Translations under genes and position numbers: made by a program | The notes under the pieces: generated by a model | Told to the model about the DNA's origin: nothing | What the model saw: the letters and a program-made list of their open reading frames with translations, nothing else | Databases searched by the model: none | IMG/VR virus record: IMGVR_UViG_3300032287_004484 | Coordinates: 186,001 to 250,000 of that record | Strand: one strand, 5' to 3' | DNA: 64,000 bases | Origin: a virus | Part shown: positions 1 through 64,000 of the stretch, in pieces | Layout of the letters: every line of letters starts with the position of its first letter | Position numbering within the stretch: position 1 is the first letter of the stretch

Positions 1-573
1 GTAAATTCATTTTTTGAAAATTTAAAATATATTAATGATTGGTATTTAAAAGCAGAAGAATTAGGTGTTATGAATGAATCACTTAATGGAGTTTCTCCAC
101 TTTCTAAAGATTGGAAAACACATCTTCTTAAAAATCTTGTTCTTCAAAAAAGAAAAGGATTAGAAGTCAATATTAGTGAAGTTTTAACTGATCTTGAAAA
201 ATTTGCATTAGAAATAATTTCTGAATCTGATATGACGATGAATATTGGATTAGATTCAAGTAAAATCCCTGGTTCACATAATGGAGAAAATCAAATTAAT
301 TTCTTAAAAATGGGCGGAGTCTTTACTTATACCGATTTAGAAAAACTAATTTCTGATTTTACTAGAGCTATGTCAACTTATCAAGCATCTGGAATGGAAA
401 GAGACACTCTCGGAAAAATCTCTAATTATAAAGATATTGCTGATAAAATGTATCGTACTAATATGATTGACGATGAAACAGTAACTAATATAATTACTGA
501 TTTTAACACTACTTATGGTCCAGTTAAAGATAACATGTATGCTCCTTTAACTACATTTAAAGCAGGTGTGTAA
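1..573 (+). CDS. partial gene upstream of the prohead protease, unknown
   Basis: The reading frame is open from the first base, so the N-terminus lies outside the window; an internal ATG is at position 70. The visible 190 residues are soluble, mildly charged and mostly helical, with no motif I recognise. The stop codon overlaps the ATG of the gp21-like protease by one base (TAATG), so the two are translationally coupled. In T4 the genes just before gene 21 are portal gene 20 and core genes 67 and 68, so a portal C-terminus or a head protein is possible from context, but I cannot confirm it from the residues. Confidence 0.7.
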   Translation, partial: VNSFFENLKYINDWYLKAEELGVMNESLNGVSPLSKDWKTHLLKNLVLQKRKGLEVNISEVLTDLEKFALEIISESDMTMNIGLDSSKIPGSHNGENQINFLKMGGVFTYTDLEKLISDFTRAMSTYQASGMERDTLGKISNYKDIADKMYRTNMIDDETVTNIITDFNTTYGPVKDNMYAPLTTFKAGV

Positions 574-1226
574 TGGAATCAATCTACTTATCAGAAGCGG
601 TAGTAATTAAAGATCACGAACTCAAAGAAATTATTATCGAAAGTAATGGTAGAGAAAGAAGAGTCCTTCAATTAGAAGGGCTCTTTCAAAGAGCTAATGA
701 GAAAAATCGTAATGGAAGAATTTATCCTCTTCCTATCTTAGAAAGAGAAGCTTCTCGTCTTGTATCTTCTAAAATTAAAATAGAAGGCGGACTTATTGGA
801 GAAATGGAACACCCTATCATTGAAGCTAATGATCCTAATGCAGTTTCTAGAGCAACTAAAATTCTCTATGAAAGAGCCTGTATCATGATCAAAGATCTTA
901 GAGTTTCTGGAGATGATATTATCGGTAAATGTGAAATCTTAGATGATGCTAATCAATACGGTGCTACTCTAGCATCTATGGCTCGTCGAGGACATATGGC
1001 TGGTATCTCATCAAGAGCAGTTGGATCTAAACCTAAATTAGATTCTAATGGCGGACTTATGGTTAACGAAGATATTCAATTTGTTACTTGGGATATCGTT
1101 AGTGATCCTAGCGTTCATAATGCTAGATTAAAAGCTTTTATCAGCGAAGAAGTTCAGCGAATTCAACACTTACAAAAATCTGGAAGAAAAACTAATCTGT
1201 GGCAAGTTTTAGAAAAATTTAATTAA
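573..1226 (+). CDS. 21: prohead core protease, gp21-like (S78/U9 family)
   Basis: Matures the procapsid by cutting scaffold, capsid and core proteins after Glu. The 217-residue length matches T4 gp21. The family block NRNGRIYPLPIL lies at about residues 46-57, GEMEHP holds the likely catalytic His80, and GISSRAVG holds the likely catalytic Ser146 or Ser147. Residues 1-9 read MESIYLSEA; cleavage after Glu8 would fit the hydrophobic-x-Glu rule seen elsewhere in this genome and the self-removal known for T4 gp21. The gene is coupled to the upstream gene by TAATG and followed by a terminator. It is the expected partner of the gp22 and gp23 genes 3-4 kb downstream. Confidence 0.92.
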   Translation: MESIYLSEAVVIKDHELKEIIIESNGRERRVLQLEGLFQRANEKNRNGRIYPLPILEREASRLVSSKIKIEGGLIGEMEHPIIEANDPNAVSRATKILYERACIMIKDLRVSGDDIIGKCEILDDANQYGATLASMARRGHMAGISSRAVGSKPKLDSNGGLMVNEDIQFVTWDIVSDPSVHNARLKAFISEEVQRIQHLQKSGRKTNLWQVLEKFN

Positions 1227-1232
1227 ATAAAA

Positions 1233-1260
1233 AAAAATCAGTCTTTTAAGACTGATTTTT
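1233..1260. terminator. bidirectional intrinsic terminator
   Basis: A perfect 13-bp stem (arms 1233-1245 and 1248-1260, 2-base loop) has A tracts on the left and T tracts on the right, so it can stop transcription both from the protease gene and from the convergent minus-strand gene ending at 1259. Confidence 0.85.
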
Positions 1261-2059
1261 AAATATCATATTTATCTATTACAGATAAACTCTTATCTTC
1301 AATATTATATTTACGCATAATCTTATTAATACTGTCTTCATTTTTATTAGAATAAATCTTTTCTTTAGAATCTATCAATAATTTACCAATCAATTTTAGA
1401 TTATTTTGATTTGATAAAAAATCAAATAATTTTTGATGATTAATTTTTTGATGCTCCATAAGATTTATTTCACTTAAAATAGAATTTAAAATTTTAATAA
1501 AATTATCTTTATTTTTTGTTAATAAATTATAAAAAGATTTACTTACGTTTTTAATGTTTTTACTTGTAATTAAATCTTGAATTAAATTTTTATTATTTTT
1601 ATTAATAACTAATTGTAATAATTCTTTTAATCTTTCTTTAAATATACTAATAAAGAAATTTTCTGGTTCTTTTTCTTGTAAATAATTAATTATATTTATC
1701 AAATTAAAAGTAAAAAATAAAAATTTAAAAAGATCAGCTTTTTCATTATCATTTAAATCAGGTAAAAAATCTTTTGAAAGAGAATCAAATGGAAATTCTT
1801 GACTTATATATTTAAAAACGTTTAAATCAACATTAGAGTCTCTTAATAATTTATCATTTTTAAGATAATTTAATATGTAATTAATATTAATCGTCTTATC
1901 TTCAGTCAATTCTTTTATCTTTTTAATAAGAGATTTTTTTTCTTTATCTTTTAAACTTTCAATTTTCTTTATTAATTTTAAACGATATATTTTATTATTA
2001 AAATCATTTTCTAATGATTCACATATAAACAAAAGTTGTTCAAATAAATTTATTTTCAT
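1259..2059 (-). CDS. hypothetical protein with candidate capsid-targeting N-terminus
   Basis: A 266-residue Lys/Asn/Ile/Leu-rich, predicted all-helical protein that I do not recognise. It starts MKINLFEQLLFICES; cleavage after Glu14 (I-C-E|S) matches the hydrophobic-x-Glu pattern shared by several proteins here, and the layout resembles the T4 internal-protein leader MKTYQEFIAE|A. It sits inside the head-assembly block but on the opposite strand, between the protease and a membrane-spanning core-like protein, and converges on the shared terminator. A packaged internal head protein is a reasonable inference. No catalytic motif is visible. Confidence 0.75.
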   Translation of the reverse strand: MKINLFEQLLFICESLENDFNNKIYRLKLIKKIESLKDKEKKSLIKKIKELTEDKTININYILNYLKNDKLLRDSNVDLNVFKYISQEFPFDSLSKDFLPDLNDNEKADLFKFLFFTFNLINIINYLQEKEPENFFISIFKERLKELLQLVINKNNKNLIQDLITSKNIKNVSKSFYNLLTKNKDNFIKILNSILSEINLMEHQKINHQKLFDFLSNQNNLKLIGKLLIDSKEKIYSNKNEDSINKIMRKYNIEDKSLSVIDKYDI

Positions 2060-2137
2060 ATTAAAAATATTTTTAAAAATATTTTTTAATTCTAATTAAA
2101 AATATTTTAATATATCATATTTTTTTTAGAGGAAAAA

Positions 2138-4108
2138 ATGAAAGATAATAAACAATTAGAAATTATATTAGAAAATATTTTAATATCTGATCCTTATTTT
2201 TACGATGAAAACATAGTAACTGATTTTATTAAAAATAAAGTTTTTGATAAAATTAAAAGTTATATAGATAAAAATAAAGATGAAATCACTAAACTTAATA
2301 CAGAATTAAAATCAGAAAAAAGTCTTGGAACTTCTAAAAAAGGTCAAGAAGCAATTAATAAAGCAATCGATAAAAACTGGAATTCTTTAACCGGTGATTC
2401 ATTACAGATTAGTCAATCTAAAATTTCTACATTAAAAGGTAAAAGTTTTGCTGAAGTAATGATAAATATTTATGATAATTTAATAAAAAGTCAACAAAGA
2501 AAAAATTTAAAATTTGATCCTAAAAGTCCTGAGTTTTCTTCTTTTGATCTTAATGAAATTAATGGTAAATATGTATACGATGAAAAAGTAAGTAATGTTT
2601 TTGGCGCTATTGGAACAAAAGCAAAAGTAGCAATTAGTGCTTTTTTAATATCTTTAGTCGTTTGGACTGTATTAGGTAATCCAGTTGGAGCAACAGAAAA
2701 ATTTCTACCAAAAGTATCAGAAACAATATCTGGATTAGTAAGTTCAGTAAAAGGAAATGATATTTCTGCTCAACAAGAAAAACTTTTAGTTGATTCTGGT
2801 GAAGAAGCAAAAGTAGAGGCTGGTAAATTAGAAAAAGAATTACCAAGTCTTAAAGGTGTCCCAGAAGAAGATACTAAGATAAAAGTATTAAAATCTGGTA
2901 AAACAGGACTTACTCCAGACCAAGAAAAAGTAATTGATGAAGAAATTTCTAAACATGAAGCAATAAAAGATAATCTTCAAAAAGAAACAAAGTTAAAAAT
3001 AAAAAGTTACAAAACTCGAGGAAAAATATACGATTCTATTAAGAAAATTTCAAAATTAGATAAAAAAGAAGTTGCAAAAGTAATTGAAAAAGATATGGCG
3101 CAAAAAATATTTAACGTTGTATCTGAAAAAATAAATAAGGGTTTTGAAGAAAATGAAAAAAATATCCTTGAACTAGAAACTGGAAAAAGAGCCTCTAATT
3201 TAAAAGATCCACTAAGAGACATAAAAGCTGATCCAGCAAAAGCAAAACAAGTAATAAAAAAATTACAAAAATCAAATAAAATAATGGCTGAATATTCTAA
3301 AGCAATAGAAAATTTTGATTCTGATGATTCTGACACTTATATTGGTTTAGGCCTAACCCATCGTCAATTACAATTATGTGCTGTAATTAATTCTTTTGAT
3401 AAATTTGAACTAGATGGAGAAACAGTTGAGATGTTTCCAATTGATTGCACTAATTTAGTTGATTCAAATGGAAATCTCCTAAAACTTGATTCACTAGAAA
3501 AATCAATTGAAGTAAATCCGCAATTAGAAGCGATGTTTCTTAAAAAAATTAATGATTTTGAAGCTATAGGTCTTATTAATTTAAGTAAAACATTAAAAAA
3601 AGCTTTTAGCGGAAAAGAATTAACAGATGCAGAATATAAAAGTGTAAAAGAACAAATTAATAAAGAAATAACAGCTAAATCAGATATGCTATCTAAAAAA
3701 TACTCTCCTGAAGAAATTGATAATCTTCTTGATTTTTGGAATACTGTTTATGCTGTAGCATCTGATTCTATAGATTCTTTTAAAAATCAACCAAGTAAAA
3801 CAAAAGATAAAAAATACGAAGATAAATTAAGTGATAGTGAATTTAGACTTAAAGAAATACATAATTATTTTGCTAGTAGTACAGATTTATGGAAGAGTTA
3901 TAATTCAAATAAAAATGATGAAGAACTTGCTAAGTTTTTTAATTTAGGTAAAGGTGTAAATTCAAGTCAAAATAAAATTCTACCAAATGAAATCCCTAGG
4001 GCAAAAACTAAATATTTAAATAAAGGACAAGTCCAAATAGCAGAAAATTCTGTTAGAAAATGGGATTCTCTTTTATCAGTTATTGAAGAAAATTATTTTA
4101 AATCTTAA
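2138..4108 (+). CDS. putative internal head/core protein with one membrane segment
   Basis: A 656-residue protein with a good Shine-Dalgarno (AGAGGA). The N-terminus has IILEN at residues 9-13 and then YFYDEN, giving a candidate protease site after Glu24. The small protein at 4177 shows the same arrangement (IILEN, then IYDEAF, then TDF). A hydrophobic span at about residues 166-190 (AISAFLISLVVWTVLG core) could cross a membrane. The remainder is Lys/Glu-rich helical sequence with likely coiled coils. It lies between the gp21 and gp22 genes, where T4 has its core proteins. I infer a prohead-core or ejected internal protein; the family is unknown. Confidence 0.8.
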   Translation: MKDNKQLEIILENILISDPYFYDENIVTDFIKNKVFDKIKSYIDKNKDEITKLNTELKSEKSLGTSKKGQEAINKAIDKNWNSLTGDSLQISQSKISTLKGKSFAEVMINIYDNLIKSQQRKNLKFDPKSPEFSSFDLNEINGKYVYDEKVSNVFGAIGTKAKVAISAFLISLVVWTVLGNPVGATEKFLPKVSETISGLVSSVKGNDISAQQEKLLVDSGEEAKVEAGKLEKELPSLKGVPEEDTKIKVLKSGKTGLTPDQEKVIDEEISKHEAIKDNLQKETKLKIKSYKTRGKIYDSIKKISKLDKKEVAKVIEKDMAQKIFNVVSEKINKGFEENEKNILELETGKRASNLKDPLRDIKADPAKAKQVIKKLQKSNKIMAEYSKAIENFDSDDSDTYIGLGLTHRQLQLCAVINSFDKFELDGETVEMFPIDCTNLVDSNGNLLKLDSLEKSIEVNPQLEAMFLKKINDFEAIGLINLSKTLKKAFSGKELTDAEYKSVKEQINKEITAKSDMLSKKYSPEEIDNLLDFWNTVYAVASDSIDSFKNQPSKTKDKKYEDKLSDSEFRLKEIHNYFASSTDLWKSYNSNKNDEELAKFFNLGKGVNSSQNKILPNEIPRAKTKYLNKGQVQIAENSVRKWDSLLSVIEENYFKS

Positions 4109-4116
4109 TTAATTTT

Positions 4117-4151
4117 ATCCAACTATAATCACAAAAAAATTATAGTTGGAT
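4117..4151 (+). other. strong RNA hairpin between two core genes
   Basis: A perfect 13-bp inverted repeat (arms 4117-4129 and 4139-4151, 9-base loop) follows the stop of the 656-residue gene. It is followed by A residues rather than T on the plus strand, so it is not a standard plus-strand terminator; it could instead protect or process the mRNA upstream of the core and scaffold genes. Confidence 0.5.
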
Positions 4152-4176
4152 AAAAAAAAATAATATTTTAAATTTT

Positions 4177-4455
4177 ATGGATAAATATATATTTAATATG
4201 GATAACGAAATAGATAAATCAATTAAAATAATATTAGAGAATCCTAATGAAAACGTTATTTATGATGAAGCGTTTACTGATTTTTTAGGTATGTTAAATC
4301 CTACAGAAAAAATTGATAAATTCTCTGAAGGAGTTTTAGTTAAAGTATCTGAAGTCGTATCTAAAATGATTATAAATAATCCAGATTTATTACAAAAAAT
4401 AACAAATAGCGTATTAGAAAATATTGATATATATGTTAGTAAGAAAAAAAAGTAA
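4177..4455 (+). CDS. small prohead core protein candidate (gp67/gp68 position)
   Basis: A 92-residue protein ending in a run of five Lys-rich residues (SKKKKK-like tail), placed just before the scaffold gene as T4 gp67 and gp68 are. It contains NVIYDEAF, a candidate protease site after Glu31, or after Glu24 if the second Met (ATG at 4198) is the true start. With that start the leader closely parallels the one on the 2138 gene. No clear Shine-Dalgarno precedes either ATG. Function is inferred from position and leader only. Confidence 0.65.
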   Translation: MDKYIFNMDNEIDKSIKIILENPNENVIYDEAFTDFLGMLNPTEKIDKFSEGVLVKVSEVVSKMIINNPDLLQKITNSVLENIDIYVSKKKK

Positions 4456-4503
4456 GCGAAAAATGAAAAAAGGTTTTATAGTAAAAAATATGAGGAGGGC
4501 ATT

Positions 4504-5631
4504 TTGAAATCACTCGAAAAATTAAAAAAAGTTTTAAGTGATGTTGAAATCAATGAGGAACAAAAGTCCGCTTTAGATGAATTTTTTGCTGAGCTCTACG
4601 AAAACTTACAAGAAAAAGCTCGTGAAGAGGTTCAAGAAGAACTTGAATTTATGAATGAAGCTTTAGATGGTACAGGATCCAAAGAAGGTTGGATCAAAGT
4701 AGAAGAAGCAGAAGAAGCGTTTAATAGAGGAATGTTAGATGCAGAACGAGCTTTTAACGCCCTTAGTCAAGAATATGATGTAGCAATGGAAAAAGCAGAA
4801 AAAGCTTTCAATTTGTTAAGTAATGATTATGATTTGGCTATGGAAAACGCAGAAAAGGCTTTTGACTTAGCAATGGAAGACGCTGAACAAGCATTTAATC
4901 TTTTTGCAGAAGATTCTGAACAAGCTTTCACTTTAGTTCAAGAAGATCTTATCAAAGAACATTCTGAGACTATGGGCAAAGCAATGGATCATTTATATGA
5001 AACATTGTTAGAAAAAGCAAAAGAAGAAATCTATGAATCTCAAGATTTTAGCATGATTAAACAAATAAAAGACATTCTAACACCTATAATTTTAGAAGAA
5101 AGCAACTCAACAGCTTTAATGACTAAAGTTAGAGAATTAGAAAAACAATTATCTTTAGCAAAACAAGAAAAAATTAATAGTGAAAAAGATCAGATTATTG
5201 AATCTTTAGTTGATGAATTGCCAATTAAAGAAGCGAAAATTGTACGTAATTATATTTCTGAAGCAAATTCTATACAAGAAGTTTATGAAAGATATAATCT
5301 CGCAATTTCTTTACTTGAAGCAAAAGAAGATAGAGAAGAATCTAACGAAGATACAATAAACAATAAAAAGTCTTTAAAAGAAGAAAACTCATCTGAATCA
5401 GTTCGTAAACCATCAAGAAATTTTAAAGATTTCTTTGAAGCTAGCGAAGAAGTTGATGAAGAAGATGATTTTGAAGAAATAGACGAATTAGAAGATGAAG
5501 AAATCAATGAAGCGGAATTTGAATTCCAAACAGAAGAAACTGTATTCTCATCTAATTCAAAAGAAAAACCGAAAACAGATAAATTCAATTCTTTTGAAGA
5601 AGCAATTATATCTTCAGTTTTCAAAAAATAA
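4504..5631 (+). CDS. 22: prohead scaffolding core protein, gp22-like
   Basis: A 375-residue highly acidic coiled-coil protein directly before the capsid gene, the position of T4 gene 22. It starts with TTG: GAGGAGGG lies four bases upstream, and the nearby ATG at 4490 hits a stop after five codons. Residues ~60-155 form a hendecad repeat array with units of the type AE-x-AF-x-L-x3-D, some expanded to 18 residues by an extra YD-x-AME. The C-terminal part has a long Glu/Asp-rich stretch (about residues 310-350) before the conserved-looking end FNSFEEAIISSVFKK. It is expected to be degraded by the gp21-like protease during maturation. Confidence 0.8.
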   Translation: MKSLEKLKKVLSDVEINEEQKSALDEFFAELYENLQEKAREEVQEELEFMNEALDGTGSKEGWIKVEEAEEAFNRGMLDAERAFNALSQEYDVAMEKAEKAFNLLSNDYDLAMENAEKAFDLAMEDAEQAFNLFAEDSEQAFTLVQEDLIKEHSETMGKAMDHLYETLLEKAKEEIYESQDFSMIKQIKDILTPIILEESNSTALMTKVRELEKQLSLAKQEKINSEKDQIIESLVDELPIKEAKIVRNYISEANSIQEVYERYNLAISLLEAKEDREESNEDTINNKKSLKEENSSESVRKPSRNFKDFFEASEEVDEEDDFEEIDELEDEEINEAEFEFQTEETVFSSNSKEKPKTDKFNSFEEAIISSVFKK

Positions 5632-5650
5632 ATGGAGGAATTTTAATATA

Positions 5651-7249
5651 ATGGAAATTTTTAGTGAATCTTATAAAGCACAAAAAGAAGTAGAAGATAA
5701 ATTATTATCTAAATGGGAACCTGCTCTAGAAGCAGACGGAGGAATAGCAGATGCACACATGGCAAGAACAACCGCTATTCTATTAGAAAACTACATGGGA
5801 CACCTTAAAGCATCTAACCAACTAATAAGTGAATCTGTTACAAGTGGTGACTTTAAAGGGGTTAATCTTGCACTTCTTGGTCTTATCCGAAGAGCAATTC
5901 CCGCACTAGTTGGAGCAGAACTCGTAGGCATCCAAGCAATGCCAACACCTACCTCTCCAATTTTCTACATGAGCTGGAGAAAAGACACTGGTGGAACAGG
6001 AACAACTAAAGGTGGTTCTTCGTACAACGATGAATACTTTGGATATCCTAATGGTGGAGCAGGTCCACTTGGTCAAGCTGATCCATATTACACTTCTCAA
6101 CAACTAAGAAGCGTATTAGTAAAAGAAACACTAGCTACTGGAACAGCTTATGGTATCGTTCTTAATTGGACACCCGTTATTGGATACACAATAAGATTTA
6201 GATTATTAGATGCAAACGGTAGAGTCGTTGGTACATCTTGGATTAACCAAGCAACTCCTACTTCTGGAACAGCTACTGGAGCAAACTCTAGTGGAGTAAC
6301 AGCTTATTCTGGCGGATTAGTAGCAGCTTCTATCACTGTATCTGGAACTTCTGCATCTTACACTAACGCAGCTGGAACTACAGGTACTTCTACAGCTTCT
6401 GTACTATCACCCGTAGTTATCGTTACTACAGCAAGTTCACTAGCTGATGGAGTAAAAATCGTTGTTGATTGGGAATATAACCAAGAATCTAACACTAAAG
6501 CTCCTGATGTTGGTGTTCAAATCGATCAGTTCAACGTGTCTCTCGTAAGAAGAATGTTAAGAGGAAAATTCTCTCTCGATTCTATCACAGATGCACAAGC
6601 ATATCATGGTATTTCTCTCGAAAACGAACTCATGGAAATTATGAAATATGAATTAACCAATGAAATCAACAGAGAAATCATTTCCGACCTTAGATCCATG
6701 GCAGGTATCGCTAACACTTTAGACTACAACTCAAACACTACCTTTAACACTTCTGGAAACTATGATGATTCCTTCAAATTAGTTCTCGATTCCATCAATG
6801 GTCTCGGTGCTGAAATCTTGAATCAGTCTCGTTTAGGAAGAGGTAACTTCGTCGTAGGTAACCCTGTAACTCTAGCATTCTTAGACAGAGTACCTGGTTT
6901 CGTTGGTGCGGGCGTATCTTATGATGGAAAAGGATTAACTTATTCTGGACAAATGGGCAATAGAATTAAATTCTACGCTGATCCACAATACGTTAAAAAT
7001 GAACTACTTGTTGGATATAAAGGACCATCTGCTATCGACACTGGATACATTCATGCTCCATATCTTCCAATTACCGCAACACCTACTCTACTTAACCCAG
7101 AAACTGGTGACCCAAGTAAAATATTTTATACTAGATACGGGAAGACTTACCGTGATTTTGATAAAGACGCTGGTAAATCAACTAACGCTATCTATCGTGG
7201 AGAATATGTATACGGAAGACTCTTTATGCAGAACTTCCCAACAATCTAA
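5651..7249 (+). CDS. 23: major capsid protein, gp23-like
   Basis: 532 residues, close to T4 gp23 (521). The ATG at 5651 follows GGAGGA; the same frame is open further upstream only inside the scaffold gene. The N-terminal 60 residues are a charged delta-like segment, and NQLISESVTSGDF gives a protease site after Glu61 (I-S-E|S), matching T4 gp23 cut after Glu65. The following LIRRAIPALVGAELVGIQAM and the PIFYM segment are typical of gp23. The middle is a Thr/Ser/Gly-rich insertion (about residues 200-270). G+C and codon use are visibly richer than in neighbours, as expected for the most expressed gene. A terminator follows. Confidence 0.93.
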   Translation: MEIFSESYKAQKEVEDKLLSKWEPALEADGGIADAHMARTTAILLENYMGHLKASNQLISESVTSGDFKGVNLALLGLIRRAIPALVGAELVGIQAMPTPTSPIFYMSWRKDTGGTGTTKGGSSYNDEYFGYPNGGAGPLGQADPYYTSQQLRSVLVKETLATGTAYGIVLNWTPVIGYTIRFRLLDANGRVVGTSWINQATPTSGTATGANSSGVTAYSGGLVAASITVSGTSASYTNAAGTTGTSTASVLSPVVIVTTASSLADGVKIVVDWEYNQESNTKAPDVGVQIDQFNVSLVRRMLRGKFSLDSITDAQAYHGISLENELMEIMKYELTNEINREIISDLRSMAGIANTLDYNSNTTFNTSGNYDDSFKLVLDSINGLGAEILNQSRLGRGNFVVGNPVTLAFLDRVPGFVGAGVSYDGKGLTYSGQMGNRIKFYADPQYVKNELLVGYKGPSAIDTGYIHAPYLPITATPTLLNPETGDPSKIFYTRYGKTYRDFDKDAGKSTNAIYRGEYVYGRLFMQNFPTI

Positions 7250-7276
7250 TCTAAAAATTATTTTGTTGAAAAATAG

Positions 7277-7307
7277 AAAAAGAAGGCTCAAAAAGCCTTC
7301 TTTTTTT
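7277..7307 (+). terminator. terminator after the capsid gene
   Basis: A 10-bp stem (AAAGAAGGCT with AGCCTTCTTT, 5-base loop) runs into seven T residues about 30 bases after the capsid stop codon. Confidence 0.9.
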
Positions 7308-7312
7308 ATGTT

Positions 7313-7341
7313 TAGACATCTTTTGAAATAAAAAATAAAAT
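7313..7341 (+). promoter_or_regulatory. promoter for the homing endonuclease gene
   Basis: TAGACA, 17-bp spacer, TAAAAT. The -10 ends five bases before the ATG at 7347 and no Shine-Dalgarno is present, so the transcript is predicted to be leaderless. The inserted gene therefore carries its own promoter. Confidence 0.6.
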
Positions 7342-7346
7342 ATATT

Positions 7347-8555
7347 ATGAATAAATACTATGTATATGCTTTATTAGATGAAAGAAAACCAGGATATTAT
7401 GAATATGAAATAGATGACATAATTATTGAATTTAATTATGAACCTTTTTATATTGGCAAAGGAACTGGTAATCGTATTGCTATTCACGAAAAAAGCGCTA
7501 CTTTTGAATCTAACACTACTATTAAAGATAATAAAATAAGAAAGATTTGGCGTGAAGGCAAAAAAGTGGTAAGAACTAAAGTTTTAGATCATCTTGAAGA
7601 TAATCTTGCTTTTGATTTGGAAATAAAACTAATTAAAATAATAGGTCGAAGAGAATTAGGAGGACCATTAATTAATCTTACAGATGGTGGAGATGGACTT
7701 AAGAATCCTTCTCTAGAAGTAAGAGCAAAAATAAGCGAAGGTTCAAAAAATCGTATAATTTCAGAAGAAACAAGAGAAAAGTTAAGGAATAGTTGGTATA
7801 ATAAACTTTCAAGATTAGAAAAAATTAAATTTTCTAGAGGTATAACTTTAGAAGAAGCACAAGTTATTAATCATGAAATATCTATGAAAGTTGGATCTTA
7901 TAGAAAAGGCACTAAACATTCAGAAGAAACTAAAAGGGCTATGTCACTTCGTCAAAAAGGAGTTCCTAAACCTCCTCGAACTGATGAGCATAAGAAAAAC
8001 TTATCTGCTTCTATGATTGGTAAGTTTGCTGGTGAATTTAATCCAATGTATCAAAAGAATTTTAGGGATAATCGTGTTAATAAATTTGGTGAAATTAAAG
8101 AACAAGAATTAGAGAATGAAAGGATAGATAAGATTAATAAGACGACTAATCAGAAAAAGTTAGATGCTGAGGCTCTTTTTCCAGGTACTCCTTATAATGT
8201 TTATATGCAAGCTTATAATTTATATAATAAAGGTACTTCTTTAGAAGAGTCATTGCGAATCGCAACAGAAAATAATGAAAAGAATAATTGTATTGCTAAA
8301 GAAAATAAGATTAAAAAAGATGTGACTAATTTTTATTCTAAATTAAAGAATGGTACTTTAAATCCTTATAAAAAAGAATTATACGATATATCACTTTTTT
8401 TATTAGGATTAAGAAAGCAAAAAGGGATTAGAGATCCATTAGACGAAGTTAAAGATTTAAATGTTTCTTTAGGTAAAAAATTTCGTAAAGATAAAATTTC
8501 TGAATTACAGCAAATTATTAATTTTTATGGAGTATCTATTGAAGAAAGTTGTTGA
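7347..8555 (+). CDS. GIY-YIG homing endonuclease
   Basis: A 402-residue free-standing GIY-YIG nuclease. The catalytic domain holds YVYALLDERKPG at about residues 5-16 and PFYIGKGTGNR at 33-43 (Tyr, Gly and Arg of the fold), then LINLTDGGDG. After it come three NUMOD3-like DNA-binding modules of the type SEET-x-(E/K)-(K/R)-x-(L/M), at about residues 133, 192 and 212. These enzymes cut a cognate allele lacking the insertion and spread by repair. The gene sits behind the capsid gene terminator with its own promoter and overlaps the next gene by 29 bases. Confidence 0.88.
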   Translation: MNKYYVYALLDERKPGYYEYEIDDIIIEFNYEPFYIGKGTGNRIAIHEKSATFESNTTIKDNKIRKIWREGKKVVRTKVLDHLEDNLAFDLEIKLIKIIGRRELGGPLINLTDGGDGLKNPSLEVRAKISEGSKNRIISEETREKLRNSWYNKLSRLEKIKFSRGITLEEAQVINHEISMKVGSYRKGTKHSEETKRAMSLRQKGVPKPPRTDEHKKNLSASMIGKFAGEFNPMYQKNFRDNRVNKFGEIKEQELENERIDKINKTTNQKKLDAEALFPGTPYNVYMQAYNLYNKGTSLEESLRIATENNEKNNCIAKENKIKKDVTNFYSKLKNGTLNPYKKELYDISLFLLGLRKQKGIRDPLDEVKDLNVSLGKKFRKDKISELQQIINFYGVSIEESC

Positions 8556-9519
8556 GTTTTTAAATAACAGAGGAATTAAACATCGAATTTCTCGAGGTTG
8601 TTATATTACTATTGATAATAAATTTATTTTAACTTTTGATGGAAAAGATTTAAATTCTAATTTAGAAGTAGTTAAGATTGATTTATCTAATGATAGATGG
8701 ATGAGTGTCATTAGTAGATTATGTAAACTCCATATTTCTAAAGATATGATTTCACTTTATCATCAAGTTAAAAAAGAGCCATTTTATTATTATGATCAAT
8801 CTACTTTAATGGATTCTTGGCATAGTATTAATCGAGGTATTCATAATCGTAGTTTTAAGATAATTAAACATTTTCATAAATCTTTAATGGATAGTAGAAA
8901 AAACAAATGTTCTTCACCTAATGAATTTCTTCAAGATAAAAAAAATCTATTCTTTTTAATTAAAAATCGTTTTATTTATTCTAAGACTCTAAATAAAGAA
9001 GTTATTTTAAATTCTTTATCTATTAGTCGTCGATGTCCTATCGTTTCTATTTTTTCACCTCTTTTAGTCAAAGATATTATTAATAAATATGCTCCAGATG
9101 TAAAAACTGTAATTGATCCATTTTCAGGATTTAGTGGTAGAATGTTAGGTTCATTAGCTTTAAATAAAACCTATTTTGGAGGAGATATTAGAGGAGATGT
9201 TATTAATGAAAGTAAAAATATTTTATCTTTTATTAATAAAGATTGTCACTTAGAAGTTTCTGATTTTAAAGATTTTTCTGTTAAAAGTGGTGATTTATTA
9301 TTGACTTGTCCACCTTATAGTGTAACAGAACTATGGAAAGGAGTTACAAGTTATTTTGATGAAGATTATTATATAGATTGGATTTTAAATAATTATAGGT
9401 GTAATAAATATATTTTTATTGTTAAGAATACAAGATATAAAGACAATATAGTAGATACTATTAAAAATGGTTCTTGGACTAAAAGTAATGATCACGAGAA
9501 AATTTTAATTTTTAACTAA
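8527..9519 (+). CDS. amino-DNA methyltransferase-like protein
   Basis: 330 residues. Residues 197-205 are DPFSGFSGR (AdoMet-binding motif I of N4/N6 amino-methyltransferases) and residues 260-264 are TCPPYS, a variant of the catalytic (D/N/S)PP(Y/F) motif. GGDIRGDVI between them fits the acidic residue of motif II. The N-terminal 150 residues are unassigned. The start overlaps the nuclease gene by 29 bases, so the two probably move and are expressed together. The Cys-Pro-Pro-Tyr variant leaves the target base, and even activity, open. Confidence 0.7.
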   Translation: MEYLLKKVVEFLNNRGIKHRISRGCYITIDNKFILTFDGKDLNSNLEVVKIDLSNDRWMSVISRLCKLHISKDMISLYHQVKKEPFYYYDQSTLMDSWHSINRGIHNRSFKIIKHFHKSLMDSRKNKCSSPNEFLQDKKNLFFLIKNRFIYSKTLNKEVILNSLSISRRCPIVSIFSPLLVKDIINKYAPDVKTVIDPFSGFSGRMLGSLALNKTYFGGDIRGDVINESKNILSFINKDCHLEVSDFKDFSVKSGDLLLTCPPYSVTELWKGVTSYFDEDYYIDWILNNYRCNKYIFIVKNTRYKDNIVDTIKNGSWTKSNDHEKILIFN

Positions 9520-9560
9520 ATTGCTTCTAAAATAATAAAATATATTTTAGGAGTGTAAAA

Positions 9561-10460
9561 GTGATTAAATACATATTGATTCTACTTTTATTGTTTTGTA
9601 AGAACGATCAAAAAGAACAAAGATTAAAGGCACAAAAGATTTTTGGTAATATTAAAGTTGAGAATCCAGTTGACCAAAAGAGTATTGATTTAGGTAAGAA
9701 ATTATTTTTTGAAAAAGCTTTATCTATTAATAATACTTTTAGTTGTAATAGTTGTCATGTTATTGATAATTATGGTGTTAGTAATGGAAATGTTAATGTA
9801 GAAATTAGTTCTATTCTTATTAAAAGGAATATACCAACAGTTTATAATTCTAGTTTACAAAATAAACAGGGATGGGATGGTAGATTTAATTCTGTTAAAG
9901 ACATATCTATTAATTCAATATTTGATAAAAATAAATTAGGTATACCAAATCAAAAACATCTAGTTAGTAAATTAAAAAAATTAAGATATGATAATGATTT
10001 TAAAGAAGTTGATTTACCTTTAAATTCTGATAGTGTTGGATTAGTTTTATCTCGTTATATTGATACTTTAGTTGTTAGAACTCGATATGATCAGTGGGTA
10101 GATGGTGAGATCGATTTTAATGATGATGAAATTAGTGGATTTAAATTATTTTATTCTTCTAATTGTCAAAGCTGTCATAGTTCATCTACTTTTGGTGGTA
10201 AGAATCTTGCTAAGGTTGGCATTTTAAAACACTTTGATGTAAAAGATGAAGGTAGATATTATATAACAATGAATGAATCTGATCGTCAAGTTTTTAAAGT
10301 TCCAATGTTAAGAGGAATCACAAAAACTCATCCTTATTTCAGTGATGGATCTGTTAATACATTAGAGGAAGTCATTAAAATAATGGGTGAATATCAGCTA
10401 GGTAAGAATTTTAACGAAAAGCAGATTGATCAGATAAAAACTTTTTTATTGACTTTATAA
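9561..10460 (+). CDS. di-heme cytochrome c peroxidase (CCP/MauG family) lipoprotein
   Basis: Two c-type heme motifs are present: CNSCH at residues 62-66 and CQSCH at 202-206. FKVPMLRGIT with Met249, followed by HPYFSDGSVNTLEEV, is the C-terminal signature of bacterial di-heme cytochrome c peroxidases, which reduce H2O2 in the periplasm. The N-terminus (MIKYILILLLLFCKND) is a short signal peptide with a lipobox-like Cys13. The length (299) is slightly below the usual 320-380, but both heme domains are complete. GTG start; AGGAG seven bases upstream, inside a small hairpin (CTAAAATA with TATTTTAG). Very unusual cargo for a phage; heme attachment would need host cytochrome c maturation. Confidence 0.9.
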   Translation: MIKYILILLLLFCKNDQKEQRLKAQKIFGNIKVENPVDQKSIDLGKKLFFEKALSINNTFSCNSCHVIDNYGVSNGNVNVEISSILIKRNIPTVYNSSLQNKQGWDGRFNSVKDISINSIFDKNKLGIPNQKHLVSKLKKLRYDNDFKEVDLPLNSDSVGLVLSRYIDTLVVRTRYDQWVDGEIDFNDDEISGFKLFYSSNCQSCHSSSTFGGKNLAKVGILKHFDVKDEGRYYITMNESDRQVFKVPMLRGITKTHPYFSDGSVNTLEEVIKIMGEYQLGKNFNEKQIDQIKTFLLTL

Positions 10461-10501
10461 TTTTAAGATAAAAAGTTATAAAATAGTTAAGAGGCAGATG
10501 G

Positions 10502-10813
10502 ATGGTAAAAATTAATACAAGTTATTCTAATCTTTTTAAGTTACAAGAAAAGAAGTTGAGTACTGATGAAGCTGTTAAGATTTATGAAGATATTTTTAGT
10601 TCTATGGAAAAAAACAATAGAATTGATATTAACAATAATAACTGTGATCAATTTGATGGAGAAGATTTTTTTTATATTTCTTTAAATGAATTAAAGGAAG
10701 TTTTAAAAATATCAGTTGCTGTTCAAAATATAGATGAAGAGATTGCTGAATACATTATTGGTCATGGAGAATTTTTATCTCATTTAAGTGATTTAGATAG
10801 AAAATTAATTTAA
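10502..10813 (+). CDS. hypothetical protein
   Basis: 103 residues, acidic and predicted helical, with a Shine-Dalgarno (GAGG) before the ATG. YIIGHGEFLSHLSDLDRKL near the C-terminus is the most distinctive part. No motif is recognised. It lies between the peroxidase gene and a promoter for the AAA+ gene, so it may be the last gene of the peroxidase transcript. Confidence 0.65.
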   Translation: MVKINTSYSNLFKLQEKKLSTDEAVKIYEDIFSSMEKNNRIDINNNNCDQFDGEDFFYISLNELKEVLKISVAVQNIDEEIAEYIIGHGEFLSHLSDLDRKLI

Positions 10814-10821
10814 TTTTAAAA

Positions 10822-10851
10822 TAAACATTCATACAATTTTACTTATACAAT
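10822..10851 (+). promoter_or_regulatory. promoter for the AAA+ ATPase gene
   Basis: TAAACA (in TAAACATTCA, shared with the promoters at 60970 and 61399), an 18-bp spacer and TACAAT. The -10 ends eight bases before the ATG at 10860, which has no Shine-Dalgarno. Confidence 0.5.
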
Positions 10852-10859
10852 AAAGTTGT

Positions 10860-12068
10860 ATGAAAAACATAGAATCAATCAATCGAATTTTTTTATTACC
10901 AAAATTTAAACTTCAAAGGTCTGATAGTTGGTATGAGTTATCAATTATTGATTTAGATTTAGGAAAAGAAGTTTATAATTTTGATTGGAAGAGGCCATTA
11001 TCAGCACTTTTTAATGTTTTTGAAAAAAGATTAGATGAAAAAATAAACGCTATATTAGATTATAAAAATTATGAGGAAGAAGATTTAACAGAAATGGAAA
11101 ATGAAAATAATAGTATTGTTGTTAAAAAAGGTGATATTTTTATTAGCGATATAAATAATGAAACGCTTAATGAAGATTTTTTAAAGAAAGATCCACCTAA
11201 ATTTTATAGAGGTTTTTATTTTCCAGAGTTTACTCCTAATTTTATAAATCGTGTTCGTGCTAAAAGAAATATATTTTTAGCAGGTGAATCAGGTACTGGT
11301 AAAAGTGAAATGGTTCAAAAATTAGCTGATTTTTATGGGCAAACTTTAATTAGAATTAATTTTCATCAAGGAGTCACTGAAAGTTCTTTAATTGGTAAAT
11401 ATATCGTTAAGAATAATGAAACTCAGTTTGCTTATGGATTAGTTCCACTTGCGATGAAAAAAGGTTATTGGTTATTATTAGATGAGATTGATTACGCTGA
11501 ACCAGAACATACGAGTGTTTTACAAGCTGTTTTAGAAGGTAAAGAATTAATAATTACTTCTAATGAAGGTGAAATGGTTTCTCCTCATCAATTTTTTAGA
11601 ATTTTTGCTACAGGTAATACTACTGGGCGAGGTGATTCTTCTGATTCATATCATGGCACTAATTTTATGAATTCTGCTTTTTTAGATAGATGGACTATTT
11701 TTCAAATGGAATATTCTAAAAGAGAAAATAAGATTCTTAACAGTATTATTAATGATTTAGAATTATCTAAAAAGATAGTTAGAATTTTTGAGTTATTTAG
11801 ATCACTTAAGAAAAATGGTGATATTACTAATTCTGTTTTTAGTACGAGAAGAATGATGAATATTGCGGAAGCACTTAAGATGGGTGATTCTATTGGTGAA
11901 GCTTTTAAGTATGAATTATATAGTCGATTTAATGAAGATGAAGCGATGATTTTAACAGAGTGTATTCGGGATATTTTAGATCACGAATGGTATTTCGTTA
12001 AAGATTGGAAGTTAGGTGATCCTCATCACTCTCCACAAGAAACACTTCAAGAGGTTAGTGTTAATTAG
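10860..12068 (+). CDS. MoxR/CobS-like AAA+ ATPase
   Basis: 402 residues. Walker A GESGTGKS at residues 142-149, Walker B LLLDEID with Asp208/Glu209, and a sensor-1 region FRIFATGNTTGRGD are clear. AFLDRW and FSTRRMMN fit the arginine finger and sensor 2. This is the AAA_5 (MoxR/CobS) type, used by chaperone-like complexes that often act with a VWA or metallopeptidase partner. The 130-residue N-terminal region is phage-specific. A second MoxR protein is encoded at 55917 beside a VWA protein; this copy has no VWA neighbour. Predicted leaderless start. Confidence 0.82.
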   Translation: MKNIESINRIFLLPKFKLQRSDSWYELSIIDLDLGKEVYNFDWKRPLSALFNVFEKRLDEKINAILDYKNYEEEDLTEMENENNSIVVKKGDIFISDINNETLNEDFLKKDPPKFYRGFYFPEFTPNFINRVRAKRNIFLAGESGTGKSEMVQKLADFYGQTLIRINFHQGVTESSLIGKYIVKNNETQFAYGLVPLAMKKGYWLLLDEIDYAEPEHTSVLQAVLEGKELIITSNEGEMVSPHQFFRIFATGNTTGRGDSSDSYHGTNFMNSAFLDRWTIFQMEYSKRENKILNSIINDLELSKKIVRIFELFRSLKKNGDITNSVFSTRRMMNIAEALKMGDSIGEAFKYELYSRFNEDEAMILTECIRDILDHEWYFVKDWKLGDPHHSPQETLQEVSVN

Positions 12069-12075
12069 TGTTATA

Positions 12076-12114
12076 TTTTTAGGTTTATACATCTATTTTT
12101 AGTTAGTATATACT
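12076..12114 (+). promoter_or_regulatory. promoter with TTTTTAGG box
   Basis: TTTTTAGGT block, TATACA -35 at 12086-12091, a 17-bp spacer and TATACT. It precedes the gene at 12145 by about 30 bases. Confidence 0.65.
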
Positions 12115-12144
12115 ATTTATAGTAAATTTAACGGAGAATATAGT

Positions 12145-12555
12145 TTGGATAATTTTAATATAGAAGTAAATAAGGTTTACAAAATTAATGACCAAGAGTT
12201 CTTATCTAAAGAGGAAGCAGTTAAAAATATAGCAATAAATCATCTGAAAGAAATTGTTGATTTAGGTGTAAATGAAGCAATTAAAAAATCAGAAGATTTT
12301 ATTAAAAATTTAAAACAGATTGTTACAATTAAAAGACATGGACATACTGGTAAAAATTTAAAAGCTCTTAATTTACTTCTCTATAAAGAGGAAGGACATA
12401 TAATATTTAGGGATAATATAGATTATTTTAAATATTACATTTCTAATGATTCTAATTTAACTTACCAAATTAGGTTTAAAGGTACAGTTAGTAAGATGAT
12501 TTCTATTTATGAAGAGGATGGTTTACAAGGTTTATTAAAATTTGAAATTAAATAA
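12145..12555 (+). CDS. hypothetical protein
   Basis: 136 residues starting at TTG, with GGAG upstream. The N-terminal half is helical (KEEAVKNIAINHLKEIVDLG). The second half looks beta-rich with LLLYKEEGHIIFRDNIDYF. No family recognised. It has its own TTTTTAGG-type promoter, so it probably belongs to the early or middle class. Confidence 0.65.
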   Translation: MDNFNIEVNKVYKINDQEFLSKEEAVKNIAINHLKEIVDLGVNEAIKKSEDFIKNLKQIVTIKRHGHTGKNLKALNLLLYKEEGHIIFRDNIDYFKYYISNDSNLTYQIRFKGTVSKMISIYEEDGLQGLLKFEIK

Positions 12556-12601
12556 GATCGTTAAATTAAAATCTCAAGATTTTAATTTATAAGTGATATT
12601 C

Positions 12602-12639
12602 TTTTGGGTTTAAACAACAAATAGAAAAAATAGTATTAT
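12602..12639 (+). promoter_or_regulatory. promoter for the helicase gene
   Basis: TTTTGGGT block, TAAACA at 12611-12616, a 17-bp spacer and TATTAT. The -10 ends eight bases before the ATG at 12648 with no Shine-Dalgarno between, so the transcript has almost no leader. Confidence 0.65.
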
Positions 12640-12647
12640 TATATATT

Positions 12648-14345
12648 ATGGAACAGCTATCTAATAATTTACAATTCAAACTAAGAAAAGAGCAGCAAGA
12701 AGCGATAGATTTAATTATTGATAACATTGAAAACAATGGAATTGAAAATATCATTCTTGATGCTCCAACTGGTAGTGGAAAAAGTATTATCGCTATGTAT
12801 CTTTCAAATTATTTTTATGAAAAATACAATAAAACTGGATATATACTTACTTCTAACTTGGCTCTTCAAGATCAATATGAAAGTGATTTTTACAGATTCA
12901 ATCAACCTAATTTTATATCTTTAAAAGGTTATCAAAATTATACTTGTTCTGTAAGTAACACTTCTGTAAAAGATGGATTTTGTCGAAGTTATAATTTACC
13001 AATGCCTCAAGTAAAGAAACTTGACTGTTATGATTCTTGTTCTTATTATAAAAGAAGGACTGGAGCAATTAATTCCGCAACTGCTTTACTTAATTATCAG
13101 TATTGGTTAGTTCAAAAAAATTACGTGCAAATTAAACTTGGATTTTCTTCTTTTAAAAAGCGAGATTTTATATTTTTTGATGAGGCTCATAATATAGATA
13201 TGATTCTTCATGGTCACTTTATTTCTTATCTTAATAAAAATTTAGATATTGATTTAAGAAAATTATATTCTATATTTACAAAACACAAGATTAATTATAA
13301 TCCGCATTTTTTTACTTCTGATTACAACTATTTAAGATTCAATAATACTGTTGCTGATCACATTAAAAAATTAAATGAAATTTATCTTAAATTTAAAGAT
13401 ATTAGGGTTAATTGTAATTGTGTAAAAGATGAATATCAAAAAACAGTTAATTTAAAAATTCCATCTATGTCTCCTACTATGATAGAAGAAATAGCTTTAA
13501 TAAATTCTGTATATGATTGTATTTGTAAAATAGAAGATTTTTTACATTATATTGTAGATGTAAATCAATTACAAAATATAGTGATTACTAAAAATGAAGA
13601 TAGTATTCATTATAATTCTGTTGATTCTCGAAAATATTTTGCACTTTTCTTTCATAGACATTGTCCTCCAATTAAAATATTTATGAGTGCTACTTGGGGT
13701 TCTAATTTTGGATTTATTATGAAAAATTATTCTTTAGATCCAAATGTAACTAAAGTGATTAAAGTAGATCCGCAATGGAATTTTGATAAATCACCTATTT
13801 TCTTTTTAAAGAACAGTGGAGAGATGACTTACAACAAAAAACAAACTTCGATTGGAAGAAATCTTTCAATACTTGAAAAAATTATCGAAGAACATAAAGA
13901 AGATAATGGAATAATTCATACTGTTAATTATGAAATCTCAAGTTTTATAAAACAGCGAATTAAAAATCCAAAATTAATTTTTTACAATGGTTCTAAAGAA
14001 AAAGAAGTTGCTATTGAAAAGTTTTTAAAAGAAGGTGGAATACTTGTAGGTCCTAGTCACTTTGAAGGAATGAATTTTGAGAATGATACATCTAGATTTC
14101 AAGTGTTAATGAAAGTACCATACATGACTCTTGCCGATTCTTTTGTTTCAGAAAAAAGCAAAAGAAATCCTACTTGGTATAATTGGAAAACTTTTCTTAC
14201 TTTATTACAGAGTTTAGGAAGAAGTATTAGAAATGATTCAGATTGGTGTAAAACTTATATTATAGATGGATCTTTTGAAAGATTTTTTGATGGAAATTAT
14301 ACTTTCTTTAGTAAGGAGTTTCAAGATCGTTTAAAAACTAAATAA
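12648..14345 (+). CDS. XPD/DinG-like superfamily 2 helicase with Fe-S cluster
   Basis: 565 residues. Walker A APTGSGKS at residues 39-46; DEAH box at 178-181 (FFDEAHNID); motif VI near the C-terminus (SLGRSIRNDSD). Four cysteines lie between motifs I and II at Cys100, 112, 127 and 131, in the position of the 4Fe-4S cluster of XPD, Rad3 and DinG helicases, which unwind DNA 5' to 3'. The protein is shorter than DinG (about 700) but has both RecA-like domains. It probably acts in replication or recombination. Expressed from its own near-leaderless promoter. Confidence 0.87.
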   Translation: MEQLSNNLQFKLRKEQQEAIDLIIDNIENNGIENIILDAPTGSGKSIIAMYLSNYFYEKYNKTGYILTSNLALQDQYESDFYRFNQPNFISLKGYQNYTCSVSNTSVKDGFCRSYNLPMPQVKKLDCYDSCSYYKRRTGAINSATALLNYQYWLVQKNYVQIKLGFSSFKKRDFIFFDEAHNIDMILHGHFISYLNKNLDIDLRKLYSIFTKHKINYNPHFFTSDYNYLRFNNTVADHIKKLNEIYLKFKDIRVNCNCVKDEYQKTVNLKIPSMSPTMIEEIALINSVYDCICKIEDFLHYIVDVNQLQNIVITKNEDSIHYNSVDSRKYFALFFHRHCPPIKIFMSATWGSNFGFIMKNYSLDPNVTKVIKVDPQWNFDKSPIFFLKNSGEMTYNKKQTSIGRNLSILEKIIEEHKEDNGIIHTVNYEISSFIKQRIKNPKLIFYNGSKEKEVAIEKFLKEGGILVGPSHFEGMNFENDTSRFQVLMKVPYMTLADSFVSEKSKRNPTWYNWKTFLTLLQSLGRSIRNDSDWCKTYIIDGSFERFFDGNYTFFSKEFQDRLKTK

Positions 14346-14443
14346 TAAAATAAAATAATCATATAAAGTAATTATGTTTATAAAATATAATAGTAAGTAA
14401 TTTTTTAATAAGAAAGCTTTACTATCGTTAAAAATAATTATAT

Positions 14444-14947
14444 ATGAAACCACTATTTGAAGCTATTAATAACATTTTTGTTGAAGATCAAGAGGTTGAA
14501 AAACTTTCTAAACACCCTTATTATAAGGGAGTTGCAAAAGATCAAATTTTAGATAGGCAAAAATGGTTTCAAGAGAAGAAAAAAAAATACGAAAAAGACG
14601 ATTATTCTGTTTATAAAGAAAAAGGTCCTGGTCAAGATGTAGAAACTAAACCTAGTCCTTACACTAAAAAAGTTAGAAAAAAAGTTAAAAAGAAAACTAA
14701 AAAAGTTAAAACTGGGCTTTCTTTATCAGAAAAAGCAGAATTATTTAATGTTCCAGAAAAAATTCTAAAAAAAGTTTATCGTAGAGGAATTGGTGCTTGG
14801 ACAAGTGGACATCGACCTGGTGTTGGTCCTCAACAGTGGGGACATGCTAGAGTTAATTCTTTTCTTACAAAAGGAACAACTTATTATACTGCTGATGTTG
14901 ATTTAGCAAAACAGTGGAAACTTTATAAAAAGAATCAAAAAAAATAA
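14444..14947 (+). CDS. DUF5824-like basic protein, possible head-packaged protein
   Basis: 167 residues, very Lys-rich. The C-terminal 70 residues (KAELFNVPEKILKKVYRRG, then AWTSGHRPG, then QWGHARVNSFLT) match from memory the DUF5824 domain common in T4-like phages of aquatic bacteria; its function is unknown. The N-terminus MKPLFEAINNIFVEDQ could be a capsid-targeting leader cut after Glu14, the same position as in the genes at 1259 and 44189. The middle (about residues 70-95) is a polybasic stretch suited to DNA binding. No Shine-Dalgarno is visible before the ATG. Confidence 0.75.
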   Translation: MKPLFEAINNIFVEDQEVEKLSKHPYYKGVAKDQILDRQKWFQEKKKKYEKDDYSVYKEKGPGQDVETKPSPYTKKVRKKVKKKTKKVKTGLSLSEKAELFNVPEKILKKVYRRGIGAWTSGHRPGVGPQQWGHARVNSFLTKGTTYYTADVDLAKQWKLYKKNQKK

Positions 14948-14959
14948 AGGATATTTTTA

Positions 14960-15142
14960 ATGGAACCAACAACTCCTTATGAAAGAAGCATGGATTTTTT
15001 AATGTCAAATGGCGATAATTTAACAAAATTAAAAACTTTACTTTTTATAAGAAGTGAATTAAATAGAGTGCAAGAAACACCAGAAACAATTTATATTAAA
15101 GAAATTATTTCTGGTTTAGTTGATGTTATGTGTGCAGATTAA
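14960..15142 (+). CDS. small hypothetical protein
   Basis: 60 residues, helical, containing LKTLLFIRSELNRVQETPE. It has a Shine-Dalgarno (AAGGA) and follows the DUF5824 gene by 12 bases. Its end overlaps by four bases the end of a convergent minus-strand gene. Function unknown. Confidence 0.55.
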   Translation: MEPTTPYERSMDFLMSNGDNLTKLKTLLFIRSELNRVQETPETIYIKEIISGLVDVMCAD

Positions 15143-15399
15143 AAAACTCTTTTTTGATTTGGATCTCTAGGTAAATATTTTTTCATTCCATCGTCAGCTT
15201 TTCGATAGTCATTAACATAAAATCCAGTTCCTTTAAAATGAATTGGTGTATTAGAAAATACCTTGCATATTTTAGTTTCTTTTCCGCAATCTTCACATTT
15301 AACATGTTCTATTTTTTCATTAATATCGTGAAAAACCTCTATATTAATCTTACAATTTGGTTCAGTGCAATCTAGTTTTTTATAATCATATGATGGCAT
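15139..15399 (-). CDS. FmdB-type zinc-ribbon protein
   Basis: 86 residues with Cys11/Cys16 and Cys35/Cys38 in paired knuckles. The start MPSYDYKKLDC and the later HFKGTGFYVNDYRK are the hallmarks of the FmdB putative regulator family, where the ribbon is followed by KG-x-GFY-x2-DY. The ATG is preceded by AAGGAG. Small zinc-ribbon proteins of this kind are frequent in phages; the target is unknown. Its last four bases overlap the convergent gene ending at 15142. Confidence 0.8.
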   Translation of the reverse strand: MPSYDYKKLDCTEPNCKINIEVFHDINEKIEHVKCEDCGKETKICKVFSNTPIHFKGTGFYVNDYRKADDGMKKYLPRDPNQKRVF

Positions 15400-15524
15400 A
15401 TAATAAATCTCCTTTTATTTATTTTATTATTTTAATCTTTTTTTTTAATAAAAAAAAAGATAAACGTATAAAAATAATATAACCAGTCCCATAAAATGGA
15501 GACAAAAAAAAGGAGAGCAAGGAA

Positions 15525-15950
15525 TTGAAGAATTATATTATAAAAGGTAAAGATGTTATATTTGCTGTAGAGATTCAAAATACTACTACTGATCAAGTAT
15601 CTGGAACTTGGAGTGGTGGTGCTTATGGAACAATTGTATATCCAAAAGCTTCTGCAACTAATCCAATGTATAAATTCGAACCATTTAGTGTTGGTATTCA
15701 ATTAGCAGGAACAGGTGTTGTTGATAACAGTGCTAACTATACTGTTGTACAAAATAATACTACTGGATTTGTTGGTGTACTATCAACTGGAAGATCATGG
15801 CAAGTTGGATCTAAAATTTTATTTCATGGTGTATTCGTAGAAGATCCTACATCTGTAAATGCTGTAACCAATGGAATTGATAATAGTTATGATGATCAAG
15901 GAAATACTACAGTTACAAGATCTAAAGCAGCAGGAATTAGCATAACTTAA
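15525..15950 (+). CDS. putative virion surface/decoration protein
   Basis: 141 residues, low in charge, rich in Thr, Val, Gly, Asn and Ser, predicted all-beta. It starts at TTG with AGGAGA nine bases upstream. Composition and codon use (WSGGAYGTIVYPKASATN, FHGVFVEDPTSVNAVTNG) resemble the capsid and sheath genes rather than the Lys-rich neighbours. It is monocistronic between a 125-base leader region and a strong terminator, the layout of an abundant structural protein. A capsid decoration or head-fibre protein is the best guess; no family is recognised. Confidence 0.7.
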   Translation: MKNYIIKGKDVIFAVEIQNTTTDQVSGTWSGGAYGTIVYPKASATNPMYKFEPFSVGIQLAGTGVVDNSANYTVVQNNTTGFVGVLSTGRSWQVGSKILFHGVFVEDPTSVNAVTNGIDNSYDDQGNTTVTRSKAAGISIT

Positions 15951-15959
15951 AAATATACT

Positions 15960-15989
15960 AAAGAGGGAAAACATTTTCCCTCTTTTTTT
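15960..15989 (+). terminator. strong intrinsic terminator
   Basis: A perfect 12-bp stem (AAAGAGGGAAAA with TTTTCCCTCTTT, 2-base loop) is followed by T residues. The Shine-Dalgarno of the next gene starts immediately after. Confidence 0.92.
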
Positions 15990-15999
15990 AGGAGAAATA

Positions 16000-18900
16000 A
16001 TGAATAATTTTACATATTATATAGAAAGAACAGTAAATTTAGCTGGATTTAAATCTGGAGGATTAATTTACAATTTAGCTCTCGCTATTTTACATGAAAT
16101 TCAAAATAAATCAACATCTGAACAAAAAGAACAATTAAGAGACGCAAATATACCTAATTTACAATCATTAATGAGCATAGTTGATAAAACAAAAAATCAA
16201 GTATCTAACATTGCTAGAAATTTAAACGAAACAGAATTACCACCATTACCTGGAAAAAAGAAAAGATCAATTAATTTTCATAATTATTCTAGATCAAAAA
16301 TCATTCAATCTTTTTATGTTAAAGTTTTACCTACTCATTATATTTTCTTAAACTTTTTAATAGAAAATGGTTATATTTCTGAAACTTTTAGTTCTAGTTT
16401 AAAACAAATTTATAACGCTCTTAATCAAATATACGCCAATCCTGATTTACTAGATAAAGAAAATCCCGTATTTGAAAAACTTATTTCGTTAGATGCTGAT
16501 GAAAAAGAAGTTCTTTATACTAGTGTTGAACAATATATAAATAAAGATAAAGTCATATCTAATCCAGTTGAAGTTGCTAAAATGATTCAATTATTATTTG
16601 ATAGAAAGGTAACAAGTGAATCTAATCAAAAAGTAAAAATAACTTATAATGAAGCGATAAGAGTTTATACTAAATTATCTCGCATGTTTCAAAAAATAAA
16701 AGATCTTTATTCTCAGCAAGGTGAAAGTTATGGTTTTTCTAATAAAGAAATAGAACTTTTAGCTTCTGCTATGGAATATAATTTAAGAAATCCAGACGAT
16801 ATTGAGAAAACATCAAAATTCTTTTCTGATAAAAAAGAAGAATTAACAAAAGCTTTTTCAACATCAATTGGCGATTTTTTATCTGACTATAAAACAAAAC
16901 AAAAAACTAATCCTGAATTTAGTAGTAAAAATTATAATGATTTGACTAAATATGGGGTTAATACTCCAGAAAAAGCAGCTGAGTTAATTGACCTTATTGC
17001 TACTAGGAAAAAAAGTGCTGATATAAAAAGATTTAATCAAATTATAAGTTTATTAATAGAAATATATGCTCCTAAAGAAAATATTTCTAAAGACGATGAT
17101 GATATAGAGGCTGAAAGAGCAGGTTTAAATGAATTACCAACTCAAATACCTTTTGAAAGAATACCTCATAAAGTAAAAGATGGTAACTTTAAAATACCAG
17201 ATGCTTTTGATAGATTTATAAATATTACTGGTAATAAAAAATTATATCTTCAGGGTAAAGAAGATATAACTGAATTAGTTAAAGAGTATGCTGAAGCATA
17301 TGGTGATGAAATTAAAAACGTAACTAAACAAGTAACTACTTTTGGAGATACTAGAACTCTTAATATATTAATGAATACAATTATTGATGAAAAAGATTCT
17401 AGCATGGGTCCATCTGCTTTATCTCAATATGGTGATCCGTATGCTGCAGAGGTAAGTAAATTAAAAAAAATTAATTTAGATATATACCGATATCTTGAGG
17501 ATTTTCAAAAAGGTATAGTTAAAAAGAATGAGTTAATTACTTTTATTAAAGATATTCAAGAAGAAACAATTACGCAAATACTTTATCTTTATAAAAAAGA
17601 TGCTAAATCAATTAGGGACATTAAAAAATCAGATATAATCCCTATTTTTAAAATAATATATGATAGTAAAGAAGATAAAACTATTGCTAAGGGAGTTAAA
17701 GAAGTCCTTAAATTAATTAATAGAATATTAGAAAGTTATAGAGAAGAAGTTGATTTATCTCAATATTTTAAAATTAACCCAGAAACTAAAGCCCCTAGAA
17801 AACCATTTATGTATTTAGATGATTATAAAGATAAAGCAACTGGAAAAATGGTTAAAGAACTTTTACCATTTTGGTTTAATCCAGAAGATCCATTTAATAA
17901 AAAAGTATGGTTTTTTACACAAAATGAAATAAAATTAATTCAAACGATATTAAAGACTAGAAACCTTTTAGCTGGTGGTGCTTCTAATAGCGATATGGAT
18001 GAAATATATTTAGATTTTATTACTATAATGAGATTAGCACTTAATGGACACTTAAAGAAAAAAACTGGCGAAGATAGTTATGAATCTCTTAATATAGAAG
18101 ATTTAAATGAAGAATCACTTAAAAAAATATTAGTTCAATATCGCGCAGATTCAAAAAAAGAATTTGAACAACATCGAATTGATAGAAAGAAAGAAGCAAG
18201 AATGGTCGGAACTGTTAAATCATCAGAAAAATTAAAAGAACAAAAAGAGTTAGGAATAAAAACTTATAGTAAAGCAGATGTTGCTACTTTTAAAAGAGAA
18301 TTAAAAAAATTAAATAAAATCATTGAAATTACTAAGAGTGAAGATTTAGATGAATTATTAAGTGATTATTTTAGGATTGATTATATAAAGAAAAATTCTA
18401 TAACTAAAGAAGTTGAGTATGATGAATTAAAAAAATTCTATGAAACTTATAATAAAATAATTAAAATTAAAACAAGTTTTAGTAATATTAGTCAACATAT
18501 TCGTCAAAAACCTTCTGGAGATGCCGAAATAAAGGATTTTTTAATAAAAACATTTAAAAGTAGATTTATTGTTAGTGATAGTGATATTAAACTTGCTAAA
18601 TCTATTTTCAAAGAAAATGAATCTGTAAGTTTTTTTAATATTAAATTTTTTGTTAAAGATTTTTTAGCTGCTAAAAATAAACAAATTGAAGATATAGCTG
18701 GTAGACTTAAAACAGATATTAATATTATAAACTTACCAGAATTAGATGATAAAAACATTGCAATTTTTTTGAAAAAAATATTTAAAGGTATGGAAAAACC
18801 TACACCTGAAGATATTCAAATTGCTAGAATAGTATTTGATAGAAATGATCCAGAAACTGTAAAATTAGAAGGAAAAATTAACGTAACTTTTTTTAAATTA

Positions 18901-20340
18901 ACTTTTGAATATTTTTCTCAGTTAAAAGAAGCTGATAGAAAAATAGCTGATATTGATAGAATTAAACAGATTGTTGGTAAAGAAACTGTTGCTGATATCA
19001 TTTCTCCAAATTCAACTTCTAAATATTCTAATATACTTTATTTAGAATTAACAGATTTATCTAAAGAAATTAAATTTTCAAGATCTTCTACTCCAATTAC
19101 AATGATTCTTTCTCCTGATACAAAAGATGGTGATTCTGGATCTTATAAAATTTATGTATCAAAACATTACTTAGATGATTTTTTAATTAAAAACGATTAT
19201 CTTTCTTCAGAAGATTCTAATAAAAAACTAAACGATAAAGAAATAACAGTTGAAGGTGTTGATATTAATCAAGACGAAAAAGTTTTAGTTATTAATGGAA
19301 AATATGAAACTATTTTTACTCCTTATAAAGGAGAATTAACAGTTGATGATATTTATAATATTTATTATGGACAAGATGATTTAACTAACCCAATTGAAGA
19401 TCTTAAAAATGCAAAAACGGCAGAAGAAGTAATGGGTGCTATTAAAAAGAATAGAAAAAAGGTTCTTGAATTAGAAAGAACAGGAATGAAACTTCAACAA
19501 AAAGCATCTGGACAAAAAGTTGATAAAATGAGATATATTGAAGATGAATTATTTTCTAATTCTAAAGAACTTTTAGACTTATTTCAAAAAAATTCAGATT
19601 TAATGATATCATCTTTACCAACAGTTTCTTCTAAACAAGTTTCTAAAACTAAAAGTAATATTGAAAAATTCAAAGAAAAAATTGATTCTGAAATAGATGC
19701 ATATAGAAAATTAATTTATTTTTATAGAGATAGTATTAATGATGTGGCTGGATCTAAAAAAATTGAAAATATAGTTGAGAAAATTAAAGAAAAAGCAAAT
19801 CAAGTTGTTAAATTTTTCTTTAAATTTTATGATAATTATATTAATCAATTTTTTAAATTATTAATTGATTTAATTAAAGAAAAAAATCGTTACTTTTTAT
19901 CTATTGAACAAACAAATAGTGGAAGTAAAATGGTTACAAAAATAATTTTTAATAAATCTTTATATAGTAGAGGAATGTATTCTACATCATATGAAAGCAG
20001 AATTAAAGATATAAACGATTTTATTGAACATTATGCTAATTTTAATGTTTCATCTGATAAATTTATTTTACTAGATATTAAAGATTTACAAGAAAAATTT
20101 CTTTTTATTCAAGAAGAAATGGAAGGATTTTTAAGTCTTGTTGAAAATGATTCATCTAATACAGAAAGCGTAGCATCTAGTGCTGTAGATATTGAATTAG
20201 AATCTAATCAAAAATCAATAATTACAAATAGAGCGGTTTTAGTTGAAAACTTTGAAACAGGATATAAAAAAGTACAAATATTAAAACCAAATAAATTAAT
20301 TATTTTACATGATATAAAATCTAAATATGAAATTAAATAG
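16000..20340 (+). CDS. giant hypothetical protein, probably virion-associated
   Basis: 1446 residues, Lys/Asp/Glu/Ile-rich, predicted almost entirely helical with long coiled-coil stretches and no membrane segment or catalytic motif that I can see. AGGAGA precedes the ATG. It overlaps the neck-protein candidate by 14 bases and starts the 16-30 kb run of very large low-complexity genes. Unlike the next three large proteins it lacks a clear hydrophobic-x-Glu leader. A structural, core or ejected protein is likely from context only. Confidence 0.75.
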   Translation: MNNFTYYIERTVNLAGFKSGGLIYNLALAILHEIQNKSTSEQKEQLRDANIPNLQSLMSIVDKTKNQVSNIARNLNETELPPLPGKKKRSINFHNYSRSKIIQSFYVKVLPTHYIFLNFLIENGYISETFSSSLKQIYNALNQIYANPDLLDKENPVFEKLISLDADEKEVLYTSVEQYINKDKVISNPVEVAKMIQLLFDRKVTSESNQKVKITYNEAIRVYTKLSRMFQKIKDLYSQQGESYGFSNKEIELLASAMEYNLRNPDDIEKTSKFFSDKKEELTKAFSTSIGDFLSDYKTKQKTNPEFSSKNYNDLTKYGVNTPEKAAELIDLIATRKKSADIKRFNQIISLLIEIYAPKENISKDDDDIEAERAGLNELPTQIPFERIPHKVKDGNFKIPDAFDRFINITGNKKLYLQGKEDITELVKEYAEAYGDEIKNVTKQVTTFGDTRTLNILMNTIIDEKDSSMGPSALSQYGDPYAAEVSKLKKINLDIYRYLEDFQKGIVKKNELITFIKDIQEETITQILYLYKKDAKSIRDIKKSDIIPIFKIIYDSKEDKTIAKGVKEVLKLINRILESYREEVDLSQYFKINPETKAPRKPFMYLDDYKDKATGKMVKELLPFWFNPEDPFNKKVWFFTQNEIKLIQTILKTRNLLAGGASNSDMDEIYLDFITIMRLALNGHLKKKTGEDSYESLNIEDLNEESLKKILVQYRADSKKEFEQHRIDRKKEARMVGTVKSSEKLKEQKELGIKTYSKADVATFKRELKKLNKIIEITKSEDLDELLSDYFRIDYIKKNSITKEVEYDELKKFYETYNKIIKIKTSFSNISQHIRQKPSGDAEIKDFLIKTFKSRFIVSDSDIKLAKSIFKENESVSFFNIKFFVKDFLAAKNKQIEDIAGRLKTDINIINLPELDDKNIAIFLKKIFKGMEKPTPEDIQIARIVFDRNDPETVKLEGKINVTFFKLTFEYFSQLKEADRKIADIDRIKQIVGKETVADIISPNSTSKYSNILYLELTDLSKEIKFSRSSTPITMILSPDTKDGDSGSYKIYVSKHYLDDFLIKNDYLSSEDSNKKLNDKEITVEGVDINQDEKVLVINGKYETIFTPYKGELTVDDIYNIYYGQDDLTNPIEDLKNAKTAEEVMGAIKKNRKKVLELERTGMKLQQKASGQKVDKMRYIEDELFSNSKELLDLFQKNSDLMISSLPTVSSKQVSKTKSNIEKFKEKIDSEIDAYRKLIYFYRDSINDVAGSKKIENIVEKIKEKANQVVKFFFKFYDNYINQFFKLLIDLIKEKNRYFLSIEQTNSGSKMVTKIIFNKSLYSRGMYSTSYESRIKDINDFIEHYANFNVSSDKFILLDIKDLQEKFLFIQEEMEGFLSLVENDSSNTESVASSAVDIELESNQKSIITNRAVLVENFETGYKKVQILKPNKLIILHDIKSKYEIK

Positions 20341-21103
20341 TGTATCTTTTCCATTAGATTATACTCACTCTTATTGGAAGGAAAATTTTTCCTTCCTTAA
20401 GGGATATATCATGCAATCCTTAGGACACCCGATAATTCGTATAGAATTATCAGAATCTATGCTTATTCAGGGTATTCATGATTCTATAGCACAATATTTT
20501 AAATATGCTAACGATATTACATCAATTGAATTTGAGTTACTTAATGTTGGAAATGATAATGAAGTAATTTTACCAAGTCATATTGAGATAAATCTAGTGA
20601 AAGATATAGTATTTAGTGAAAATAGTAATGCTTTTGGATTCGTTAATCCAATAGACGAAGGTATATACGCAGCACTACCTATGAGTTCTTTTATTAACAT
20701 TAATGGTGGAACTTTAGATTTAGGTCAGTATTATATGGCTCGTCAGCAATTAGAAGATGCTAATGTAATTACTGGTAGAAAAAAATATTGGGAATTTATA
20801 AGTGGAAAGATAAAATTATTTCCTACTAAAGTTAATGAGAATGTTGGACAAGTTGGAATCTTATACGGTAAAATACCAACACCTCAAGAAATTGAAAGTG
20901 ATGATTGGATTAGAAGATATTCTGTTTCTAGTTCTAAAATAATGTTAGGAACTATCAGAAGAAAATTCAGTGGATTCGCAGCTGCTGGTGGACAAGGTAC
21001 TAGTGATGGTAGTGATCTTATTAATGAAGGAAAACAAGAACAAACTGATCTTATTCAAGAATTAAAAGACGCTAGAGCATCGTTAAGAATGTTCCAAGAT
21101 TAA
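20327..21103 (+). CDS. neck protein candidate, gp13-like
   Basis: 258 residues. FLKGYIMQSLGHPIIRIEL followed by helical sequence resembles the N-terminal pattern of T4-type neck proteins (a helix, LG-x-P, then an acidic beta strand and an AI-helix). DDWIRRYSVSSSKIMLGTIR fits their conserved C-terminal helix. The ATG at 20327 overlaps the upstream gene; an alternative ATG at 20411 follows AAGGGA, but starting there would remove the FLKGYI part of the pattern. A GGAAGGAAAA/TTTTTCCTTCC inverted repeat lies in the coding sequence at about 20377-20397. In T4 gp13 joins head to tail. Confidence 0.55.
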   Translation: MKLNSVSFPLDYTHSYWKENFSFLKGYIMQSLGHPIIRIELSESMLIQGIHDSIAQYFKYANDITSIEFELLNVGNDNEVILPSHIEINLVKDIVFSENSNAFGFVNPIDEGIYAALPMSSFININGGTLDLGQYYMARQQLEDANVITGRKKYWEFISGKIKLFPTKVNENVGQVGILYGKIPTPQEIESDDWIRRYSVSSSKIMLGTIRRKFSGFAAAGGQGTSDGSDLINEGKQEQTDLIQELKDARASLRMFQD

Positions 21104-21178
21104 AAAAAATTAAAAAAAATATAGAAGTTTAGTTAAATATAATATTAGAACATATCTATGCTATCACAGGATAATTGA

Positions 21179-24100
21179 ATGAAAGAAGAAAAAGAAATCA
21201 TATCAGAATATTTTACTAAACACTATCCAGAAAAAAGAAAAATTGTAATCAATGAAGTTGATGTTGGAGTAGCGGGTGATATAGCAGCTACTGCATCAGC
21301 TGGAGCAACTGGTCTTGGAACTGTAATTGGTTTTGGCGGATTAGCAATTATAGCTCTTATAGTTTATTTTCTTTTCTTTAATAAAAAACCAAATTATGGA
21401 TATTATTCTAATAGCATAAGTGATGACAAATTTTTTAGAGAAACAAATGATTCATTAGAAAAATTAATGAAAAATGAAATGTCTGATGAGGATAAAGAAT
21501 CGTTAAGTCAATATTTAAAAGATATTAAAAGCGTAAAAAAAGAAGATAATAATATCTTAAAATTCTTAAAAAAATTATCAGAAGTAAATACTGATGGCCT
21601 TAATAAAGAAACAATAAAAGGAATAGTTGACTTAACAGCAATATTAACAGACTTACAAAATAAAAAAAATATTGCTGATAATGAAATAAAATTAAGAGAA
21701 ATAGTTCTTAAAATACAAAAATCAAATCCTGAAAATAAAGACATTAAAAATACATCTGGTTCTATCTTAAATTCATTAGAAAATAAACAAGAAATAATTA
21801 ATAGATCAACTAAATATCAAAAATTAATTGCTAAATTATCAGCAACTAATTGGGGTAAAAAACTACCAACAGGTTTCTTTTCTGCTTTAATGATTTCTAC
21901 TCCTAAAAATGAAGCAGAAGATCTTATTAAAAAATCTAGAGAAATATCTAGTGATGATAAAAACGCAGAGAAATATCTAAAAGATAAATTATTTTTTGTA
22001 AAAGAAGATACTGGTGATGGTGTTATAATTAAAAAAACTGATAATGAAGAAACTAATGACGGAAAAATTGAAAGTTCTGGGGGTGTTTTAAAAATTTTAT
22101 TTAATGATGACAAGTTAAAAGATAAATTTTTAGAAGAAAATCTTTCTCTTGATGAGAAAAAATTAGAAGAATTTTTACAAGATTCAGAAATTAAAATTGA
22201 ATATAAAAAAGATTCTGAAGAAACAAAAGAAGAAAATATTAGCTTATCAAACGATTTAAAAAGTAATAAAAATAGAGAATTAAATATTACATTAAATAAT
22301 GATGGAACTTTTAAAGAATCAAAAGAAAAAACTAATTATAAAATAATATTTAATGCAGAATATAAAACTTTTGAAATAAGATCAAAACAAAAAGAAAAAG
22401 ATGCAGATAAATTTTCTAAAATTGAAAGTTCAATATTTGAGGCAGAAGAAGAAGAGTATCCTTATATTATCTTTACTGGAAAATATGAAATATCAGAAAA
22501 TAAAGTTATAATAAAAAATAGTAAAAAAGTTGACGATGGATTTTCTAAAAAAGAGCCACAAGAAGAAGTAGAATCTGAAATAGTAGAACCAAAACAACAA
22601 ACAACAAATAAACCTGAAGAACCCCAAGATAACGAACAAAAAAACGCGGAGAAAAAACCCGTTAAAGAAACTCTTGAAGATAATTCTAAAAAACCAAAAA
22701 CAAATTTAAACGATTTTATTGAAAAGAATTTTTTTATTTTTACAAATAAAAAATTAGAGCCAGTTAAAGATAAACCAAGTAATAAAAGTTATATTAGTTT
22801 TAAATTAGAAGAAGGTAACAGAGAAAAAGGAACTAATCGTAGATATGAAATTACAACTATAATTGTTCCAGAAGATTCAAAAGAAGCATTATCTTTAATT
22901 TATAATGAAAATGATTTAATTATAAAAACTAAAGGTTTAATAGCTGAAAGATCAAGAAGCAGTTTATTCTCAAATTTAATTAAAATTTTTGAAGCAGATG
23001 AAAAAGCACCAGAAGATTTTTTAAGTTCTGAAATGTCTACATTAAATTTTAAATATGAAACAAAAGACAGTATAGATTTAGATAAAATAAATACAGGTGA
23101 TGGTCAATTTATAATTACAAATCTATTTAAAAATAATCTTAGAAGCGATATTGCTGAAAAGATTTTTGATAAAAAACTTGAATTTTTTAAAGATCAAATT
23201 AAATCTAAAAAAACATACAAAGACCTTAGTGATTTTCAACAAGAAATAATAAGTTATAGTGAAAATTTTAGAAAATTAACGAATAATTTTAAAGAAAAAA
23301 TCTTTGATCCGTCAGAAAGATTTATACAGGATAATCTTTCAGATGAAATTAAAAAAATGAGCGATCAAAGTTTTCAAAATTTAGTTAAACTCAAAAAATA
23401 TAAAAATATATTAGAAAATTTATATAAAAAAGATAAAAAATATAACAATTTAAATAAAGGCCAGCAAAGATTAGTTAATTTAATTCAAGTAAGAATAAAT
23501 CAACTTCACGATCTAGAATTAGATTATGATAATACAAAAGGTGAACACTCTGATATTAATGATCTTATAAAAAATAATGGTGAATTTAAAGAATTAAAAA
23601 ATATTCCAAATAAAGATTTTTTTGAAAAATTAGATAACGATATTCAAAAATTAAATGTAACAAATATAAAAGAAGAAGCTTATCCTGAAGGAGCGGGTAT
23701 AGAAGATACAGAAGATGCCGTAGAACCCGTGGATTCAGATGAAGAAAATCTAGAAAATGATGAAGATCAACAACCGGCTTCATCTGCAAGTAAAGATAGT
23801 ATTATAAAAGAATTAACTGATTTAAAAGGTATTAGTGCTATTTCTTTTTTTGACGCTGATATTAAAGATGATAATAAAATATCACTTAAACAATTTGATA
23901 AAGAATCTAAAAAACCTTATTGGATAGCAATTTCACTAGAAAAAGAAGAAGAAGATAAAACTAGAATTTTTAAATTTATAATTTTTACAAGAAATAAAAA
24001 TGAAGAAATAAAAAAAATAGACAAGCAATTTGAAGTTATTTATGAGAATTTTTTACAAAAAATAAATGCAAAAGTCAATGCATTATTTTCTGGAGATGTT

Positions 24101-26209
24101 TCTGTTATGGATTCTGAAGTTTATAATGGAAAAATAAAATTAGTTGGTGATGTTTTAAGTTTTATTGAAATAAATAAAATTGAAGATAAAAAAACAAAGA
24201 AAAAAGAATCACAGTCTACATCTAATCAAGAAGCAGAACCAGAAGGAGAGGAAGAAAAAACACCACGAAAAACTCTATCTCCAAAAGAAATAATAGCAAA
24301 ATTATTTAAGTTTCTAAGTCCTAAAACAAGTAAAGAAGAAAAAAATAAAATAAAAAATGAAATTCCCAAAGTAATAGAGGATGGTAAGATTAATGCTATT
24401 GAGGTGCAAGAAATAGCAAATACAGCAAATTTCCAAGATCCATCTGAAATACTAATAAACGCTACACCAAATCCAATAAAACTAGAAGAATCTAGTGATT
24501 TTAAGTCTTTTAAAGGTAAAAAATTAAATCATTTTTTTGAACAAATTTTTTCAAAAGAAGTAAAAAAACAATTTTTCTATAATGAGCAAGACGATAAATC
24601 TTCAATAGAAAAAGAAAAAGCTCCTCCAAGTAAAATTACAACTGTAGATGATTTAATGGACACTTTATTTCCATCTAATGTATTTGTAATAAATTTAAAT
24701 GATGGTGAAAATAAAATAAAACAAGTTAATGATTTTAGTGAGAATGTTTTTAATGAATTACAAAATGGTATAATATTTTATAAAAAGAAAGATAAAGATT
24801 TTTATATAGGTCAATTAAAAATTAAAGATTTATCTATTTTTACTGAAAATAAAGTTTTATTAGAAACTTATTTTGATTTTAATAATGAAAATGAAGATCT
24901 TAAAAAGACTCTTAATGAAGCTGAAGAAGTGAAACACACTGATATTTTATCTGGATCACCTTGTGAAGTTAATATTGAATCTATAACTTCTATTGATTCT
25001 AAAAATAATATTATAACTAATTTTAAAATAACTGTTATTAAAAGAGGAATTGTAAGTTCTAATAAGTTTTTAAATAAATATACTAAAATAGATAAAGAAG
25101 AAGATAAAAAACTTATTAAAGATACTGCTAAAAAAGATTTAGAAGAAAAACCAATACAAGATCAAAAAAGTATAGAGCAAAAAGAAGTTACTAAAACAGC
25201 TGAAGTTACTTCTACAGATCAATATTTTATATCTTTAGATGATATTAAGAATAAAAAGAAAACAGTAACTGATACGGTTTCTGGAGAAGCAGGTATTATT
25301 TTTACTAAAACCAAGAATAATTTTATTGGTTATTTATGGTTAAAAGAACTTAATAAAGTAGATGAGTTAATTGGATTTAATGAAATTATTGCTTTACAAG
25401 ATTATTTTAATTTTTCATTACAAGATTTTATAATTACAGAAGAGATACAAATTAAAGATTATAGGAATAATTTTATTTCTAGTGGATCTTTAATTGTTGA
25501 AATTGTAAATAATGAAATTACTAAAATAATTTCTAAAGGTAATATTAAAGATTTCTATTATACAAAATTAGAAAAATCTAAACAAGATTTATTAAAATCA
25601 GAAATTGAAAAAACAAGTAAAGAAGCTGCTTATAAAAAATTTGGTTTAACTGATTTATTAACAATCGGAACTGAAACTGAGGAGCAGGCTGTAGAGTCTC
25701 CTACTGGATTTATTTCTTTAAAAGAATCTTCTAAAATAGGCAATTTAATTCCAAAAAATTATAGAAATATAGATCTTGTATTATCTAAAAAAGATTTTAA
25801 AGTTTATTATTTTATAAAATCAAGTGAAGATTATTATTATATTGAAATAGATAAACATATTTTTTATATTTTAAGTTTTATAATTAAAAATTTTAAATTT
25901 ACATTTGGAACTTCTAATTCTATTATAAATTTAGATAAAGATCTTGTTAATGGTGATATAAAATTAAAAGATTTAAAAATGATTTTAAAAACTCAAGTTC
26001 CAATAGATAAAAACATAAAAAAATTAAAATTTAAATTTGGTAAATTAGAAGAAAAAATTGTTGATGGTAATAAAATATCTTTTAAATTTCCAATCAATAC
26101 TTCTCTTCAACCAAAAATTGGTGAACCAAAAAAGATTCCACAAGAAAATAAAAAGCCAACTGTTGAATCAATTGAAAAATATATTATTGAAAGCATATGG
26201 AAAAAATAA
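21179..26209 (+). CDS. giant membrane-anchored protein with capsid-targeting-like leader
   Basis: 1676 residues. The N-terminus is a charged 26-residue leader ending KIVINE|VD. It is followed by a Gly/Ala-rich stretch and a strong membrane helix (IGFGGLAIIALIVYFLFF, about residues 55-72). The rest is Lys/Glu/Asp-rich with Pro/Glu linkers near residues 455-505 and 860-880. Two internal copies of a beta-rich unit (residues ~1167-1234 and ~1349-1414) share I-x-L-x-D-x2-NK-x-K-x-V, GIIF-x-K and YF-x-F. The gene is coupled to the next by TAATG. I infer a packaged protein released with the DNA; the family is unknown. Confidence 0.8.
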   Translation: MKEEKEIISEYFTKHYPEKRKIVINEVDVGVAGDIAATASAGATGLGTVIGFGGLAIIALIVYFLFFNKKPNYGYYSNSISDDKFFRETNDSLEKLMKNEMSDEDKESLSQYLKDIKSVKKEDNNILKFLKKLSEVNTDGLNKETIKGIVDLTAILTDLQNKKNIADNEIKLREIVLKIQKSNPENKDIKNTSGSILNSLENKQEIINRSTKYQKLIAKLSATNWGKKLPTGFFSALMISTPKNEAEDLIKKSREISSDDKNAEKYLKDKLFFVKEDTGDGVIIKKTDNEETNDGKIESSGGVLKILFNDDKLKDKFLEENLSLDEKKLEEFLQDSEIKIEYKKDSEETKEENISLSNDLKSNKNRELNITLNNDGTFKESKEKTNYKIIFNAEYKTFEIRSKQKEKDADKFSKIESSIFEAEEEEYPYIIFTGKYEISENKVIIKNSKKVDDGFSKKEPQEEVESEIVEPKQQTTNKPEEPQDNEQKNAEKKPVKETLEDNSKKPKTNLNDFIEKNFFIFTNKKLEPVKDKPSNKSYISFKLEEGNREKGTNRRYEITTIIVPEDSKEALSLIYNENDLIIKTKGLIAERSRSSLFSNLIKIFEADEKAPEDFLSSEMSTLNFKYETKDSIDLDKINTGDGQFIITNLFKNNLRSDIAEKIFDKKLEFFKDQIKSKKTYKDLSDFQQEIISYSENFRKLTNNFKEKIFDPSERFIQDNLSDEIKKMSDQSFQNLVKLKKYKNILENLYKKDKKYNNLNKGQQRLVNLIQVRINQLHDLELDYDNTKGEHSDINDLIKNNGEFKELKNIPNKDFFEKLDNDIQKLNVTNIKEEAYPEGAGIEDTEDAVEPVDSDEENLENDEDQQPASSASKDSIIKELTDLKGISAISFFDADIKDDNKISLKQFDKESKKPYWIAISLEKEEEDKTRIFKFIIFTRNKNEEIKKIDKQFEVIYENFLQKINAKVNALFSGDVSVMDSEVYNGKIKLVGDVLSFIEINKIEDKKTKKKESQSTSNQEAEPEGEEEKTPRKTLSPKEIIAKLFKFLSPKTSKEEKNKIKNEIPKVIEDGKINAIEVQEIANTANFQDPSEILINATPNPIKLEESSDFKSFKGKKLNHFFEQIFSKEVKKQFFYNEQDDKSSIEKEKAPPSKITTVDDLMDTLFPSNVFVINLNDGENKIKQVNDFSENVFNELQNGIIFYKKKDKDFYIGQLKIKDLSIFTENKVLLETYFDFNNENEDLKKTLNEAEEVKHTDILSGSPCEVNIESITSIDSKNNIITNFKITVIKRGIVSSNKFLNKYTKIDKEEDKKLIKDTAKKDLEEKPIQDQKSIEQKEVTKTAEVTSTDQYFISLDDIKNKKKTVTDTVSGEAGIIFTKTKNNFIGYLWLKELNKVDELIGFNEIIALQDYFNFSLQDFIITEEIQIKDYRNNFISSGSLIVEIVNNEITKIISKGNIKDFYYTKLEKSKQDLLKSEIEKTSKEAAYKKFGLTDLLTIGTETEEQAVESPTGFISLKESSKIGNLIPKNYRNIDLVLSKKDFKVYYFIKSSEDYYYIEIDKHIFYILSFIIKNFKFTFGTSNSIINLDKDLVNGDIKLKDLKMILKTQVPIDKNIKKLKFKFGKLEEKIVDGNKISFKFPINTSLQPKIGEPKKIPQENKKPTVESIEKYIIESIWKK

Positions 26210-28245
26210 TGAATGAAAAAAAAATAATAGAACAGTATTTTAATAATTATTTTTCAAGAAAAAATAAAAGAGTTTATAATGAAGATTTAATTACTATTTT
26301 TGCTGTCGGATCTTTTTTATATTTTTTAATGTATGTTTTACTTAGAGTTTTTACTGTTAATAAATTTGAAAAAGAAAATATAACTTATAGATTAGAAAAA
26401 AATCCTCAACAAGTTAACCAAATAATAAAATTTTTAGATGAAATAAAAAGAACTATTAAAAATGATATTAGTGATAAAAAACCAGATAAAGCTTTTGATA
26501 TAATAGATATATTAGATAAATATTTATTATCTTTTAAAAAATCGGGTAGTCACGAAGAAAGCAAATTAATATTAGATAAAATAACATCTAACATTAAATC
26601 ACTGTTAGAAGAAATTTTAAATTTATATCTTAATAAAGATCAAATTAAAAAACAAAATATTTTTAATAAATTAAGATTTATTTTAAATCAATTTGGTTTA
26701 ATGGATAAATTTGAATTGATATTACAACAAGTTTTAGAAAAAAGTAATAATGTTATAAAAAACGATAATAAAGAAGAAGTAAAAGTAGAACCAAAAGTGG
26801 TGATTGATACAGTAGTTACAAGTCCGGGTGTATCCGAACCGTCCGAAGAAAAAGAGGTCCCAGAACCTAAATCACCTTCAATCAAAGAAATACCAAAAAT
26901 TGAACCAATAAATTTAAAAGATGAAGAAATATTAAATTTTTCAGATATTGATGTTCAAGAAGATGAAGAGGTTCAAGAAGATGAAGAAGAGAGTGATGAA
27001 GATAGAATAGAAAGAGAAAGACAAGAACAAGAATTAGAAAATGAAAAAAGAATTGCTAAAATTGATGATATAAGAAATAATTATAATAAATATTTAAAAA
27101 AGTTTCCTAATGATTTAGTTATTGGAGTTGTTTTAAGAACTTTAGATGATCTTGAAAACGAAGATGAAGAATTATTGGCTGAATTATATGATATTTTAAA
27201 TTTAAATAAAACTATTGAAGAAATAAAAAAAGAATTTTCTCAATCTGAAGTAGGTGCGTGGGGTTTAAAGAAAATAGAATCAATAAAAATAATTAATAGT
27301 TATAATGAATTGAATGAATTTTTAATAGATAAAAACATTAAAAATAATGGTTTAATTATAAATACACAGATGCAAATTAAAAATGATTCTTATTTTTTAG
27401 AAATTAAAATTTATAAAAATAAATATCAAGATGGAATTATAATGCCATTAAATTCACAGGATTTTGATAATACTGCTTTTAATGATTTTTATATTTTAAG
27501 ATTTATTAGGGAACCTGGAAACGATGAAAGAATTTTTTCTATTTTTATAACGCCAGAACAAAAAGAACAATACGGTTTATATAAATTTAACTCAAATAAA
27601 ACATTTAATTTTATCATTAATGAATCATCAACTAAAACATATTCAAATTTTAACATTAAAGCATGTACTGGTAATTGGAATATCTATGAAGAAAGAATAA
27701 GCTTTACTAAAGTTAAATTTGAACAAGGATTTGAATTTAAAGAGATTACTGAAGATGATAATAACAGAGTTTTTATTTTAGCAGGAGATAATTTTTTAAT
27801 TGAAAGAATTAATCGAATAAATCCAACTAGTAAAGATGTAGTATCAGAAACTCCAAAATATCATTATTGTATTTCTATGTTAATTGATAAACAAGATCCT
27901 AAAAAAATACAAAAATTATATCTAATAAAACCAATTACAACTAATTTTATTAATGTTTTACAACAAGTTTATCAATCTAATAAAATTATATATATTAATA
28001 AAAATAAACAAAAAGAAATTTTAAATTTAGATCCTAGCATACAAGAACATAAAGTAATTTTAGATTCAATAAAAAGAACTACTACATCTGGAGATATTAA
28101 CCACCTGTTGCAGGCTTTTGAAGATCCACAATCAGAAGAATTTCCAGATATTCAGTTTCATCAAGTAAATGATGATGCTATTAGTTATCAAAAAACATTA
28201 GTTAAAATAGATACAAGTAAAAATAATTGGATGTATATTAAATAA
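26209..28245 (+). CDS. large membrane-anchored protein with capsid-targeting-like leader
   Basis: 678 residues from the ATG at 26209, chosen because it overlaps the upstream stop as TAATG; an in-frame ATG lies 12 bases earlier. The leader MNEKKIIEQYF-x13-NE ends at KRVYNE|D (Glu25), followed by a membrane span (LITIFAVGSFLYFLMYVLL). Long helical and acidic linkers follow (about residues 180-290), then a beta-rich C-terminal half with TGNWNIYEERISFTKV. That last piece resembles TGKYEISENKVIIKN in the preceding 1676-residue protein, so the two share a domain type. Coupled to the next gene by TAATG. Confidence 0.8.
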   Translation: MNEKKIIEQYFNNYFSRKNKRVYNEDLITIFAVGSFLYFLMYVLLRVFTVNKFEKENITYRLEKNPQQVNQIIKFLDEIKRTIKNDISDKKPDKAFDIIDILDKYLLSFKKSGSHEESKLILDKITSNIKSLLEEILNLYLNKDQIKKQNIFNKLRFILNQFGLMDKFELILQQVLEKSNNVIKNDNKEEVKVEPKVVIDTVVTSPGVSEPSEEKEVPEPKSPSIKEIPKIEPINLKDEEILNFSDIDVQEDEEVQEDEEESDEDRIERERQEQELENEKRIAKIDDIRNNYNKYLKKFPNDLVIGVVLRTLDDLENEDEELLAELYDILNLNKTIEEIKKEFSQSEVGAWGLKKIESIKIINSYNELNEFLIDKNIKNNGLIINTQMQIKNDSYFLEIKIYKNKYQDGIIMPLNSQDFDNTAFNDFYILRFIREPGNDERIFSIFITPEQKEQYGLYKFNSNKTFNFIINESSTKTYSNFNIKACTGNWNIYEERISFTKVKFEQGFEFKEITEDDNNRVFILAGDNFLIERINRINPTSKDVVSETPKYHYCISMLIDKQDPKKIQKLYLIKPITTNFINVLQQVYQSNKIIYINKNKQKEILNLDPSIQEHKVILDSIKRTTTSGDINHLLQAFEDPQSEEFPDIQFHQVNDDAISYQKTLVKIDTSKNNWMYIK

Positions 28246-29306
28246 TGTTATTAACTATTTATTTTGAGAAAAAAGCATCTGAATCGGTAACAAAAGATCT
28301 TGATAAGATGTCAAAAAAATATAAACTTCCTATTAAAACAATTAATAATTTAGTGTCTGGATTAGAAGGTGTAGATCCGCTAAAAGGAAAATTAAAAGTA
28401 TTTTATTCTTTAATTAGTAGAAGATATATCTCTGTAATTTATACTTATTTAAATCGTAACGCTAACATTGATTTAACCGAAAGATCACAAGCAAAAATTT
28501 TGTTAATAAGAATAAAAGCATTAGCGTATAACATAAAAAAACAAATCTTACAGTATATAGAAACATCTAACGCTACAGATAAAGAAGGAATAGAAAAACA
28601 AAAAATGATAACAGAAGACATTATTTTAAAAATATATTTGCTTTTTAAATTAATAGAAAAAATTAATAGTTTTTTTGAACAAAATGAAATTCAATATAAA
28701 AAATTTATTAATTATGTTTATTCAAAAATATTTGATTTATTTGAAAGAGAGAATGAAGCGAAAAAAATATATAAAAATGATGAAAAATATTTTAAAAGTT
28801 TTCCAGATTTAATTTCTGGATTAAGACCGCATAAAGCTTTAGAAAATATTATTACATTTAATAAAAAAGCAGAAAAAAAAGATAAGCAGTTAAATCAAAT
28901 CAAGACCTATTATTTAAATTATAAAGGCAATTTTAATTTTTTAATTATTCCAATAGTAACATCTCAGTTTTATATAGATAAAACAACACCATTTGATTTT
29001 TTAATAGGACAAAATGAAAATAAATTTGAAATTTTTTCGTTAGAATTATATGATCTTAATAATACTGAATTTAATATTCTAAAAAAAGATATTAAATCTA
29101 AAAAATCAGTTTTATCAACCATGTTTAATATAGTTGATAAAAATAATAAAAAAGTAAATTTAAAAGATATAAAAGATATAAAAAATATTAACGTTATAAA
29201 ATTAGGAAGTTTTTATATAAATAATATCGAAAGACATAAGAATAAACAAATAAACCTAGAAGAGAATTTTAAAAACTCTAAAATTGGAGAAATACAAATT
29301 GAATAA
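28245..29306 (+). CDS. hypothetical protein of the giant-protein operon
   Basis: 353 residues, Lys-rich, helical in the first two thirds (LLIRIKALAYNIKKQILQYI) and more beta-rich toward the end. No clear membrane span and only a weak leader candidate (MLLTIYFEKKASES). The start overlaps the upstream stop as TAATG and the end overlaps the next gene by eight bases, so it is produced together with the neighbouring membrane-anchored proteins. Function unknown. Confidence 0.7.
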   Translation: MLLTIYFEKKASESVTKDLDKMSKKYKLPIKTINNLVSGLEGVDPLKGKLKVFYSLISRRYISVIYTYLNRNANIDLTERSQAKILLIRIKALAYNIKKQILQYIETSNATDKEGIEKQKMITEDIILKIYLLFKLIEKINSFFEQNEIQYKKFINYVYSKIFDLFERENEAKKIYKNDEKYFKSFPDLISGLRPHKALENIITFNKKAEKKDKQLNQIKTYYLNYKGNFNFLIIPIVTSQFYIDKTTPFDFLIGQNENKFEIFSLELYDLNNTEFNILKKDIKSKKSVLSTMFNIVDKNNKKVNLKDIKDIKNINVIKLGSFYINNIERHKNKQINLEENFKNSKIGEIQIE

Positions 29307-30027
29307 TAAAGATATTTATAATTATTATATGAAAAGAGTTTATAACGAAGATGCAGCAATAACAGCAGCAAGTAGTTTAATTGATGGAGCTAACGCTGCT
29401 ACGAGTGGAATTGCTCCTGAATTATTAGGATTAACAGCACTTAAATATTTAACTCATCAAGCTTTTAAATATACTGATGGTTTAATTGATTCTAAAAATT
29501 CTGATAAAGTAATTAATAAAAAAGGATTAAGCGATATAAGAATACCTGAAAAAGATTTAAAAAACAAGAAAGATCTTGGAAAAAAGTTTTCTTATTTTTC
29601 AAATTCAATAACAACTAATCCAGAAACATATTTTAAATATATAATATTAGAATACATGTTAATTAAATTAGGTTATATAGAAAAAGAAAAAATATCAGCA
29701 GATGATGCGGTTTTAGATTATTTTGATTATGATAATAATAAAATGTTTGATTTACATAAAGATTTATCTACAAATAATTTAAACATTTTAATTAAAAAAG
29801 AATCTTCTAATGATCCTAATTATCCTAAAACAAAAATAATAAGTTCTAAATATAATAACGATAAAATATCAAACATATTACTTTTTGTAAAAAATAATAA
29901 AAATGTTTTTAATAATGCAATTGAATCTGTATTTGTTTTTGGTGAAAACATTCAATCTAAAGGAGTTTTTACGAGTGAGATCACTAAATTATATGATAAA
30001 ATTCCTTCATCATCAAATGTTTTTTAG
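29299..30027 (+). CDS. membrane-active protein with capsid-targeting-like leader
   Basis: 242 residues. I place the start at TTG 29299 because GGAG lies eight bases upstream; an earlier in-frame TTG at 29284 sits before that site. The leader MNNKDIYNYYMKRVYNE ends with the same KRVYNE|D as the 26209 protein. It is followed by an Ala/Ser/Gly/Leu-rich segment (AAITAASSLIDGANAATSG, then APELLGLTALKYL) that could insert into membranes. The rest is Lys/Asn-rich. Third leader-bearing member of this operon. Confidence 0.72.
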   Translation: MNNKDIYNYYMKRVYNEDAAITAASSLIDGANAATSGIAPELLGLTALKYLTHQAFKYTDGLIDSKNSDKVINKKGLSDIRIPEKDLKNKKDLGKKFSYFSNSITTNPETYFKYIILEYMLIKLGYIEKEKISADDAVLDYFDYDNNKMFDLHKDLSTNNLNILIKKESSNDPNYPKTKIISSKYNNDKISNILLFVKNNKNVFNNAIESVFVFGENIQSKGVFTSEITKLYDKIPSSSNVF

Positions 30028-30036
30028 GTATTAATT

Positions 30037-30585
30037 ATGTCACAATGGTATCATCCAACTAATATAGACTTAGATATATGGGATCCATTAAACCATGAAC
30101 ACTGGTTAGTTGATCAAGAATCTATCGATCATATAAAAATAAATTCTCCATATGTTTTATATTGGAAGATTGATCAAGAAAAGACGGAAATGAACAATGA
30201 TGAAATTTCTAATCTTTATCAAGAAAGTGATCAATTAGTTTTTTATAATTCTGAACCAATTAGAGTTTATGTATATGTAGAAATATCACCTATTGTTCAA
30301 GAATTAAGCAGGATAGGGGTTTCAGAATTAAGAGAAATAAATTTTATAACTAATAAAACAGATTTAATTGAAAAGATTGGAAGATTTCCGCTACCAGGTG
30401 ATTTATTAAGTATTTCTTATTTTGAAAAAGATAAAAAGAAAACTCAAAGTTTTTATAATTTAGTTTCAACTAGTGATGCCGATTTACATCTTTATCGTTA
30501 CGTTCATTTTATTTTAAATTGTGAACAAAGCAATCTTAGTAATATACCTAAACACATATTTGATTATCAATTTAAAGAATACTAA
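30037..30585 (+). CDS. possible neck protein, gp14-like
   Basis: 182 residues, mixed alpha/beta, with many aromatic residues. IGRFPLPGDLLSISYFEKD resembles the R-x-P-x-(E/P)-GDL element seen in T4-type gp14 neck proteins, followed by a region where the partner's surface is described by SFYNLVSTSD. It lies between the gp13-like and gp15-like genes, as in T4 (13-14-15). The residue match is thin, so this rests largely on order. It starts with ATG about ten bases after the previous stop, without an obvious strong Shine-Dalgarno. Confidence 0.45.
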   Translation: MSQWYHPTNIDLDIWDPLNHEHWLVDQESIDHIKINSPYVLYWKIDQEKTEMNNDEISNLYQESDQLVFYNSEPIRVYVYVEISPIVQELSRIGVSELREINFITNKTDLIEKIGRFPLPGDLLSISYFEKDKKKTQSFYNLVSTSDADLHLYRYVHFILNCEQSNLSNIPKHIFDYQFKEY

Positions 30586-30641
30586 AAAAATAGTATTTTT
30601 TAAAGTTCAATCGTAAAAATAAATTATAGGAGAAATAATAA

Positions 30642-31013
30642 ATGGAATTAGATGCTATTTTAAACGATTATTTACACAAAGACGATAAAAATTTATCAGT
30701 AAAAAAAGAAGTAATTAAAGAAAGTTCAGAAGAGATGGAAGATATTGATATAGAAAAGATTACTGATGTTGAAAAAATAAAAATAGCGTTAGATATTCTT
30801 TATAATGTTAGTAAAGATTATTATGGTTTATCTAAATCAATCATGTTATTGACAGATATTGTACATGAAAATAATGCTGTTTGTCCTTATTGTGGAGAAG
30901 AAGATTGTGTTTGTGATGATGAAGAGGAAGATGAAGACGAATACGATGAAGATGAGGACGAAGAAGATTATGAAGAAGATGAAGACGAGGATGAAGAGGA
31001 AGAAAAATATTAA
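30642..31013 (+). CDS. zinc-knuckle protein with polyacidic tail
   Basis: 123 residues. The first 80 are helical and charged; then CPYCGEEDCVC gives four closely spaced Cys, able to bind one zinc. The last ~40 residues are almost only Asp, Glu and Tyr. GGAGA precedes the ATG. The stop overlaps the next ATG (TAATG). Highly acidic tails of this sort are seen in DNA-mimic and histone-binding proteins, but no function can be assigned. Its position among neck and tail genes suggests late expression. Confidence 0.65.
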   Translation: MELDAILNDYLHKDDKNLSVKKEVIKESSEEMEDIDIEKITDVEKIKIALDILYNVSKDYYGLSKSIMLLTDIVHENNAVCPYCGEEDCVCDDEEEDEDEYDEDEDEEDYEEDEDEDEEEEKY

Positions 31014-31372
31014 TGAAAGATATCATTAATAAATTATCTCAAAGAGTTAATAACGCTGATGAATTATTAGCTTCTCTTGTTTTTAATAAAATTTCTAATT
31101 CTGATTCTTTTAAAGAATTACAATCTAAAGATCTTGAAAAAGGTTTAGTAACTAATAAACCTATTAATATTGATTTAACAATTAAAAAGAAATCTATTGG
31201 TAATTATGATACTGTTATAACTGGTGATGTTAACGATATAAAAAAGAAAGATATAGGTACTACTGGTGCTACAGGTTCTGTAGTTCAACCTAGCGGTATA
31301 ATACTTAAACTAAAAAAAGATTTAAAAAGTGATTTAAAAAACATTTTTAAAAGTGGAATTAATTTTAGTTAA
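31013..31372 (+). CDS. hypothetical protein
   Basis: 119 residues, with a helical N-terminus (INKLSQRVNNADELLASLV) and a Gly/Thr-containing C-terminal half. Coupled to the acidic zinc-knuckle gene by TAATG and two bases ahead of the gp15-like gene. T4-type phages often have small assembly proteins here, but no homology is recognisable. Confidence 0.6.
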   Translation: MKDIINKLSQRVNNADELLASLVFNKISNSDSFKELQSKDLEKGLVTNKPINIDLTIKKKSIGNYDTVITGDVNDIKKKDIGTTGATGSVVQPSGIILKLKKDLKSDLKNIFKSGINFS

Positions 31373-31374
31373 TT

Positions 31375-32136
31375 ATGAATGAAAATAAAATTTATAATTA
31401 TCGTCCATTATTTGGACATTACTTTTTAGAAATACAAAAATTCTTTGCTCTTTTTGCTATATCAGGAGTTGATCAATATAATAATCAGATAAAACCGATT
31501 GTAATAATGGGAACTCCTCAAGCAGCTTTTAGAAAAATTAATACACCAATATCTAATATTTCAGGAACTAATCCAGCAAGCATAAATAGTTCAGCTAATT
31601 TACCAGCAATAAATTTTATTGCTATGGATTTTAGAAGAAATTATTCTATGGAAAATCCATATGTTCATGTAAATAGAGGTAAAGCTCCTAACGATTATTT
31701 AGGAAGAGAAAAAGTTTTAATATCTTATTCTCCACAGTCTTGGGAAATAACTTTTCAAGTATCTATTTGGACTGATAGTTATAAACAGCGAGACGATATT
31801 ATAAGTAAAATTTTAATAATGTTTCGACAAGATTTAACTATACCTTATTATCCTGATCCAGTTAATTATCCAAACGAAAAACTTTGGATTGAAGTTAGAA
31901 TGGATGAATCTTTTAGCGATGAAACAAATTTAGAAGATTTACAAGAAAAAGAATCTAGAAAATTTGTTAGGACTTCTTTTACAATGATCTCTAGGGCAAT
32001 ATTACCATACGATATGAATTATGTTTCTACAATTTTAAGAATACAAATTGAAAATGAAATTCTTGCTAATCAAGGTAACTATCTAACTTTTAGTTTAGAA
32101 ACTATCGAAGGCGAAGAAATAGTTGTTTTATCTTAA
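31375..32136 (+). CDS. tail completion / sheath stabiliser candidate, gp15- or gp3-like
   Basis: 253 residues. YNYRPLFGHYFLEIQKFFALF followed by a strand region with VIMGTPQAAF, then LPAINFIAMDFRRNYSMENP and SPQSWEITFQVSIWTDSYKQ, follows the architecture of T4-type tail-terminator proteins: an opening helix, a strand ending in a Pro-containing loop, the LP-x-I-x-F element, and PY-x-I-x-F-x-L-x-(I/V) with a following dimer/hexamer helix. RAILPYDMNYVSTILRIQIE closes the fold. The protein would cap the tail tube and sheath. It lies just before the sheath gene, which supports the call. Confidence 0.6.
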   Translation: MNENKIYNYRPLFGHYFLEIQKFFALFAISGVDQYNNQIKPIVIMGTPQAAFRKINTPISNISGTNPASINSSANLPAINFIAMDFRRNYSMENPYVHVNRGKAPNDYLGREKVLISYSPQSWEITFQVSIWTDSYKQRDDIISKILIMFRQDLTIPYYPDPVNYPNEKLWIEVRMDESFSDETNLEDLQEKESRKFVRTSFTMISRAILPYDMNYVSTILRIQIENEILANQGNYLTFSLETIEGEEIVVLS

Positions 32137-32221
32137 AAATAATTATTTTTTAATCACAACTTAATTTTATTATTGTTTTTTTTATTTTAACCTAAATATA
32201 TTTTAAATAGGAGAAATAAAG

Positions 32222-32398
32222 ATGATTTGTAATATTACGAATAAAAAATACCAAAAAGTTAAAGTTTTTTTAAATGTTGATGAAACTCTAATTTTAGAAG
32301 CGAAGGAAACAAAGAAAGTAATTCTATCTGATTTTTCCCAACATTTAAAAGATCTAGAAAAAGAAGGATCAGTTTCTATTAAAACAATAGAAAAGTAA
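32222..32398 (+). CDS. small hypothetical protein before the sheath gene
   Basis: 58 residues starting MICNITNKKYQKVKVFL, beta-rich in the first half, ending SVSIKTIEK. AGGAGA lies upstream at good spacing, and the stop overlaps the AAGGAG of the sheath gene, which fits a real translated gene. Function unknown; co-expression with the sheath suggests a tail assembly role. Confidence 0.6.
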   Translation: MICNITNKKYQKVKVFLNVDETLILEAKETKKVILSDFSQHLKDLEKEGSVSIKTIEK

Positions 32399-32407
32399 GG
32401 AGAATTT

Positions 32408-34792
32408 ATGGCAACTTTTACAGTCAATGATATTTTAGGTGTTGGTTTTAAATACGAACAAACAGCAGAAGACCAAATATCGCCAACACCAACGGGTACC
32501 TCTGCTGCTATATTTGGTACAGCAACTTGGGGTCCAATAAACACACCAACTCAAATAACTGGTGGAAGAAGAGAATTTAGAAATCGTTTTGGCAGTGCTG
32601 GTACTACAGCAGATGATGGTTGGGATGCTGCTTACTATCATTTTGGTAATTCTAGTTTAGGTTATTTCACTCGAATTGCTTCTTCTGCTAATCCGCCTAC
32701 AAGATCATATAAAGAAGCATCTAATAATGCTACTAGAGCTTATGTAACAGGTACAAATGTTTTAGGAACTGAATTAAGGGTTTATCCGTCAGCTAGTGCT
32801 AATGCTAATCATTTATTTCCATTTACAGTTACTCATAAGAATTCAAACCCTTTAATGACTACTTTTGAAAATATATCTACTGAGATTAATTTTCAAACAG
32901 AAGGATTAGTTTCTTTAGGAGCAACTATTAGTGGTGATTATTCAACTAGTGGAACTTTAAGTGCTGGTAATTATATTAGTTTTAAAGTTTATAATCAAAC
33001 CGGAGCGTTAGTAAATACTTATACTTTTACAGCAACTGGTGGAGAAAAAGTTACTGGAGCTCAATCTTTTGTAAACTTATTATTAACTAATGGTACAATT
33101 AATTCAGCTAATAGAACACATTTTAATTTATCAGCAAGCGGAACAACTGTAACTTTAACGACAGAACCATATTATTATGGACCAAATGCTAAAATTGAAA
33201 TCACACGTAATGATTTATCAATTCTTAGTACTGGAACTGATACTGGATTAGATGTAAGTAGATCAGCTATAATTAATAAAATAAACACTAAATTTAGAGC
33301 CTTAAGTTCACCTTTATTAGGAGATACTCTTGGCGTTATTTATGGAGATTCTTATTCTTTTGCAGCATTAAACTCTACGAACAATGTCGTATTAACTGCA
33401 CCAACATCTGGTACAACATCTAAAATTACAGTTAGTTTAAACACTCTTTTTGGTTTTACTAATACGATTATAACTGGTGTTAACAATAAAATAGTTGGAT
33501 CTTTTAGAGCAAAAAGAAGAGGAACTGAAGGTAACTTAATAAGATTAGTTTTTTCTAATACATCGTCTACTACTGAACCTAGATGTGATATTTATTTTAG
33601 AAGCACTCTTGTTGCTTCAATTATAGGATATAACTTTATTACTGGAGATGTTAATAATCTTTCTGAGATTATGAAAGCTTCTTCTGCATTATCTTCTATT
33701 CTTGAATATAATCACGGAAGATCTTATGAAGATTTTGATGAAAATGATGATACTTTAAGTACTGGATTAGCAATTTCTGGAATAACTTCTAGTGACGTAA
33801 TTGGTGATGGAGAGTATATATTAACTGGCGGAACTAATGGTGAAACTGGAATTAATGTTGTAAATGATGTTATTCCTCAAATTAAAATTTTAAGTAATGA
33901 TGATATTTATGATTTCGATGTTATTACAGCTCCAGGATATTCTGAGCAATCTGTTCAAAAAAGTTTAATTGAAGATGTTTGTGAATATCGTAAAGATTGT
34001 TTTACAATATTAGATATGCCAGACTTTGGAAATCCAACAACAGCAATCGATAATGCAATTAACTGGACAAATGGTAAATATATATCTAGATCAGAAAAAT
34101 TAGATTCTATTTATGGAGCAGTTTATTTTCCATGGATTAAAATTAGAAAATTAAGTTATAACACAGACATGACAACTAATTCTGATCTTACAGATTCTTC
34201 TCCAGTTAGTAGAGTTCTTGGAATGATTTCAAGATGTGATTATGTTGCTGGTAATAAATTTTCTGCTCCGGCTGGTGTTACTAGAGGTAATCTTGAAGGA
34301 GTTGAGGGATTAAAACAAATACTTAGTGCTGAAGAACGCGATAGAATTTATGCAGATGTATATGATAATTGTATTAACCCAATTGTTTATACTTTATCTA
34401 ATGGATTCTTTGTTAATGGACAAAAAACAGCTCTTAGAAAAAATGCAAGAGGTAATTTAACTTCTCTTAGTAGAATCAATGTAATGAGAGTTGGATTATA
34501 TATTAAAAAAGAAGTTTCTAGGATCGTACCTTTTTTCTTCCATGAACCAAACGATACAAGATCTCAAAAAGATTTCACAGCGATTCTAAAAAATATTTTA
34601 TCTAGTCTAGTAAATCAAAGAGCAATTGAAGATAATTATACAGTTATTTGTGATGAATCAACGAATCCACCAGAAGTAACTAACAATAATGGTTTAATTG
34701 CATCAATAGAATTTACACCAATTAAAACAATAGAGAGAATCAAGTTAGTAGCAAATTTAAAAGAAAAGAAAGCTTCTGTAACTATAGCTTAA
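32408..34792 (+). CDS. 18: contractile tail sheath protein, gp18-like
   Basis: 794 residues. The N-terminal TGTSAAIFGTATWGPINTPT and the C-terminal region (FFFHEPNDTRSQKDFTAILK, then LVNQRAIEDNYTVICDE, then IEFTPIKTIERIKLVANL) are characteristic of T4-type sheath subunits. The middle is a Thr/Ser/Gly-rich variable insertion (about residues 140-400), as usual for the exposed domain. It is longer than T4 gp18 (659), mainly through that insertion. AAGGAGA precedes the ATG and a terminator follows. Codon use is richer in G/C than in neighbours, as in the capsid gene. Confidence 0.93.
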   Translation: MATFTVNDILGVGFKYEQTAEDQISPTPTGTSAAIFGTATWGPINTPTQITGGRREFRNRFGSAGTTADDGWDAAYYHFGNSSLGYFTRIASSANPPTRSYKEASNNATRAYVTGTNVLGTELRVYPSASANANHLFPFTVTHKNSNPLMTTFENISTEINFQTEGLVSLGATISGDYSTSGTLSAGNYISFKVYNQTGALVNTYTFTATGGEKVTGAQSFVNLLLTNGTINSANRTHFNLSASGTTVTLTTEPYYYGPNAKIEITRNDLSILSTGTDTGLDVSRSAIINKINTKFRALSSPLLGDTLGVIYGDSYSFAALNSTNNVVLTAPTSGTTSKITVSLNTLFGFTNTIITGVNNKIVGSFRAKRRGTEGNLIRLVFSNTSSTTEPRCDIYFRSTLVASIIGYNFITGDVNNLSEIMKASSALSSILEYNHGRSYEDFDENDDTLSTGLAISGITSSDVIGDGEYILTGGTNGETGINVVNDVIPQIKILSNDDIYDFDVITAPGYSEQSVQKSLIEDVCEYRKDCFTILDMPDFGNPTTAIDNAINWTNGKYISRSEKLDSIYGAVYFPWIKIRKLSYNTDMTTNSDLTDSSPVSRVLGMISRCDYVAGNKFSAPAGVTRGNLEGVEGLKQILSAEERDRIYADVYDNCINPIVYTLSNGFFVNGQKTALRKNARGNLTSLSRINVMRVGLYIKKEVSRIVPFFFHEPNDTRSQKDFTAILKNILSSLVNQRAIEDNYTVICDESTNPPEVTNNNGLIASIEFTPIKTIERIKLVANLKEKKASVTIA

Positions 34793-34813
34793 TTTTTAAA
34801 AATATTTTTATTG

Positions 34814-34846
34814 AAAAAAGTGGATCATATTGGTCCACTTTTTTTT
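34814..34846 (+). terminator. terminator after the tail sheath gene
   Basis: An 11-bp stem (arms 34814-34824 and 34834-34844) ends in eight T residues. Confidence 0.9.
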
Positions 34847-34869
34847 ATGTTTTATATATAATATAATTA

Positions 34870-35205
34870 GTGAAACAAAGAGTCAAAAAAATTTTAGGCG
34901 ATAGAAAAAAATTTACTGGTGTTTTTGAAAAAACTTTTAACGATAGAGATATGTTTGGAAATAAAATTTCTAAGATTCTTCTAAAAGACATTAAAGATGA
35001 GAACAATAATGTTATAACTAATGAAATCATTTTTAATTATTCTAATTCTTTTGAAAAAATGGATTTAATTAAAGGTGATAAATTAGAGTTTGTTGCTAGA
35101 GTAACTTTTAGCACAGGTGGTTATATAGGTAATCGTGAAAAAGTAGGAGAAAGAAGAGATCCTGAATTGAAATTAGTAAGACCAACAAAAATTTTAAAAA
35201 ATTAA
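34870..35205 (+). CDS. hypothetical protein, possible OB fold
   Basis: 111 residues from GTG. The pattern F-x-G-x-F, then ILLKDIKDENNNVITNEIIF, then F-x2-MDLIKGDKLEFVARV, recalls a small protein family common in phages, with alternating strands that look like an OB or similar beta-barrel. Function is not established. Tandem TATAAT hexamers at 34857-34867 lie just before the GTG and no Shine-Dalgarno is present, so the gene may be leaderless, although no good -35 is visible. Confidence 0.65.
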   Translation: MKQRVKKILGDRKKFTGVFEKTFNDRDMFGNKISKILLKDIKDENNNVITNEIIFNYSNSFEKMDLIKGDKLEFVARVTFSTGGYIGNREKVGERRDPELKLVRPTKILKN

Positions 35206-35231
35206 TATAATAGATATAGAGGTGAAGGATT

Positions 35232-36212
35232 ATGATTCATAGAATTGGTGCTGTTATAAGTATTCCACAAGGAGCTTGTTCGTACTATCGTAGTATAGGA
35301 GCTTTTTCTAAAATTAAAGATATTAAATTTGAATTGTTAGAAAAAGGAAATTGGGTTAATTATAGTTCGATAGATGTACTATACCTAGAAAGACCAGTAT
35401 TACCTTCTTTTATAGAAGGAATGAAGATGGCTAAAAACTTTAATATTCCTGTTTGGGTTGATTTTGATGATGATCTTTTTAACGTTCCAAAATATAATCC
35501 AGCTCACTCTTTTTATTCTAAAAAAGAAACTCTTGATACTATAATTATGGCTTGTAAAATAGCTGATGTTATTACTGTTACAAGTGAAAAATTAAAAAAT
35601 GTTTACTCTAAATATAATAATAATGTTGAAGTTATTCCCAATGCTTGGAATGACACTAATTTTCCTCTTGATATGAATGCTTTTTCTAATAAAAAAATAA
35701 TTAATTGGCGTGGAAGTGCTACTCATAGAAATGATCTTTTAGAATATAAAGATTCAATTTTAAAAGCAGTTGAAACTAAAAAAGATTGGCAATGGAGTTG
35801 GATCGGTAAGGAACATTGGATGATTAGTGATTTTATAGAAGATAAACAAAAGATTTCTTTAGATGAAATGGACATTATTCAATTCTTTAATGTTATGAGA
35901 CAATTAAATCCATCAATTCAGTTAGTTCCATTAAAAATTAATGAATTTAATGAAGCAAAAAGTAATATAGCTTGGTTAGAAGCGACTTATGCTGGTGCTT
36001 GTACTATTGCTCCTCCTTTAGAACAATGGAATCGTCCAGGAATTATCCAATATCAAGATATGGATCATATATATGATGAAATTATTGACACGATGGGTAA
36101 TGATAAAAAAAGAAAAGCAAAATGGAAAGATTCTTTAGAGTTTATTGAAAGTGAATTAGTTTTATCTAAAATTAATAAAAAAAGAAGTGATATAGTACAT
36201 AAATTAATTTAA
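35232..36212 (+). CDS. GT-B glycosyltransferase (family 4-like)
   Basis: 326 residues. VWVDFDDDLFNVP (about residues 75-87), then DVITVTSEKLKNVYSKY and VEVIPNAWN, is the domain-boundary pattern of GT-B glycosyltransferases. NEFNEAKSNIAWLEATYAGA near residues 240-260 is the C-terminal sugar-nucleotide region, with the Glu-x7-Glu-like spacing. Phages of this type use such enzymes to modify DNA, tail fibres or host surface. No signal peptide, so it acts in the cytoplasm. Strong Shine-Dalgarno (AGAGGTGAAGG). It sits between the sheath and tube genes, perhaps modifying virion proteins. Confidence 0.8.
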   Translation: MIHRIGAVISIPQGACSYYRSIGAFSKIKDIKFELLEKGNWVNYSSIDVLYLERPVLPSFIEGMKMAKNFNIPVWVDFDDDLFNVPKYNPAHSFYSKKETLDTIIMACKIADVITVTSEKLKNVYSKYNNNVEVIPNAWNDTNFPLDMNAFSNKKIINWRGSATHRNDLLEYKDSILKAVETKKDWQWSWIGKEHWMISDFIEDKQKISLDEMDIIQFFNVMRQLNPSIQLVPLKINEFNEAKSNIAWLEATYAGACTIAPPLEQWNRPGIIQYQDMDHIYDEIIDTMGNDKKRKAKWKDSLEFIESELVLSKINKKRSDIVHKLI

Positions 36213-36434
36213 ATTACGATACTTTTTCCAATCTATCCAATTTATACCTTTTGATTTTAAAAAGTTTCTTATTCTATTAGGGGAAATCTTATTTTTGTAT
36301 GAAATGTTTATTCTTACAGAAATAATATAAGGACTTAATCCTAATAAGAAACTTGTTATTATTAACGGTTCTATTTCAAAAGGAATTCCCTTCCACCTCC
36401 CATTTTTATCAGCATGTCTAGCTTTATTACTCAT
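36204..36434 (-). CDS. small hypothetical protein
   Basis: 76 residues, basic, with a central hydrophobic stretch (PLIITSFLLGLSPYIISV) and a C-terminal Trp/Lys-rich helix. The start MSNKARHADKNGRWKG has an N-G-R-W-K-G piece seen in some phage HNH and homing proteins, but there are no catalytic His residues. It overlaps the end of the glycosyltransferase gene by nine bases. It may be a remnant of a mobile gene. Confidence 0.5.
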   Translation of the reverse strand: MSNKARHADKNGRWKGIPFEIEPLIITSFLLGLSPYIISVRINISYKNKISPNRIRNFLKSKGINWIDWKKYRNLN

Positions 36435-36521
36435 ACAATATATTTATGTTTTGCGACGAACATTTTTTTTTAAAAAAAAATAAATAAAGATTTTAAATAT
36501 ATTTGTATAAGGAGAAAAATA

Positions 36522-37199
36522 ATGGGACAATTATTTCAAATTTCTAGAGTAAATTATAAAACACCTAGAATGAGTCATAGATATTCCTTAAGATTTGAAG
36601 GATTAAATGAAGTTATAGCAAGAGCTAGTGCAAGTAATTTAACTGACATCTTAACTGGAGTTCCTAATCCAGGAAATATTTATACAAGATTAAGTCCAGC
36701 AGCTGGTGCTGACGGGGCTAGAATGAGAGAAAATTTAGAATTAAGTTTATTATCTGTTAGTGTTCCTTCAATTGAAATGGAAACTGTTGAAGTGGCTCGT
36801 TTTCATGATACAGCAAAACATATTTCTAAATTTAGTACAATGGGAGATATGAACGTTACATTCTATGATTATGTAGATGGAAGTGCAAGTGCTATTTTAT
36901 TTATTTGGCAAAGTTTAGTTGGAGATAAAAGAACAGGAGCAATCTCTTATAAAGGAGAATATGTTTTAGGCAGTGCTAAATTAATTGAATATGGACCAAA
37001 AGCACCGGGGCAACCAGAAGAGCAAGAATATGTTTTAGCTGAACACGAAATGGTTAACATTTATCCAAAAAGCATTGAATTAGGTGAACATTCTTATGAT
37101 TCTGCTGAAGTAAGAAAGATTCAGGTTAATTTTTCAATAGATAACATCTATCCTCTTTATTATCGTGGATCTGGAAACGATAATACTTCTCAAAGATAA
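36522..37199 (+). CDS. 19: tail tube protein, gp19-like
   Basis: 225 residues. LELSLLSVSVPSIEMETVEV, then MGDMNVTFYDYVDGSASAIL and the C-terminal VRKIQVNFSIDNIYPLY, are the conserved blocks of T4-type tube subunits: a beta-barrel with a strand-turn before the conserved FNDY-like region. T4 gp19 is 163 residues; the excess lies mainly in the C-terminal half. AAGGAGA precedes the ATG. It lies about 1.7 kb after the sheath gene, separated by the glycosyltransferase gene. Confidence 0.88.
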   Translation: MGQLFQISRVNYKTPRMSHRYSLRFEGLNEVIARASASNLTDILTGVPNPGNIYTRLSPAAGADGARMRENLELSLLSVSVPSIEMETVEVARFHDTAKHISKFSTMGDMNVTFYDYVDGSASAILFIWQSLVGDKRTGAISYKGEYVLGSAKLIEYGPKAPGQPEEQEYVLAEHEMVNIYPKSIELGEHSYDSAEVRKIQVNFSIDNIYPLYYRGSGNDNTSQR

Positions 37200-37200
37200 T

Positions 37201-37229
37201 CAAACATTTAAAATCTTTCGTTATATAAT
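37201..37229 (+). promoter_or_regulatory. promoter for the membrane protein gene
   Basis: CAAACA, a 17-bp spacer and TATAAT, directly after the tube stop codon and about 34 bases before the next ATG. The leader region 37219-37256 contains an inverted repeat (CTTTCGTTATAT with ATATAACGAAAG) that could act as a hairpin around the -10 and the start of the mRNA. Confidence 0.65.
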
Positions 37230-37262
37230 AATATAAATATATAACGAAAGAAGTTTTTAATT

Positions 37263-38528
37263 ATGATAAAAAAAATCTATTTATTTTTCCTTTTAATTGT
37301 TGGTGTTGGAATATCCGTAATTGCTGGATTATTTTCCATTTCTGGTTTAACGACAATTTTTAAAGGATCATATTTTTCTGTTTTATTAATGGGGTCATTT
37401 TTAGAAGTTGCGAAAGTTTCCATATCAATTTATTTACATTTATTTTGGAAAGATATAAGAAAATTATTAGCTGCTTATCTATTATTTGCTTTATTAATTT
37501 TAATGGCAATTACATCGTTAGGTATTTATGGATATTTAAGTAAATCGTTTTTTAATTCTACTGATACAAGTTCGATGTATACTAAAGTTGAATCTATGAA
37601 TATTAGTTTAGAATTAGAAAAATCAAAAGTAAAAACGGCTCGTGATGAAATTGAATATCTTAATAATTTGCCAAGGGATGAAAAAAAATCATGGCATATT
37701 TATAGGATTCAAAAACTATCTAAAGATATTGATGGATATTCAACAAAACTTGATTCTATCAACGAAAAATATATAACAGAGAAAGTTAAATTAAATTCAC
37801 TAGAAAGTGAGGTTGGACCTCTTAAATATTTGGCTATGATTATCTATAACGATAAAAGTCAAGATTCTATTGCTAAATCAGTACAAATTTTTATTATTTT
37901 TATAGTTCTTGTATTTGATCCATTAGCAATTTTAATAATATTATCATCAATAAATGGTTATGAAATAATTAAAAAAGAAGAAGAAAAAAGTTTAATCGTT
38001 CAAAATAAAAATAAAATAATAGAAGAAATTAAACATATCGTTAAAGAAGAAGAGGAAGAAGAAGAGATTATTAAAGAAATAGAAAAAGAAGAAATTATTG
38101 AAAAAAACGAGCGCTTTTTTCTTAAAGATGAAAATGAAATAGAAGATAACGAACAAGTATTAGAATTATATTCTTCTATTACAGATAATAAACAGGAAAT
38201 AGAAAAAGAAATTATTAATGATTTTAATAAAAAAAGAAGATACAAAAAAAAGAAAATAGAAAATATTATTGAAGAAAAAACAAAAGATGATATTAAAAAT
38301 AATTCAATAGAAGAATATGAGCAAGAAATAGAATTTGAAATGGAAGAAGAAAAAGAAGATATAATTATAGAGCAAAAAGAAGAACTAAAGATAGAAGAAG
38401 ATAAGAACGAAATTGATCTTGATGTTTTCAATGCTATTTTAGAAGAAGTTGTTGAAAGCAATAAAAGTGAAGAAGATATAGATAAAATGTATAAAAATAT
38501 TCCAATGATAAAAGGTAGATTTCAATGA
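37263..38528 (+). CDS. multi-pass membrane protein with long acidic coiled-coil tail
   Basis: 421 residues. Three N-terminal membrane helices (residues ~5-28, 33-56 and 66-92), a ~100-residue coiled coil, a fourth span (IFIIFIVLVFDPLAILIIL, about 214-232), then ~190 residues that are nearly all Glu, Lys, Ile and Asp. The FDPLAI element and the GSFLEVAKV region recall a membrane protein common in T4-like and other large phages whose role is unknown. It has its own TAAACA-type promoter, so it is probably expressed early or middle rather than late, and would sit in the host inner membrane. The stop overlaps the next ATG. Confidence 0.78.
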   Translation: MIKKIYLFFLLIVGVGISVIAGLFSISGLTTIFKGSYFSVLLMGSFLEVAKVSISIYLHLFWKDIRKLLAAYLLFALLILMAITSLGIYGYLSKSFFNSTDTSSMYTKVESMNISLELEKSKVKTARDEIEYLNNLPRDEKKSWHIYRIQKLSKDIDGYSTKLDSINEKYITEKVKLNSLESEVGPLKYLAMIIYNDKSQDSIAKSVQIFIIFIVLVFDPLAILIILSSINGYEIIKKEEEKSLIVQNKNKIIEEIKHIVKEEEEEEEIIKEIEKEEIIEKNERFFLKDENEIEDNEQVLELYSSITDNKQEIEKEIINDFNKKRRYKKKKIENIIEEKTKDDIKNNSIEEYEQEIEFEMEEEKEDIIIEQKEELKIEEDKNEIDLDVFNAILEEVVESNKSEEDIDKMYKNIPMIKGRFQ

Positions 38529-38842
38529 TAAGTTCAGGTAACTTTGCACCTACACAAAATACTAATGGATTCATAATAGGAAGTAATCCGAAATTAAATA
38601 AGTGGAGTACAGTTTTAGGAGGATTAGTCTTTAGACAGTATCCTTTAATATTAAATGTAGTTCCAGATGTTGCTAAACAAATTAAGGATACTACTGATTA
38701 TGAGTTAAAAAAGAAAGGAAAAGACATGTCTTATATTTTAACTCGAAAAGAACCAGTATATAGAGGAATAAAAACTCCAGAAGAAGCACAAAAAGTATAT
38801 GGTGGAAGTGGAAATTATATTATAGGACAAGATTTAGTTTAG
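38525..38842 (+). CDS. hypothetical protein
   Basis: 105 residues with Gly/Asn-rich N-terminus and a basic helical middle (VAKQIKDTTDYELKKKGKDM). It overlaps the membrane-protein gene by four bases (ATGA) and is followed within ten bases by the next gene. Function unknown. Confidence 0.6.
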   Translation: MISSGNFAPTQNTNGFIIGSNPKLNKWSTVLGGLVFRQYPLILNVVPDVAKQIKDTTDYELKKKGKDMSYILTRKEPVYRGIKTPEEAQKVYGGSGNYIIGQDLV

Positions 38843-38852
38843 GAGAAATTTT

Positions 38853-39137
38853 ATGGAAAGAAAAAAATTAAACGATTATATTAAAAAAGTCAGAAACGAT
38901 GTATTATCTGAAGGATTATCTACCGATTATGTTGATCATGAAGAATTATATATGATCATGGGAGATTTAAGAAAACTTAATGATTTATCATCTAAATTAT
39001 TCTTAATGTTAAAAAAGAATCCTTCTGACGTGGAAGAATGGAATCAAATTAAAATATCTAAAGCGTGTGATTATCTTTCATCAGTATACGATTATTTAAT
39101 GTATACTAATGTAGAAGATAATTTTAATAAAGATTAA
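38853..39137 (+). CDS. hypothetical protein with possible targeting leader
   Basis: 94 residues, helical. The N-terminus contains NDVLSEGLS, a possible protease site after Glu20 (L-S-E|G), but the rest carries no further hint. AGGAGA precedes the ATG. It is the last gene before a bidirectional terminator. Confidence 0.6.
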   Translation: MERKKLNDYIKKVRNDVLSEGLSTDYVDHEELYMIMGDLRKLNDLSSKLFLMLKKNPSDVEEWNQIKISKACDYLSSVYDYLMYTNVEDNFNKD

Positions 39138-39148
39138 AAAATAAAATA

Positions 39149-39172
39149 ATGTGAGTTTAAAAGCTCACATTA
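39149..39172. terminator. hairpin between convergent genes
   Basis: AATGTGAG pairs with CTCACATT around an 8-base loop. It lies between the end of the plus-strand gene (39137) and the end of the minus-strand gene (39165), whose last codons it includes. A- and T-rich flanks on both sides fit a bidirectional terminator. Confidence 0.65.
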
Positions 39173-39452
39173 AAGATTTTTGTAAATTCAATAAAAAAAA
39201 CATTATGTTTCTCATAGAATCCTCACTACTATGATTAGGTCTAATAGAAAAACCATTTTCATTAATTTTATCATTAATAATTAACATCCAAGTTGTAATT
39301 GAAAGACTTAAAAAAATATCTATTTTCTTTTTTCCCTCAAAAAATTTATGTTTATTTTTAGGTACATAATCGTAAGCATCTAAAAATAAATTTTTATCAC
39401 ACCAATTTAATACTTCTTTTCTGAGTTTTTGTTCGTTAAAAAAATCTTCCAT
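39165..39452 (-). CDS. hypothetical protein
   Basis: 95 residues, with IDIFLSLSITTWMLIINDK as the only hydrophobic stretch and several conserved-looking aromatic residues. It is a single gene with a TTTTTTAGG-type promoter upstream. Function unknown. Confidence 0.6.
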   Translation of the reverse strand: MEDFFNEQKLRKEVLNWCDKNLFLDAYDYVPKNKHKFFEGKKKIDIFLSLSITTWMLIINDKINENGFSIRPNHSSEDSMRNIMFFLLNLQKSLM

Positions 39453-39487
39453 TCAATCTATTTTCCTTCTTTATAAAATATACTTAT

Positions 39488-39525
39488 AATATATAATTTC
39501 TTATTTTCAATGTCTTAACCTAAAA
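39488..39525 (-). promoter_or_regulatory. promoter with TTTTTAGG box, minus strand
   Basis: On the minus strand: TTTTTTAGGTT, AAGACA -35 at 39516-39511, a 17-bp spacer and TATATT at 39493-39488. It points at the gene starting at 39452. The stretch from here to 39640 holds no further gene. Confidence 0.6.
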
Positions 39526-39640
39526 AATAAACAATGATTTGTTTAAAAAAATAATAACAATATATAATATCAGATTTTGTTATATCGTTAGTATGAATTC
39601 CTATGATTATCCATAAAATAATTATTAATATATATATCAT

Positions 39641-41536
39641 TTAATTATAATAAATCCTCGACTCTTTATTTTTCTTAATTACTTTTATAAGTCCATCTGG
39701 AACAAAATTCTTAATTCCTGATTCATGTGATATAATAAAAATACTCATTTTTTCTTTTACAAAAGAACTTCTAAAAATCTCTATAAACTTTTCAATTGAA
39801 TCTTCATCCATAGAACTAAAAATTTCATCTAAAAATAAAATATTTGTTCCACCAATATTAATTCTTAATATAGAAAATAAACTTAAAGATATAGATAAAT
39901 TAACTTGAGCTTTTTCACCCATAGATAATTGAGAGTAATCAAATTCTTCACCTTCGTAAATTATCGTTTCGTTCCAAGAGTTATCAAAAATAATTTCTAT
40001 CTTACCTTCAAAAATTATATCCACAATACTTTTCAGTATAGCATTAAATATAGGAACTATCTTAGACATGATATAACTTTTTAGTGAACCTTCATTTCTA
40101 AAATCAAGTGCTGAATCCCAGAATTCACCAATCATAATAAGATGATTAATTTTTTCTAACTTAGATTCGTTATCTTCTATTATTTTTTTATGATCTCTAA
40201 TATTCTTGATGTTATCCCATATATCAGATATTATAATTTTTTTAGATTTTAATTCTTTTATTTTATCATTTAATTTATTAGCACCTTCTAAATGAAGGTG
40301 TGGATCTTTATTGTTCATGATATCATTAATTATAATTTCTTTAAAAGGTTTATCAATAGTTGAAAAAGAATTTTTATCAAAAGATAATAATTTTTGGTCC
40401 AAAACTTCTTTTTCTTGATCCTTTTTATTTTTTATAAAAATATTACTTTTAACGTTTTTTCTTATTAAAACTAAATTTTCACGACTCTTATTTAATGAAT
40501 AATTAAAAGAATCTAAAACATCTTTTCTGATTTTAATTTCTATATTTTTATCACAGTGAGAACACTTTTCAGTTTTAATTTTACACGACTCATTAATTTT
40601 TTCAAGTATAGAAAAAATATCTTTTTTATTTCTTTTATACTGATCTAAATTATTATTTAATTCCATTTTATTTTTTTTATTAGAGGACTCGTGTTCTGAA
40701 ATAAACTTATTGAGTTTAACATATTCAATAAAATTATTGATAATTTCAATGTTACTATTTTTGAGCAGTAATTCTAATTCAGATTCTGTTTTAGAAATCT
40801 CTAATTGATTATTTTTTATACTGTTTCTTTTATTTATAATTAAATTTTTAATTATCCCATTTAAGGATTTAATAGTAGTATTATGAGCATATTTTTCTTT
40901 TTCTAAAAAATCTCTTTCTTTACGATTAGCTGATAATTTTTCTTTAACAATCTTTCCATAATCTCTTAATTTATCTAATCGTACAATATTTTCTAAAAAT
41001 ACTGATCTTTGATTCCAAGGCAATTCTATAAAATTAGAATTGGTTTCTTTAGTTAGTGTAACACTATGAAGAAGAGTTTCGTGATTAAGAGATATTAAGT
41101 TATTAATTTTTTCTTGTGTTAATTTAATATCAGCAAAAGATTCATCAATCCAAACACCATTATCTAATCTAAAAAGGTCTAATCCATTTCCTTTAGAACT
41201 TAATTTACGATATCTTTCAATTTTCCATTCATCGTTACCTAATTTAAAATTGACTTTAACTAAAAGATTTTTCTTATTCTTTTTATTGATTAATCCATCT
41301 GCTTTAATTTTCTTATCTGGATTTTCGCCAAATATAACCCAATTAAGAGCTTTAATAATAGAACTTTTACCACAACCATTCATTTTTTTAATGTCATCGC
41401 TAAAAACATTCATTTGAAAATCATGGTTTTCACCTCTAATTAAAAAAAGTCCACTTTCTGGAAATTTAAAAATTTGATTATCAGTAAAAGAAAAGAAGTT
41501 TTGTATTTCGAGTGTTTTAAATTCTATCTTATTCAT
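39641..41536 (-). CDS. 46: recombination endonuclease subunit, gp46/SbcC/Rad50-like
   Basis: 631 residues, an SMC-like ATPase. Walker A NGCGKSS at residues 53-59, a zinc-hook CSHC at 325-328 flanked by coiled coils, the signature LSMGEKAQVNLSISLS near residue 545 and Walker B TNILFLDEIFSSMDED near 570. With gp47 it forms the exonuclease that resects DNA ends for phage recombination. The hook arms are short compared with bacterial SbcC (about 1000 residues), as in T4 gp46 (560). It has its own promoter with little or no leader, separate from gp47. Confidence 0.93.
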   Translation of the reverse strand: MNKIEFKTLEIQNFFSFTDNQIFKFPESGLFLIRGENHDFQMNVFSDDIKKMNGCGKSSIIKALNWVIFGENPDKKIKADGLINKKNKKNLLVKVNFKLGNDEWKIERYRKLSSKGNGLDLFRLDNGVWIDESFADIKLTQEKINNLISLNHETLLHSVTLTKETNSNFIELPWNQRSVFLENIVRLDKLRDYGKIVKEKLSANRKERDFLEKEKYAHNTTIKSLNGIIKNLIINKRNSIKNNQLEISKTESELELLLKNSNIEIINNFIEYVKLNKFISEHESSNKKNKMELNNNLDQYKRNKKDIFSILEKINESCKIKTEKCSHCDKNIEIKIRKDVLDSFNYSLNKSRENLVLIRKNVKSNIFIKNKKDQEKEVLDQKLLSFDKNSFSTIDKPFKEIIINDIMNNKDPHLHLEGANKLNDKIKELKSKKIIISDIWDNIKNIRDHKKIIEDNESKLEKINHLIMIGEFWDSALDFRNEGSLKSYIMSKIVPIFNAILKSIVDIIFEGKIEIIFDNSWNETIIYEGEEFDYSQLSMGEKAQVNLSISLSLFSILRINIGGTNILFLDEIFSSMDEDSIEKFIEIFRSSFVKEKMSIFIISHESGIKNFVPDGLIKVIKKNKESRIYYN

Positions 41537-41545
41537 TTCTATATT

Positions 41546-41574
41546 ATTATATTAAAACATTTAATATATGTTTA
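41546..41574 (-). promoter_or_regulatory. promoter for gp46
   Basis: On the minus strand: TAAACA at 41574-41569, a 17-bp spacer, TATAAT at 41551-41546. The -10 ends nine bases before the ATG, so the mRNA leader is only a few bases. Confidence 0.7.
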
Positions 41575-41604
41575 TAAATATACTATAGAGGGAGAAAATA
41601 AAAT

Positions 41605-41760
41605 ATGTGGAGATTATGGTGTAAAGCATTAGGTGAAAAAGCAATTCCTAACGATAAAGAAGCTGATAAAGTTGCTTTTATCAGAACGATTTTAATTCTT
41701 CAAGCAATAATCACTAATTTTTTTATAATTTTAAATTTTTTTCTAACACATTTTAAGTGA
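41605..41760 (+). CDS. small membrane protein of the MWRLWCKALGEKA type
   Basis: 51 residues beginning MWRLWCKALGEKA, then an acidic/basic segment (PNDKEADKVAFIRT) and a membrane helix (ILILQAIITNFFIILNFFL). From memory this short protein recurs in many T4-like phages of aquatic bacteria, with function unknown. GAGGGAGA precedes the ATG and TATAAATATACT lies upstream as a possible promoter. It is the only plus-strand gene in this minus-strand block, and its stop overlaps the convergent gene at 41753. Confidence 0.75.
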   Translation: MWRLWCKALGEKAIPNDKEADKVAFIRTILILQAIITNFFIILNFFLTHFK

Positions 41761-42424
41761 CATTTAAAAAGTATTTTTTAAATCCATTACATATTTTACT
41801 AACGTGTTTTTTATTATTTATCCAATTTCTTTTTAAATTTAATTCTTTATGACTATCAAAAGTATCAGATATTGAACATATAAAATCATCACGTTGTATT
41901 TGTTTTATAGATCCATCCTTTACTTCACAAGTATAAATAGGATAATAATCTTCTTCTGAATGTATCTCTTGACTTAGTAATTGTAAAGTGAAGTTTAAAA
42001 ATGAAAATTCAAATGCTATTAATTTTAAATCTTCTTCAACCTCTTCAATTTTTGGCCATTTTCCAATGTTATAATTATTACAAAAAATCTTTCCATCCCA
42101 ATTACACCATCCATGTAATCCACCAACCCAAGACGAAGAAATTCTATCATTATGTAGATAACTTAATTCTAATCGTTGTATTTTATCTTCTATAATATCA
42201 TAGTCTATAGGTATATGTGATATCCTATCTTCTATTGGAAATGAAGAAACATATATTTTATGTAATTCATCATACAAGAGACTATTTTTTGATATATCAT
42301 ATTCTAATAAATACCAACGCTGTGTCCTTATTAAAATTTCAGATGCTTGTTCTTCTGAAATGCTTTCTCCAGTAACTAATAGTCCTGGCCATTTTGGCCA
42401 TCCTTCATTTTTTTGTTGAATCAT
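41753..42424 (-). CDS. conserved phage protein of unknown function
   Basis: 223 residues. WPGLLVTGESISEEQASEIL near the N-terminus and SSSWVGGLHGWCNWDGKIF, followed by NNYNIGKWPKIEEV, are recognisable from a hypothetical protein widely found in phages and some bacteria; no activity is known to me. It looks soluble and alpha/beta. The start overlaps the small membrane-protein gene downstream of it by 20 bases, so it belongs to the gp47 transcript. Confidence 0.7.
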   Translation of the reverse strand: MIQQKNEGWPKWPGLLVTGESISEEQASEILIRTQRWYLLEYDISKNSLLYDELHKIYVSSFPIEDRISHIPIDYDIIEDKIQRLELSYLHNDRISSSWVGGLHGWCNWDGKIFCNNYNIGKWPKIEEVEEDLKLIAFEFSFLNFTLQLLSQEIHSEEDYYPIYTCEVKDGSIKQIQRDDFICSISDTFDSHKELNLKRNWINNKKHVSKICNGFKKYFLNVT

Positions 42425-42668
42425 ATTTTTTTTCTTTTATTTTTTGAGAAATTTTTTTAAGAAATTTAAACCATCTAAAAAAAAGATAACCAATAAGAAA
42501 AAATGGATAAAATAGTATAAAAAGCGGTATTTCATCTTCATGATATATTATGTTATATTTATTATCGTTTATATTTTCATAAATATAAATTAAAGATGCA
42601 AATAAAAAACCAATAATTAGATATATGCCTAATCCTAATAAAAAACTTATTAAACTTTCTGAATTCAT
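42405..42668 (-). CDS. small membrane protein
   Basis: 87 residues from the ATG at 42668, chosen because GGGAGAA lies seven bases upstream and the ATG overlaps the preceding stop (TAATG). Two membrane helices: LISFLLGLGIYLIIGFLFASL and PLFILFYPFFLIGYLFF (each about 20 residues), with a basic C-terminal tail. Function unknown; possibly paired with the neighbouring membrane protein. Confidence 0.65.
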   Translation of the reverse strand: MNSESLISFLLGLGIYLIIGFLFASLIYIYENINDNKYNIIYHEDEIPLFILFYPFFLIGYLFFRWFKFLKKISQKIKEKKYDSTKK

Positions 42669-43120
42669 TAAAAAATTCTCCCTATTAATTTGATAAAGAT
42701 TATTCCTGAACTTGTTCCAATACCAGCACCTAAACAATAAGAAATTCTTTCTCCCCAAGATGCTATTGTAATTCTTCTAATATTAAAAGTCCAAACTAAA
42801 GATAATAAAAAGCCACATACTCCAGCTTGAATCACCATTTCTTTAGAAATAAGAATTGTATTTACAGAAACAAAAAATATTTGTAATAATGATGATAAAA
42901 AAATACTAACTAAATGTTGTTTGTTTTTAATAAATCTAAATAATGCTATTAAAAAAAATAAAGGGTAAAGAAAAACAATAATAAAAAAAAACATTACTTC
43001 AACAAATTTAAATTCATTTACTAAAGAATCATATTGTTGATTTTCTTTAGGTTTAAATATTAACCAAATGAAATAAAATATTGCTCCTAGTGTAATGTAA
43101 TAAATAAGGTATTCTTTCAT
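42668..43120 (-). CDS. multi-pass membrane protein
   Basis: 150 residues with four or five predicted membrane helices (residues ~5-22, 40-63, 72-92, 98-115, and a Gly-rich C-terminal one near 128-148). It overlaps the gp47 stop by four bases and the following membrane gene by TAATG. No family recognised. Small membrane proteins in this early/middle position may affect host membrane functions or superinfection. Confidence 0.65.
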   Translation of the reverse strand: MKEYLIYYITLGAIFYFIWLIFKPKENQQYDSLVNEFKFVEVMFFFIIVFLYPLFFLIALFRFIKNKQHLVSIFLSSLLQIFFVSVNTILISKEMVIQAGVCGFLLSLVWTFNIRRITIASWGERISYCLGAGIGTSSGIIFIKLIGRIF

Positions 43121-44130
43121 AATTCTAAATATCCTAATAGTTCTTTTTTATCAATTTCAAAATTATTATCATTAACATATGATTTTAATATATCTTCTGG
43201 ATTAGAAGAAACTATTGTTTCCCAATCTTTTGCAACAGCTATTTTTTGATTACTTTTTGAAAGATCCCATTCAAAAAATACATCAAAATTATTTTTTAAT
43301 AATTTCTCTCTATATTGTATTAATAATGAACTGTCTAGATTTTTTCTTATTATCAATTTTATAAAACTATTACTTAGTGAATTAATATATGTCATGTTAG
43401 AGTTTTTTAGTTCGACTGATATAAATTTAGGTGAATTAAGATTAGGTACAAATTCAATCTCATCTTTATCAGTATTATAAAAAGTCCATCCATGATCTCC
43501 TTCGTCGCCAAAATGAGATTCATAAGGTGATGAAACATAAGTCATAGATCCTTTATTTTGAAAACTATGATAGTGTCCACTAAATACTTTATAAAAATCG
43601 TTCCCAAGACAATTAATATCTAACTCAGAATAAACATCTTCATGGCCATTATCTAAATTAAAGCCTTTTAAACCTAAATGAGTACAAAGAATATTCTTTT
43701 TATCTTTATCATAATTTACTTCCTTTAATTTATTAATAATTACTTCATCATTAAAGTAGGGTAAAAAATGAAATCTAAAATCACTAGAATCAAAAAACCC
43801 GTAATCGTCAAAAAAATTACAGGAACTACTAAATATCGAAAGTCCATTAATCTTTGCATCTCCTTTGGAAAGTATATCATGATTACCTGGAATCATATAA
43901 GTTGGAAACTTATTCATGATTTTTCTTAAAGAAAGAAGCGCTTCGTGTTGTGCCTCTATAGCAACGATATCTTTTAAATGAAATACATCACCTAAAATAA
44001 AAACATAATCAACTTTTCTTTCTATACAAATATCATAAAAATCATCTATAGATTTTATAATATGTTTTAAAAAATTATTATTTTTTTTGTAAATCTTAAT
44101 ATGAAGATCACTAATAAATCCAATTACCAT
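43117..44130 (-). CDS. 47: recombination endonuclease subunit, gp47/SbcD/Mre11-like
   Basis: 337 residues, the same length as T4 gp47 (339). All calcineurin-like metal motifs are present: SDLH at residues 7-10, GDVFH at 47-51, GNHD at 82-85, THLG with His151 and GHYH at 185-188. It is the nuclease partner of gp46. In T4 the two genes lie close together; here four genes separate them. Its own promoter predicts a leaderless mRNA. It heads a transcript with two membrane-protein genes and the conserved 223-residue protein. Confidence 0.94.
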   Translation of the reverse strand: MVIGFISDLHIKIYKKNNNFLKHIIKSIDDFYDICIERKVDYVFILGDVFHLKDIVAIEAQHEALLSLRKIMNKFPTYMIPGNHDILSKGDAKINGLSIFSSSCNFFDDYGFFDSSDFRFHFLPYFNDEVIINKLKEVNYDKDKKNILCTHLGLKGFNLDNGHEDVYSELDINCLGNDFYKVFSGHYHSFQNKGSMTYVSSPYESHFGDEGDHGWTFYNTDKDEIEFVPNLNSPKFISVELKNSNMTYINSLSNSFIKLIIRKNLDSSLLIQYREKLLKNNFDVFFEWDLSKSNQKIAVAKDWETIVSSNPEDILKSYVNDNNFEIDKKELLGYLEL

Positions 44131-44136
44131 ATATAA

Positions 44137-44170
44137 ATTATATAATATGAATTTATTAATGTTTAAAAAT
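44137..44170 (-). promoter_or_regulatory. promoter for gp47
   Basis: On the minus strand: TTTTTAAACATT with TAAACA at 44165-44160, a 17-bp spacer and TATAAT at 44142-44137. Only six bases separate the -10 from the ATG, so the message is predicted to be leaderless. Confidence 0.72.
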
Positions 44171-44188
44171 TAATTAATTTCAGTGTTA

Positions 44189-45307
44189 TTACTTATTTAT
44201 TTTATTTATATAAACTTCATTTTTACCACTGCTCTTAATAAATGGAGCAACATATCTTAGGATTATTCTTTGTACTGACTCAAATTTATTTATTTTATCA
44301 TCATATTTAGGATACATTTTAGAAAGGTCTAATTGATTTTTTCTAGAAAATCCTGGTAAATTTTGCTGATCAGAATACTTATAAAAGAAATCTTTTGAAT
44401 TTTCATAAGCATCTTCGATTAATTCATCAATCATCCCTGGAAAATCAACATCTTTATTATCTGGAAAATTCTTCTTTGGAAATAATTTTAAAAAAGTATC
44501 GTATCCTTTAAAAGTATCTCTAAATTGTTTCCAAGTTATATCAGGATCTTTTTTTGTCCAATCATCTTTTTTTAATCCATAAATAGATTTTTTTATATTA
44601 TTTAAAATAACAGTTATATTTTTTTTATCACTATAACTTTTTGGTGTAGAAATAAAATTAGTTTGTATTGCTTGTAATTCTTTAAACATTTCAATTGGAT
44701 CATATCCATAAGAATAATCAAAATCACCAAAAGTATCTTCATTGTCAAATTTATTAACTGAATTAATTTCAGACATAGCATGAAAAATATAATCGTGAAA
44801 TAAACTATTAAATAAACCTTCTACGTTTTTATATGAATTTTGATATGTACTATATTTTTCAATAGTAAATTTTTCACTAATTTCAAAAGATAATTTTTCA
44901 AAACTCATTTTTTTTAAAATATCATTATCTTTAATAAAAGCAACAATTTTATTTTTTATTTCATCCCTAAATGAATAATTTGGTTTTTTTAAAATATCAT
45001 CTAAATTTATATTTAAATCTGATTTTAAAAAATGTTCAAATATAATTTGTAATTTTTGATATATTTTATACATTTCTTCATCTTTAGAAAAAACAAAAGC
45101 TTGCAATTGTAGATCATATATATTTTGATCAGAAATATTATTTTTTTTAAAAAACTCTTTAGCAATAGAAGTTACATATTTAATTATACAAAAAAGATCA
45201 ATATAATCAAATAAATTTTGTTTAATATCTAATTGTAAATCAAAATCATATAATTCTTTTATTTTTTCATCTATTACTGCTTCAAAATAATTTATTAGTT
45301 TCATCAT
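44189..45307 (-). CDS. hypothetical protein with possible capsid-targeting leader
   Basis: 372 residues, helical, rich in Phe, Asp and Lys. The N-terminus MMKLINYFEAVIDEK allows cleavage after Glu14, the same position as in the genes at 1259 and 14444, although Lys at P1' is not typical. AGGA precedes the ATG. No motif is recognised. It ends near the gp47 promoter. If the leader is real this is another packaged protein encoded outside the structural block. Confidence 0.65.
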   Translation of the reverse strand: MMKLINYFEAVIDEKIKELYDFDLQLDIKQNLFDYIDLFCIIKYVTSIAKEFFKKNNISDQNIYDLQLQAFVFSKDEEMYKIYQKLQIIFEHFLKSDLNINLDDILKKPNYSFRDEIKNKIVAFIKDNDILKKMSFEKLSFEISEKFTIEKYSTYQNSYKNVEGLFNSLFHDYIFHAMSEINSVNKFDNEDTFGDFDYSYGYDPIEMFKELQAIQTNFISTPKSYSDKKNITVILNNIKKSIYGLKKDDWTKKDPDITWKQFRDTFKGYDTFLKLFPKKNFPDNKDVDFPGMIDELIEDAYENSKDFFYKYSDQQNLPGFSRKNQLDLSKMYPKYDDKINKFESVQRIILRYVAPFIKSSGKNEVYINKINK

Positions 45308-45360
45308 TATATCCTAATAATATTTTTATGATCTTTTTTTATTACTATTTAAAAAAATCA

Positions 45361-45388
45361 TAAACATTGTATAAACATCTTGTATAAA
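45361..45388 (+). promoter_or_regulatory. weak candidate promoter
   Basis: TAAACA, a 16-bp spacer and TATAAA upstream of the gene at 45454. It lacks the TTTTTAGG block; confidence is limited. Confidence 0.35.
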
Positions 45389-45453
45389 ATTACACTGAAG
45401 GTGAAGAAGAAAATTAGTACTGATTAGTTATATAAACCAAAAAATAAATTGAT

Positions 45454-45855
45454 ATGGAAAAAAAAGAAAAACAAAAAAAATTAAATATCTTAATCTTAAG
45501 TTTTTATAAAATTTTAAAACTTTCTTCTGATGATCAATTATTTTTACCATTAGAAGATGTTAAAGAAATTAATGATGAAATGCGTGATAATTTAATGATG
45601 AAATTTTTAAATAATTATAACATAAATAAAAATTATTTATCAGATGATTTTTTTAAATATTTTATGAATAAAAATTTATTAGATAATATTGATGATATGA
45701 ATTATTTAGATTTTAATATTAAGGATAAAAGAATAGAAAAACTTTATAATAATTTTATACAGGATTTTAGTTTTTTTAAATATAAAAATAATGTTAAAGT
45801 ATCAAATGATAAAAAGTTTTTAGCAGAATTAGAAAGAATAAGAAATTTACCTTAG
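45454..45855 (+). CDS. hypothetical protein
   Basis: 133 residues, Asn/Asp/Lys-rich and helical, with no recognisable motif. There is no clear Shine-Dalgarno before the ATG; the first codons read MEKKEKQKKLNILILSFY. It precedes the RecB-like nuclease gene, which has its own promoter just after this stop codon. Confidence 0.55.
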   Translation: MEKKEKQKKLNILILSFYKILKLSSDDQLFLPLEDVKEINDEMRDNLMMKFLNNYNINKNYLSDDFFKYFMNKNLLDNIDDMNYLDFNIKDKRIEKLYNNFIQDFSFFKYKNNVKVSNDKKFLAELERIRNLP

Positions 45856-45857
45856 AA

Positions 45858-45886
45858 TAGACACTTTTTTATTTTTCTAATACAAT
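45858..45886 (+). promoter_or_regulatory. promoter for the RecB-like nuclease gene
   Basis: TAGACA (in TAGACACTT, shared with the tRNA-Asn promoter), a 17-bp spacer and TACAAT. The -10 ends five bases before the GTG start, so translation must begin at or near the first base of the transcript. Confidence 0.65.
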
Positions 45887-45891
45887 AAAAA

Positions 45892-46686
45892 GTGGAAAAA
45901 ATAAAATTCTCTAAGTCTAGGTATGGTTCTCAAAAAAATTGTTTAGGACAGTACTTTTATCAATATATTGAAAAGAGGTCTGTCCCTACTATTTTATGGC
46001 CAGGAACTTTAATAGGAACAGCTACTCACTTATTTATTGAGGAAAATTTAAATTCAATAGTTAAAGAAAAAGATATTAAAAAATTACCATTATTTGAAGA
46101 AACATTTTTTAAATGTAAAAAACAAGAAACATCTAATATCAAAGTTACTTACAGAACTCCAAAAAACTTTAATGAAAAAGAAGTTTTATCTAATAACAAT
46201 AATTGGATAAAAGATATAATTAGATTTCTATTTTTATATTTACCTCCTGGTACAAAGATATTTGAAGAGGAAGTTGAGCAAGATATAGTAATAGATGATT
46301 TAATAATAAATGTTAAAGGTATTATTGATCTTCAAGTTAAAGATGAAGATAAATTATGGGTTTTTGATTTTAAAACAACTAAAAATCCAAATTCTTGGAT
46401 GTTTGTAAATTGGGAAAAAGACGCTCAAAGTCTTTCTTATTTGTGGTTAAAAAGAGAACAAAACCCATTAGGATTTAATTATCTGATTTTTGATGCAGAA
46501 AATAAAATGATTTTTTCTAATAATATTGGATTTCAAGAAAATAGTAATGTAGAAAATAACTTAACTAATTTATTAAAAGATTTTATTAAAAATCATAAAG
46601 AATCTTTTGATAATAAAAATTGGAATCCAAGTCCAGATAATTGTAAATGGTGTCCATTTAAAGTTTTATGCCCAAGAAAACTTTAA
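45892..46686 (+). CDS. RecB/Cas4-like PD-(D/E)XK nuclease with Fe-S cysteines
   Basis: 264 residues. GTATHLFIE (His46), GIIDL (Asp146) and VFDFKTTK (Asp159, Lys161) form the PD-(D/E)XK site; the Q-x-L-x-Y helix follows (AQSLSYLWLK). Cys17 together with Cys251, Cys254 and Cys260 (DNCKWCPFKVLC) gives the split four-Cys pattern that holds a 4Fe-4S cluster in Cas4, AddB and related exonucleases. It likely processes DNA ends in recombination or degrades host DNA. GTG start, predicted leaderless. Its end overlaps a convergent gene by four bases. Confidence 0.85.
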   Translation: MEKIKFSKSRYGSQKNCLGQYFYQYIEKRSVPTILWPGTLIGTATHLFIEENLNSIVKEKDIKKLPLFEETFFKCKKQETSNIKVTYRTPKNFNEKEVLSNNNNWIKDIIRFLFLYLPPGTKIFEEEVEQDIVIDDLIINVKGIIDLQVKDEDKLWVFDFKTTKNPNSWMFVNWEKDAQSLSYLWLKREQNPLGFNYLIFDAENKMIFSNNIGFQENSNVENNLTNLLKDFIKNHKESFDNKNWNPSPDNCKWCPFKVLCPRKL

Positions 46687-47261
46687 AATCCTTCAATATC
46701 AAGTATTTGATATTTTTTATTTTTTTTAATTCGTTCTATTTCTGTTTTTAAATCATCAACAAAAATTATTTCATATCCTTGACTTTCCATAAATTTTATA
46801 GGATCATTTATTATTTCTTGACTTTTCCATTCAATTTTTTCTTTATCGTTTTTAAAATAAAAAAATTGATTAGATTGTGTTAATTCTATAAATTTTTCTT
46901 TATCAAATTTAGTTAAATATGTTTCATGATTATTAATTTTTTTTTCATCTTCTTTATTAAAAACAATATAATCTTTTGTTTTTAAACGATATTTTAAAAA
47001 TTGTAATCCCCTAGGTGCAGCATAAGGCGCTACCATTTTTTTTGTACCGACGAATAGACCTGTCGCCTTAGAATAATCTTTTTCTGATTTTGATTTTGCT
47101 GAAATTGCATAAGAGTTAGTCCAATTACTATTATGGTAATATGTTTTCATTTTTTTATTAAAATCTATTATTCTTTTATCGTCTAATCTATAAACATATT
47201 TATTATCTTCATTCGATTCATTTATACATATTAAATCTTTTAATTCTTTTAAAAATTTCAA
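46683..47261 (-). CDS. paralog A of a putative head-packaged protein pair
   Basis: 192 residues from TTG at 47261, chosen by alignment to the paralog at 47319-47888; an in-frame TTG also lies six bases earlier. The leader MKFLKELKDLICINES allows cleavage after Glu15, exactly as in the paralog. Shared blocks: KYVYRLDDKRI, ATGLFVG, APYAAPRG, KDYIVFNKED, FVDDLKTE. The early YR and later T-G-L-F faintly recall the R-S-E class of ADP-ribosyltransferases (T4 Alt is a packaged one), but the expected Glu is Gln here, so I do not call it. About half the residues match the paralog. Confidence 0.72.
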   Translation of the reverse strand: MKFLKELKDLICINESNEDNKYVYRLDDKRIIDFNKKMKTYYHNSNWTNSYAISAKSKSEKDYSKATGLFVGTKKMVAPYAAPRGLQFLKYRLKTKDYIVFNKEDEKKINNHETYLTKFDKEKFIELTQSNQFFYFKNDKEKIEWKSQEIINDPIKFMESQGYEIIFVDDLKTEIERIKKNKKYQILDIEGF

Positions 47262-47318
47262 AATCAATTACCTATATTCTTTATTTTTATTAATAAATAA
47301 AAATCATATTTACAAAAA

Positions 47319-47888
47319 TTAAGGTTCCTCTTCCTCAACATTAATTCCACTTTCTTCAAGTCTATCTTTTTCAGTTTTTAAATCATCAACAAATTTAATT
47401 ATATAACCTTGATTTTTCATAAATTCTATTGGATTAATTATTTTTTTTTGTTTCTCAAATTCTATTTTATTATTATTTTTGTATGCAAAATATTCATTAG
47501 AAGTTTCTAATTTTTGAAAATTTTTTTTATTGAAAGCAGTTAAAAATGGTTGATGTGATTCAATCTTAGATTTATCTTTTTTTCTAAAGATAATATAGTC
47601 TTTTTTATTATGATTATATTTAAGAAATGGAGTGCCTCTTGGAGAAGCATAAGGAGCAATGTCAAATAAATTTCCAGAAAATAAACCAGTGGATGTTTTA
47701 AAACCTTCTTTTGGTTTTGTATTATCTTGAAGAATTCCTGATTCTGTCCAATCATCTGTATGTTGATACGTATTTAAATTTAAATTGAAATTTTCTATTT
47801 TTTTATCATCAAATCTATAAACATATTTATTATCTTTATTTGATTCATTTATATATATTAAATCTTTTAATTTTTTTAAAAATTTCAA
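47319..47888 (-). CDS. paralog B of a putative head-packaged protein pair
   Basis: 189 residues from TTG with AGGGAT upstream. The leader MKFLKKLKDLIYINES matches the paralog at 46683 and ends in I-N-E|S at Glu15. Then KYVYRFDDKKI, TSTGLFSG, APYASPRGTPFLKY, KDYIIFRKKDKSKI and KFVDDLKTE. The order Arg, then Ser-Thr, then Glu (SNEYFAY) could fit an ADP-ribosyltransferase-like fold, at low confidence. The two genes are tandem with a 57-base gap, a recent duplication by appearance. Such a leader on a small soluble protein suggests delivery into the host with the DNA. Confidence 0.72.
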   Translation of the reverse strand: MKFLKKLKDLIYINESNKDNKYVYRFDDKKIENFNLNLNTYQHTDDWTESGILQDNTKPKEGFKTSTGLFSGNLFDIAPYASPRGTPFLKYNHNKKDYIIFRKKDKSKIESHQPFLTAFNKKNFQKLETSNEYFAYKNNNKIEFEKQKKIINPIEFMKNQGYIIKFVDDLKTEKDRLEESGINVEEEEP

Positions 47889-48016
47889 AATTAATCCCTT
47901 ATGTTAATATAATATTTTTACGGGTTTATTATAAAAAATACTTAAAAATAAACATCTTATTATAGAATAATATTAATTGAAAAAATTAATCAAGCTAAAA
48001 ATTAAATATTAGTACA

Positions 48017-48098
48017 GGATCTATGGTGAAATTGGTAGACACAAGAGACTTAAAATCTCTCGCATAAAAGCGTGCAAGTTCGATTCTTGCTAGATCCA
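48017..48098 (+). tRNA. tRNA-Leu (anticodon TAA)
   Basis: An 82-base class II tRNA. Acceptor arms GGATCTA (48017-48023) and TAGATCC (48091-48097) pair fully, with discriminator A; anticodon stem AGAGA/TCTCT encloses loop CTTAAAA with anticodon TAA. A long variable arm (CGC-x-GCG) and the T arm TGCAAGTTCGATTCTTGC are present. CCA is not encoded. It reads TTA, probably the most used Leu codon in this genome. A weak promoter-like site (TAAACA near 47949, TATTAA near 47971) lies upstream. Confidence 0.95.
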
Positions 48099-48113
48099 TT
48101 ATAAGGAGAAAAC

Positions 48114-48635
48114 ATGAGTCTTATAAAGTATGCTGAAGAAGAGATTAAGGCGGCTGGATTAAACGATCCAGACAGTGATTATAATGGCGATATTGGAAAA
48201 GCAGTATTAGAGTTAATACAAGTTTTTTCTAATCAAGGGCACTCTGGAATGAGTGCTTCTATTGTGAGAAATGTATTTAATAAACTTGTAAAATACGAAC
48301 CTTTGATTCCAATTACAGGTAATACAGAAGAGTGGATGGAAGTATCAGAAGGATTATTTCAAAATAAAAGACTAGGTGGTCTTTTTAAAGAAAATGGTAG
48401 AGTTTATTATTTAGATGCTATAATTTTTGTAGATGAGAATGGTAGTAGATTTTCTGGTATCTCTTATACTAAGAAAAAGAAAAAACAAATTACAAGTCGT
48501 CAGTTAGTTAAGACTTTTCCATTTATACCACAAACTTTTGAAATAGAAGTTTTTGATAAGAATGATGAGCGTTATATAAAAAATAAAAAAGAACTAAAAA
48601 AAGTTTTTAAATACTATAACTACTATGAAACCTGA
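48114..48635 (+). CDS. conserved phage protein of unknown function
   Basis: 173 residues. AAGLNDPDSDYNGDIGKAVL, FSNQGHSGMSASIVRNVFNK and LFQNKRLGGLF match from memory a hypothetical protein found across many phages (D-SDY-x-G-x-(I/L)G-x-AV and QGHSGMSA). I know of no function. A lysine-rich stretch (YTKKKKKQIT) follows. Good Shine-Dalgarno (AAGGAG) just after the tRNA-Leu, so it is probably on the tRNA transcript. Confidence 0.75.
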   Translation: MSLIKYAEEEIKAAGLNDPDSDYNGDIGKAVLELIQVFSNQGHSGMSASIVRNVFNKLVKYEPLIPITGNTEEWMEVSEGLFQNKRLGGLFKENGRVYYLDAIIFVDENGSRFSGISYTKKKKKQITSRQLVKTFPFIPQTFEIEVFDKNDERYIKNKKELKKVFKYYNYYET

Positions 48636-48849
48636 TTATCAAAGATTATTTCTTACTGAGTTTGTTGCTCTAATACAACAGAAATATAAAATTGAATTTA
48701 CTAAATTTTTCTATGAGGGAAAAAGAGAATATACGATTATGAAGCCTGAGTTTTTAATTCAAACTTACTCTGACCAAGAGGCAGAGAAATATAATTGCGT
48801 TTTTGTTATCAACTTTTTCTATTTTAAAATTATTAGAAAACTCTATTAA
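48625..48849 (+). CDS. small hypothetical protein
   Basis: 74 residues, aromatic-rich alpha/beta (FLTEFVALIQQKYKIEFTKF). It overlaps the preceding gene by 11 bases and the next by one base (TAATG). Function unknown. Confidence 0.6.
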   Translation: MKPDYQRLFLTEFVALIQQKYKIEFTKFFYEGKREYTIMKPEFLIQTYSDQEAEKYNCVFVINFFYFKIIRKLY

Positions 48850-49049
48850 TGAAAGTTTTAAAACTAAATGAATTAGACGATTCTTATTCTTTAGTAAAAG
48901 AAATATGTGATTATTGTAATGATGATATATTAACTGACAATATAAAAATTAATCATGTATTTACTCATAAGTCTATTATTTCTCCAGGACAAAAAATAGA
49001 ATTAGATATTTGTGAAAACTGCTTTCTCCAAAAATTTTTAAATTTCTAA
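48849..49049 (+). CDS. small zinc-ribbon-like protein
   Basis: 66 residues with CDYC near residue 18 and CENC near residue 57, enough for a single zinc ribbon; the intervening part is beta-rich. Coupled to the upstream gene by TAATG and followed at once by the tRNA-Asn promoter. Confidence 0.65.
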   Translation: MKVLKLNELDDSYSLVKEICDYCNDDILTDNIKINHVFTHKSIISPGQKIELDICENCFLQKFLNF

Positions 49050-49053
49050 AAAA

Positions 49054-49082
49054 TAGACACTTAAAAAACTATTTAATATAAT
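49054..49082 (+). promoter_or_regulatory. promoter for tRNA-Asn
   Basis: TAGACA, a 17-bp spacer and TATAAT. The expected start (about 49089) falls at the first bases of the tRNA (49091), so the primary transcript would begin almost at the mature 5' end. An RNA gene at this exact spacing is good support for the promoter model. Confidence 0.72.
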
Positions 49083-49090
49083 AAATAAAA

Positions 49091-49164
49091 TGGCAAGTAG
49101 CTCAGTAGGTAGTAGCAAAGCACTGTTAATGCTTGGGTCGTAGGTTCGAATCCTACCTTGCCAG
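49091..49164 (+). tRNA. tRNA-Asn (anticodon GTT)
   Basis: A 74-base tRNA. Acceptor arms TGGCAAG (49091-49097) and CTTGCCA (49157-49163) pair fully, discriminator G; anticodon stem AAGCA/TGCTT with loop CTGTTAA gives GTT; T arm GTAGG-TTCGAAT-CCTAC. CCA is not encoded. The phage proteins here are extremely Asn-rich, which would explain carrying this tRNA. Confidence 0.95.
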
Positions 49165-49228
49165 ATATTTAAAAAAAAATAAAACATATTAGAGATAAAA
49201 AAAACTTAAGTAATTATTTTATAAAAGC

Positions 49229-49432
49229 ATGAATAATTATACTTATAAAATTGAATATAATCGTTATAATTTAGGTGATTTTTTAGTAGAATTTATAGAT
49301 GGTAAAAAAAATAATGTTTGGATATTAGAAGATTTATTTAATTCAAGTGAAGTACTTGGTACAAAGCGTTATGATGCAACTTTAAGAGCAAAGGAATATA
49401 TAAGAAAAAATCATCCTGAATTATTACTATGA
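49229..49432 (+). CDS. small hypothetical protein
   Basis: 67 residues, starting MNNYTYKIEYNRYNLGDFLV and ending KNHPELLL. It overlaps the next small gene by four bases (ATGA); both begin with a Y-x-YKIE strand, so they may be diverged duplicates. No clear Shine-Dalgarno. Confidence 0.5.
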   Translation: MNNYTYKIEYNRYNLGDFLVEFIDGKKNNVWILEDLFNSSEVLGTKRYDATLRAKEYIRKNHPELLL

Positions 49433-49596
49433 AATATATATATAAAATTGAAAGTGATGCTATTATTGAAATTGGGGAGATACAAATTCGTTGGCTTTTT
49501 AAAGAATTACAAAACAAATCATCATTAATAAAATTTAGAAAATTTTATTCTATTACAACAATAGAATCTTTTAATAGAACACAGGATTTTTTTTAA
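49429..49596 (+). CDS. small hypothetical protein
   Basis: 55 residues beginning MKYIYKIESDAIIEIGEIQI. The ATGA overlap with the upstream gene and the similar opening YKIE strand support it as real. Function unknown. Confidence 0.45.
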   Translation: MKYIYKIESDAIIEIGEIQIRWLFKELQNKSSLIKFRKFYSITTIESFNRTQDFF

Positions 49597-49633
49597 ATCA
49601 TGTTATTAAAAATAATCCAGAATTAATCATATA

Positions 49634-49694
49634 ATATTTTTTATATACTGATTACTTTTTAGGTTTAATCGTTAGTTTGTATTTATTATATTAT
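49634..49694 (+). promoter_or_regulatory. promoter, copy 1 of a 45-bp duplicated upstream element
   Basis: Bases 49634-49678 are repeated at 50423-50467 with one mismatch. The element contains TATATACTGATTAC, TTTTTAGG and a TAATCG -35 at 49666-49671. A 17-bp spacer and TATTAT at 49689-49694 follow. It drives the gene at 49728. Confidence 0.72.
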
Positions 49695-49727
49695 TAACTA
49701 AAATAGTAACAAATAAAGGAGACAACT

Positions 49728-50366
49728 ATGAATAAATTACAAATACTTACAATTAAAGATTTAAATAAACAAGATCTAAAGAATAAAGATTTTGATCTTT
49801 TAGATATTAAAAAATCCATTAATTATGCAGCAGCTAGAAAAATAAGAATTAAAGAATTAGAACAAGAGGTTATTAAAGATGCAGACTTAGCGTTAAAATA
49901 TGCTAGTTCAGTTATACGTGGAGAATGGTTAGAGGGCGAAGATATTATTAGTTCAAACATTAATGCTTCAACACGTTACGCTAAACTTGTAATAAGTAAA
50001 AGATTTACAAAAGCTGAACCTTTAATTTTACAAGAATGTTATCCTACGTTATATTATGTAAGAACGATAATAAAACAAAGATTTCCAGAAGGTGAACAAA
50101 TAATAGCATCTAAACCAGATAGTGCTTATATATATGCTAAAGAATATATTTTTAGCAGATGGCCAGAAGCAGAAAAAACTATTAGTACAAATGCAGAGTA
50201 TTCCTTTCTTTATGCTGAGTTTATTAATGATAAATTTCCAATGGCTCATAAGACAATTTTTACATCTTCTAATTCTGAATGGAGAAATAAATATCTTAAT
50301 CTTCTTGAAAAGCTACGAATTAATACTCAAGAAATTAAAGATGAATATATTGAATTTTTATTATGA
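49728..50366 (+). CDS. GRW-x-EGE repeat protein
   Basis: 212 residues built from about five copies of a 25-33-residue helical repeat of the form YA-x3-I-x2-(R/E)W-x-EGE-x-I (for example YASSVIRGEWLEGEDII, then YAKLVISKRFTKAEPLI, YVRTIIKQRFPEGEQII, YAKEYIFSRWPEAEKTI). I recall this repeat from other phage and bacterial hypothetical proteins; it has no function known to me. The solenoid-like pattern suggests protein binding. Relatives in this window lie at 54823 and 61541. Good Shine-Dalgarno (AAGGAG). Confidence 0.75.
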   Translation: MNKLQILTIKDLNKQDLKNKDFDLLDIKKSINYAAARKIRIKELEQEVIKDADLALKYASSVIRGEWLEGEDIISSNINASTRYAKLVISKRFTKAEPLILQECYPTLYYVRTIIKQRFPEGEQIIASKPDSAYIYAKEYIFSRWPEAEKTISTNAEYSFLYAEFINDKFPMAHKTIFTSSNSEWRNKYLNLLEKLRINTQEIKDEYIEFLL

Positions 50367-50422
50367 ATTAAAAGAATTATTAGTAGGGATAATTATTCAA
50401 TTATCCCTAAATTTTTAATATG

Positions 50423-50483
50423 ATATTTTTTATATACTGATTACTTTTTAGGTTTAGTCGTTAGTTTCTAATTATTATACAAT
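50423..50483 (+). promoter_or_regulatory. promoter, copy 2 of the 45-bp duplicated element
   Basis: Same element as at 49634, then TAGTCG at 50455-50460, a 17-bp spacer and TACAAT at 50478-50483. It drives the gene at 50507. After the shared block the sequences diverge, including the -10. Confidence 0.72.
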
Positions 50484-50506
50484 TTAACTATAAGGAGAAA
50501 AAGTAT

Positions 50507-50737
50507 ATGATAAAACCAAAAGAAATTAGAAAAGAAGAAATAGACCTCAAGGGTTCTCAAGGTAATGCTTTTTATATTATTGGAGCAGGAAAGAATCTTC
50601 ATAGAGATCTTACAAGAGGAGGAATAGAGTTGCCTCCTTGGGAAGAAATAAGAAAAGACATGACGAGTTCAGATTATAATCACTTAACACGAGTTTTTGA
50701 TAAGTATTTTGGCGATTATGTTGATTTAGTTTATTAA
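50507..50737 (+). CDS. conserved small phage protein
   Basis: 76 residues. IDLKGSQGNAFYIIGAGKNL and MTSSDYNHLTRVFDKYFGDY match from memory a short protein family frequent in phages (DL-x-GPQGNAF and DYNHL-x2-FE-x-FGD). Function unknown. Good Shine-Dalgarno (AAGGAGA). Confidence 0.7.
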   Translation: MIKPKEIRKEEIDLKGSQGNAFYIIGAGKNLHRDLTRGGIELPPWEEIRKDMTSSDYNHLTRVFDKYFGDYVDLVY

Positions 50738-50770
50738 AAAATATAAAGTTTTAATGTTTGAGTAATTGAA

Positions 50771-50806
50771 TTTTTACTTAAACATTAAAACAACTTGGTA
50801 TATAAT
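50771..50806 (+). promoter_or_regulatory. promoter for the nucleotidyltransferase-like gene
   Basis: TTTTTACTTAAACATT with TAAACA at 50779-50784, a 16-bp spacer and TATAAT at 50801-50806. It lies six bases before the ATG at 50813 and argues against the in-frame TTG at 50795, which would lie inside the promoter. Confidence 0.65.
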
Positions 50807-50812
50807 AATAAT

Positions 50813-51796
50813 ATGGGTGGAAAAGCTATTATTCCTATAATAGGGAAAGAAGCAAAAAGGTTTGATATAAATATTAGAAATAATATAATATCAAACCTTT
50901 CAATTATTGACGATTTAGTTCCTGTAAGAGAAATTAAAGAGAAAAAAGATTTTGGAGACATAGATTTTTTATGTTATTCTGAATTAAAAAGAGAAGAAAA
51001 AAATAATCAAATAATCGTTGAAATTGAAAAAAATAATTATTCATTTCAAGGTAAAATTACTAACGATAATGTTTTTTCTTTAGCTTTTAGTGACTATCAA
51101 ATAGATATTATTTTTATTTCAAAACAACATCTTAATACGAGTTATTATTATTTTGCTGATAACGATAGAGGAAACCTAATAGGATCTATTTACCATGCTC
51201 TTAATTTTAATTATGGACATCAGGGTTTATATCTAAAATTAGATAATACTAAAATCCTTTTATCGAATGATACTGAATCTATTCTTAATTTCTTAGGTTG
51301 TGGTAATGTTTTTATTAAAAAGATTTTAAGTGACGGTTTTGATACTTTTGAAGAGATGTATAAACATATAACTGAAATACCCTATTTTAGTTCTCAATAT
51401 TTTCAATTTGAAAACCTTAATAATAAGAATAGGTCACGTAATTCTAAAAGAAATACTTATAATAATTTTTTACATTATTTAAAAGATAAAACTTTTAGTG
51501 ATCCTACTCCTAATATTGAATACATGAAATATAAATCTTTATCATACTTTAATAAAGAAAAAGAGTATGTTTCTTTGTTAAAAGAACAAGAGAAAAATAA
51601 GATTATACGAAAAATGATTTCTGGTGATTTATTTTTTAATATCACTGGATTAAAAGAAAAAAAATTAGGTGAATTTATTATTTTCTTTAAAGAGAGAAAT
51701 AAATCAATAATTGAAAATATAGAAACTTATAATATAGAATATTTTGAGGAAAAAATAAAAAATGAATACGATATTTTTATCAATAATCAAAGGTAA
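50813..51796 (+). CDS. nucleotidyltransferase-like protein (pol beta fold)
   Basis: 327 residues from ATG 50813. KKDFGDIDFLC with Gly48, Asp49 and Asp51 is the G-D-x-D metal motif of pol-beta-type nucleotidyltransferases, and FSDYQIDIIF supplies a third acidic strand. The start MGGKAIIPIIGKEAKRF may carry substrate contacts. The C-terminal half is helical and unassigned. Related proteins occur in other large phages; the substrate (RNA end, NTP or protein) is not evident. Predicted leaderless from its own promoter. Confidence 0.62.
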   Translation: MGGKAIIPIIGKEAKRFDINIRNNIISNLSIIDDLVPVREIKEKKDFGDIDFLCYSELKREEKNNQIIVEIEKNNYSFQGKITNDNVFSLAFSDYQIDIIFISKQHLNTSYYYFADNDRGNLIGSIYHALNFNYGHQGLYLKLDNTKILLSNDTESILNFLGCGNVFIKKILSDGFDTFEEMYKHITEIPYFSSQYFQFENLNNKNRSRNSKRNTYNNFLHYLKDKTFSDPTPNIEYMKYKSLSYFNKEKEYVSLLKEQEKNKIIRKMISGDLFFNITGLKEKKLGEFIIFFKERNKSIIENIETYNIEYFEEKIKNEYDIFINNQR

Positions 51797-51800
51797 ATTA

Positions 51801-51905
51801 ATGCTAAGCGATTTGTTTTCTTTTGTAACCTTTGCTTTAACAGCAACTTTACTTTTAACTTTTTTTTATTATGCTTTTATAAATAAAAACATTGAAGACG
51901 AATAG
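51801..51905 (+). CDS. tiny single-span membrane protein
   Basis: 34 residues, MLSDLF followed by a strong membrane helix (FVTFALTATLLLTFFYYAF) and a short charged tail (NKNIEDE). It fits exactly between the flanking genes: its stop directly abuts the next ATG. Only weak AGG-like bases precede its start. Confidence 0.5.
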   Translation: MLSDLFSFVTFALTATLLLTFFYYAFINKNIEDE

Positions 51906-52259
51906 ATGAACTTATATGTTCAAAAACCATGTGAAGCAATTCAATTAAATAAAGAAACCGTTCAAAAAATCATAGAAATATTTCCAGAAGAAAAATTTGT
52001 GTTTTTTGGTATTGAAATAATTAATGGGATTCAACAAAAAGTGTTTGATGATAATTTATCTAAGTTTAATCACGTAGGTGGATTTTTTTATCATAAAAAA
52101 GAAGTTAAGGTAATTTTTGAAAGTGAATGGATAATTAAAAGAAAAGATATATTTGAAATAGTCAATGATAATTATTTTAAAAGTAATTTTGTTCAAATAC
52201 CATTTATTGATTTACCAGATAAGCTAAAGGAGGAAGTTAATAATGTCACTATTAGATAA
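51906..52259 (+). CDS. hypothetical protein
   Basis: 117 residues, beta-rich with FFGIEIINGIQQKVF and GGFFYHKKEVKVIF. No family recognised. It overlaps the next gene by 17 bases, whose Shine-Dalgarno (AAGGAGG) lies inside this gene. Confidence 0.6.
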   Translation: MNLYVQKPCEAIQLNKETVQKIIEIFPEEKFVFFGIEIINGIQQKVFDDNLSKFNHVGGFFYHKKEVKVIFESEWIIKRKDIFEIVNDNYFKSNFVQIPFIDLPDKLKEEVNNVTIR

Positions 52260-52956
52260 AGAATACGAAGATAATATTAATGATTTTAATAACAATGGTC
52301 TTTTTTTAAACGATGATTATTTAGATAAGTCGTTTAATTTCAAATCTGTTTTAGATGAGTTTTTACTTCTCAATAAAATAACTGATTCGTTTTTTAATGA
52401 AGTATATAAAAATGGTTTTTCTGACATTTTATATTTTGAAACAGAAAATAATTTTAATTATTCTATTGATGAAATAAACGATTTAGAAGAAAATTTAAAA
52501 GATATCGCAGAATTTAATTTTAATAAATATAATAAAATTTTAGATTACATGATTTTAAAAAGCACAGATGTAGAATCTGAATTTTATGGTTCTATAATAC
52601 ATTTTACTTTTAATATTTTTGATCAAATAAAAAGAAGTTTATTATTATTTAAAAAAGTAAAAGAAAAATGGAAAAATGAATATAAGGCAACTTATAAAAC
52701 TTTTAAAGATTTTAAAAATAGCAATGAATTTGAAAATATATTAATAAACATAGCAACAGAAGAACAGTTAAAAACAAAAGAAGAAGATTTTCATAGTTTT
52801 TTAATATTTACATCAATTAATAGTGATTTCTTATTGAAAGAATTATATAATCGTGATGCAAATAAATTTTTATTTGACGATAACAAAGTTTTTTTTAAGA
52901 ATAATGGTATTTCTTTATTGAAAGATATATCTAGTAGAATTATATCTTATAATTAA
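52243..52956 (+). CDS. hypothetical protein
   Basis: 237 residues, helical, rich in Phe, Asn, Asp and Lys. Strong AAGGAGG before the ATG. No motif recognised. It is followed three bases later by the next gene, in a cluster that ends with the M23 peptidase. Confidence 0.62.
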   Translation: MSLLDKEYEDNINDFNNNGLFLNDDYLDKSFNFKSVLDEFLLLNKITDSFFNEVYKNGFSDILYFETENNFNYSIDEINDLEENLKDIAEFNFNKYNKILDYMILKSTDVESEFYGSIIHFTFNIFDQIKRSLLLFKKVKEKWKNEYKATYKTFKDFKNSNEFENILINIATEEQLKTKEEDFHSFLIFTSINSDFLLKELYNRDANKFLFDDNKVFFKNNGISLLKDISSRIISYN

Positions 52957-52959
52957 ATT

Positions 52960-53292
52960 ATGGAAAATAATTACAATGATAAAGCAAATTTTTTAATTGA
53001 AAAATTTGATGATTACCAAAAAAAATCAAATATTAATGAAATAAAAGACCAAAAAGTTAAATTAAGTTATTATAGTTTGTTTTTTGATTTATATCCAGAA
53101 TTATTTAATCAAAATTTTAATTTTACATATTTAGATGAAATTAAAGTTTTAATAAATAAGGAAATAAATACTTTTATGGTTTATTTTTCTGACAAAGGAA
53201 TAATTAAGAAGATTATTTTTGATACTCCACATTACAGTATTATCAATCATAATTTCCCGATTAATAACTGGGAACTTCTAAAAATTAGATAA
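52960..53292 (+). CDS. hypothetical protein
   Basis: 110 residues; helical N-terminal half, then beta strands (INTFMVYFSDKGIIKKIIF). No motif recognised. It lies between the 237-residue gene and the M23 peptidase gene with gaps of only a few bases. Confidence 0.58.
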   Translation: MENNYNDKANFLIEKFDDYQKKSNINEIKDQKVKLSYYSLFFDLYPELFNQNFNFTYLDEIKVLINKEINTFMVYFSDKGIIKKIIFDTPHYSIINHNFPINNWELLKIR

Positions 53293-53300
53293 AAAAATAT

Positions 53301-53792
53301 ATGGAAAGAATTTTAATCATATTGATACCCCTATTGCTAAATGTTTTTGCATTTTGTTATCACCCAGAAAAAATAGAAAAAAGACAAGATAATATTTATC
53401 CAGTTCGTGATGTAAGAATATCTTCTGGTTTTGGAAAAAGAAAAGGTAATTTTCATTGGGGAATAGATTTTTCTGCTCCTTATGGAACACCAATAATTTC
53501 ACCTATAGATATGAAAATATTTAAAGTAGGAAGAAATGAAAATCATGGTCTTTATATAATTGGAAAAGATTATGATAATTTTTATTATCTTTTTGCTCAC
53601 CTTAGTAAAGTTGATTTTAATGAATCTAAAGAAATTAAACAAGGTGAAATTATAGGTTACATTGGAAATACTGGACTTTCTTTTGGACCTCATTTACATT
53701 ATGAAATATCTTTTAATGGAGTTAATTTTAATCCTACTAATTTTACTAAAAAAAATTTTAAAATTAGACATTTAGAAGATGAATTTTATTAA
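53301..53792 (+). CDS. secreted M23 peptidase / endolysin candidate
   Basis: 163 residues. After an N-terminal signal sequence (ILIILIPLLLNVFAF) the M23 (LytM) domain shows His52 and Asp56 (HWGIDFSAP), His100 (FAHLS) and His131-x-His133 (PHLHYE): the complete zinc site and catalytic His of these peptidoglycan endopeptidases. GFGKRKG and GYIGNTGLSFG are family blocks. With its own export signal it could be a lysin that reaches the wall without a holin, or a modifier of the wall during infection. A Cys at residue 19 makes a lipoprotein possible but the lipobox is poor. Confidence 0.88.
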   Translation: MERILIILIPLLLNVFAFCYHPEKIEKRQDNIYPVRDVRISSGFGKRKGNFHWGIDFSAPYGTPIISPIDMKIFKVGRNENHGLYIIGKDYDNFYYLFAHLSKVDFNESKEIKQGEIIGYIGNTGLSFGPHLHYEISFNGVNFNPTNFTKKNFKIRHLEDEFY

Positions 53793-53832
53793 TATTTCTT
53801 AAATATATTTTATATAAATTAAGGAATATAAG

Positions 53833-54171
53833 ATGACTAGAGATCACTCGTTTCAATCACAAATTGATTTAATTTTTGATTCTATGGATTGGAACAATAT
53901 AGAAAAAATCTTTCATGTTTGTGATTATAAATATATGAAAAATTTACATGAAGAATATAATCCTGAAATAGAAGATTTAAAAGAAATGAGTTATCATCTT
54001 TTAAAGGATTGCTATAATCTAGGTAAAAAGAAAAATATTAATATGATTATAGCAAGTGGAAGATTTGAAGCATCTTGGAATAATACAGATGAAACGTTGT
54101 GTTTGAAATTTATACCCGAAGAAAAAGAAATAATGTTAGATGAAAAAAATGAATCTATATATGTAACTTAA
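53833..54171 (+). CDS. hypothetical protein
   Basis: 112 residues, acidic alpha/beta, with ASGRFEASWNNTDETLCLKF and an Asp/Glu-rich end. The Shine-Dalgarno is AAGGAA. It overlaps the end of the convergent minus-strand operon by four bases. Function unknown. Confidence 0.6.
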   Translation: MTRDHSFQSQIDLIFDSMDWNNIEKIFHVCDYKYMKNLHEEYNPEIEDLKEMSYHLLKDCYNLGKKKNINMIIASGRFEASWNNTDETLCLKFIPEEKEIMLDEKNESIYVT

Positions 54172-54482
54172 ATTAAAGATTCTGATTTTATATTAATTGT
54201 AGGATATTTTAATTTAGAATTTATTTTAGATTCTAAAACAGATTTTTCTAAACACGTTCTTAAAGATAAAAGATATGTTATTTTATGGACTTCTAATTCA
54301 ACGTATTCATCGTCGTGATTATAAAGATATTCTTCTATATCCATTTCAAGTTTTTCACAATAATTGATAGCATTTTTATGAATAAAATTAACTAACTGAT
54401 CTTTATTAAGATCAGTTTTAATTTTATAAAAAATAACATCGTTTGAATTATCAAGTGAATCTATATAGTAGAAGTTTTTCAT
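54168..54482 (-). CDS. small hypothetical protein, paralog of the 54479 gene
   Basis: 104 residues beginning MKNFYYIDSLDNSNDVIFYK. It shares FYY-(I/L)-D, FYKI-(K/E)-TDL and (Y/F)-x-LSL-(R/Q)-T-(C/F)-L with the upstream gene, so the pair arose by duplication. ATGA overlap with that gene. It is the last gene of a five-gene minus-strand operon. Confidence 0.62.
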   Translation of the reverse strand: MKNFYYIDSLDNSNDVIFYKIKTDLNKDQLVNFIHKNAINYCEKLEMDIEEYLYNHDDEYVELEVHKITYLLSLRTCLEKSVLESKINSKLKYPTINIKSESLI

Positions 54483-54805
54483 TCTAAATCCTCTTTGTTT
54501 ATTTCCATATTTATAAAATCAAGTTTAGAAGTTAAACGTTCTTCAGATCTAAATTTACTTAGAAAAGTTTGAAGTGAAAAAACATAATTAAAATTTCCAG
54601 CATCAACATCAAAAGTAAAATAATCTGGATTTTCACATTGACCTTCACTGAAATAAGATTCTTTAATTCCTAATCTATTGGCTTCTATTTTTGCTTGCTT
54701 TTTTAAAAGTGATCTTAAACTTTTCAAAGATAAATCTGTTTCTATTTTATAAAAAACAGGTAACTCTCTTATTACGTCTAAATAGTAAAAAGTATTTTTT
54801 TTCAT
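54479..54805 (-). CDS. small hypothetical protein, paralog of the 54168 gene
   Basis: 108 residues from ATG 54805, chosen for its AGAGGA seven bases upstream and because it lines up with the start of the paralog; an in-frame ATG also occurs at 54835. Contains NTFYYLDVIRELPVFYKIET and YVFSLQTFLSKF. Function unknown. Confidence 0.62.
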   Translation of the reverse strand: MKKNTFYYLDVIRELPVFYKIETDLSLKSLRSLLKKQAKIEANRLGIKESYFSEGQCENPDYFTFDVDAGNFNYVFSLQTFLSKFRSEERLTSKLDFINMEINKEDLE

Positions 54806-54822
54806 AGTTTTATCCTCTTTTT

Positions 54823-55140
54823 TTAAATCATCCATTGTAATAATTTTTTTTCATCATACTTATTATTCTTTTTTAAAAATTCTATATAATCATCTTTATA
54901 TTGAGATTTAAAAATAGTATGATGACCTTTTTCAAAAATATCTTCTAATATATTAATAGCATAAAAATAAGATACGTATGCATCTTTAGAAATAACTTCT
55001 TCTCCTTCATCCCAAGCTCCTTTAATCATATACATAGCATAATAAAAAGATTGCTCAGCATCAGTAGCAATAATTTTTTCTAGTTCTGTTATTCTTTTAT
55101 CCATAGATAAACTTTTATGTAAAGCTTCAATAGGTGTCAT
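54823..55140 (-). CDS. short GRW-x-EGE repeat protein
   Basis: 105 residues with two repeats of the type seen at 49728: YYAMYMIKGAWDEGEEVI and YFYAINILEDIFEKGHHTI, then DDYIEFL, also like the end of the 49728 and 61541 proteins. ATGA overlap with the upstream gene. Confidence 0.68.
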   Translation of the reverse strand: MTPIEALHKSLSMDKRITELEKIIATDAEQSFYYAMYMIKGAWDEGEEVISKDAYVSYFYAINILEDIFEKGHHTIFKSQYKDDYIEFLKKNNKYDEKKLLQWMI

Positions 55141-55421
55141 ATTAGGTGTTCTATTAATTTTAATTGATTTAAAACACTTTTTAATCTTCTAAAGACAAGA
55201 TTATTTTCTTTTATTATAAAATATTGTTCTTGATTGATTAATAATTTAAAATCCCAATTAATATCATTTAATAATTTATGATTATTAGAAATGATATTTT
55301 GTCCATTCTCAAAATAAATTTCTGTTTCAGTATTTTCCTGATTTACAAGAACATAATTTTTTATTAAGCAATCTGAATCTAAATAACTTTTTGATGTTTT
55401 TATACAAAGAAAATAATTCAT
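55137..55421 (-). CDS. small protein, LxEWx-tail family (diverged)
   Basis: 94 residues from ATG 55421, chosen for the ATGA overlap with the upstream stop. Opens with the strand pattern of the family (NYFLCIKTSKSYLDSDCLIK) and ends LKLIEHLI, a diverged form of the shared tail. Function unknown. Confidence 0.62.
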   Translation of the reverse strand: MNYFLCIKTSKSYLDSDCLIKNYVLVNQENTETEIYFENGQNIISNNHKLLNDINWDFKLLINQEQYFIIKENNLVFRRLKSVLNQLKLIEHLI

Positions 55422-55741
55422 ATCACCCATTCATGTAGATTAAATTTACCTAAAAAATCAACTTTATTTTTATTTAAAACATCTTCTTTAAAATTTAGTT
55501 TTAAAAGTTCTTCAAAAAGATCTTTATTATTTATCTTTATAGAAAGATTAAATTTAATTTTCAATTCATATTTAAAATCATTTTGGTTCTTGGTTTTCTC
55601 TTGTTTAGAATCTGAAAAATAAGAATATCCATTATAAACTAGATAATTTTCTTTATCAACATAATGATATAAAACGCAGGTAATAATTTTATCGTTAAAT
55701 AAATTAAGACACAAATAAGCGTTTATTTTATTTTTATTCAT
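55418..55741 (-). CDS. small protein, LxEWx-tail family
   Basis: 107 residues. N-terminal strands NAYLCLNLFNDKIITCVLY resemble the openings of the genes at 58592 and 63433, and the C-terminus FNLHEWVI is the family tail. First gene of the minus-strand operon; its promoter predicts a leaderless mRNA. Confidence 0.66.
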   Translation of the reverse strand: MNKNKINAYLCLNLFNDKIITCVLYHYVDKENYLVYNGYSYFSDSKQEKTKNQNDFKYELKIKFNLSIKINNKDLFEELLKLNFKEDVLNKNKVDFLGKFNLHEWVI

Positions 55742-55747
55742 ATTACA

Positions 55748-55787
55748 ATTATATATAAGAATAGTAATAGTGACTAAACCTAAAAAA
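55748..55787 (-). promoter_or_regulatory. promoter with TTTTTAGG box, minus strand
   Basis: On the minus strand: TTTTTTTAGGT, TAGTCA at 55776-55771, a 17-bp spacer, TATAAT at 55753-55748, then six bases to the ATG at 55741. It is divergent from the promoter at 55818. Confidence 0.72.
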
Positions 55788-55817
55788 AAGACATTTATAA
55801 ACTACCCGTACTGGATA

Positions 55818-55858
55818 TTTTTTTAGGTTTAAACACTAATAGAGTAAATAAGTATAGT
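55818..55858 (+). promoter_or_regulatory. promoter with TTTTTAGG box
   Basis: TTTTTTTAGGTTTAAACACT with TAAACA at 55830-55835, a 17-bp spacer and TATAGT at 55853-55858. It drives the MoxR gene at 55917 through a leader of about 50 bases with a Shine-Dalgarno. Confidence 0.72.
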
Positions 55859-55916
55859 ATTATATTAGAAATTTTTATTTATTAAGTAGAAATTTAATTT
55901 TAACAAGGAGAAAAAA

Positions 55917-57074
55917 ATGAGGAATTTAGAAAAAATATTAGACCTTTGTCAAAAATCCGACAATTCAGTCTTATTAAAGGGACCTCACGGAATAGGGAAG
56001 AGTGAAAGAGTAGAAGCATTCGCAAAAGAAAAAGGTTATCATTGCGAAATTTTATTTCTTTCTCACCAAGAAACTGGAGATTTAATTGGTATTCCATATT
56101 TAGAAAATGGAAATACCGTATGGAGTACACCAATCTGGTTACAAAGAATTTATGATGCTTCTAAGAATGGAAAAACGTGTGTATTATTCTTAGATGAATT
56201 AAACAGAGCAAGATTAGATGTTAGACAATCTGCTTTACAGTTAGTATTATCTAAGCAAATTCACCAGCACGTACTTCCAAAAGATTCTTTAGTAGTAGCA
56301 GCAGTTAATCCAGAAGATGATTACCAAGTGTCTGAATTAGATCCAGCACTTTTAGATAGATTTGAAGCTATTGAATTGAAAGCAAACACTGAAGAGTGGA
56401 TTGAATGGGCTAGAAAAAAGTCAGTCAATGAAACAGTAGTTTCTTTTGTAGCAGATAATCCAGATAAATTGTGGTTCAAAACTAACAATGAAAATGAAAT
56501 CAACCATCCTACTCCAAGAAGCTGGGTAAAAGTATCTAATTTTCTAAAAGTTTTAGAACTTGAAAAAGAAGCAGATGAGGAAAAATTCTTTTTACTTCAA
56601 ACTTTTGTAAATGGAAAGATTGGTAGAAGCGTTGGTAATCAATTTTCTATTTATTGGAAAGAAAAACAAGCACTTTCTATGGAAAGTATTGAAAAAGCAA
56701 TTAAGAAAATTAAGAATAGGAAGAAAGAAAACATGGACGAAGCTATGGAGATACTAAAACCAGTTCTCTCTACTATCGAAGTCATAAAACTTTCTCTTAT
56801 TGGAGAGGACTTACTTAAAAAGTATATTCCAAAAACAGCTACTATTGCAACAATAGATAAAGCATTTGAAACCGCTTTTCCAGTTATGGCTTTTTTCTAT
56901 TCTTTAGAATTAGAAGTTTCACATTCTATTCTAAAAGGTCTTAAAGAAAAAGACGATGAAAATATGAAAGAATTATACGCTGGTTTAGCTCGTTGTGATT
57001 CAGCAGCTGCTGGAAAATTTAGAGAAAAAGAAATTTTCCGAAGGATTATAGATAAATTCGACAACAAGAAATAA
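55917..57074 (+). CDS. MoxR-type AAA+ ATPase
   Basis: 385 residues. Walker A GPHGIGKS at 22-29, Walker B LFLDELNRA with Asp93/Glu94, sensor 1 VVAAVNPEDD, and arginine-finger region LDPALLDRFEAIEL are all present. The C-terminal helical region is typical of MoxR proteins that act on VWA partners. The next gene is such a partner (metallopeptidase-like plus VWA). Codon use is more regular than in the neighbours, suggesting good expression. AAGGAGA precedes the ATG; terminator follows. Confidence 0.87.
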   Translation: MRNLEKILDLCQKSDNSVLLKGPHGIGKSERVEAFAKEKGYHCEILFLSHQETGDLIGIPYLENGNTVWSTPIWLQRIYDASKNGKTCVLFLDELNRARLDVRQSALQLVLSKQIHQHVLPKDSLVVAAVNPEDDYQVSELDPALLDRFEAIELKANTEEWIEWARKKSVNETVVSFVADNPDKLWFKTNNENEINHPTPRSWVKVSNFLKVLELEKEADEEKFFLLQTFVNGKIGRSVGNQFSIYWKEKQALSMESIEKAIKKIKNRKKENMDEAMEILKPVLSTIEVIKLSLIGEDLLKKYIPKTATIATIDKAFETAFPVMAFFYSLELEVSHSILKGLKEKDDENMKELYAGLARCDSAAAGKFREKEIFRRIIDKFDNKK

Positions 57075-57100
57075 CTAATCCTTATTTCAATCTTCTTGGA

Positions 57101-57136
57101 AGCCACTACTTTTTTAGTGGCTCCTATTTTTTTTAT
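57101..57136 (+). terminator. terminator after the MoxR gene
   Basis: AGCCACTA pairs with TAGTGGCT (6-base loop) and is followed by CC and a T-rich run. Confidence 0.85.
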
Positions 57137-57146
57137 TTTAAATGTT

Positions 57147-57188
57147 ATTTTTTTAGGTTTAATCACTTGTAATTATTATTAGTATAAT
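57147..57188 (+). promoter_or_regulatory. promoter with TTTTTAGG box
   Basis: TTTTTTTAGGTTTAATCACT with TAATCA at 57160-57165, a 17-bp spacer and TATAAT at 57183-57188. It drives the VWA gene at 57245, so the MoxR/VWA pair has two separate promoters of the same class. Confidence 0.75.
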
Positions 57189-57244
57189 TTATATTATGGA
57201 ACAAAAAATAATTGAAAATAGAAAATATTTAATAGGAGGATACT

Positions 57245-58504
57245 ATGGATAAAATCAACAAAGAAGTCTATGAAGAAACAATGGCTAATACTCTTTGGGG
57301 ACAAGAAAATCAATATGTATTTTATGGTCACATAATTGCAGCCACAAAAGTACATTTTGATAATACACTACCTGCACCTGCTGGGGTATATTTCGCAAAA
57401 AGTCAATTTAATTTAGTGATTAATTTAGAAAAGTTTTCTGAATACTCTCTAAAAGAAAGAAGATCAATATTAGTTCACGAAGCTTTACATATAATTCTTA
57501 ATCATATAGGTAGAGCAAAGAATAAAAGAAGATTTTGCTGGAATATATCAACAGATACTGCTTTAAATCAATTTATCAAGGATTTACCGCCAGACTGTAT
57601 GTTACCAGAAAAATTTGGATTAGAACCAAAATTATCTGCGGAGAATTATTATTCTTTTCTTAGAAAGAAAATTGACGATAAAGAAATTTCTTTCAAAGTA
57701 ATTTATGAAGACGGTTCTTCTGACGATAACAACAATGGAAATCCGCAGCAAGGCAATGGAAAGAAAATATCGAAAGTTATTATGAGGGTTAAATCTAAAA
57801 GTGGTGTCAAAGAATATGAAATTGACCCTCACGTAGCAGACGATCGTAACGAAGGTGAAGTAAATGAAGAATTAGTAAATCTTATGAGGGAGAAATTAAT
57901 TCAACATGCTGAGAATAAAAGTAGGGGATTGATACCATCTGATATTGCAGATGAAATTGAAAAACTTCGTTCTAAGAAAATTGATTGGAAAAAGCATATT
58001 CGTAATCAAGCTTCTAATTCTTCCATAGATGTAGAAGAGTCTATAAAAAGAAGAAATCGTAGATTTATGAATCGAGTAGAAATTAAAGGATTTATAAAAA
58101 CTTATTCTTCTAAAGGAGTAGTAATATTAGATACTTCTGGATCAGTTAGTAATGAATTTATTTCTAAAACTTTAGGAGAAATTGATAACTTATGTAAATC
58201 AACTAATTCTGAAGTCGAACTAATTCAGGTAGATGCTCAAGTACATAGTATTAAAAAATATACTCCTTCTAATAAGAAAGTAGGTATTGTTGGTAGAGGT
58301 GGTACTTATCTTTATCCAGCAATTGAACATATTAAAAATAAAAAAATTCGTTGTGACTATATAATAGTATTAACGGATGGAGAAATTGAAAATTCTTGGA
58401 AAGAAGTACCTCAACAAAATATATTCTTTCTTTTACCCAAAGATGGAAAATTAGCGTTAGATATTTCTAATTTCAAAAAAGCAAAAGTTTTTAATATAGA
58501 TTAA
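57245..58504 (+). CDS. metallopeptidase-like + VWA-like protein (DUF2201 type)
   Basis: 419 residues. The N-terminal half carries HEALH (His78, Glu79, His82) with a following NH, a zinc-peptidase-like motif. The C-terminal half is a VWA domain with the MIDAS motif DTSGS at 296-300 and VLTDGE with Asp378. This arrangement is known from DUF2201-type proteins encoded beside MoxR ATPases; the ATPase is thought to remodel complexes in which the VWA protein binds the target. Between the domains are a Gly/Asn/Gln linker (about residue 160) and a basic helical region. AGGAGG precedes the ATG. Confidence 0.88.
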   Translation: MDKINKEVYEETMANTLWGQENQYVFYGHIIAATKVHFDNTLPAPAGVYFAKSQFNLVINLEKFSEYSLKERRSILVHEALHIILNHIGRAKNKRRFCWNISTDTALNQFIKDLPPDCMLPEKFGLEPKLSAENYYSFLRKKIDDKEISFKVIYEDGSSDDNNNGNPQQGNGKKISKVIMRVKSKSGVKEYEIDPHVADDRNEGEVNEELVNLMREKLIQHAENKSRGLIPSDIADEIEKLRSKKIDWKKHIRNQASNSSIDVEESIKRRNRRFMNRVEIKGFIKTYSSKGVVILDTSGSVSNEFISKTLGEIDNLCKSTNSEVELIQVDAQVHSIKKYTPSNKKVGIVGRGGTYLYPAIEHIKNKKIRCDYIIVLTDGEIENSWKEVPQQNIFFLLPKDGKLALDISNFKKAKVFNID

Positions 58505-58515
58505 AAAAATAATTA

Positions 58516-58548
58516 ATCTCTTTCTTTTTTAAGAAAGAGATTTTTTTT
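58516..58548. terminator. terminator after the VWA gene
   Basis: An 11-bp stem (ATCTCTTTCTT with AAGAAAGAGAT, 4-base loop) ends in eight T residues; A/T-rich outer arms extend the pairing. Likely active in both directions. Confidence 0.88.
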
Positions 58549-58591
58549 AATTATTTTTGATGATTTATTAAAAACAAAAAAGGATATAATA

Positions 58592-58882
58592 ATGAATCAA
58601 AAAGAATATACATTATCAATTAAAATAAATGATAATCAAAAAATAATAGGATTATCTGTATTTGACGCTAAAAACAATTTAAAATATACAGGTGAAAAAA
58701 TAATTAAAGATTATAGTTCAGACTTATCGTTTTATTTAGCAAATTTTCAAAGTGACCCACATCTAATTAATATAGATGAAAAAACTTTTAATCAATTTTT
58801 AAAAGCTGATTTTAGAGATATTAAAGATATGTTTTTAATTGATTTTTATAAAAAATATAATTTTGAAGAATTTATTTTATAA
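58592..58882 (+). CDS. small protein, LxEWx-tail family
   Basis: 96 residues. Opening strands YTLSIKINDNQKIIGLSVFD and tail YNFEEFIL place it in the family. AAAGGA precedes the ATG. It ends against a convergent family member (58877), overlapping by six bases. Confidence 0.66.
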   Translation: MNQKEYTLSIKINDNQKIIGLSVFDAKNNLKYTGEKIIKDYSSDLSFYLANFQSDPHLINIDEKTFNQFLKADFRDIKDMFLIDFYKKYNFEEFIL

Positions 58883-59155
58883 ACACCACTCCTCTAATCC
58901 ATTATAAATTAAAAACGTTTTTAAATCTATTTTTCTATAATCTTTTCTTTTTAAATTTAGAACTTTAAAAAATAAAACTTTATTTATTGGAACAAAAAAA
59001 TCTAAATTTAATTTAAAAAAAAGTAAATTTCCTTTCATTGAAAATTCGTTTGGATTATCTAAAAAAAAAATATCTCCTTTGTTTTTATCGTACACTCTAA
59101 TGGATGATATTTTTTCATTTTTTAAAGTAAAACCAAGGTAATAATTTTCTTTCAT
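58877..59155 (-). CDS. small protein, LxEWx-tail family
   Basis: 92 residues from ATG 59155. The frame is open further upstream, but that part overlaps promoter sequence. Opening YYLGFTLKNEKISSIRVYD and tail NGLEEWCL are both typical of the family. A possible minus-strand promoter (TTTAAA, 17-bp spacer, TAATAT) ends ten bases before this ATG and overlaps the plus-strand promoter box at 59180. Confidence 0.66.
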   Translation of the reverse strand: MKENYYLGFTLKNEKISSIRVYDKNKGDIFFLDNPNEFSMKGNLLFFKLNLDFFVPINKVLFFKVLNLKRKDYRKIDLKTFLIYNGLEEWCL

Positions 59156-59179
59156 GTGTTTTAATATATTAAGTGTTTT

Positions 59180-59219
59180 ATTTTTAGGTTTAAACACTTA
59201 TTATATATTATAGTATATT
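59180..59219 (+). promoter_or_regulatory. promoter with TTTTTAGG box
   Basis: TTTTTAGGTTTAAACACT with TAAACA at 59191-59196, a 17-bp spacer and TATATT at 59214-59219. It drives the gene at 59256. Confidence 0.72.
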
Positions 59220-59255
59220 ATATTATTACAAATAATAAAATAAGGAGAAAGTAAT

Positions 59256-59687
59256 ATGGAAAGAAAAAAATTATTAAAAACATCCGTTGAATTTTCAAAT
59301 CTGCTTGGTATTGAACCGTTTAACTGTTCATGGGCTCAAAGATCAATAAACTTGATAAGTGAAAACTTTGATGATTTTAAAGAATTAAAATTAAATTATG
59401 GCGTAGTTGACGTTGAAAATGATAAAGAAGTATTTTTTAAAATCTCAAATATTTCTTTTGAAGAAGAAATAAACATGGTCAGTTTCGTATATGGTAGCGA
59501 AGGTCACGATAGTTTAACTTTAAAAGATTTAATTGGTTTTATTGAGCACCTAAGAAAAGAAAAACCTAATAGTTGGGGTTCTATTATTCTTAATTGTGAA
59601 AACTTATTTGTTATCAATAATTGTGTTATTATTGGTGATAAACTTTGTTTTTCTTTTAAACCAAATAGTACAGGAGTTTCAGTTTGA
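59256..59687 (+). CDS. hypothetical protein
   Basis: 143 residues, alpha/beta, with EINMVSFVYGSEGHDSLTLK and a Cys in FNCSWAQRS near residue 24. AAGGAGA precedes the ATG. Not recognised. It starts a short operon with two overlapping small genes. Confidence 0.65.
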   Translation: MERKKLLKTSVEFSNLLGIEPFNCSWAQRSINLISENFDDFKELKLNYGVVDVENDKEVFFKISNISFEEEINMVSFVYGSEGHDSLTLKDLIGFIEHLRKEKPNSWGSIILNCENLFVINNCVIIGDKLCFSFKPNSTGVSV

Positions 59688-59872
59688 AGATAAGAATAAA
59701 TTTTGATTTTTTAAATGAAATGCTAAACAACGTAAAAAGTGTTTGGCATGAATTTAAAAAACTTGAAAAAGAAAATAGCCCGTCTTCTTGGATTAAAGAA
59801 GTAAACTTTGAGGAGGGAGCAGATGGTAAAAAATCTAATAGTTCTAGCAGCAGTTCTAGTGTTACTGAATAA
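59684..59872 (+). CDS. small hypothetical protein with Ser-rich tail
   Basis: 62 residues from TTG, with AGGAG upstream and a four-base overlap with the preceding stop. Helical N-terminus (FLNEMLNNVKSVWHEFKKLE); the last 13 residues are mostly Ser because they are read out of frame with the overlapping next gene. Real, but function unknown. Confidence 0.5.
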   Translation: MKIRINFDFLNEMLNNVKSVWHEFKKLEKENSPSSWIKEVNFEEGADGKKSNSSSSSSSVTE

Positions 59873-59990
59873 TTTCATTAGTGATTCAGATGTTGCAATG
59901 ACAGAATATAAAATAATTGAAAAAAATGCTAAAACAGAAATCAGATTTTACGATTCAGGTGAAAAATATCGTTGTACTCTAACAAAATAA
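59823..59990 (+). CDS. small exported or membrane-anchored protein
   Basis: 55 residues from ATG 59823, with GAGGAGG seven bases upstream. MVKNLIVLAAVLVLLNNFIS is a signal or anchor helix. The rest (TEYKIIEKNAKTEIRFYDSG, then YRCTLTK) is a small beta-rich domain with a single Cys. It overlaps the previous gene by 50 bases in another frame. Confidence 0.6.
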   Translation: MVKNLIVLAAVLVLLNNFISDSDVAMTEYKIIEKNAKTEIRFYDSGEKYRCTLTK

Positions 59991-60020
59991 AAAAATAAAA
60001 CCTAAAAGGGAAAGAAAACT

Positions 60021-60545
60021 ATGAAAACAGAACCATGGATTCAAAAACAATACTTCTCACAAGAAGAAGCATTTAAAATTGGGGAATCTGAATTTTTTAA
60101 TTTTTTTGAAAGCAAAAAATTAAAATTTGGAGTAGCATTAACATCTGGAGTTGTTGGTACAATTAGTAATTATCACGCAGTTAGACACCAAATATCTGAA
60201 TCAAGGTTCGATATGATAGGCTCTCATTATGCTGATATATACGCTATTGGATTAACTGCTTTTTTAGATATGATGATTATAGTTTTTTATCTTATGAGGG
60301 ATAAAAAATTAATTAACATATCTACTTTTTCAACATTCACTATTTCTGTATATGCTAACTTGATGTTATCTCTTCACAGTGCTGGTGGATCAACTTTTAA
60401 AAATTTACTTCTTAGTTTTTTAGATCCTGGACAATTTTTTCATTTATTCGTATCTTTAACTATGGCGACACTTCCAATCTTTGTATTAAAACACTGTATG
60501 GGATTATTAGTTCAACAATTAGAAAGTGAAAAAACTAACGCTTAA
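60021..60545 (+). CDS. multi-pass membrane protein
   Basis: 174 residues with four predicted membrane helices (about 36-52, 73-92, 97-117 and 136-160) and the motif LHSAGGS between helices. A Shine-Dalgarno (AAAGGGA) precedes the ATG. The C-terminus lies in a terminator palindrome. No family recognised; presumably acts in the host inner membrane. Confidence 0.68.
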   Translation: MKTEPWIQKQYFSQEEAFKIGESEFFNFFESKKLKFGVALTSGVVGTISNYHAVRHQISESRFDMIGSHYADIYAIGLTAFLDMMIIVFYLMRDKKLINISTFSTFTISVYANLMLSLHSAGGSTFKNLLLSFLDPGQFFHLFVSLTMATLPIFVLKHCMGLLVQQLESEKTNA

Positions 60546-60558
60546 GCGTTAGTTTTTT
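60529..60558. terminator. palindromic terminator overlapping a gene end
   Basis: A perfect 30-base palindrome (AAAAAACTAACGCTT and its complement) includes the last codons and stop of the membrane-protein gene and runs into T residues. Confidence 0.88.
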
Positions 60559-60572
60559 GTTTAGATGTTAAT

Positions 60573-60611
60573 ATTTTAGGATTAATCATTGTATTAAAAT
60601 GTAAGTATAAT
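60573..60611 (+). promoter_or_regulatory. promoter with TTTTAGG box
   Basis: ATTTTAGGATTAATCATT with TAATCA at 60583-60588, a 17-bp spacer and TATAAT at 60606-60611. It drives the gene at 60631. Confidence 0.7.
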
Positions 60612-60630
60612 TATCTAGTAGGTAATAAAA

Positions 60631-60966
60631 TTGAAAGAAAATTCTATTGTTAGACAATTAGTAAAAGTTTTAGAAGAAAAAACTCTAAAAAGAAAACAAA
60701 TGATTGAAGAAATTTGGAGAATCTCTGGAAGAAAAGATCCAATTAATTATTCATCTTGGTCAACAAACATTACTAAATTATATCAACTTGGTATTTTAAG
60801 AAAGCATAAGAAAATAGGATATTGGTGTGTACCTGGAACTTCTAAATTAAAATATTTTTATACTGGACCTTTTAATTATATAAAAGAAGGTATTATAAAT
60901 GAAGATGATCTTACACACCTTATGGTTAAAAAATTTGTAGAACAAAATGCTGATCAATTTATTTAA
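60631..60966 (+). CDS. winged-helix-like small protein
   Basis: 111 residues from TTG. The order of helices and a two-strand wing (VRQLVKVLEEKTLKRKQMIE, then STNITKLYQLGILRKHKKIG, then YWCV) fits a winged helix domain, so DNA binding and regulation are possible. The C-terminal part (FNYIKEGIINEDDLTHLMV) is unassigned. It could act on the shared promoter class, but nothing direct shows this. Confidence 0.55.
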   Translation: MKENSIVRQLVKVLEEKTLKRKQMIEEIWRISGRKDPINYSSWSTNITKLYQLGILRKHKKIGYWCVPGTSKLKYFYTGPFNYIKEGIINEDDLTHLMVKKFVEQNADQFI

Positions 60967-60998
60967 AAATAAACATTCATTTTATTAATAAATAAAAT
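60966..60998 (+). promoter_or_regulatory. promoter for the 61005 gene
   Basis: AAATAAACATTCAT with TAAACA at 60970-60975, a 17-bp spacer and TAAAAT at 60993-60998. Six bases separate it from the ATG at 61005. Confidence 0.58.
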
Positions 60999-61004
60999 GA
61001 GTTA

Positions 61005-61301
61005 ATGAATGATTATATTAGTGTCTCAAAATTTAACGATTCTGTTATTATTTACATTTATAGAAAAAATTATGTTTATTCAAATCTTATTATTACTTTT
61101 ATGAATCCAACTAAATATTTAACTCTTAGAAGGAAATTAAAAAATAATTGGTTTGTATATTACACGACTATGCCTTTTACAAAAAATAAAAATCAACTTA
61201 TAAATAAAGATAAACTTAGGTATTTATTATCTATTTCTTTTAATAAAGAAAACAATAGTAATTTTCATGTAGAACATGGCTTTGAGGAGTATTTTATATA
61301 A
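61005..61301 (+). CDS. small protein, LxEWx-tail family
   Basis: 98 residues. Beta-rich opening (VIIYIYRKNYVYSNLIITF) and tail HGFEEYFI. Predicted leaderless start, no Shine-Dalgarno. Function unknown. Confidence 0.62.
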   Translation: MNDYISVSKFNDSVIIYIYRKNYVYSNLIITFMNPTKYLTLRRKLKNNWFVYYTTMPFTKNKNQLINKDKLRYLLSISFNKENNSNFHVEHGFEEYFI

Positions 61302-61390
61302 TGATATTTTCAAAATTTGAGATCAATTAATTGAAAAATATTTTAAATATTTAAAAACATTAAAAATAAGTGATCAAAATTTAATCAGTT

Positions 61391-61427
61391 TTCAAGTTTA
61401 AACATTCAAATATATTTACTATATAAT
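61391..61427 (+). promoter_or_regulatory. promoter for the 61477/61541 genes
   Basis: TTTTCAAGTTTAAACATTCA with TAAACA at 61399-61404, a 17-bp spacer and TATAAT at 61422-61427. The leader of about 45 bases contains AGAGGAAA before the TTG at 61477. Apart from this promoter the stretch 61302-61476 holds no gene. Confidence 0.68.
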
Positions 61428-61476
61428 AATAATAGGGAATATTTTTATTATAAACACATAATAGAGGAAAATATTT

Positions 61477-61581
61477 TTGAATAGCGATATAATAACACTT
61501 AAAGATATTTATGAAATTACTAAAAACACTGGAAAACTGAATGGCTTTTATGAACATGATTTATCAAACTTCTTATGCTGA
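61477..61581 (+). CDS. short upstream frame overlapping the repeat-protein gene
   Basis: 34 codons from TTG, with AGAGG upstream. MNSDIITLKDIYEITKNTGK resembles the N-terminus of the 49728 protein (LQILTIKDLNKQDL). It ends 41 bases inside the next gene in a different frame. Either a short coupling peptide or the original N-terminus of the 61541 protein now separated by a frameshift. Confidence 0.4.
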   Translation: MNSDIITLKDIYEITKNTGKLNGFYEHDLSNFLC

Positions 61582-62047
61582 AGCAAAAAAAATTCTTAAA
61601 GATTGTAAAAAGAGTAAAAAAAGGGATCTTGAGAACGAAAAAAGATTATTAAGATATAAAGAGTATGCAATTTATTATGCTAGTAATATTATTAAAGGTA
61701 GATGGGAAGATTTAGAAAAAAATTTTTTAAGATCAAATGGAAGAGTTAATTCTAAAGAAATCGTTCTTTATTGTCGTAGAGTAATAAAAAAAAGATGGAT
61801 AAAAAGTGAAAAAAAGATTTTATTATATTCTGATGCTTCTTATTATTATTCTCTTTATATAATAAAAGGTAGATGGGAAAAAGGAGAAAAAAAAATATCT
61901 AATAGTCCATATTATTCTTTTTTATATGCTAAGCATGTTTTAAAAGATTATTTTGAATTAGGAAATGAAATTATTTTAGATTCTGACTATGCTAACGATT
62001 ATAGACAATTTTTAATTGATATAAATAAGGTAGAATATTTATTGTGA
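61541..62047 (+). CDS. GRW-x-EGE-type repeat protein
   Basis: 168 residues with four degenerate repeats: YYASNIIKGRWEDLEKNF, YCRRVIKKRWIKSEKKIL, YYSLYIIKGRWEKGEKKI and LYAKHVLKDYFELGNEII, then NDYRQFL. Same layout as the 49728 protein. There is no Shine-Dalgarno at the ATG at 61541; translation may depend on the upstream short frame. The stop overlaps the next GTG. Confidence 0.66.
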   Translation: MAFMNMIYQTSYAEAKKILKDCKKSKKRDLENEKRLLRYKEYAIYYASNIIKGRWEDLEKNFLRSNGRVNSKEIVLYCRRVIKKRWIKSEKKILLYSDASYYYSLYIIKGRWEKGEKKISNSPYYSFLYAKHVLKDYFELGNEIILDSDYANDYRQFLIDINKVEYLL

Positions 62048-62322
62048 ATTGTTATTTAGTGTATAGTTTATATATAAATAAAATTGATGTATTTTACTTA
62101 TATTTTAAAAAAGAAGAAAAAATAAAAATGTTTTCTTTTGCTGGGACTATATGTAACATTGATCCATTATCAACAGAAGGTTTTAACGAAGTGTTTCCAA
62201 CTAATAGCTGGAAAAGAATACCATTTAATGAGGATAATATATATGAGATAAAAAATGAAATAACAGCGTTATCTGAAAAACAATTTTTAGAAAAATTAAA
62301 ACTACAAGAGTGGCAAATTTAA
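62044..62322 (+). CDS. small protein, LxEWx-tail family
   Basis: 92 residues from GTG overlapping the previous stop (GTGA). Opening CYLVYSLYINKIDVFYLYF, tail LKLQEWQI. Coupled to the next gene by TAATG. Confidence 0.62.
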   Translation: MNCYLVYSLYINKIDVFYLYFKKEEKIKMFSFAGTICNIDPLSTEGFNEVFPTNSWKRIPFNEDNIYEIKNEITALSEKQFLEKLKLQEWQI

Positions 62323-62600
62323 TGAAAAATAAAAAAAGATTATATATAGAAGATTCAAAGATAACAAATAAAATACTTAATATTTTAGTTATAGATACCG
62401 ATAAAGATATAGTTATACATCAAAAAAAAGAATTTAAAATAAAAAAAATAGAAACATATTATAAAAATATTATTAAAGATTCAATACCAATATCAGATAA
62501 ATATTATGAACTGTTTAGTAAAATAAATTTAATTCATTTTTGTTGTTTAAATAGACAAGAATTTTTACAAGCATGTTTATTGGAGGAATGGACATTATGA
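62322..62600 (+). CDS. small protein, LxEWx-tail family
   Basis: 92 residues from ATG 62322 (TAATG overlap with the previous stop; an in-frame GTG lies 12 bases earlier). Strands ILNILVIDTDKDIVIHQKKE and tail CLLEEWTL. The Shine-Dalgarno of the next gene lies in its last codons. Confidence 0.62.
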   Translation: MKNKKRLYIEDSKITNKILNILVIDTDKDIVIHQKKEFKIKKIETYYKNIIKDSIPISDKYYELFSKINLIHFCCLNRQEFLQACLLEEWTL

Positions 62601-62770
62601 ATAATACTTTTTATCAAGGATTAAAAGGTAAAAATATATATCAAATAATAGATCAATATCTTGATAATCGTAATGAATTTAAAATTCTTTATAAGCAAAA
62701 AGATAAAGATAAATTTTTTGTTAAAAATGAAAAAGATTTTTTCAAAATCTTTAAAAAGACTTTTTTATGA
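62597..62770 (+). CDS. small hypothetical protein
   Basis: 57 residues from ATG 62597, with GGAGG upstream and an ATGA overlap. Lys/Asn/Phe-rich (NEFKILYKQKDKDKFFVKNE), ending IFKKTFL. ATGA overlap with the next gene. Function unknown. Confidence 0.52.
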   Translation: MNNTFYQGLKGKNIYQIIDQYLDNRNEFKILYKQKDKDKFFVKNEKDFFKIFKKTFL

Positions 62771-62946
62771 AAATAAAAATTCTTTTTTGTTATATAACGA
62801 TAGGAACTATTTTAGGTTTAATTTTTTATTTCTTAGACGATTCTTATATTGAAGAACAAGATAAAATAAAGATGTTTGCTTTGTTTTCTCTTTTTTATCC
62901 AATAATGATAATTATAAGAATATTGTTATTTTTTAAGAAAAGATAA
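62767..62946 (+). CDS. small two-span membrane protein
   Basis: 59 residues: a first helix (ILFCYITIGTILGLIFYFL), an acidic turn (DDSYIEEQDK), and a second helix (FALFSLFYPIMIIIRILLFF), then KKR. ATGA overlap with the upstream gene. The TTTTAGGTTTA inside it lacks a -10 at the right distance and is not a promoter. Confidence 0.58.
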   Translation: MKIKILFCYITIGTILGLIFYFLDDSYIEEQDKIKMFALFSLFYPIMIIIRILLFFKKR

Positions 62947-63081
62947 AAAGTAATTAGTTTTTAATTTATCATCTATATAATACTCATTTCTTTTATTAGA
63001 AGAAACATCCTCACAATGATGCTTCTTTCCATCTTTAATAACTTGCTTACATGTTCCACAAATTAAAACTTCTTTCTTCAT
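62926..63081 (-). CDS. small zinc-finger-like protein
   Basis: 51 residues starting MKKEVLICGTCKQVI, with CGTC and later HHC (residues ~21-23), enough for one zinc site. ATGA overlap with the upstream minus-strand gene. It converges on and overlaps the membrane-protein gene by 21 bases. Confidence 0.6.
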   Translation of the reverse strand: MKKEVLICGTCKQVIKDGKKHHCEDVSSNKRNEYYIDDKLKTNYFLSFLKK

Positions 63082-63362
63082 TTTATCCATCCTTTATACC
63101 ATTGTAAAATTACTATTTTTGCTTCACTTGATTTACGATTCATTTTTTTATATCTAGGTGCTAGAACTGGACAATCTATTTTTTCTAAAGCTTTTTGAAG
63201 ATCTTGAAATTCTTCAATATCAAACTGTTCAAAAATATTATTATCTCCAAAATTACACTTTTTATTAAAAATACTAAAAGCTTCAAACTTTGAAAACTCG
63301 CCGCCAATTATTGCTCCAGAATAATCTTCAGAACCTTTTTTACTTATTTTATATATACTCAC
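63078..63362 (-). CDS. hypothetical protein
   Basis: 94 residues, alpha/beta, containing YSGAIIGGEFSKFEAFSIFN and IDCPVLAPRYKKMNRKSSEA. AAGGAGAAAT precedes the ATG. First gene after a TTTTAGG-type minus-strand promoter. Not recognised. Confidence 0.62.
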   Translation of the reverse strand: MSIYKISKKGSEDYSGAIIGGEFSKFEAFSIFNKKCNFGDNNIFEQFDIEEFQDLQKALEKIDCPVLAPRYKKMNRKSSEAKIVILQWYKGWIK

Positions 63363-63384
63363 GCTATTTCTCCTTCTAGTATAT

Positions 63385-63423
63385 AGAATACTAGAATTTT
63401 GAGTAGATGCATAAACCTAAAAG
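63385..63423 (-). promoter_or_regulatory. promoter with TTTTAGG box, minus strand
   Basis: On the minus strand: CTTTTAGGTTTATGCATCT with TATGCA at 63413-63408, a 17-bp spacer and TATTCT at 63390-63385. It drives the gene starting at 63362. Confidence 0.66.
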
Positions 63424-63432
63424 TATATCATA

Positions 63433-63768
63433 TTAAATTAGATATTCCTCTAATTTAAGAGTTGTAAAAAGATCCTCTAAACTTTGACTAAAAATTTGAT
63501 TAGGATGAAGTCCTAATATATAATTTAATTGTTGAGGTGTCAAAACAAATACTTCATCCTCAGGATAACTAACTAAATACTCTTCATATAATTCATCGTT
63601 TAAAATAAAATCAACATAGTTATCACCTATTAAATCATTTTTTTTATCAAACTCATTAACGATTGATGGATCATATATTTTTTTATTTTCTAAATCAAAT
63701 AAAACGCATTCAATTATTTGATGATTAATTTGATGGCAATTAAGATAAATATAATAACTGTTTTTCAT
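63433..63768 (-). CDS. small protein, LxEWx-tail family
   Basis: 111 residues. Opening YYIYLNCHQINHQIIECVLF, a middle acidic part (YPEDEVFVLTPQQLNYILGL), and tail LKLEEYLI. ATGA overlap with the upstream gene. Confidence 0.66.
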   Translation of the reverse strand: MKNSYYIYLNCHQINHQIIECVLFDLENKKIYDPSIVNEFDKKNDLIGDNYVDFILNDELYEEYLVSYPEDEVFVLTPQQLNYILGLHPNQIFSQSLEDLFTTLKLEEYLI

Positions 63769-63998
63769 ATCACTAGCTCATATAATTTATTTTCAATAAA
63801 ATATTCATTAATATATTCTGATTTCATAGATTTTGGTCTATTCCTTTTTAAGTTAAAAAAAGTTTTTAAATTTAAAGGATACATTTTTTTTATATTAACA
63901 TCATATATATGATCATATTTAACATCCTTTAAAAGTAATCTTTCTAAATTAAAAGTTTTTTTGATATCATAACGTTTATCAAAATAACGAAATTCCAT
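63765..63998 (-). CDS. small hypothetical protein, possible LxEWx-tail relative
   Basis: 77 residues, basic, ending NKLYELVI, a distant version of the family tail; the N-terminal strand pattern is not obvious. The ATG overlaps a TAA at the window edge (TAATG), so another gene of the same operon probably lies outside. Confidence 0.55.
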   Translation of the reverse strand: MEFRYFDKRYDIKKTFNLERLLLKDVKYDHIYDVNIKKMYPLNLKTFFNLKRNRPKSMKSEYINEYFIENKLYELVI

Positions 63999-64000
63999 TA

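Follow-up and report, generated by a model that had tools for sequence, protein, structure and literature searches.

Leader peptides of the T4 internal protein type in a low-GC giant phage and its relatives: candidate tags for loading proteins into the head

How many proteins of a phage with T4-type head genes carry an N-terminal leader that could direct them into the capsid, and by what is such a leader recognised? We analysed a window of 64,000 bases (positions 186001-250000 of a virus record of 290,274 bases; GC 24%) and the record that contains it; roughly one half of this record was covered stretch by stretch, and two narrow patterns were used to scan the remainder. In a preliminary description, ten window genes (starts 1259, 2138, 4177, 14444, 21179, 26209, 29299, 44189, 46683 and 47319) had been listed as encoding proteins with a shared capsid-targeting-like leader that ends in hydrophobic-x-Glu (phi-x-E), with the Glu at residues 14-31. 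The T4 protease gp21 cleaves after L/I-x-E, and amber suppression in the T4 internal protein IPIII implicated residues 4 and 7 in targeting and residues 8 and 10 in processing (PMC9026906). The leader is all that T4 internal proteins have in common; the T-even phages together have at least ten known internal proteins, several of which block type IV restriction enzymes (PMC12373910, PMC9026906).

Head genes of the window

A gp21-type prohead protease (Peptidase_S77) is encoded at 573-1226 (+), with matches to PF03420 (E=2.1e-20), to the head maturation protease family phrog_207 (5e-35) and to the T4 gp21 structure 5JBL (E=3e-11), in which the stretches of the catalytic His and Ser align and are conserved. 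The N-terminus of the protease is MESIYLSE|A, the L-S-E|A site given in the preliminary description, and is compatible with auto-cleavage of a short N-terminal peptide. The gene at 4504-5631 (+) encodes a probable gp22-like scaffold, judged by its position upstream of the capsid gene and its composition (acidic coiled coil); it had no PHROG match. The major capsid protein gp23 is encoded at 5651-7249 (+) (phrog_138, E=6e-60; alignment with T4 and with Flavobacterium phage immuto). Its ATG at 5651 is preceded by an SD sequence, GGAGG. The ORF start at 5495 was rejected, as it lies inside the scaffold gene; the listed ORF is 52 residues too long at its N-terminal end. Counted from 5651, the previously described I-S-E|S site is correctly placed at residue 61. 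The N-terminal region of this predicted cut (I-S-E61|S) is also that of L-T-E|A in T4 gp23 and of V-S-E|A in immuto, in an alignment that is gapped and loose around the site.

A gp13/14-type neck protein (20327) and the tail sheath (32408) are encoded further along the window, and a T4-type portal lies 95 kb upstream in this record. By sequence, the protease, the capsid protein with its cleavage site and the portal of this phage are T4-type. Named relatives are distant: the best named capsid matches have approximately 25-30% identity, and the best protease match among named relatives (immuto) has 33%. Two further genes were observed in this part of the window. A GIY-YIG/NUMOD3 homing endonuclease gene (7347-8555, +) lies directly 3' of the capsid gene. 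The structural region also holds, unusually for a phage, a gene (9561-10460, +) whose product combines a di-haem cytochrome c peroxidase (CCP_MauG, E=2e-32) and a cytochrome c part.

A leader core in the phage and its relatives

The N-terminal peptides quoted in the preliminary description are all present in the sequence, and two less obvious starts are sensible: at 26209, MNEKKIIEQYF aligns with the start of the counterpart in a relative, and at 29299 GGAG stands upstream of the TTG. As a class test, phi-x-E with the Glu at residues 14-31 did not separate the listed proteins: it was found in 36 of 79 window genes (46%) vs. 39% of internal positions (P=0.14). Adding richness in K/I/Y/F left the result at the chance level (5/79 vs. 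0.04 internal, P=0.25). The six exact phi-x-E triplets of the list gave P=2e-6, but the list was post hoc and drawn from the same window genes. Consequently, the ten genes are not separable from the background on the phi-x-E ground.

The discriminating signal is a core like that of T4 IPIII, MKxF4xxY7L8E9, which is usually followed by phi-x-E. A class of leaders beyond chance exists, and it is defined by this N-terminal core, not by phi-x-E alone. The pattern MK.[FY]..[FY] was set in advance from the T4 internal proteins, and in 140 kb of T4 it matches IPI, IPII, IPIII and gp61.1 only. It was applied to G001, a viral contig (51,755 bases, 25% GC) picked by its capsid protein (88% identical to the window capsid over 235 residues) without any leader criterion. 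Nine of the 78 G001 genes matched, vs. 0.09 expected (P=5e-16). G001 gene starts include MKSFQYYLE, MKNFQQYLE, MKDFQYYLE, MSRFKQYLE, MKQFWDYME, MKSFKEYLQVIQE and MKLYDYLHLLSE.

A leader profile was trained on G001 and used at a score of at least 6. Over 144 kb of the record that contains the window it found 15 genes vs. 2.0 expected. A count of ten or more leader proteins holds for the phage as a whole. The profile also found 11 genes in 40 kb of a second contig, G004 (0.37 expected), and 3 in 40 kb of a third, G003 (0.38 expected); both contigs were found via a leader match, so one match in each is selected. Kinship is indicated by the portal for G003 (66% identical) and by gp46/47-type proteins for G004 (31-36%). 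In immuto (40 kb) and in the capsid region of LR756511 (41 kb), no gene reached this score and no enrichment was observed.

Among 46 leader genes, the strongest positions were F4 (9.5-fold), Y7 (13.4-fold), L8 (6.1-fold) and E9 (6.9-fold). The pair of aromatic residues at 4 and 7 was significant in G001 (P=1e-8), in G003 and G004 together (P=1e-7), in the window's phage (P=0.006) and in T4 (P=3e-4), and weakly positive in LR756511 (4/66, P=0.014). In the window alone this test was marginal (4/85, P=0.05), and the strength of the result therefore comes from the rest of the phage and from its relatives. A phi-x-E motif at residues 8-22 was present in 42 of the 46 leader genes (91%) vs. 126 of 339 others (37%; P=8e-13), and its first residue is often Y, besides L or I. 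In these phages Glu is favoured at residue 9 (Y-L-E) and a second time at about residue 13 (I-Q-E), while in T4 IPIII it is residue 10, which makes the exact cut position uncertain. The exact T4 late-promoter motif (TATAAATA) was not enriched upstream of the leader genes (P=0.74); with one mismatch it gave P=0.01, a value that is also AT-driven.

Two candidates were rejected. The gene at 54168-54482 (MKNFYYIDSL) scored high, but it lacks a cut site and has a leaderless paralog; it was classed as a false positive. At record positions 288432-289949 (+), the apparent leader MKKVKIKIGKLFE|A was discarded. The gene encodes a UvsW-like helicase whose C-terminal splice junction (VHHN|T) is intein-like, which places the ORF start within the intein and not at the N-terminus of a protein.

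Leader-bearing genes of the window and the record

Of the ten listed genes, two pass the profile at p<0.01. One is 44189-45307 (-), with the leader MKLINYFEAVIDE|K (p=0.0045); its mature part clusters with those of G001:4812 and 9278 (leaders MKFTKKLSIIIE|S and MKLYDYFSLLSE|S). The other is 1259-2059 (-), which encodes a 266-aa protein starting MKINLFEQLLFICE|S (score 6.1, p=0.007) and matched no protein family. The paralogs 46683-47267 (-; leader (L)KFLKELKDLICINE|S) and 47319-47888 (-; leader MKFLKKLKDLIYINE|S), 52% identical to each other and with leaders identical at most positions, belong here by a variant class, MKF..KL..I..E, found in 3 of 206 genes vs. approximately 0 expected. A homolog of the 47319 body in LR756511 has a swapped leader, MLNFKGWWE|N, in which the aromatic residues 4 and 7 are retained. 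The AlphaFold model of 47319 (pLDDT 57, N-terminal half unstructured) was unusable. The 92-aa protein encoded at 4177-4455 (+), with IEK.IK.ILEN.N..-phi-D-E|A, is retained by its homolog G001:1562-1762 (38% identity, E=6.5e-4), which keeps I-D-E|S; it is a probable prohead-core protein.

Genes 21179 and 26209 have a leader of a second, different type. The 1676-aa protein encoded at 21179-26209 (+) starts MKEEKEIISEYFTKHYPEKRKIVINE|V and the protein encoded at 26209-28245 (+) starts MNEKKIIEQYFNNYFSRKNKRVYNE|D, each with a hydrophobic stretch immediately after the leader. The leader of 21179 aligns with that of G001:30502 (MNDKHIINEYFNTYYPKKKVFIHNE|; z=6.3), and the leader of 26209 aligns with those of G001:30502 and 21179 at z=3.6 and 3.3, respectively; the three share E-K-x-I-I-x-x-Y-F...N-E|. 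The 1676-aa protein had no close relatives in viral contigs and none in G001 at E<=0.001; pairwise alignment gave a weak G001 counterpart.

Two leader-bearing genes are absent from the earlier list. The gene at 16000-20340 (+; SD AGGAG) encodes a 1446-aa protein with a T4-like leader, MNNFTYYIE|R, which matches the strict T4-like pattern (profile score 7.4, p=0.003); its positional counterpart in the G001 relative starts MKLFQHYIIE|A. The gene at 38853-39137 (+) encodes a 94-aa protein starting MERKKLNDYIKKVRNDVLSE|G (p=0.005) and is conserved in G001 (G001:43322, MNMNFQDYLNKKTNSPLKE|N, 47% identity). The best window members are 44189, 46683/47319, 21179/26209, 4177 and 1259, plus 16000 and 38853.

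The remaining three listed genes, 2138, 14444 and 29299, are indistinguishable from background by leader sequence, so the core cannot be ascribed to each of the ten. They are the 656-aa protein gene 2138-4108 (+; MKDNKQLEIILENILISDPYFYDE|N; score 2.1, p=0.06), located between the protease and the scaffold; the DUF5824 gene 14444-14947 (+; MKPLFEAINNIFVE|D; DUF5824 E=1e-16), whose leader is weak alone; and 29299-30027 (+; MNNKDIYNYYMKRVYNE|D), called from sequence alone, which is not alignable with its counterpart G001:34175 (z=-0.6). For these three it is about an even bet that the resemblance is due to chance, that is, to a loose three-residue motif in a genome of 24% GC with K/I/N/Y/F-rich proteins. 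All three are at p=0.06 or worse with the profile, and phi-x-E occurs, as given above, in 46% of the window genes and 39% of internal stretches. Chance does not account for the N-terminal enrichment in G001 or for the 4/7 rule, and 2138, as a gene of the head operon, may encode a core protein that lacks a canonical leader; the leaders of 2138 and 29299 are unproven.

Elsewhere in the record, clear or likely leaders were found at 21177-21494 (-; MKDFKHYLSLINE|S), 93386-93748 (+; MRNFIDYVE), 144713-146041 (-; MKFIKNLSIIIE|G), 146875-147468 (-), 148037-148285 (+; MKNFHDYLEIIQE), 184226 (MLKDFKFYLE|M), 262397, 266193 (MSLFKKYISIIQE|G) and 286858 (to 288390; MKFIEKLNLLVE|G). Thus, the proposal of a shared leader on many unrelated proteins, scattered beyond the structural block, stands for the phage as a whole, whereas the criterion by which the ten were selected does not. 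The BLAST match between 146875-147468 and 148037-148285 is confined to residues 1-17. The gene 93386-93748 adjoins the portal gene, in the position of T4 gene 67 (gp67); the portal-adjacent gene of a relative starts MRDFLEYVQ (36% identity) and keeps F4 and Y7. This connects the leader with the prohead core.

This bears on the possibility that the leader is an address for a site other than the capsid (membrane, replication compartment or tail assembly), with phi-x-E incidental. Such an address would suit 21179 and 26209, whose different leader is immediately followed by a hydrophobic stretch and which map between the neck genes and those of the tail. We nevertheless regard it as improbable, as the core pattern recovers the known internal proteins of T4, the conserved positions are the T4 targeting residues, the portal-adjacent gene has the leader, and the link with phi-x-E is strong. 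It is very unlikely that translation initiation (A/T-rich unstructured codons AAA, AAT, TTT and TAT after the ATG), instead of a peptide signal, accounts for the N-terminal bias. The conserved residues do have mostly A/T-rich codons, and codons at the site follow the genome usage, but initiation does not predict the position-specific Y7-L8-E9 or phi-x-E, residue 8 uses four Leu codons, Ile and Met, and two other T4-like phages showed no enrichment with the same profile.

Other gene families were observed alongside. The 44189 family is leader-bearing and fast-diverging (window 44189-45307; record 144713-146041 and 286858-288390; G001, locus L004, 4812-5999 and 9278-10684), with H-[DE]-x-x-(x)-H and a block GY..EEL..E.xAL.TD; by eye, its HD/HE..H motif is perhaps degenerate zincin-like, and the family perhaps a degenerate metalloprotease. 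A tandem pair (record 258060-259253 and 259241-260404, -) has a possible leader, an ART-like YHRT...GxGxYxT recognised by eye and a long C-terminal W-x-x-G-x-W array that resembles MORN. The pair had no Pfam match and no phage homolog was found; the AlphaFold model (pLDDT 32) was unusable. It was likened by eye to T4 Alt, a large packaged ADP-ribosyltransferase with an N-terminal propeptide, and the ART-like assignment is only a lead. At least 8 small paralogs share a repeated motif, YA..VI.G.W..GE.I (window 49728-50366, 54823-55140 and 61541-62047; record 279736-284449), with no Pfam match for the one checked.

Cargo, known systems and proposed function

Across four records we compared 69 proteins with a leader. 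Once 22 residues had been cut off, they fell into 61 families, and alignment of all 69 gave MxxxxFxxYLE as the sole consensus. True paralogs exist (46683/47319; record 258060/259241; the G001:4812/9278 family), but with so many families the sharing of the leader through whole-gene duplication is scarcely credible. The cargo of the relatives includes a poly(A)-polymerase head domain, an HD domain, a nucleotidyltransferase, an NT5C deoxynucleotidase, GP88, a cyclic-phosphate receiver domain and an RNase-T exonuclease (weak leader); the recognisable cargo of the window itself is the DUF5824 protein at 14444, with its weak leader. PADLOC gave no clear pattern. G001 (L004, 3366-3719) also encodes a protein of approximately 15 tandem KQEV units, a minisatellite-like coding repeat.

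The leaders of T4 IPI, IPII and IPIII read MKTYQEFIAE|A and MKTFKEF...ITE|A. Like these capsid-targeting sequences, the leaders described here are short N-terminal peptides in which positions 4 and 7 are aromatic and position 8 is hydrophobic, with a cleavage motif ending in Glu, and the mature parts have no common sequence beyond the leader (PMC9026906, PMC12373910). Unlike the T4 proteins, many have enzyme-like bodies, and the consensus is Y7-L8-E9 instead of F7-I8-A9-E10. T4 has three such internal proteins plus Alt, compared with approximately 20 core-matching genes in the single 51.8-kb fragment G001. The giant phages phiKZ and SPN3US, in which gp175 and gp245, respectively, process inner-body and ejection proteins, also package many proteins, some of them cut after x-x-E; there, the cut follows S-x-E or A-x-E and the propeptides are mostly longer than 100 residues (PMC5694885). 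By contrast, the leaders described here have 8-30 residues and phi-x-E, and the protease is of the T4 gp21 type. Processing of the phiKZ kind (S-x-E/A-x-E, long propeptides) was not found in this phage, which has short leaders and a T4-type protease, capsid and portal.

Leader-like starts by sequence (MQGFKTFLSE|A, MKKFSEIIE|A and MMKFTQFLAE|S) were also found in nucleotidyltransferase clusters of Kyanoviridae and DLP_6, in genes (annotated or hypothetical) with nucleotidyltransferase, deoxynucleotidase and DUF5824 parts; in the Kyanoviridae, DUF5824 occurs in nucleotidyltransferase-type proteins with such N-termini. These clusters are those of Pelagibacter phage HTVC008M (L039, 969-8920), Methylophilales phage Melnitz (L040, 165-7751) and Stenotrophomonas phage DLP_6 (L041, 1120-6339). 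This suggests that well-known T4-like phages may have packaged enzymes too. In the literature we found no report of packaging for the leader-like proteins of Kyanoviridae or DLP_6, and on capsid targeting in jumbo phages we found the SPN3US work only and no comparable lineage.

We consider it highly probable that the shared leader is a T4-type capsid-targeting sequence, used for docking in the prohead, cleavage by the gp21-type protease and injection of the mature cargo. The sequence evidence for this includes the restriction of the leader to the N-terminus, its match to the T4 targeting residues, the linkage with phi-x-E, the unrelated bodies, and the T4-type protease, capsid and portal. That the proteins are packaged, cut and injected is inferred from T4, and so is the purpose. 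Late in infection, the leader (aromatic 4 and 7, hydrophobic 8) would dock the precursor in the scaffold core of the prohead, and the protease encoded at 573-1226 would cut after phi-x-E, freeing the mature protein in the head before DNA packaging. At infection, the mature proteins would exit with the DNA and act immediately, with defences or host enzymes as possible targets. The lineage would in this way tag exchangeable cargo, dozens of unrelated proteins.

Tentatively, and with somewhat less than even confidence, we extend this to a lineage of low-GC giant phages of the T4 superfamily, in which the leader would be a general loading tag for an exchangeable injected arsenal of dozens of proteins per phage. 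This arsenal would include RNA-end and nucleotide enzymes (poly(A)-polymerase/CCA-enzyme-like, nucleotidyltransferase, 5'-deoxynucleotidase, cyclic-phosphate receiver domain), an exonuclease, and zincin-like and ART-like proteins, and the second leader type would serve very large proteins with a membrane-active helix at the mature N-terminus.

The T4-type leader itself is already known; new here are the scale, the enzyme-like cargo, the altered consensus and the second leader type. Proteins injected together with the DNA are known for few phages; those known in T4 inhibit restriction enzymes of the host. Should our reading of the leader be right, sequence would allow the injected proteins of an entire uncultured lineage to be listed, and this set is apparently several times that of T4 and appears to contain recognisable enzymes, beyond small inhibitors. 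If true, this would yield a catalogue of proteins that may serve counter-defence or take-over, as well as a means of tagging proteins for loading into giant heads.

Follow-up and report, generated by a model that had tools for sequence, protein, structure and literature searches.

Homing endonucleases are generally thought to spare the genome that carries them because their insertion, or a difference in sequence, removes the target. Among the free-standing enzymes, the Seg-type GIY-YIG/NUMOD3 proteins are like the nuclease described here in domain make-up and in their place beside a conserved virion gene, whereas our nuclease gene is overlapped by a methyltransferase gene; Seg proteins are not known to have an overlapping methyltransferase gene. 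The I-Bth0305I-type EDxHD homing endonucleases (PDB 3r3p, which we take to be I-Bth0305I) resemble the nuclease domain of a protein from a 484-485 kb phage (L007) and, through it, the nuclease profile of the clade to which our methyltransferase belongs. Unlike that type, the clade adds a methyltransferase in the same protein, and our own methyltransferase is without five of the six nuclease residues. Type II and IIG restriction-modification systems likewise combine a nuclease with an amino-methyltransferase, as a pair or in a single chain, whereas the nucleases considered here are of the homing type, with NUMOD3 or DUF7487 modules, and lie in viral gene clusters. A distantly related methyltransferase domain also occurs in phage ParB-methyltransferase proteins such as phiFL3 gp36, which has no homing nuclease by Pfam or annotation (ParBc, AdoMet_Mtases).

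According to the accessible part of PMC11855218, the ShiLan element likewise brings a homing endonuclease together with a phage methylase, but there the HNH gene lies out of frame inside the methylase, whereas the nucleases considered here are fused in frame or encoded by a separate, overlapping gene. This was the nearest paper to homing endonuclease-methyltransferase fusions in a full-text literature search, mostly of journals outside subscription, which returned no paper on such fusions (a report elsewhere is possible) and none on DUF7487. Within the accessible parts of three further papers, 'homing' is absent from PMC7824862, 'methyltransferase' and 'methylase' are absent from PMC12908238, and 'methyltransferase' and 'methylation' are absent from PMC3943268.

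The cassette lies in the window, that is, the whole stretch of 64,000 nucleotides that was analysed (positions 186001-250000 of a 290 kb virus record), directly behind the gene for a T4-type major capsid protein. The features of this region, in window coordinates, are as follows.

5654..7249, + strand: major capsid protein gene gp23 (T4-type), the left neighbour (Pfam Gp23, E 1e-53; PHROG 138, 5e-60)
7277..7305, no strand assigned: hairpin flanked on either side by A/T runs, probable gp23 terminator (scan)
7313..7341, + strand: promoter-like match TAGACA-17-TAAAAT (10 of 12 positions matching)
7347..8555, + strand: GIY-YIG homing endonuclease gene, 402 aa (ORF, Pfam, PHROG 314)
7356..7658, + strand: GIY-YIG catalytic domain, residues 4-104 (LEM-3_GIY-YIG, 8e-11)
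7908..7964, + strand: NUMOD3 DNA-binding motif, residues 188-206 (Pfam E 4.8e-6, over cut-off)
8527..9519, + strand: predicted methyltransferase gene, 330 aa, in another frame than the nuclease gene (motifs, relatives, fold)
8527..8721, + strand: residues 1-65 of the methyltransferase, probable trimmed nuclease remnant (helix/strand order; weak sequence evidence)
9043..9516, + strand: predicted Rossmann methyltransferase domain, residues 173-330 (alignment, predicted structure)
9115..9141, + strand: motif I, DPFSGFSGR (conserved alignment columns)
9304..9318, + strand: motif IV, TCPPY (conserved alignment columns)
9561-10460: di-haem cytochrome c peroxidase gene, behind the cassette

The two genes are paired, as in a restriction-modification system, and their frames overlap by 29 bases; both this overlap and the position behind gp23 agree with the preliminary description of the locus. 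That description had also assigned the nuclease gene a leaderless promoter of its own, which was not borne out: positions 7150-9700 contain 21 promoter-like matches compared with 17.2 +/- 4.4 in shuffled sequences, so the match at 7313-7341 is not above chance in this AT-rich DNA. By eye, a Shine-Dalgarno sequence is absent ahead of both cassette starts. The scan detected the hairpin on the - strand only, and the T-run of the + strand was recognised by eye. For the cytochrome c peroxidase gene, a context search with its gene patterns matched 0 viral contigs, and the 4 matches in a phage collection were two short unannotated records and two Salmonella draft contigs.

The first gene encodes a GIY-YIG homing nuclease, with matches to Pfam LEM-3_GIY-YIG over the cut-off (E 8e-11) and to PHROG 314, 'homing endonuclease' (E 2e-12). 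Of the three NUMOD3-like modules originally proposed, one is recognised by Pfam (E 5e-6), whereas the other two can be made out by eye only. No close relatives of the protein were found in a scan of viral contigs, and the 72 phage records that match it do so each in part only. Within the 290 kb record, in which NUMOD3, N6_N4 methylase, GIY-YIG and DUF7487 were looked for, this gene holds the single NUMOD3 match over the cut-off, and the adjoining methyltransferase gene holds the single, weak match to the N6_N4 methylase family. The one GIY-YIG match elsewhere in the record is weak and falls in a short frame, and a family search of the record found no DUF7487.

The amino-methyltransferase motifs first noticed in the second protein, DPFSGFSGR and TCPPYS, are indeed present, and most of their positions are invariant among 30 aligned rows that include the window protein. 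This applies to 8 of the 9 residues of motif I, to the acidic D220 that follows it and to the T, the second P and the Y of motif IV, the C of which is nearly invariant and the first P variable. Structure prediction gives a methyltransferase of the Rossmann type (mean pLDDT 89), and the closest folds to the model include tRNA/rRNA N-methyltransferases such as Trm11 and METTL5; no nuclease was listed in the VIA comparison of the model, which spans residues 87-330 only. Database matches are weak: Pfam N6_N4_Mtase remains below its cut-off (13.8 bits versus the 26.7 needed), while it matches 18 of the 34 clade relatives introduced below at E up to 0.01, and the best phage relatives come from Lak megaphages (35% over 218 residues). 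By its motifs, relatives and fold, the second protein is predicted to be amino-methyltransferase-like. In this compact domain, 66 residues follow motif IV, and hence there is no obvious target-recognition domain.

The similarity to Trm11 and METTL5, together with motif IV reading C-S-P-Y in 7 of 16 aligned fusions, could also indicate that the domain, instead of being a target-protecting DNA methyltransferase, methylates RNA or serves the nuclease as a DNA-binding part that has no catalytic role. We consider this very improbable, since the residues of motifs I and IV and D220 listed above are invariant in the 30 rows and since DNA-nuclease domains repeatedly accompany the methyltransferase. 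Apart from the motif IV exceptions, namely S in place of the first P in those 7 fusions and S in place of C in L021, the methyltransferase positions are kept in all 17 proteins compared (the 16 EDxHD fusions and the window protein). The C-S-P-Y form nevertheless makes activity throughout the clade uncertain.

The clade was found with a motif pattern that is blind to nucleases, DPFxG[FY]SGRM, which matched 38 viral stretches and, in a collection of genomes from 84,980 species, three stretches that all belong to one Treponema MAG. Added to the window, the Lak loci and others collected earlier, the pattern matches make up a set of 48 ORFs in 47 loci, 35 of them non-identical with the window included. 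A nuclease-profile match was obtained for 31 of the 34 members other than the window, nearly all within the same protein as the methyltransferase: 22 are EDxHD/Vsr-like, nine are of a second, PD-(D/E)XK-like type and three are neither, and since both profiles were built from these same groups, the counts describe the alignment and are not an independent test. We presume that the label EDxHD applies to the first type. In the aligned members except L032, the nuclease part is N-terminal of the methyltransferase and in frame, and DUF7487 repeats are found in 21 of the 34. Six nuclease positions (E, D, D, H, D, R) are retained in 16 of 16 aligned EDxHD fusions, this comparison having used 16 of the EDxHD fusions at hand. 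For the PD-(D/E)XK-like type, Pfam gave a single weak match, to Phage_endo_I in one of its members (E 0.007). In L032, the profile match covers the linker only and the nuclease core sits in a separate ORF, so that the EDxHD part and the methyltransferase occupy two overlapping frames, an arrangement like that of the window; the split is possibly a frameshift.

The preliminary description had proposed that the nuclease and the methylase move as one unit. The recurrent nuclease match in the clade speaks for a unit of this kind, but the exact pairing with a GIY-YIG gene was not found elsewhere: among the other loci read, at which the neighbours were partly scanned for nucleases, none has a GIY-YIG gene directly adjoining the clade methyltransferase. 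Independent occurrence of the two genes, which would speak against a unit, was found in part, as the methyltransferase does occur without this GIY-YIG gene, but it then occurs with other nucleases. Two arrangements at Lak loci were observed by eye: the nuclease-less methyltransferase of Lak-B2 is accompanied by two EDxHD-looking genes in divergent orientation, and that of Lak-A1 is followed, about 0.8 kb downstream and after one intervening frame, by a frame that resembles GIY-YIG.

Fusions to nucleases are also seen outside the clade. L007 combines zinc fingers, a NUMOD3 match just under the cut-off and a Vsr domain; L008, also from a 484-485 kb phage, has two LAGLIDADG_2 stretches (E 2e-38); L149 has LAGLIDADG_2 and L077 has HNH_3 with NUMOD4. 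As a control, we used the wider family defined by the pattern GFGGR, which comprises at least 112 ORFs; among the matches listed, the 103 with at least 250 aa were scanned for families. At E up to 0.001, Pfam gave LAGLIDADG_2 in one of these 103 ORFs, HNH_3 with NUMOD4 in one, Vsr in one, DUF7487 in three and ParB_N in two; this count is somewhat low for nucleases, because the L007-like branch, with its long N-terminal parts, accounts for five of the 103. The small number of nucleases in the control indicates that fusion marks certain branches, above all the clade of the window. Two relatives of ordinary length outside the clade matched the EDxHD profile weakly (E 8e-5 and 8e-4), showing that the profile takes in some shared linker.

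The clade nuclease region had no match among PDB sequences. Its profile matches the L007 domain (hhalign 94%, P 1e-7), and the L007 domain in turn matches PDB 3r3p, 'Mobile intron protein', at 1e-6. The link from the clade to known homing nucleases is thus a chain of sequence matches, running from the clade profile through the L007 domain to 3r3p.

An alternative reading of these associations is that the methyltransferase gene is the homing target or host gene, as in the ShiLan element, and that nucleases repeatedly invade methylases. The accessible part of PMC11855218 describes phage methylases that contain HNH or LAGLIDADG insertions, as well as related methylases preceded by an HNH gene, which would fit this reading. 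Against it speak the in-frame, N-terminal position of the clade nucleases (in the aligned members except L032), the six positions kept in 16 of 16 EDxHD fusions, which is unlike scattered insertions, and the small number of Pfam nuclease families in the 103 non-clade relatives scanned. Overall, invasion of the methyltransferase gene as a target strikes us as improbable.

A quick tree, in which 90 of 153 usable rows were kept after removal of near-copies, was followed by a careful tree of 39 rows that left out rows that were too short, L027 among them. In the careful tree, the DPFxG[FY]SGR clade has support of 100/100 with the window inside it, the window groups with the fusions L025, L022 and L035 at 99/98, and the PD-(D/E)XK fusions form one branch (96/99). 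The quick tree had been read as showing two separate swaps to PD-(D/E)XK, a reading that was dropped in view of this single branch. The window protein has a long branch, and a position outside all fusions was not rejected by the AU test (p=0.22); the nesting of the window among the fusions was therefore set aside as not significant.

The polypeptide of the window methyltransferase does not contain an active nuclease domain, and the nuclease of the window is the separate, overlapping ORF. The methyltransferase keeps one of the six conserved nuclease residues (one D), has other residues at two and falls in an alignment gap at three. Residues 2-65 are modelled as a helix, four strands and a helix (pLDDT 89), the same order as in the model of the fused L022 minus one short helix, the L022 model being of low quality over residues 1-330 and once more around 380-400. 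Against the first nuclease profile, the score of this stub was about equal to the best 1% of shuffles; with L025 added to the profile, or with its nearest three rows alone, the score corresponded to 3 of 1000 shuffles, and hhalign gave 29% over a 23-column linker only. As sequence proof of a decayed nuclease, these three tests are weak, and this reading was kept only together with the secondary-structure match. On that combined basis, the N-terminus is probably a decayed, non-catalytic nuclease stub. In L025, one of the fusions grouped with the window, the full ORF (L184) has an EDxHD-homologous domain (54.6 bits, with 0 of 1000 shuffles as high; hhalign 98%) in which EG replaces DG, the H is not aligned and the core FD is retained. 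When ORFs of 100 aa or more are considered, L184 directly follows a major head gene, and inspection of such ORFs by eye showed no nuclease gene alongside L025.

We also compared the DNA behind gp23 in relatives of the window. These are L001 (which shares its contig with L176), the two loci L173 and L174 (which look identical in their frames) and L175; a hairpin with a T-run follows gp23 in L001, L174 and L175 too, by eye. In L001, where gp23 is 86% identical to that of the window over 262 residues, an acetyltransferase gene and, further on, a C5 DNA methyltransferase gene are found behind it; in L175, a different GIY-YIG/NUMOD3 gene lies directly behind gp23; and in L174, a 418 aa frame is followed by a protein with a counterpart at 20.4 kb of the window. 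The GIY-YIG gene of the window is absent behind gp23 in L001, L173/L174 and L175, but other genes are present instead and the sequences do not realign. A boundary of the empty site could not be placed, since on the right side the relatives and the window have only gp23 and the hairpin in common. The unrelated genes indicate that the DNA behind gp23 is a cargo zone.

No flanking repeats or duplication were found at the window cassette. Among 34 elements examined, ten gave a flank-to-flank match (no shuffle control), which was clear only for the second copy in L017. Around this copy, the 3' end of the upstream adaptor gene is present in duplicate (139 bp, 86%), and its two versions read as nearly the same protein end; this duplication is the type of scar that an insertion would leave, and most of the other elements lack one. 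An upstream-side ORF was obtained for 24 elements of the clade, sometimes encoded by the opposite strand, and the PHROGs test covered 18 of these together with L025 (through L192), 19 in all, with the upstream genes of L004, L005, L016, L027, L032 and L036 left out. The upstream gene encodes a major head protein in 5 of the 19 (the first copy in L017, L022, L028, L029 and L025), a count to which no probability is attached because some of these phages may be related. In L021, it matches a PHROG that is also matched by gp23 of the window. The other upstream genes encode a head protease, two head-tail adaptors, a tail sheath, a tail tube, another tail protein, one endolysin and one anaerobic ribonucleotide reductase, and five of the 19 had no PHROG match.

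The different cargo behind gp23 in the relatives (the acetyltransferase and C5 methyltransferase in L001, the different GIY-YIG gene in L175) raises the possibility of a passenger or relic: a GIY-YIG gene would have homed behind gp23 and by chance truncated a methyltransferase, or landed beside it, with no cooperation between the two; the methyltransferase would be either a fusion in decay or a gene that counters restriction. In keeping with this are the long branch on which the window protein sits and the lack of a nuclease-looking neighbour, by eye, beside the clade member L025. We judge it unlikely, because the methyltransferase positions are kept in an intact ORF, because nuclease-profile matches were obtained for 31 of the 34 other members of the clade and because the only NUMOD3 match over the cut-off and the only N6_N4-like match of the record adjoin each other in overlapping frames.

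Our preferred reading, on which our confidence is evenly balanced, is that the cassette is a phage homing unit in which the fused nuclease has decayed, a GIY-YIG enzyme acts in trans and the methyltransferase marks the target. In the clade, the methyltransferase is normally fused behind an EDxHD-like or PD-(D/E)XK-like nuclease, and many of the proteins also have zinc-finger-like segments and DUF7487 repeats; in this phage, a separate GIY-YIG/NUMOD3 enzyme, encoded by an overlapping upstream gene, would have taken over cutting from the fused nuclease. The GIY-YIG enzyme would cut a site within or close to the capsid gene of a related phage that infects the same cell, and the cassette would be copied into the cut phage during repair. 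The methyltransferase would mark that same site and near-matches on the DNA of its own phage, which would remain uncut. In fused proteins, both activities could be directed to their site by the zinc-finger-like and DUF7487 parts, while in the window the GIY-YIG protein would have to supply the DNA address for the methyltransferase. Methylation that protects the nuclease's own target is the putative function that we favour for the second gene.

The finding that the clade relatives are mostly fused to nucleases suggests that such selfish genes may carry their own protective mark. As a tentative generalisation, in which our confidence is less than even, phage homing endonucleases may repeatedly have been armed with a methyltransferase that has no target-recognition domain of its own and borrows the DNA-binding modules of the nuclease, with nuclease folds being exchanged around it (EDxHD, PD-(D/E)XK, LAGLIDADG, HNH and, here, GIY-YIG in trans); one address would then direct both the cutting of rivals and the marking of self. 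If this is true, such modification-protected homing would link selfish homing genes with restriction-modification systems and offer a concrete route for their interconversion, and the family would combine DNA-binding modules of the homing type with an enzyme that modifies bases. Having a methyltransferase in the same protein or operon would solve the problem of self-harm in another way, since the target of a nuclease with such a mark need not be destroyed or recoded. The phage could then keep a cuttable, conserved site, such as one in the capsid gene region.

Immediately 3′ of the cassette of GIY-YIG homing endonuclease and methyltransferase genes, the virus carries a gene for a di-haem cytochrome c peroxidase:

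9561-10460 of the window, CCP_MauG match at 2e-32

Searches with patterns for this phage-borne gene gave no matches among the viral contigs scanned, and matches in the phage collection were confined to four records, namely two short unannotated ones and two Salmonella draft contigs. Outside the window, the same virus record holds a frame of 109 aa with a weak GIY-YIG match (G000:C1:18218-18331).

The region behind the capsid gene gp23 is also occupied in relatives of the virus. In the nearest of these, L001, the same cargo zone 3′ of gp23 contains a C5-cytosine DNA methyltransferase (L001:3778-4767), while in a second relative a different GIY-YIG/NUMOD3 gene lies immediately 3′ of gp23 and its hairpin (L175:281-901).

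The methyltransferase of the Lak megaphages appeared, by eye, to be surrounded by a cluster of homing-nuclease-like genes, with the following frames also picked out by eye:

L005:3-2716 (Lak-B2), two EDxHD-looking frames
L004:5578-6570 (Lak-A1), one frame that looks like GIY-YIG, TAG being translated as Q

Other arrangements of nuclease and methyltransferase were found at further loci. At L077, a more distant relative of the methyltransferase, a homing nuclease with NUMOD4 and HNH_3 is located at the C-terminal side of the methyltransferase, which is the reversed order of fusion (L077:5897-7714). At L032, a methyltransferase of the DPFxG[FY]SGR clade and an EDxHD-looking nuclease occupy separate, overlapping frames (L032:2871-4638), a layout due to a natural split or else to a frameshift.

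On the contig of another clade member, L017, the head-tail adaptor gene upstream of a nuclease-methyltransferase fusion has its 3′ end duplicated, with one copy on each side of the fusion (8142-8280 and 10205-10342). A second fusion, 72% identical to the first at the DNA level across roughly 1.1 kb, lies behind the capsid gene of this contig. Furthermore, three PD-(D/E)XK-methyltransferase fusions (L177, L178 and L179) were found on three contigs of a single uncultured Treponema MAG, and these contigs perhaps derive from a huge phage that was binned with it.

Follow-up and report, generated by a model that had tools for sequence, protein, structure and literature searches.

A conserved C-terminal tail on small proteins of unrelated families in a T4-like jumbo phage: a candidate recognition tag

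Results

A cluster of small paralogous genes in a jumbo phage record

The analysed window is a stretch of 64,000 nucleotides, corresponding to positions 186001-250000 of the 290,274-bp virus record IMGVR_UViG_3300032287_004484. This single metagenomic phage record made up the dataset, and 424 genes were called in it by a simple longest-ORF rule, which sets some start codons too far upstream. Judged from its gene content, the record is a T4-like jumbo phage, since genes for a sheath, a gp23-like capsid protein, a T4-type portal and a terminase are present. Its replication genes are of bacterial type (PolIII alpha, DnaB and NAD ligase), and the closest known relatives are far off, with about 30% identity in the sheath.

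The part of the window that concerns us contains the following genes of what we call family A, given with the last six residues of their products, together with two genes that lack the tail and are listed for context only.

55137-55430, minus strand: family A, tail LIEHLI (ORF and profile)
55418-55741, minus strand: family A, tail LHEWVI (body-only profile, E=1.3e-19)
55917-57074, plus strand: AAA_5/MoxR-type ATPase within the cluster, no tail
57245-58504, plus strand: DUF2201 metallopeptidase/VWA-like protein within the cluster, no tail
58592-58882, plus strand: family A, tail FEEFIL (ORF, body-only profile and AlphaFold2 model)
58877-59197, minus strand: family A, tail LEEWCL (ORF and body-only profile)
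61005-61301, plus strand: family A, tail FEEYFI (ORF and profile; next gene convergent)
62044-62322, plus strand: family A, tail LQEWQI (ORF and profile)
62310-62600, plus strand: family A, tail LEEWTL (ORF and profile; alternative start ATG at 62322)
63433-63768, minus strand: family A, tail LEEYLI (ORF and profile; next called gene 70 nt on)
63765-64000, minus strand: probable member of family A, tail LYELVI (ORF and profile)

Examples of the tail peptide are FLGKFNLHEWVI and NYDLNEIGEWLI. The eight genes and the probable ninth that a first-pass annotation had listed here were all found as ORFs with the tails it had given; the last of them extends beyond the window to record position 250157 and encodes 130 aa in full. 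Since the genes at 58592-58882 and 58877-59197 converge with an overlap of 6 nt, the end of the former is shared by no downstream gene. Among the 186 ORFs of at least 40 aa in the window, the pattern [LFI]x[EDQ][WYFH]x[IL]-stop was matched by nine, all of them at 54823-63768.

A profile built from the nine genes gave 28 matches in the 290-kb record, other clusters included, and reached E=2e-11 for genes that were not in the seed. An iterated profile search retrieved 49 ORFs from the whole record at E<0.005, the inclusion cut-off, with the best reversed-sequence decoy at E=0.0097. The paralogous family proposed in the first-pass annotation is real; some 20 of its members count as secure and about 40 as likely, and they lie in clusters elsewhere in the record too. 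The bodies proved as variable as had been described, with an identity of only about 20%, and the strand-rich N-terminal opening pattern is kept, but loosely only. For the tail families in general, no match was found in Pfam at the curated cut-off, and no convincing one in PHROGs, PADLOC or the sequences of the PDB.

The window and the record hold some further genes of note. There are two MoxR-type AAA+ ATPases in the window, one at 10860-12068 and one within 55917-58504, the second being paired with the DUF2201 VWA/metallopeptidase-like gene inside the family A cluster. At 9561-10460, in the structural region, a di-haem cytochrome c peroxidase-like gene with two CxxCH motifs was spotted by eye only. 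Two separate genes with about 3.9 kb between them (record 42860-44509 and 48373-50415) encode DNA polymerase III alpha, and the first of them ends with an intein-like stretch. A UvsW-like helicase gene is split at its Walker A motif into halves at record 285783-286292 and 288432-289949, with three small genes, one of them of family C (see below), in between; the break (GTGMGK|CLGKSTE... and ...YVHHN|TFIMS) points to a probable split intein. Both ends of the record (1-12700 and 279000-290274) bear arrays of tail genes, and a promoter-like site at record 289960 is directed off the end of the linear record, so that the two ends probably adjoin each other in the actual genome.

The tail is carried by three kinds of bodies and by single proteins

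The genes that carry the tail fall into three body kinds: the beta-rich bodies of family A; helical-repeat proteins with repeats of the type YSYxYAxxVIKGRWxEGE, for which no significant family match was obtained (family B); and 'MNYTYEI' proteins of the type MNYTYEI...SFxRTKEWVLKNHPELLL (family C). Profiles of the bodies only, built with the last 20 aa removed, recovered nearly disjoint sets of 20 genes for A, 16 for B and 21 for C, and the only gene common to the B and C sets (6156-6356) is decayed and has a mis-called start. Four carriers in the window, on bodies unrelated to family A, had been overlooked in the first-pass annotation:

49229-49432, plus strand: family C, tail NHPELLL (body-only profile)
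49728-50366, plus strand: family B, tail YIEFLL (body-only profile)
54823-55140, minus strand: family B, tail variant KLLQWMI (body-only profile and AlphaFold2 model); its start overlaps the stop of 55137-55430
61541-62047, plus strand: family B, tail KVEYLL (body-only profile)

AlphaFold2 predictions, which rest on shallow alignments, gave strands plus helices for the family A protein of 58592-58882 (pLDDT 82) and an all-helical model with a final helix at 97-104 for the family B protein of 54823-55140 (pLDDT 89). A comparison of both models with known folds yielded no convincing match; for family A, Foldseek returned nothing at E<=1e-3 (best viral match E=6.6e-3) and the best Z in VIA-align was 4.2.

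Single carriers were found as well. The protein encoded at record 35255-35548 matches DUF7296/phrog_4867 over residues 1-93 (E=4e-31) and ends in ...GDEEWLI where its relatives have another C-terminus. A 68-aa protein ends in YGEWII and a coiled-coil-like protein in NLSEHLL, both unrelated to the above families. In a UV-damage endonuclease, RDELLL extends past the point where its relatives end, which is compatible with chance.

The tail is far more frequent than expected

The pattern E[WYHFL]x[IL]-stop ends 71 of the 424 called genes, 67 of them in clusters, whereas about one such gene is expected from the internal rate of the same 4-mer in proteins (0.21%). The common extreme C-terminus of family A was confirmed with members defined by their bodies, as all 20 have E at -4 and I or L at -1. 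If V is also accepted at -1, this combination occurs in 20/20, 12/16 and 19/21 body-defined members of A, B and C, respectively, compared to 7/248 of the other genes outside clusters. The chain ends exactly at I, L or V in 76/76 assigned members, and residue -3 is W, Y, H, F or L in most. A tail profile made from A alone detects 13/14 B tails at an empirical p<0.01 and nine at p<0.001, and the B tail profile in turn detects 30/41 A tails; since this extended list of 41 was partly assigned by the tail, it is safer to rely on the numbers obtained from bodies only. The tail of family C shares the E and the hydrophobic end with A in an NHPE context of its own, and so follows a looser pattern only. 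The observed 71 of 424 against about one expected, together with the cross-family tail profiles, rule out a chance origin, and the tail is well supported as a conserved protein feature.

Tail codons double as translation signals in tight arrays

In tight arrays, the next gene takes its ribosome-binding site and its start codon from the codons of the tail: neighbouring genes overlap as ATGA, and the codon for E at -4 is spaced from the following start as a ribosome-binding site would be. Such a coupled downstream gene is present behind 51 of the 71 tail genes, leaving 20 uncoupled ones. E at -4 is encoded by GAG in 26/51 coupled but only 2/20 uncoupled genes (Fisher p=0.0013), and TGA is the stop codon in 46/51 versus 6/20.

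These figures bear on a DNA-level explanation, according to which translational coupling yields the tail as a by-product: GAG, a spacer and ATA/TTA-TGA would form the ribosome-binding site and the overlapping start of the next gene, unrelated genes would thus share their last codons, and cassettes would recombine at the identical junctions. Because tail codons in the arrays coincide with a ribosome-binding site and ATGA, such recombination could spread functionless tails to unrelated genes. The predominance of coupled genes with their enrichment in GAG and TGA is in line with this, as are a raised frequency of E at -4 among coupled genes outside clusters (9/30) and the location of two single carriers, the DUF7296 protein and the one at 281060-281266, within coupled arrays. 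However, the motif itself occurs in just 1/30 ATGA-coupled genes outside clusters, and this one is a member of family C; a ribosome-binding site needs neither W/Y/H at -3 nor L at -6; and the 20 uncoupled genes, among them the convergent pair 58592/58877 and an isolated family A gene at 146 kb, retain the tail with ordinary codons (GAA in 18/20, TAA stop in 14/20). Within family A, codons vary synonymously under conserved residues, for E (GAA 11, GAG 9) as well as for L, Y and H. Since uncoupled genes keep the residues and coupling alone gives only 1/30, selection appears to act on the end of the protein itself, with the nucleotide signals fitted into the tail residues. Translational coupling alone is thus weakened as the source of the tail; the DNA-level explanation is partly right, and we think it unlikely to be the whole answer. 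Even if it were, the arrays would show clearly how ribosome-binding sites and start codons can co-evolve with the ends of proteins.

Promoter-like sites in front of tail operons

Several tail operons are preceded by promoter-like sites of the form TTAGGTTTATACATCTA-N-TATAAT. They are present at 10 of 24 tail operons, which is a modest association (Fisher p=0.014), and weakly suggest an early type of expression of these operons. The motif TTTTTAGGTTTATACATCTA followed by TATAAT-like boxes occurs at 27 sites record-wide, e.g. at 2189(+), 280997(+) and 250928(-), and precedes other genes too.

Distant relatives share family B bodies but not the fixed end

The search for a close relative that carries the arrays yielded none; scans of viral contigs gave only two related contigs, here G001 and G002. 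G001 (IMGVR_UViG_3300031463_000001), a 125-kb contig, contains dense arrays of B-repeat proteins ending in ...KDHPEVKL/KDKL/KR, with a last residue that is not fixed. Since family B in G001 lacks the fixed end, the tag proposed below would be specific to the lineage of the home phage. In G001, 24 genes end in a KDHPEV-type motif at a variable distance to the stop, and the resemblance of this motif to the tail of our family C hints, from this one comparison, at an exchange of end pieces between bodies. The G001 B arrays (23731-25996, 44567-48223, 66747-71921 and 91066-93795) have a common N-terminus, MNISDLLKDPxKA, and the leader ISDLLKxP is found on other bodies near these arrays, too.

G002 (51.7 kb) encodes a capsid protein 86% identical in the matched part; it gave no family A match and ends before the array regions. 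A B-repeat body is also found in gene 435 of Salicola phage SCTP-2, which encodes one 657-aa protein (E=5e-12). Family A was detected neither in G001 nor in the record of SCTP-2. Genome contigs scanned with family B gave no match, and a search of INPHARED with one A and one B protein as queries returned nothing for A and a single weak match for B.

Discussion

A C-terminal recognition tag on diversified proteins

The finding that we seek to explain is a short tail, [L/I/F]-x-E-[W/Y/H/F/L]-x-[I/L]-COOH, that sits exactly at the end of small phage accessory proteins from three or more unrelated families. Several properties of the tail are in keeping with a recognition motif: its end is fixed, its acidic residue is invariant, position -3 is aromatic or bulky, and it does not depend on the body. 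Diversified bodies carrying one tail suggest adaptors or effectors for a common partner. Our favoured reading, which we hold with about even confidence, is therefore that of a C-terminal recognition tag read by one partner. This partner, of host or phage origin, would recognise the last residues and probably, with them, the free carboxylate, while the bodies, of which those of A are small beta/alpha domains, those of B helical repeats and those of C small domains, would supply different targets or functions. On this view the arrays would furnish one machine with adaptors or effectors that can replace each other, with a possible role as adaptors or in counter-defence. The next gene's ribosome-binding site and overlapping start, which lie within the tail codons, would act as a second, compatible constraint.

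The first-pass annotation had read the tail as a docking peptide for one common partner. This idea gains support from the presence of the same tail on non-homologous bodies with different predicted folds, and from its retention at the amino-acid level in uncoupled genes, and docking to a single partner may be its role; the tail could also be part of the fold in family A or, in tight arrays, a junction signal. Unrelated folds with only chance similarity at the tail had been named as evidence against docking: unrelated folds do exist among the carriers, but the similarity of their tails lies far above chance. A sliding-clamp-binding tail was considered and rejected, as the motif is absent from the replication genes examined.

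Instead of a tag, the tail could be the last helix turn of each fold, kept for packing, in which case the likeness between A, B and C would be a convergence aided by coupling. In the AlphaFold2 model of A the tail is ordered, with a pLDDT of about 84 for the last block, and it may thus belong to the fold; the B model has a final helix at its end, and the pattern of the A tail is amphipathic. On the other hand, E at -4 stays invariant on bodies that share only about 20% identity, and neither such a constant acidic residue nor an exact end is typical of packing. In the DUF7296 protein the native end is replaced by the same tail. We consider this explanation improbable.

Free hydrophobic C-termini are common protease signals, and the genes resemble small accessory genes, of which some lie behind sigma70-like promoters, so the tail might make small proteins short-lived via recognition by a host or phage protease, but a strict E at -4 and an aromatic residue at -3 exceed the needs of a generic hydrophobic degron, which makes this very unlikely.

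A broader form of the recognition tag, in which about 70 proteins of unrelated families would be tagged phage-wide for one receptor via [L/I/F]xE[W/Y/H/L]x[I/L]-COOH, new genes being enlisted by gain of the tail as in a phage counterpart of the poxvirus adaptor arrays, is put forward tentatively. If the tail is indeed a docking tag, this six-residue peptide would open up an entire class of uncharacterised phage proteins: a single pull-down could expose the common machine, new members could be read from their C-termini, and the phage would be seen to enlist new genes into one function via a shared end.

Comparison with known systems

A search of the open-access literature revealed no description of a phage system with a shared tail of this kind. 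Among the short linear motifs found at C-termini, ligands of class II PDZ domains end in hydrophobic-x-hydrophobic-COOH at a fixed end. The sequence of the tail, with W/Y/H/L-x-I/L and a terminal I, L or V throughout, fits this consensus; the PDZ_2 and PDZ_6 profiles found no match, and hence no PDZ receptor, in the phage record.

The capsid targeting sequence (CTS) of T4 is a short N-terminal peptide of about 10 residues on internal proteins that is processed by the prohead protease (PMC9026906). Like the tail, it is a short terminal peptide common to otherwise divergent phage proteins, which it sends to one place. The tail, in contrast, is extreme C-terminal rather than N-terminal. A CTS-like N-terminal role of the tail genes was rejected, as CTS-like N-termini are present on other genes of the phage while tail genes are generally without such leaders. 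T4-like leaders of this type (MxxFxxYLxxIxE) were seen on many genes, e.g. at record 128490-, 129042-, 146875- and 266193-, and especially in G002, and their number suggests that many proteins may be packaged in the head.

The poxvirus ANK/PRANC proteins form a multigene set, expanded by duplication, with varied and partly repeat-built bodies, whose conserved C-terminal element recruits a common machine; this element, PRANC, is a folded F-box-like domain that binds Skp1, in eukaryotes (PMC4353913). The phage proteins do not belong to this set, as no Pfam match to ankyrin or to F-box/PRANC was found among the A, B and C proteins scanned, and their element is about six residues long and forms the extreme end of bodies of unrelated folds. 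By analogy only, the two have in common one conserved C-terminal element on diversified bodies.
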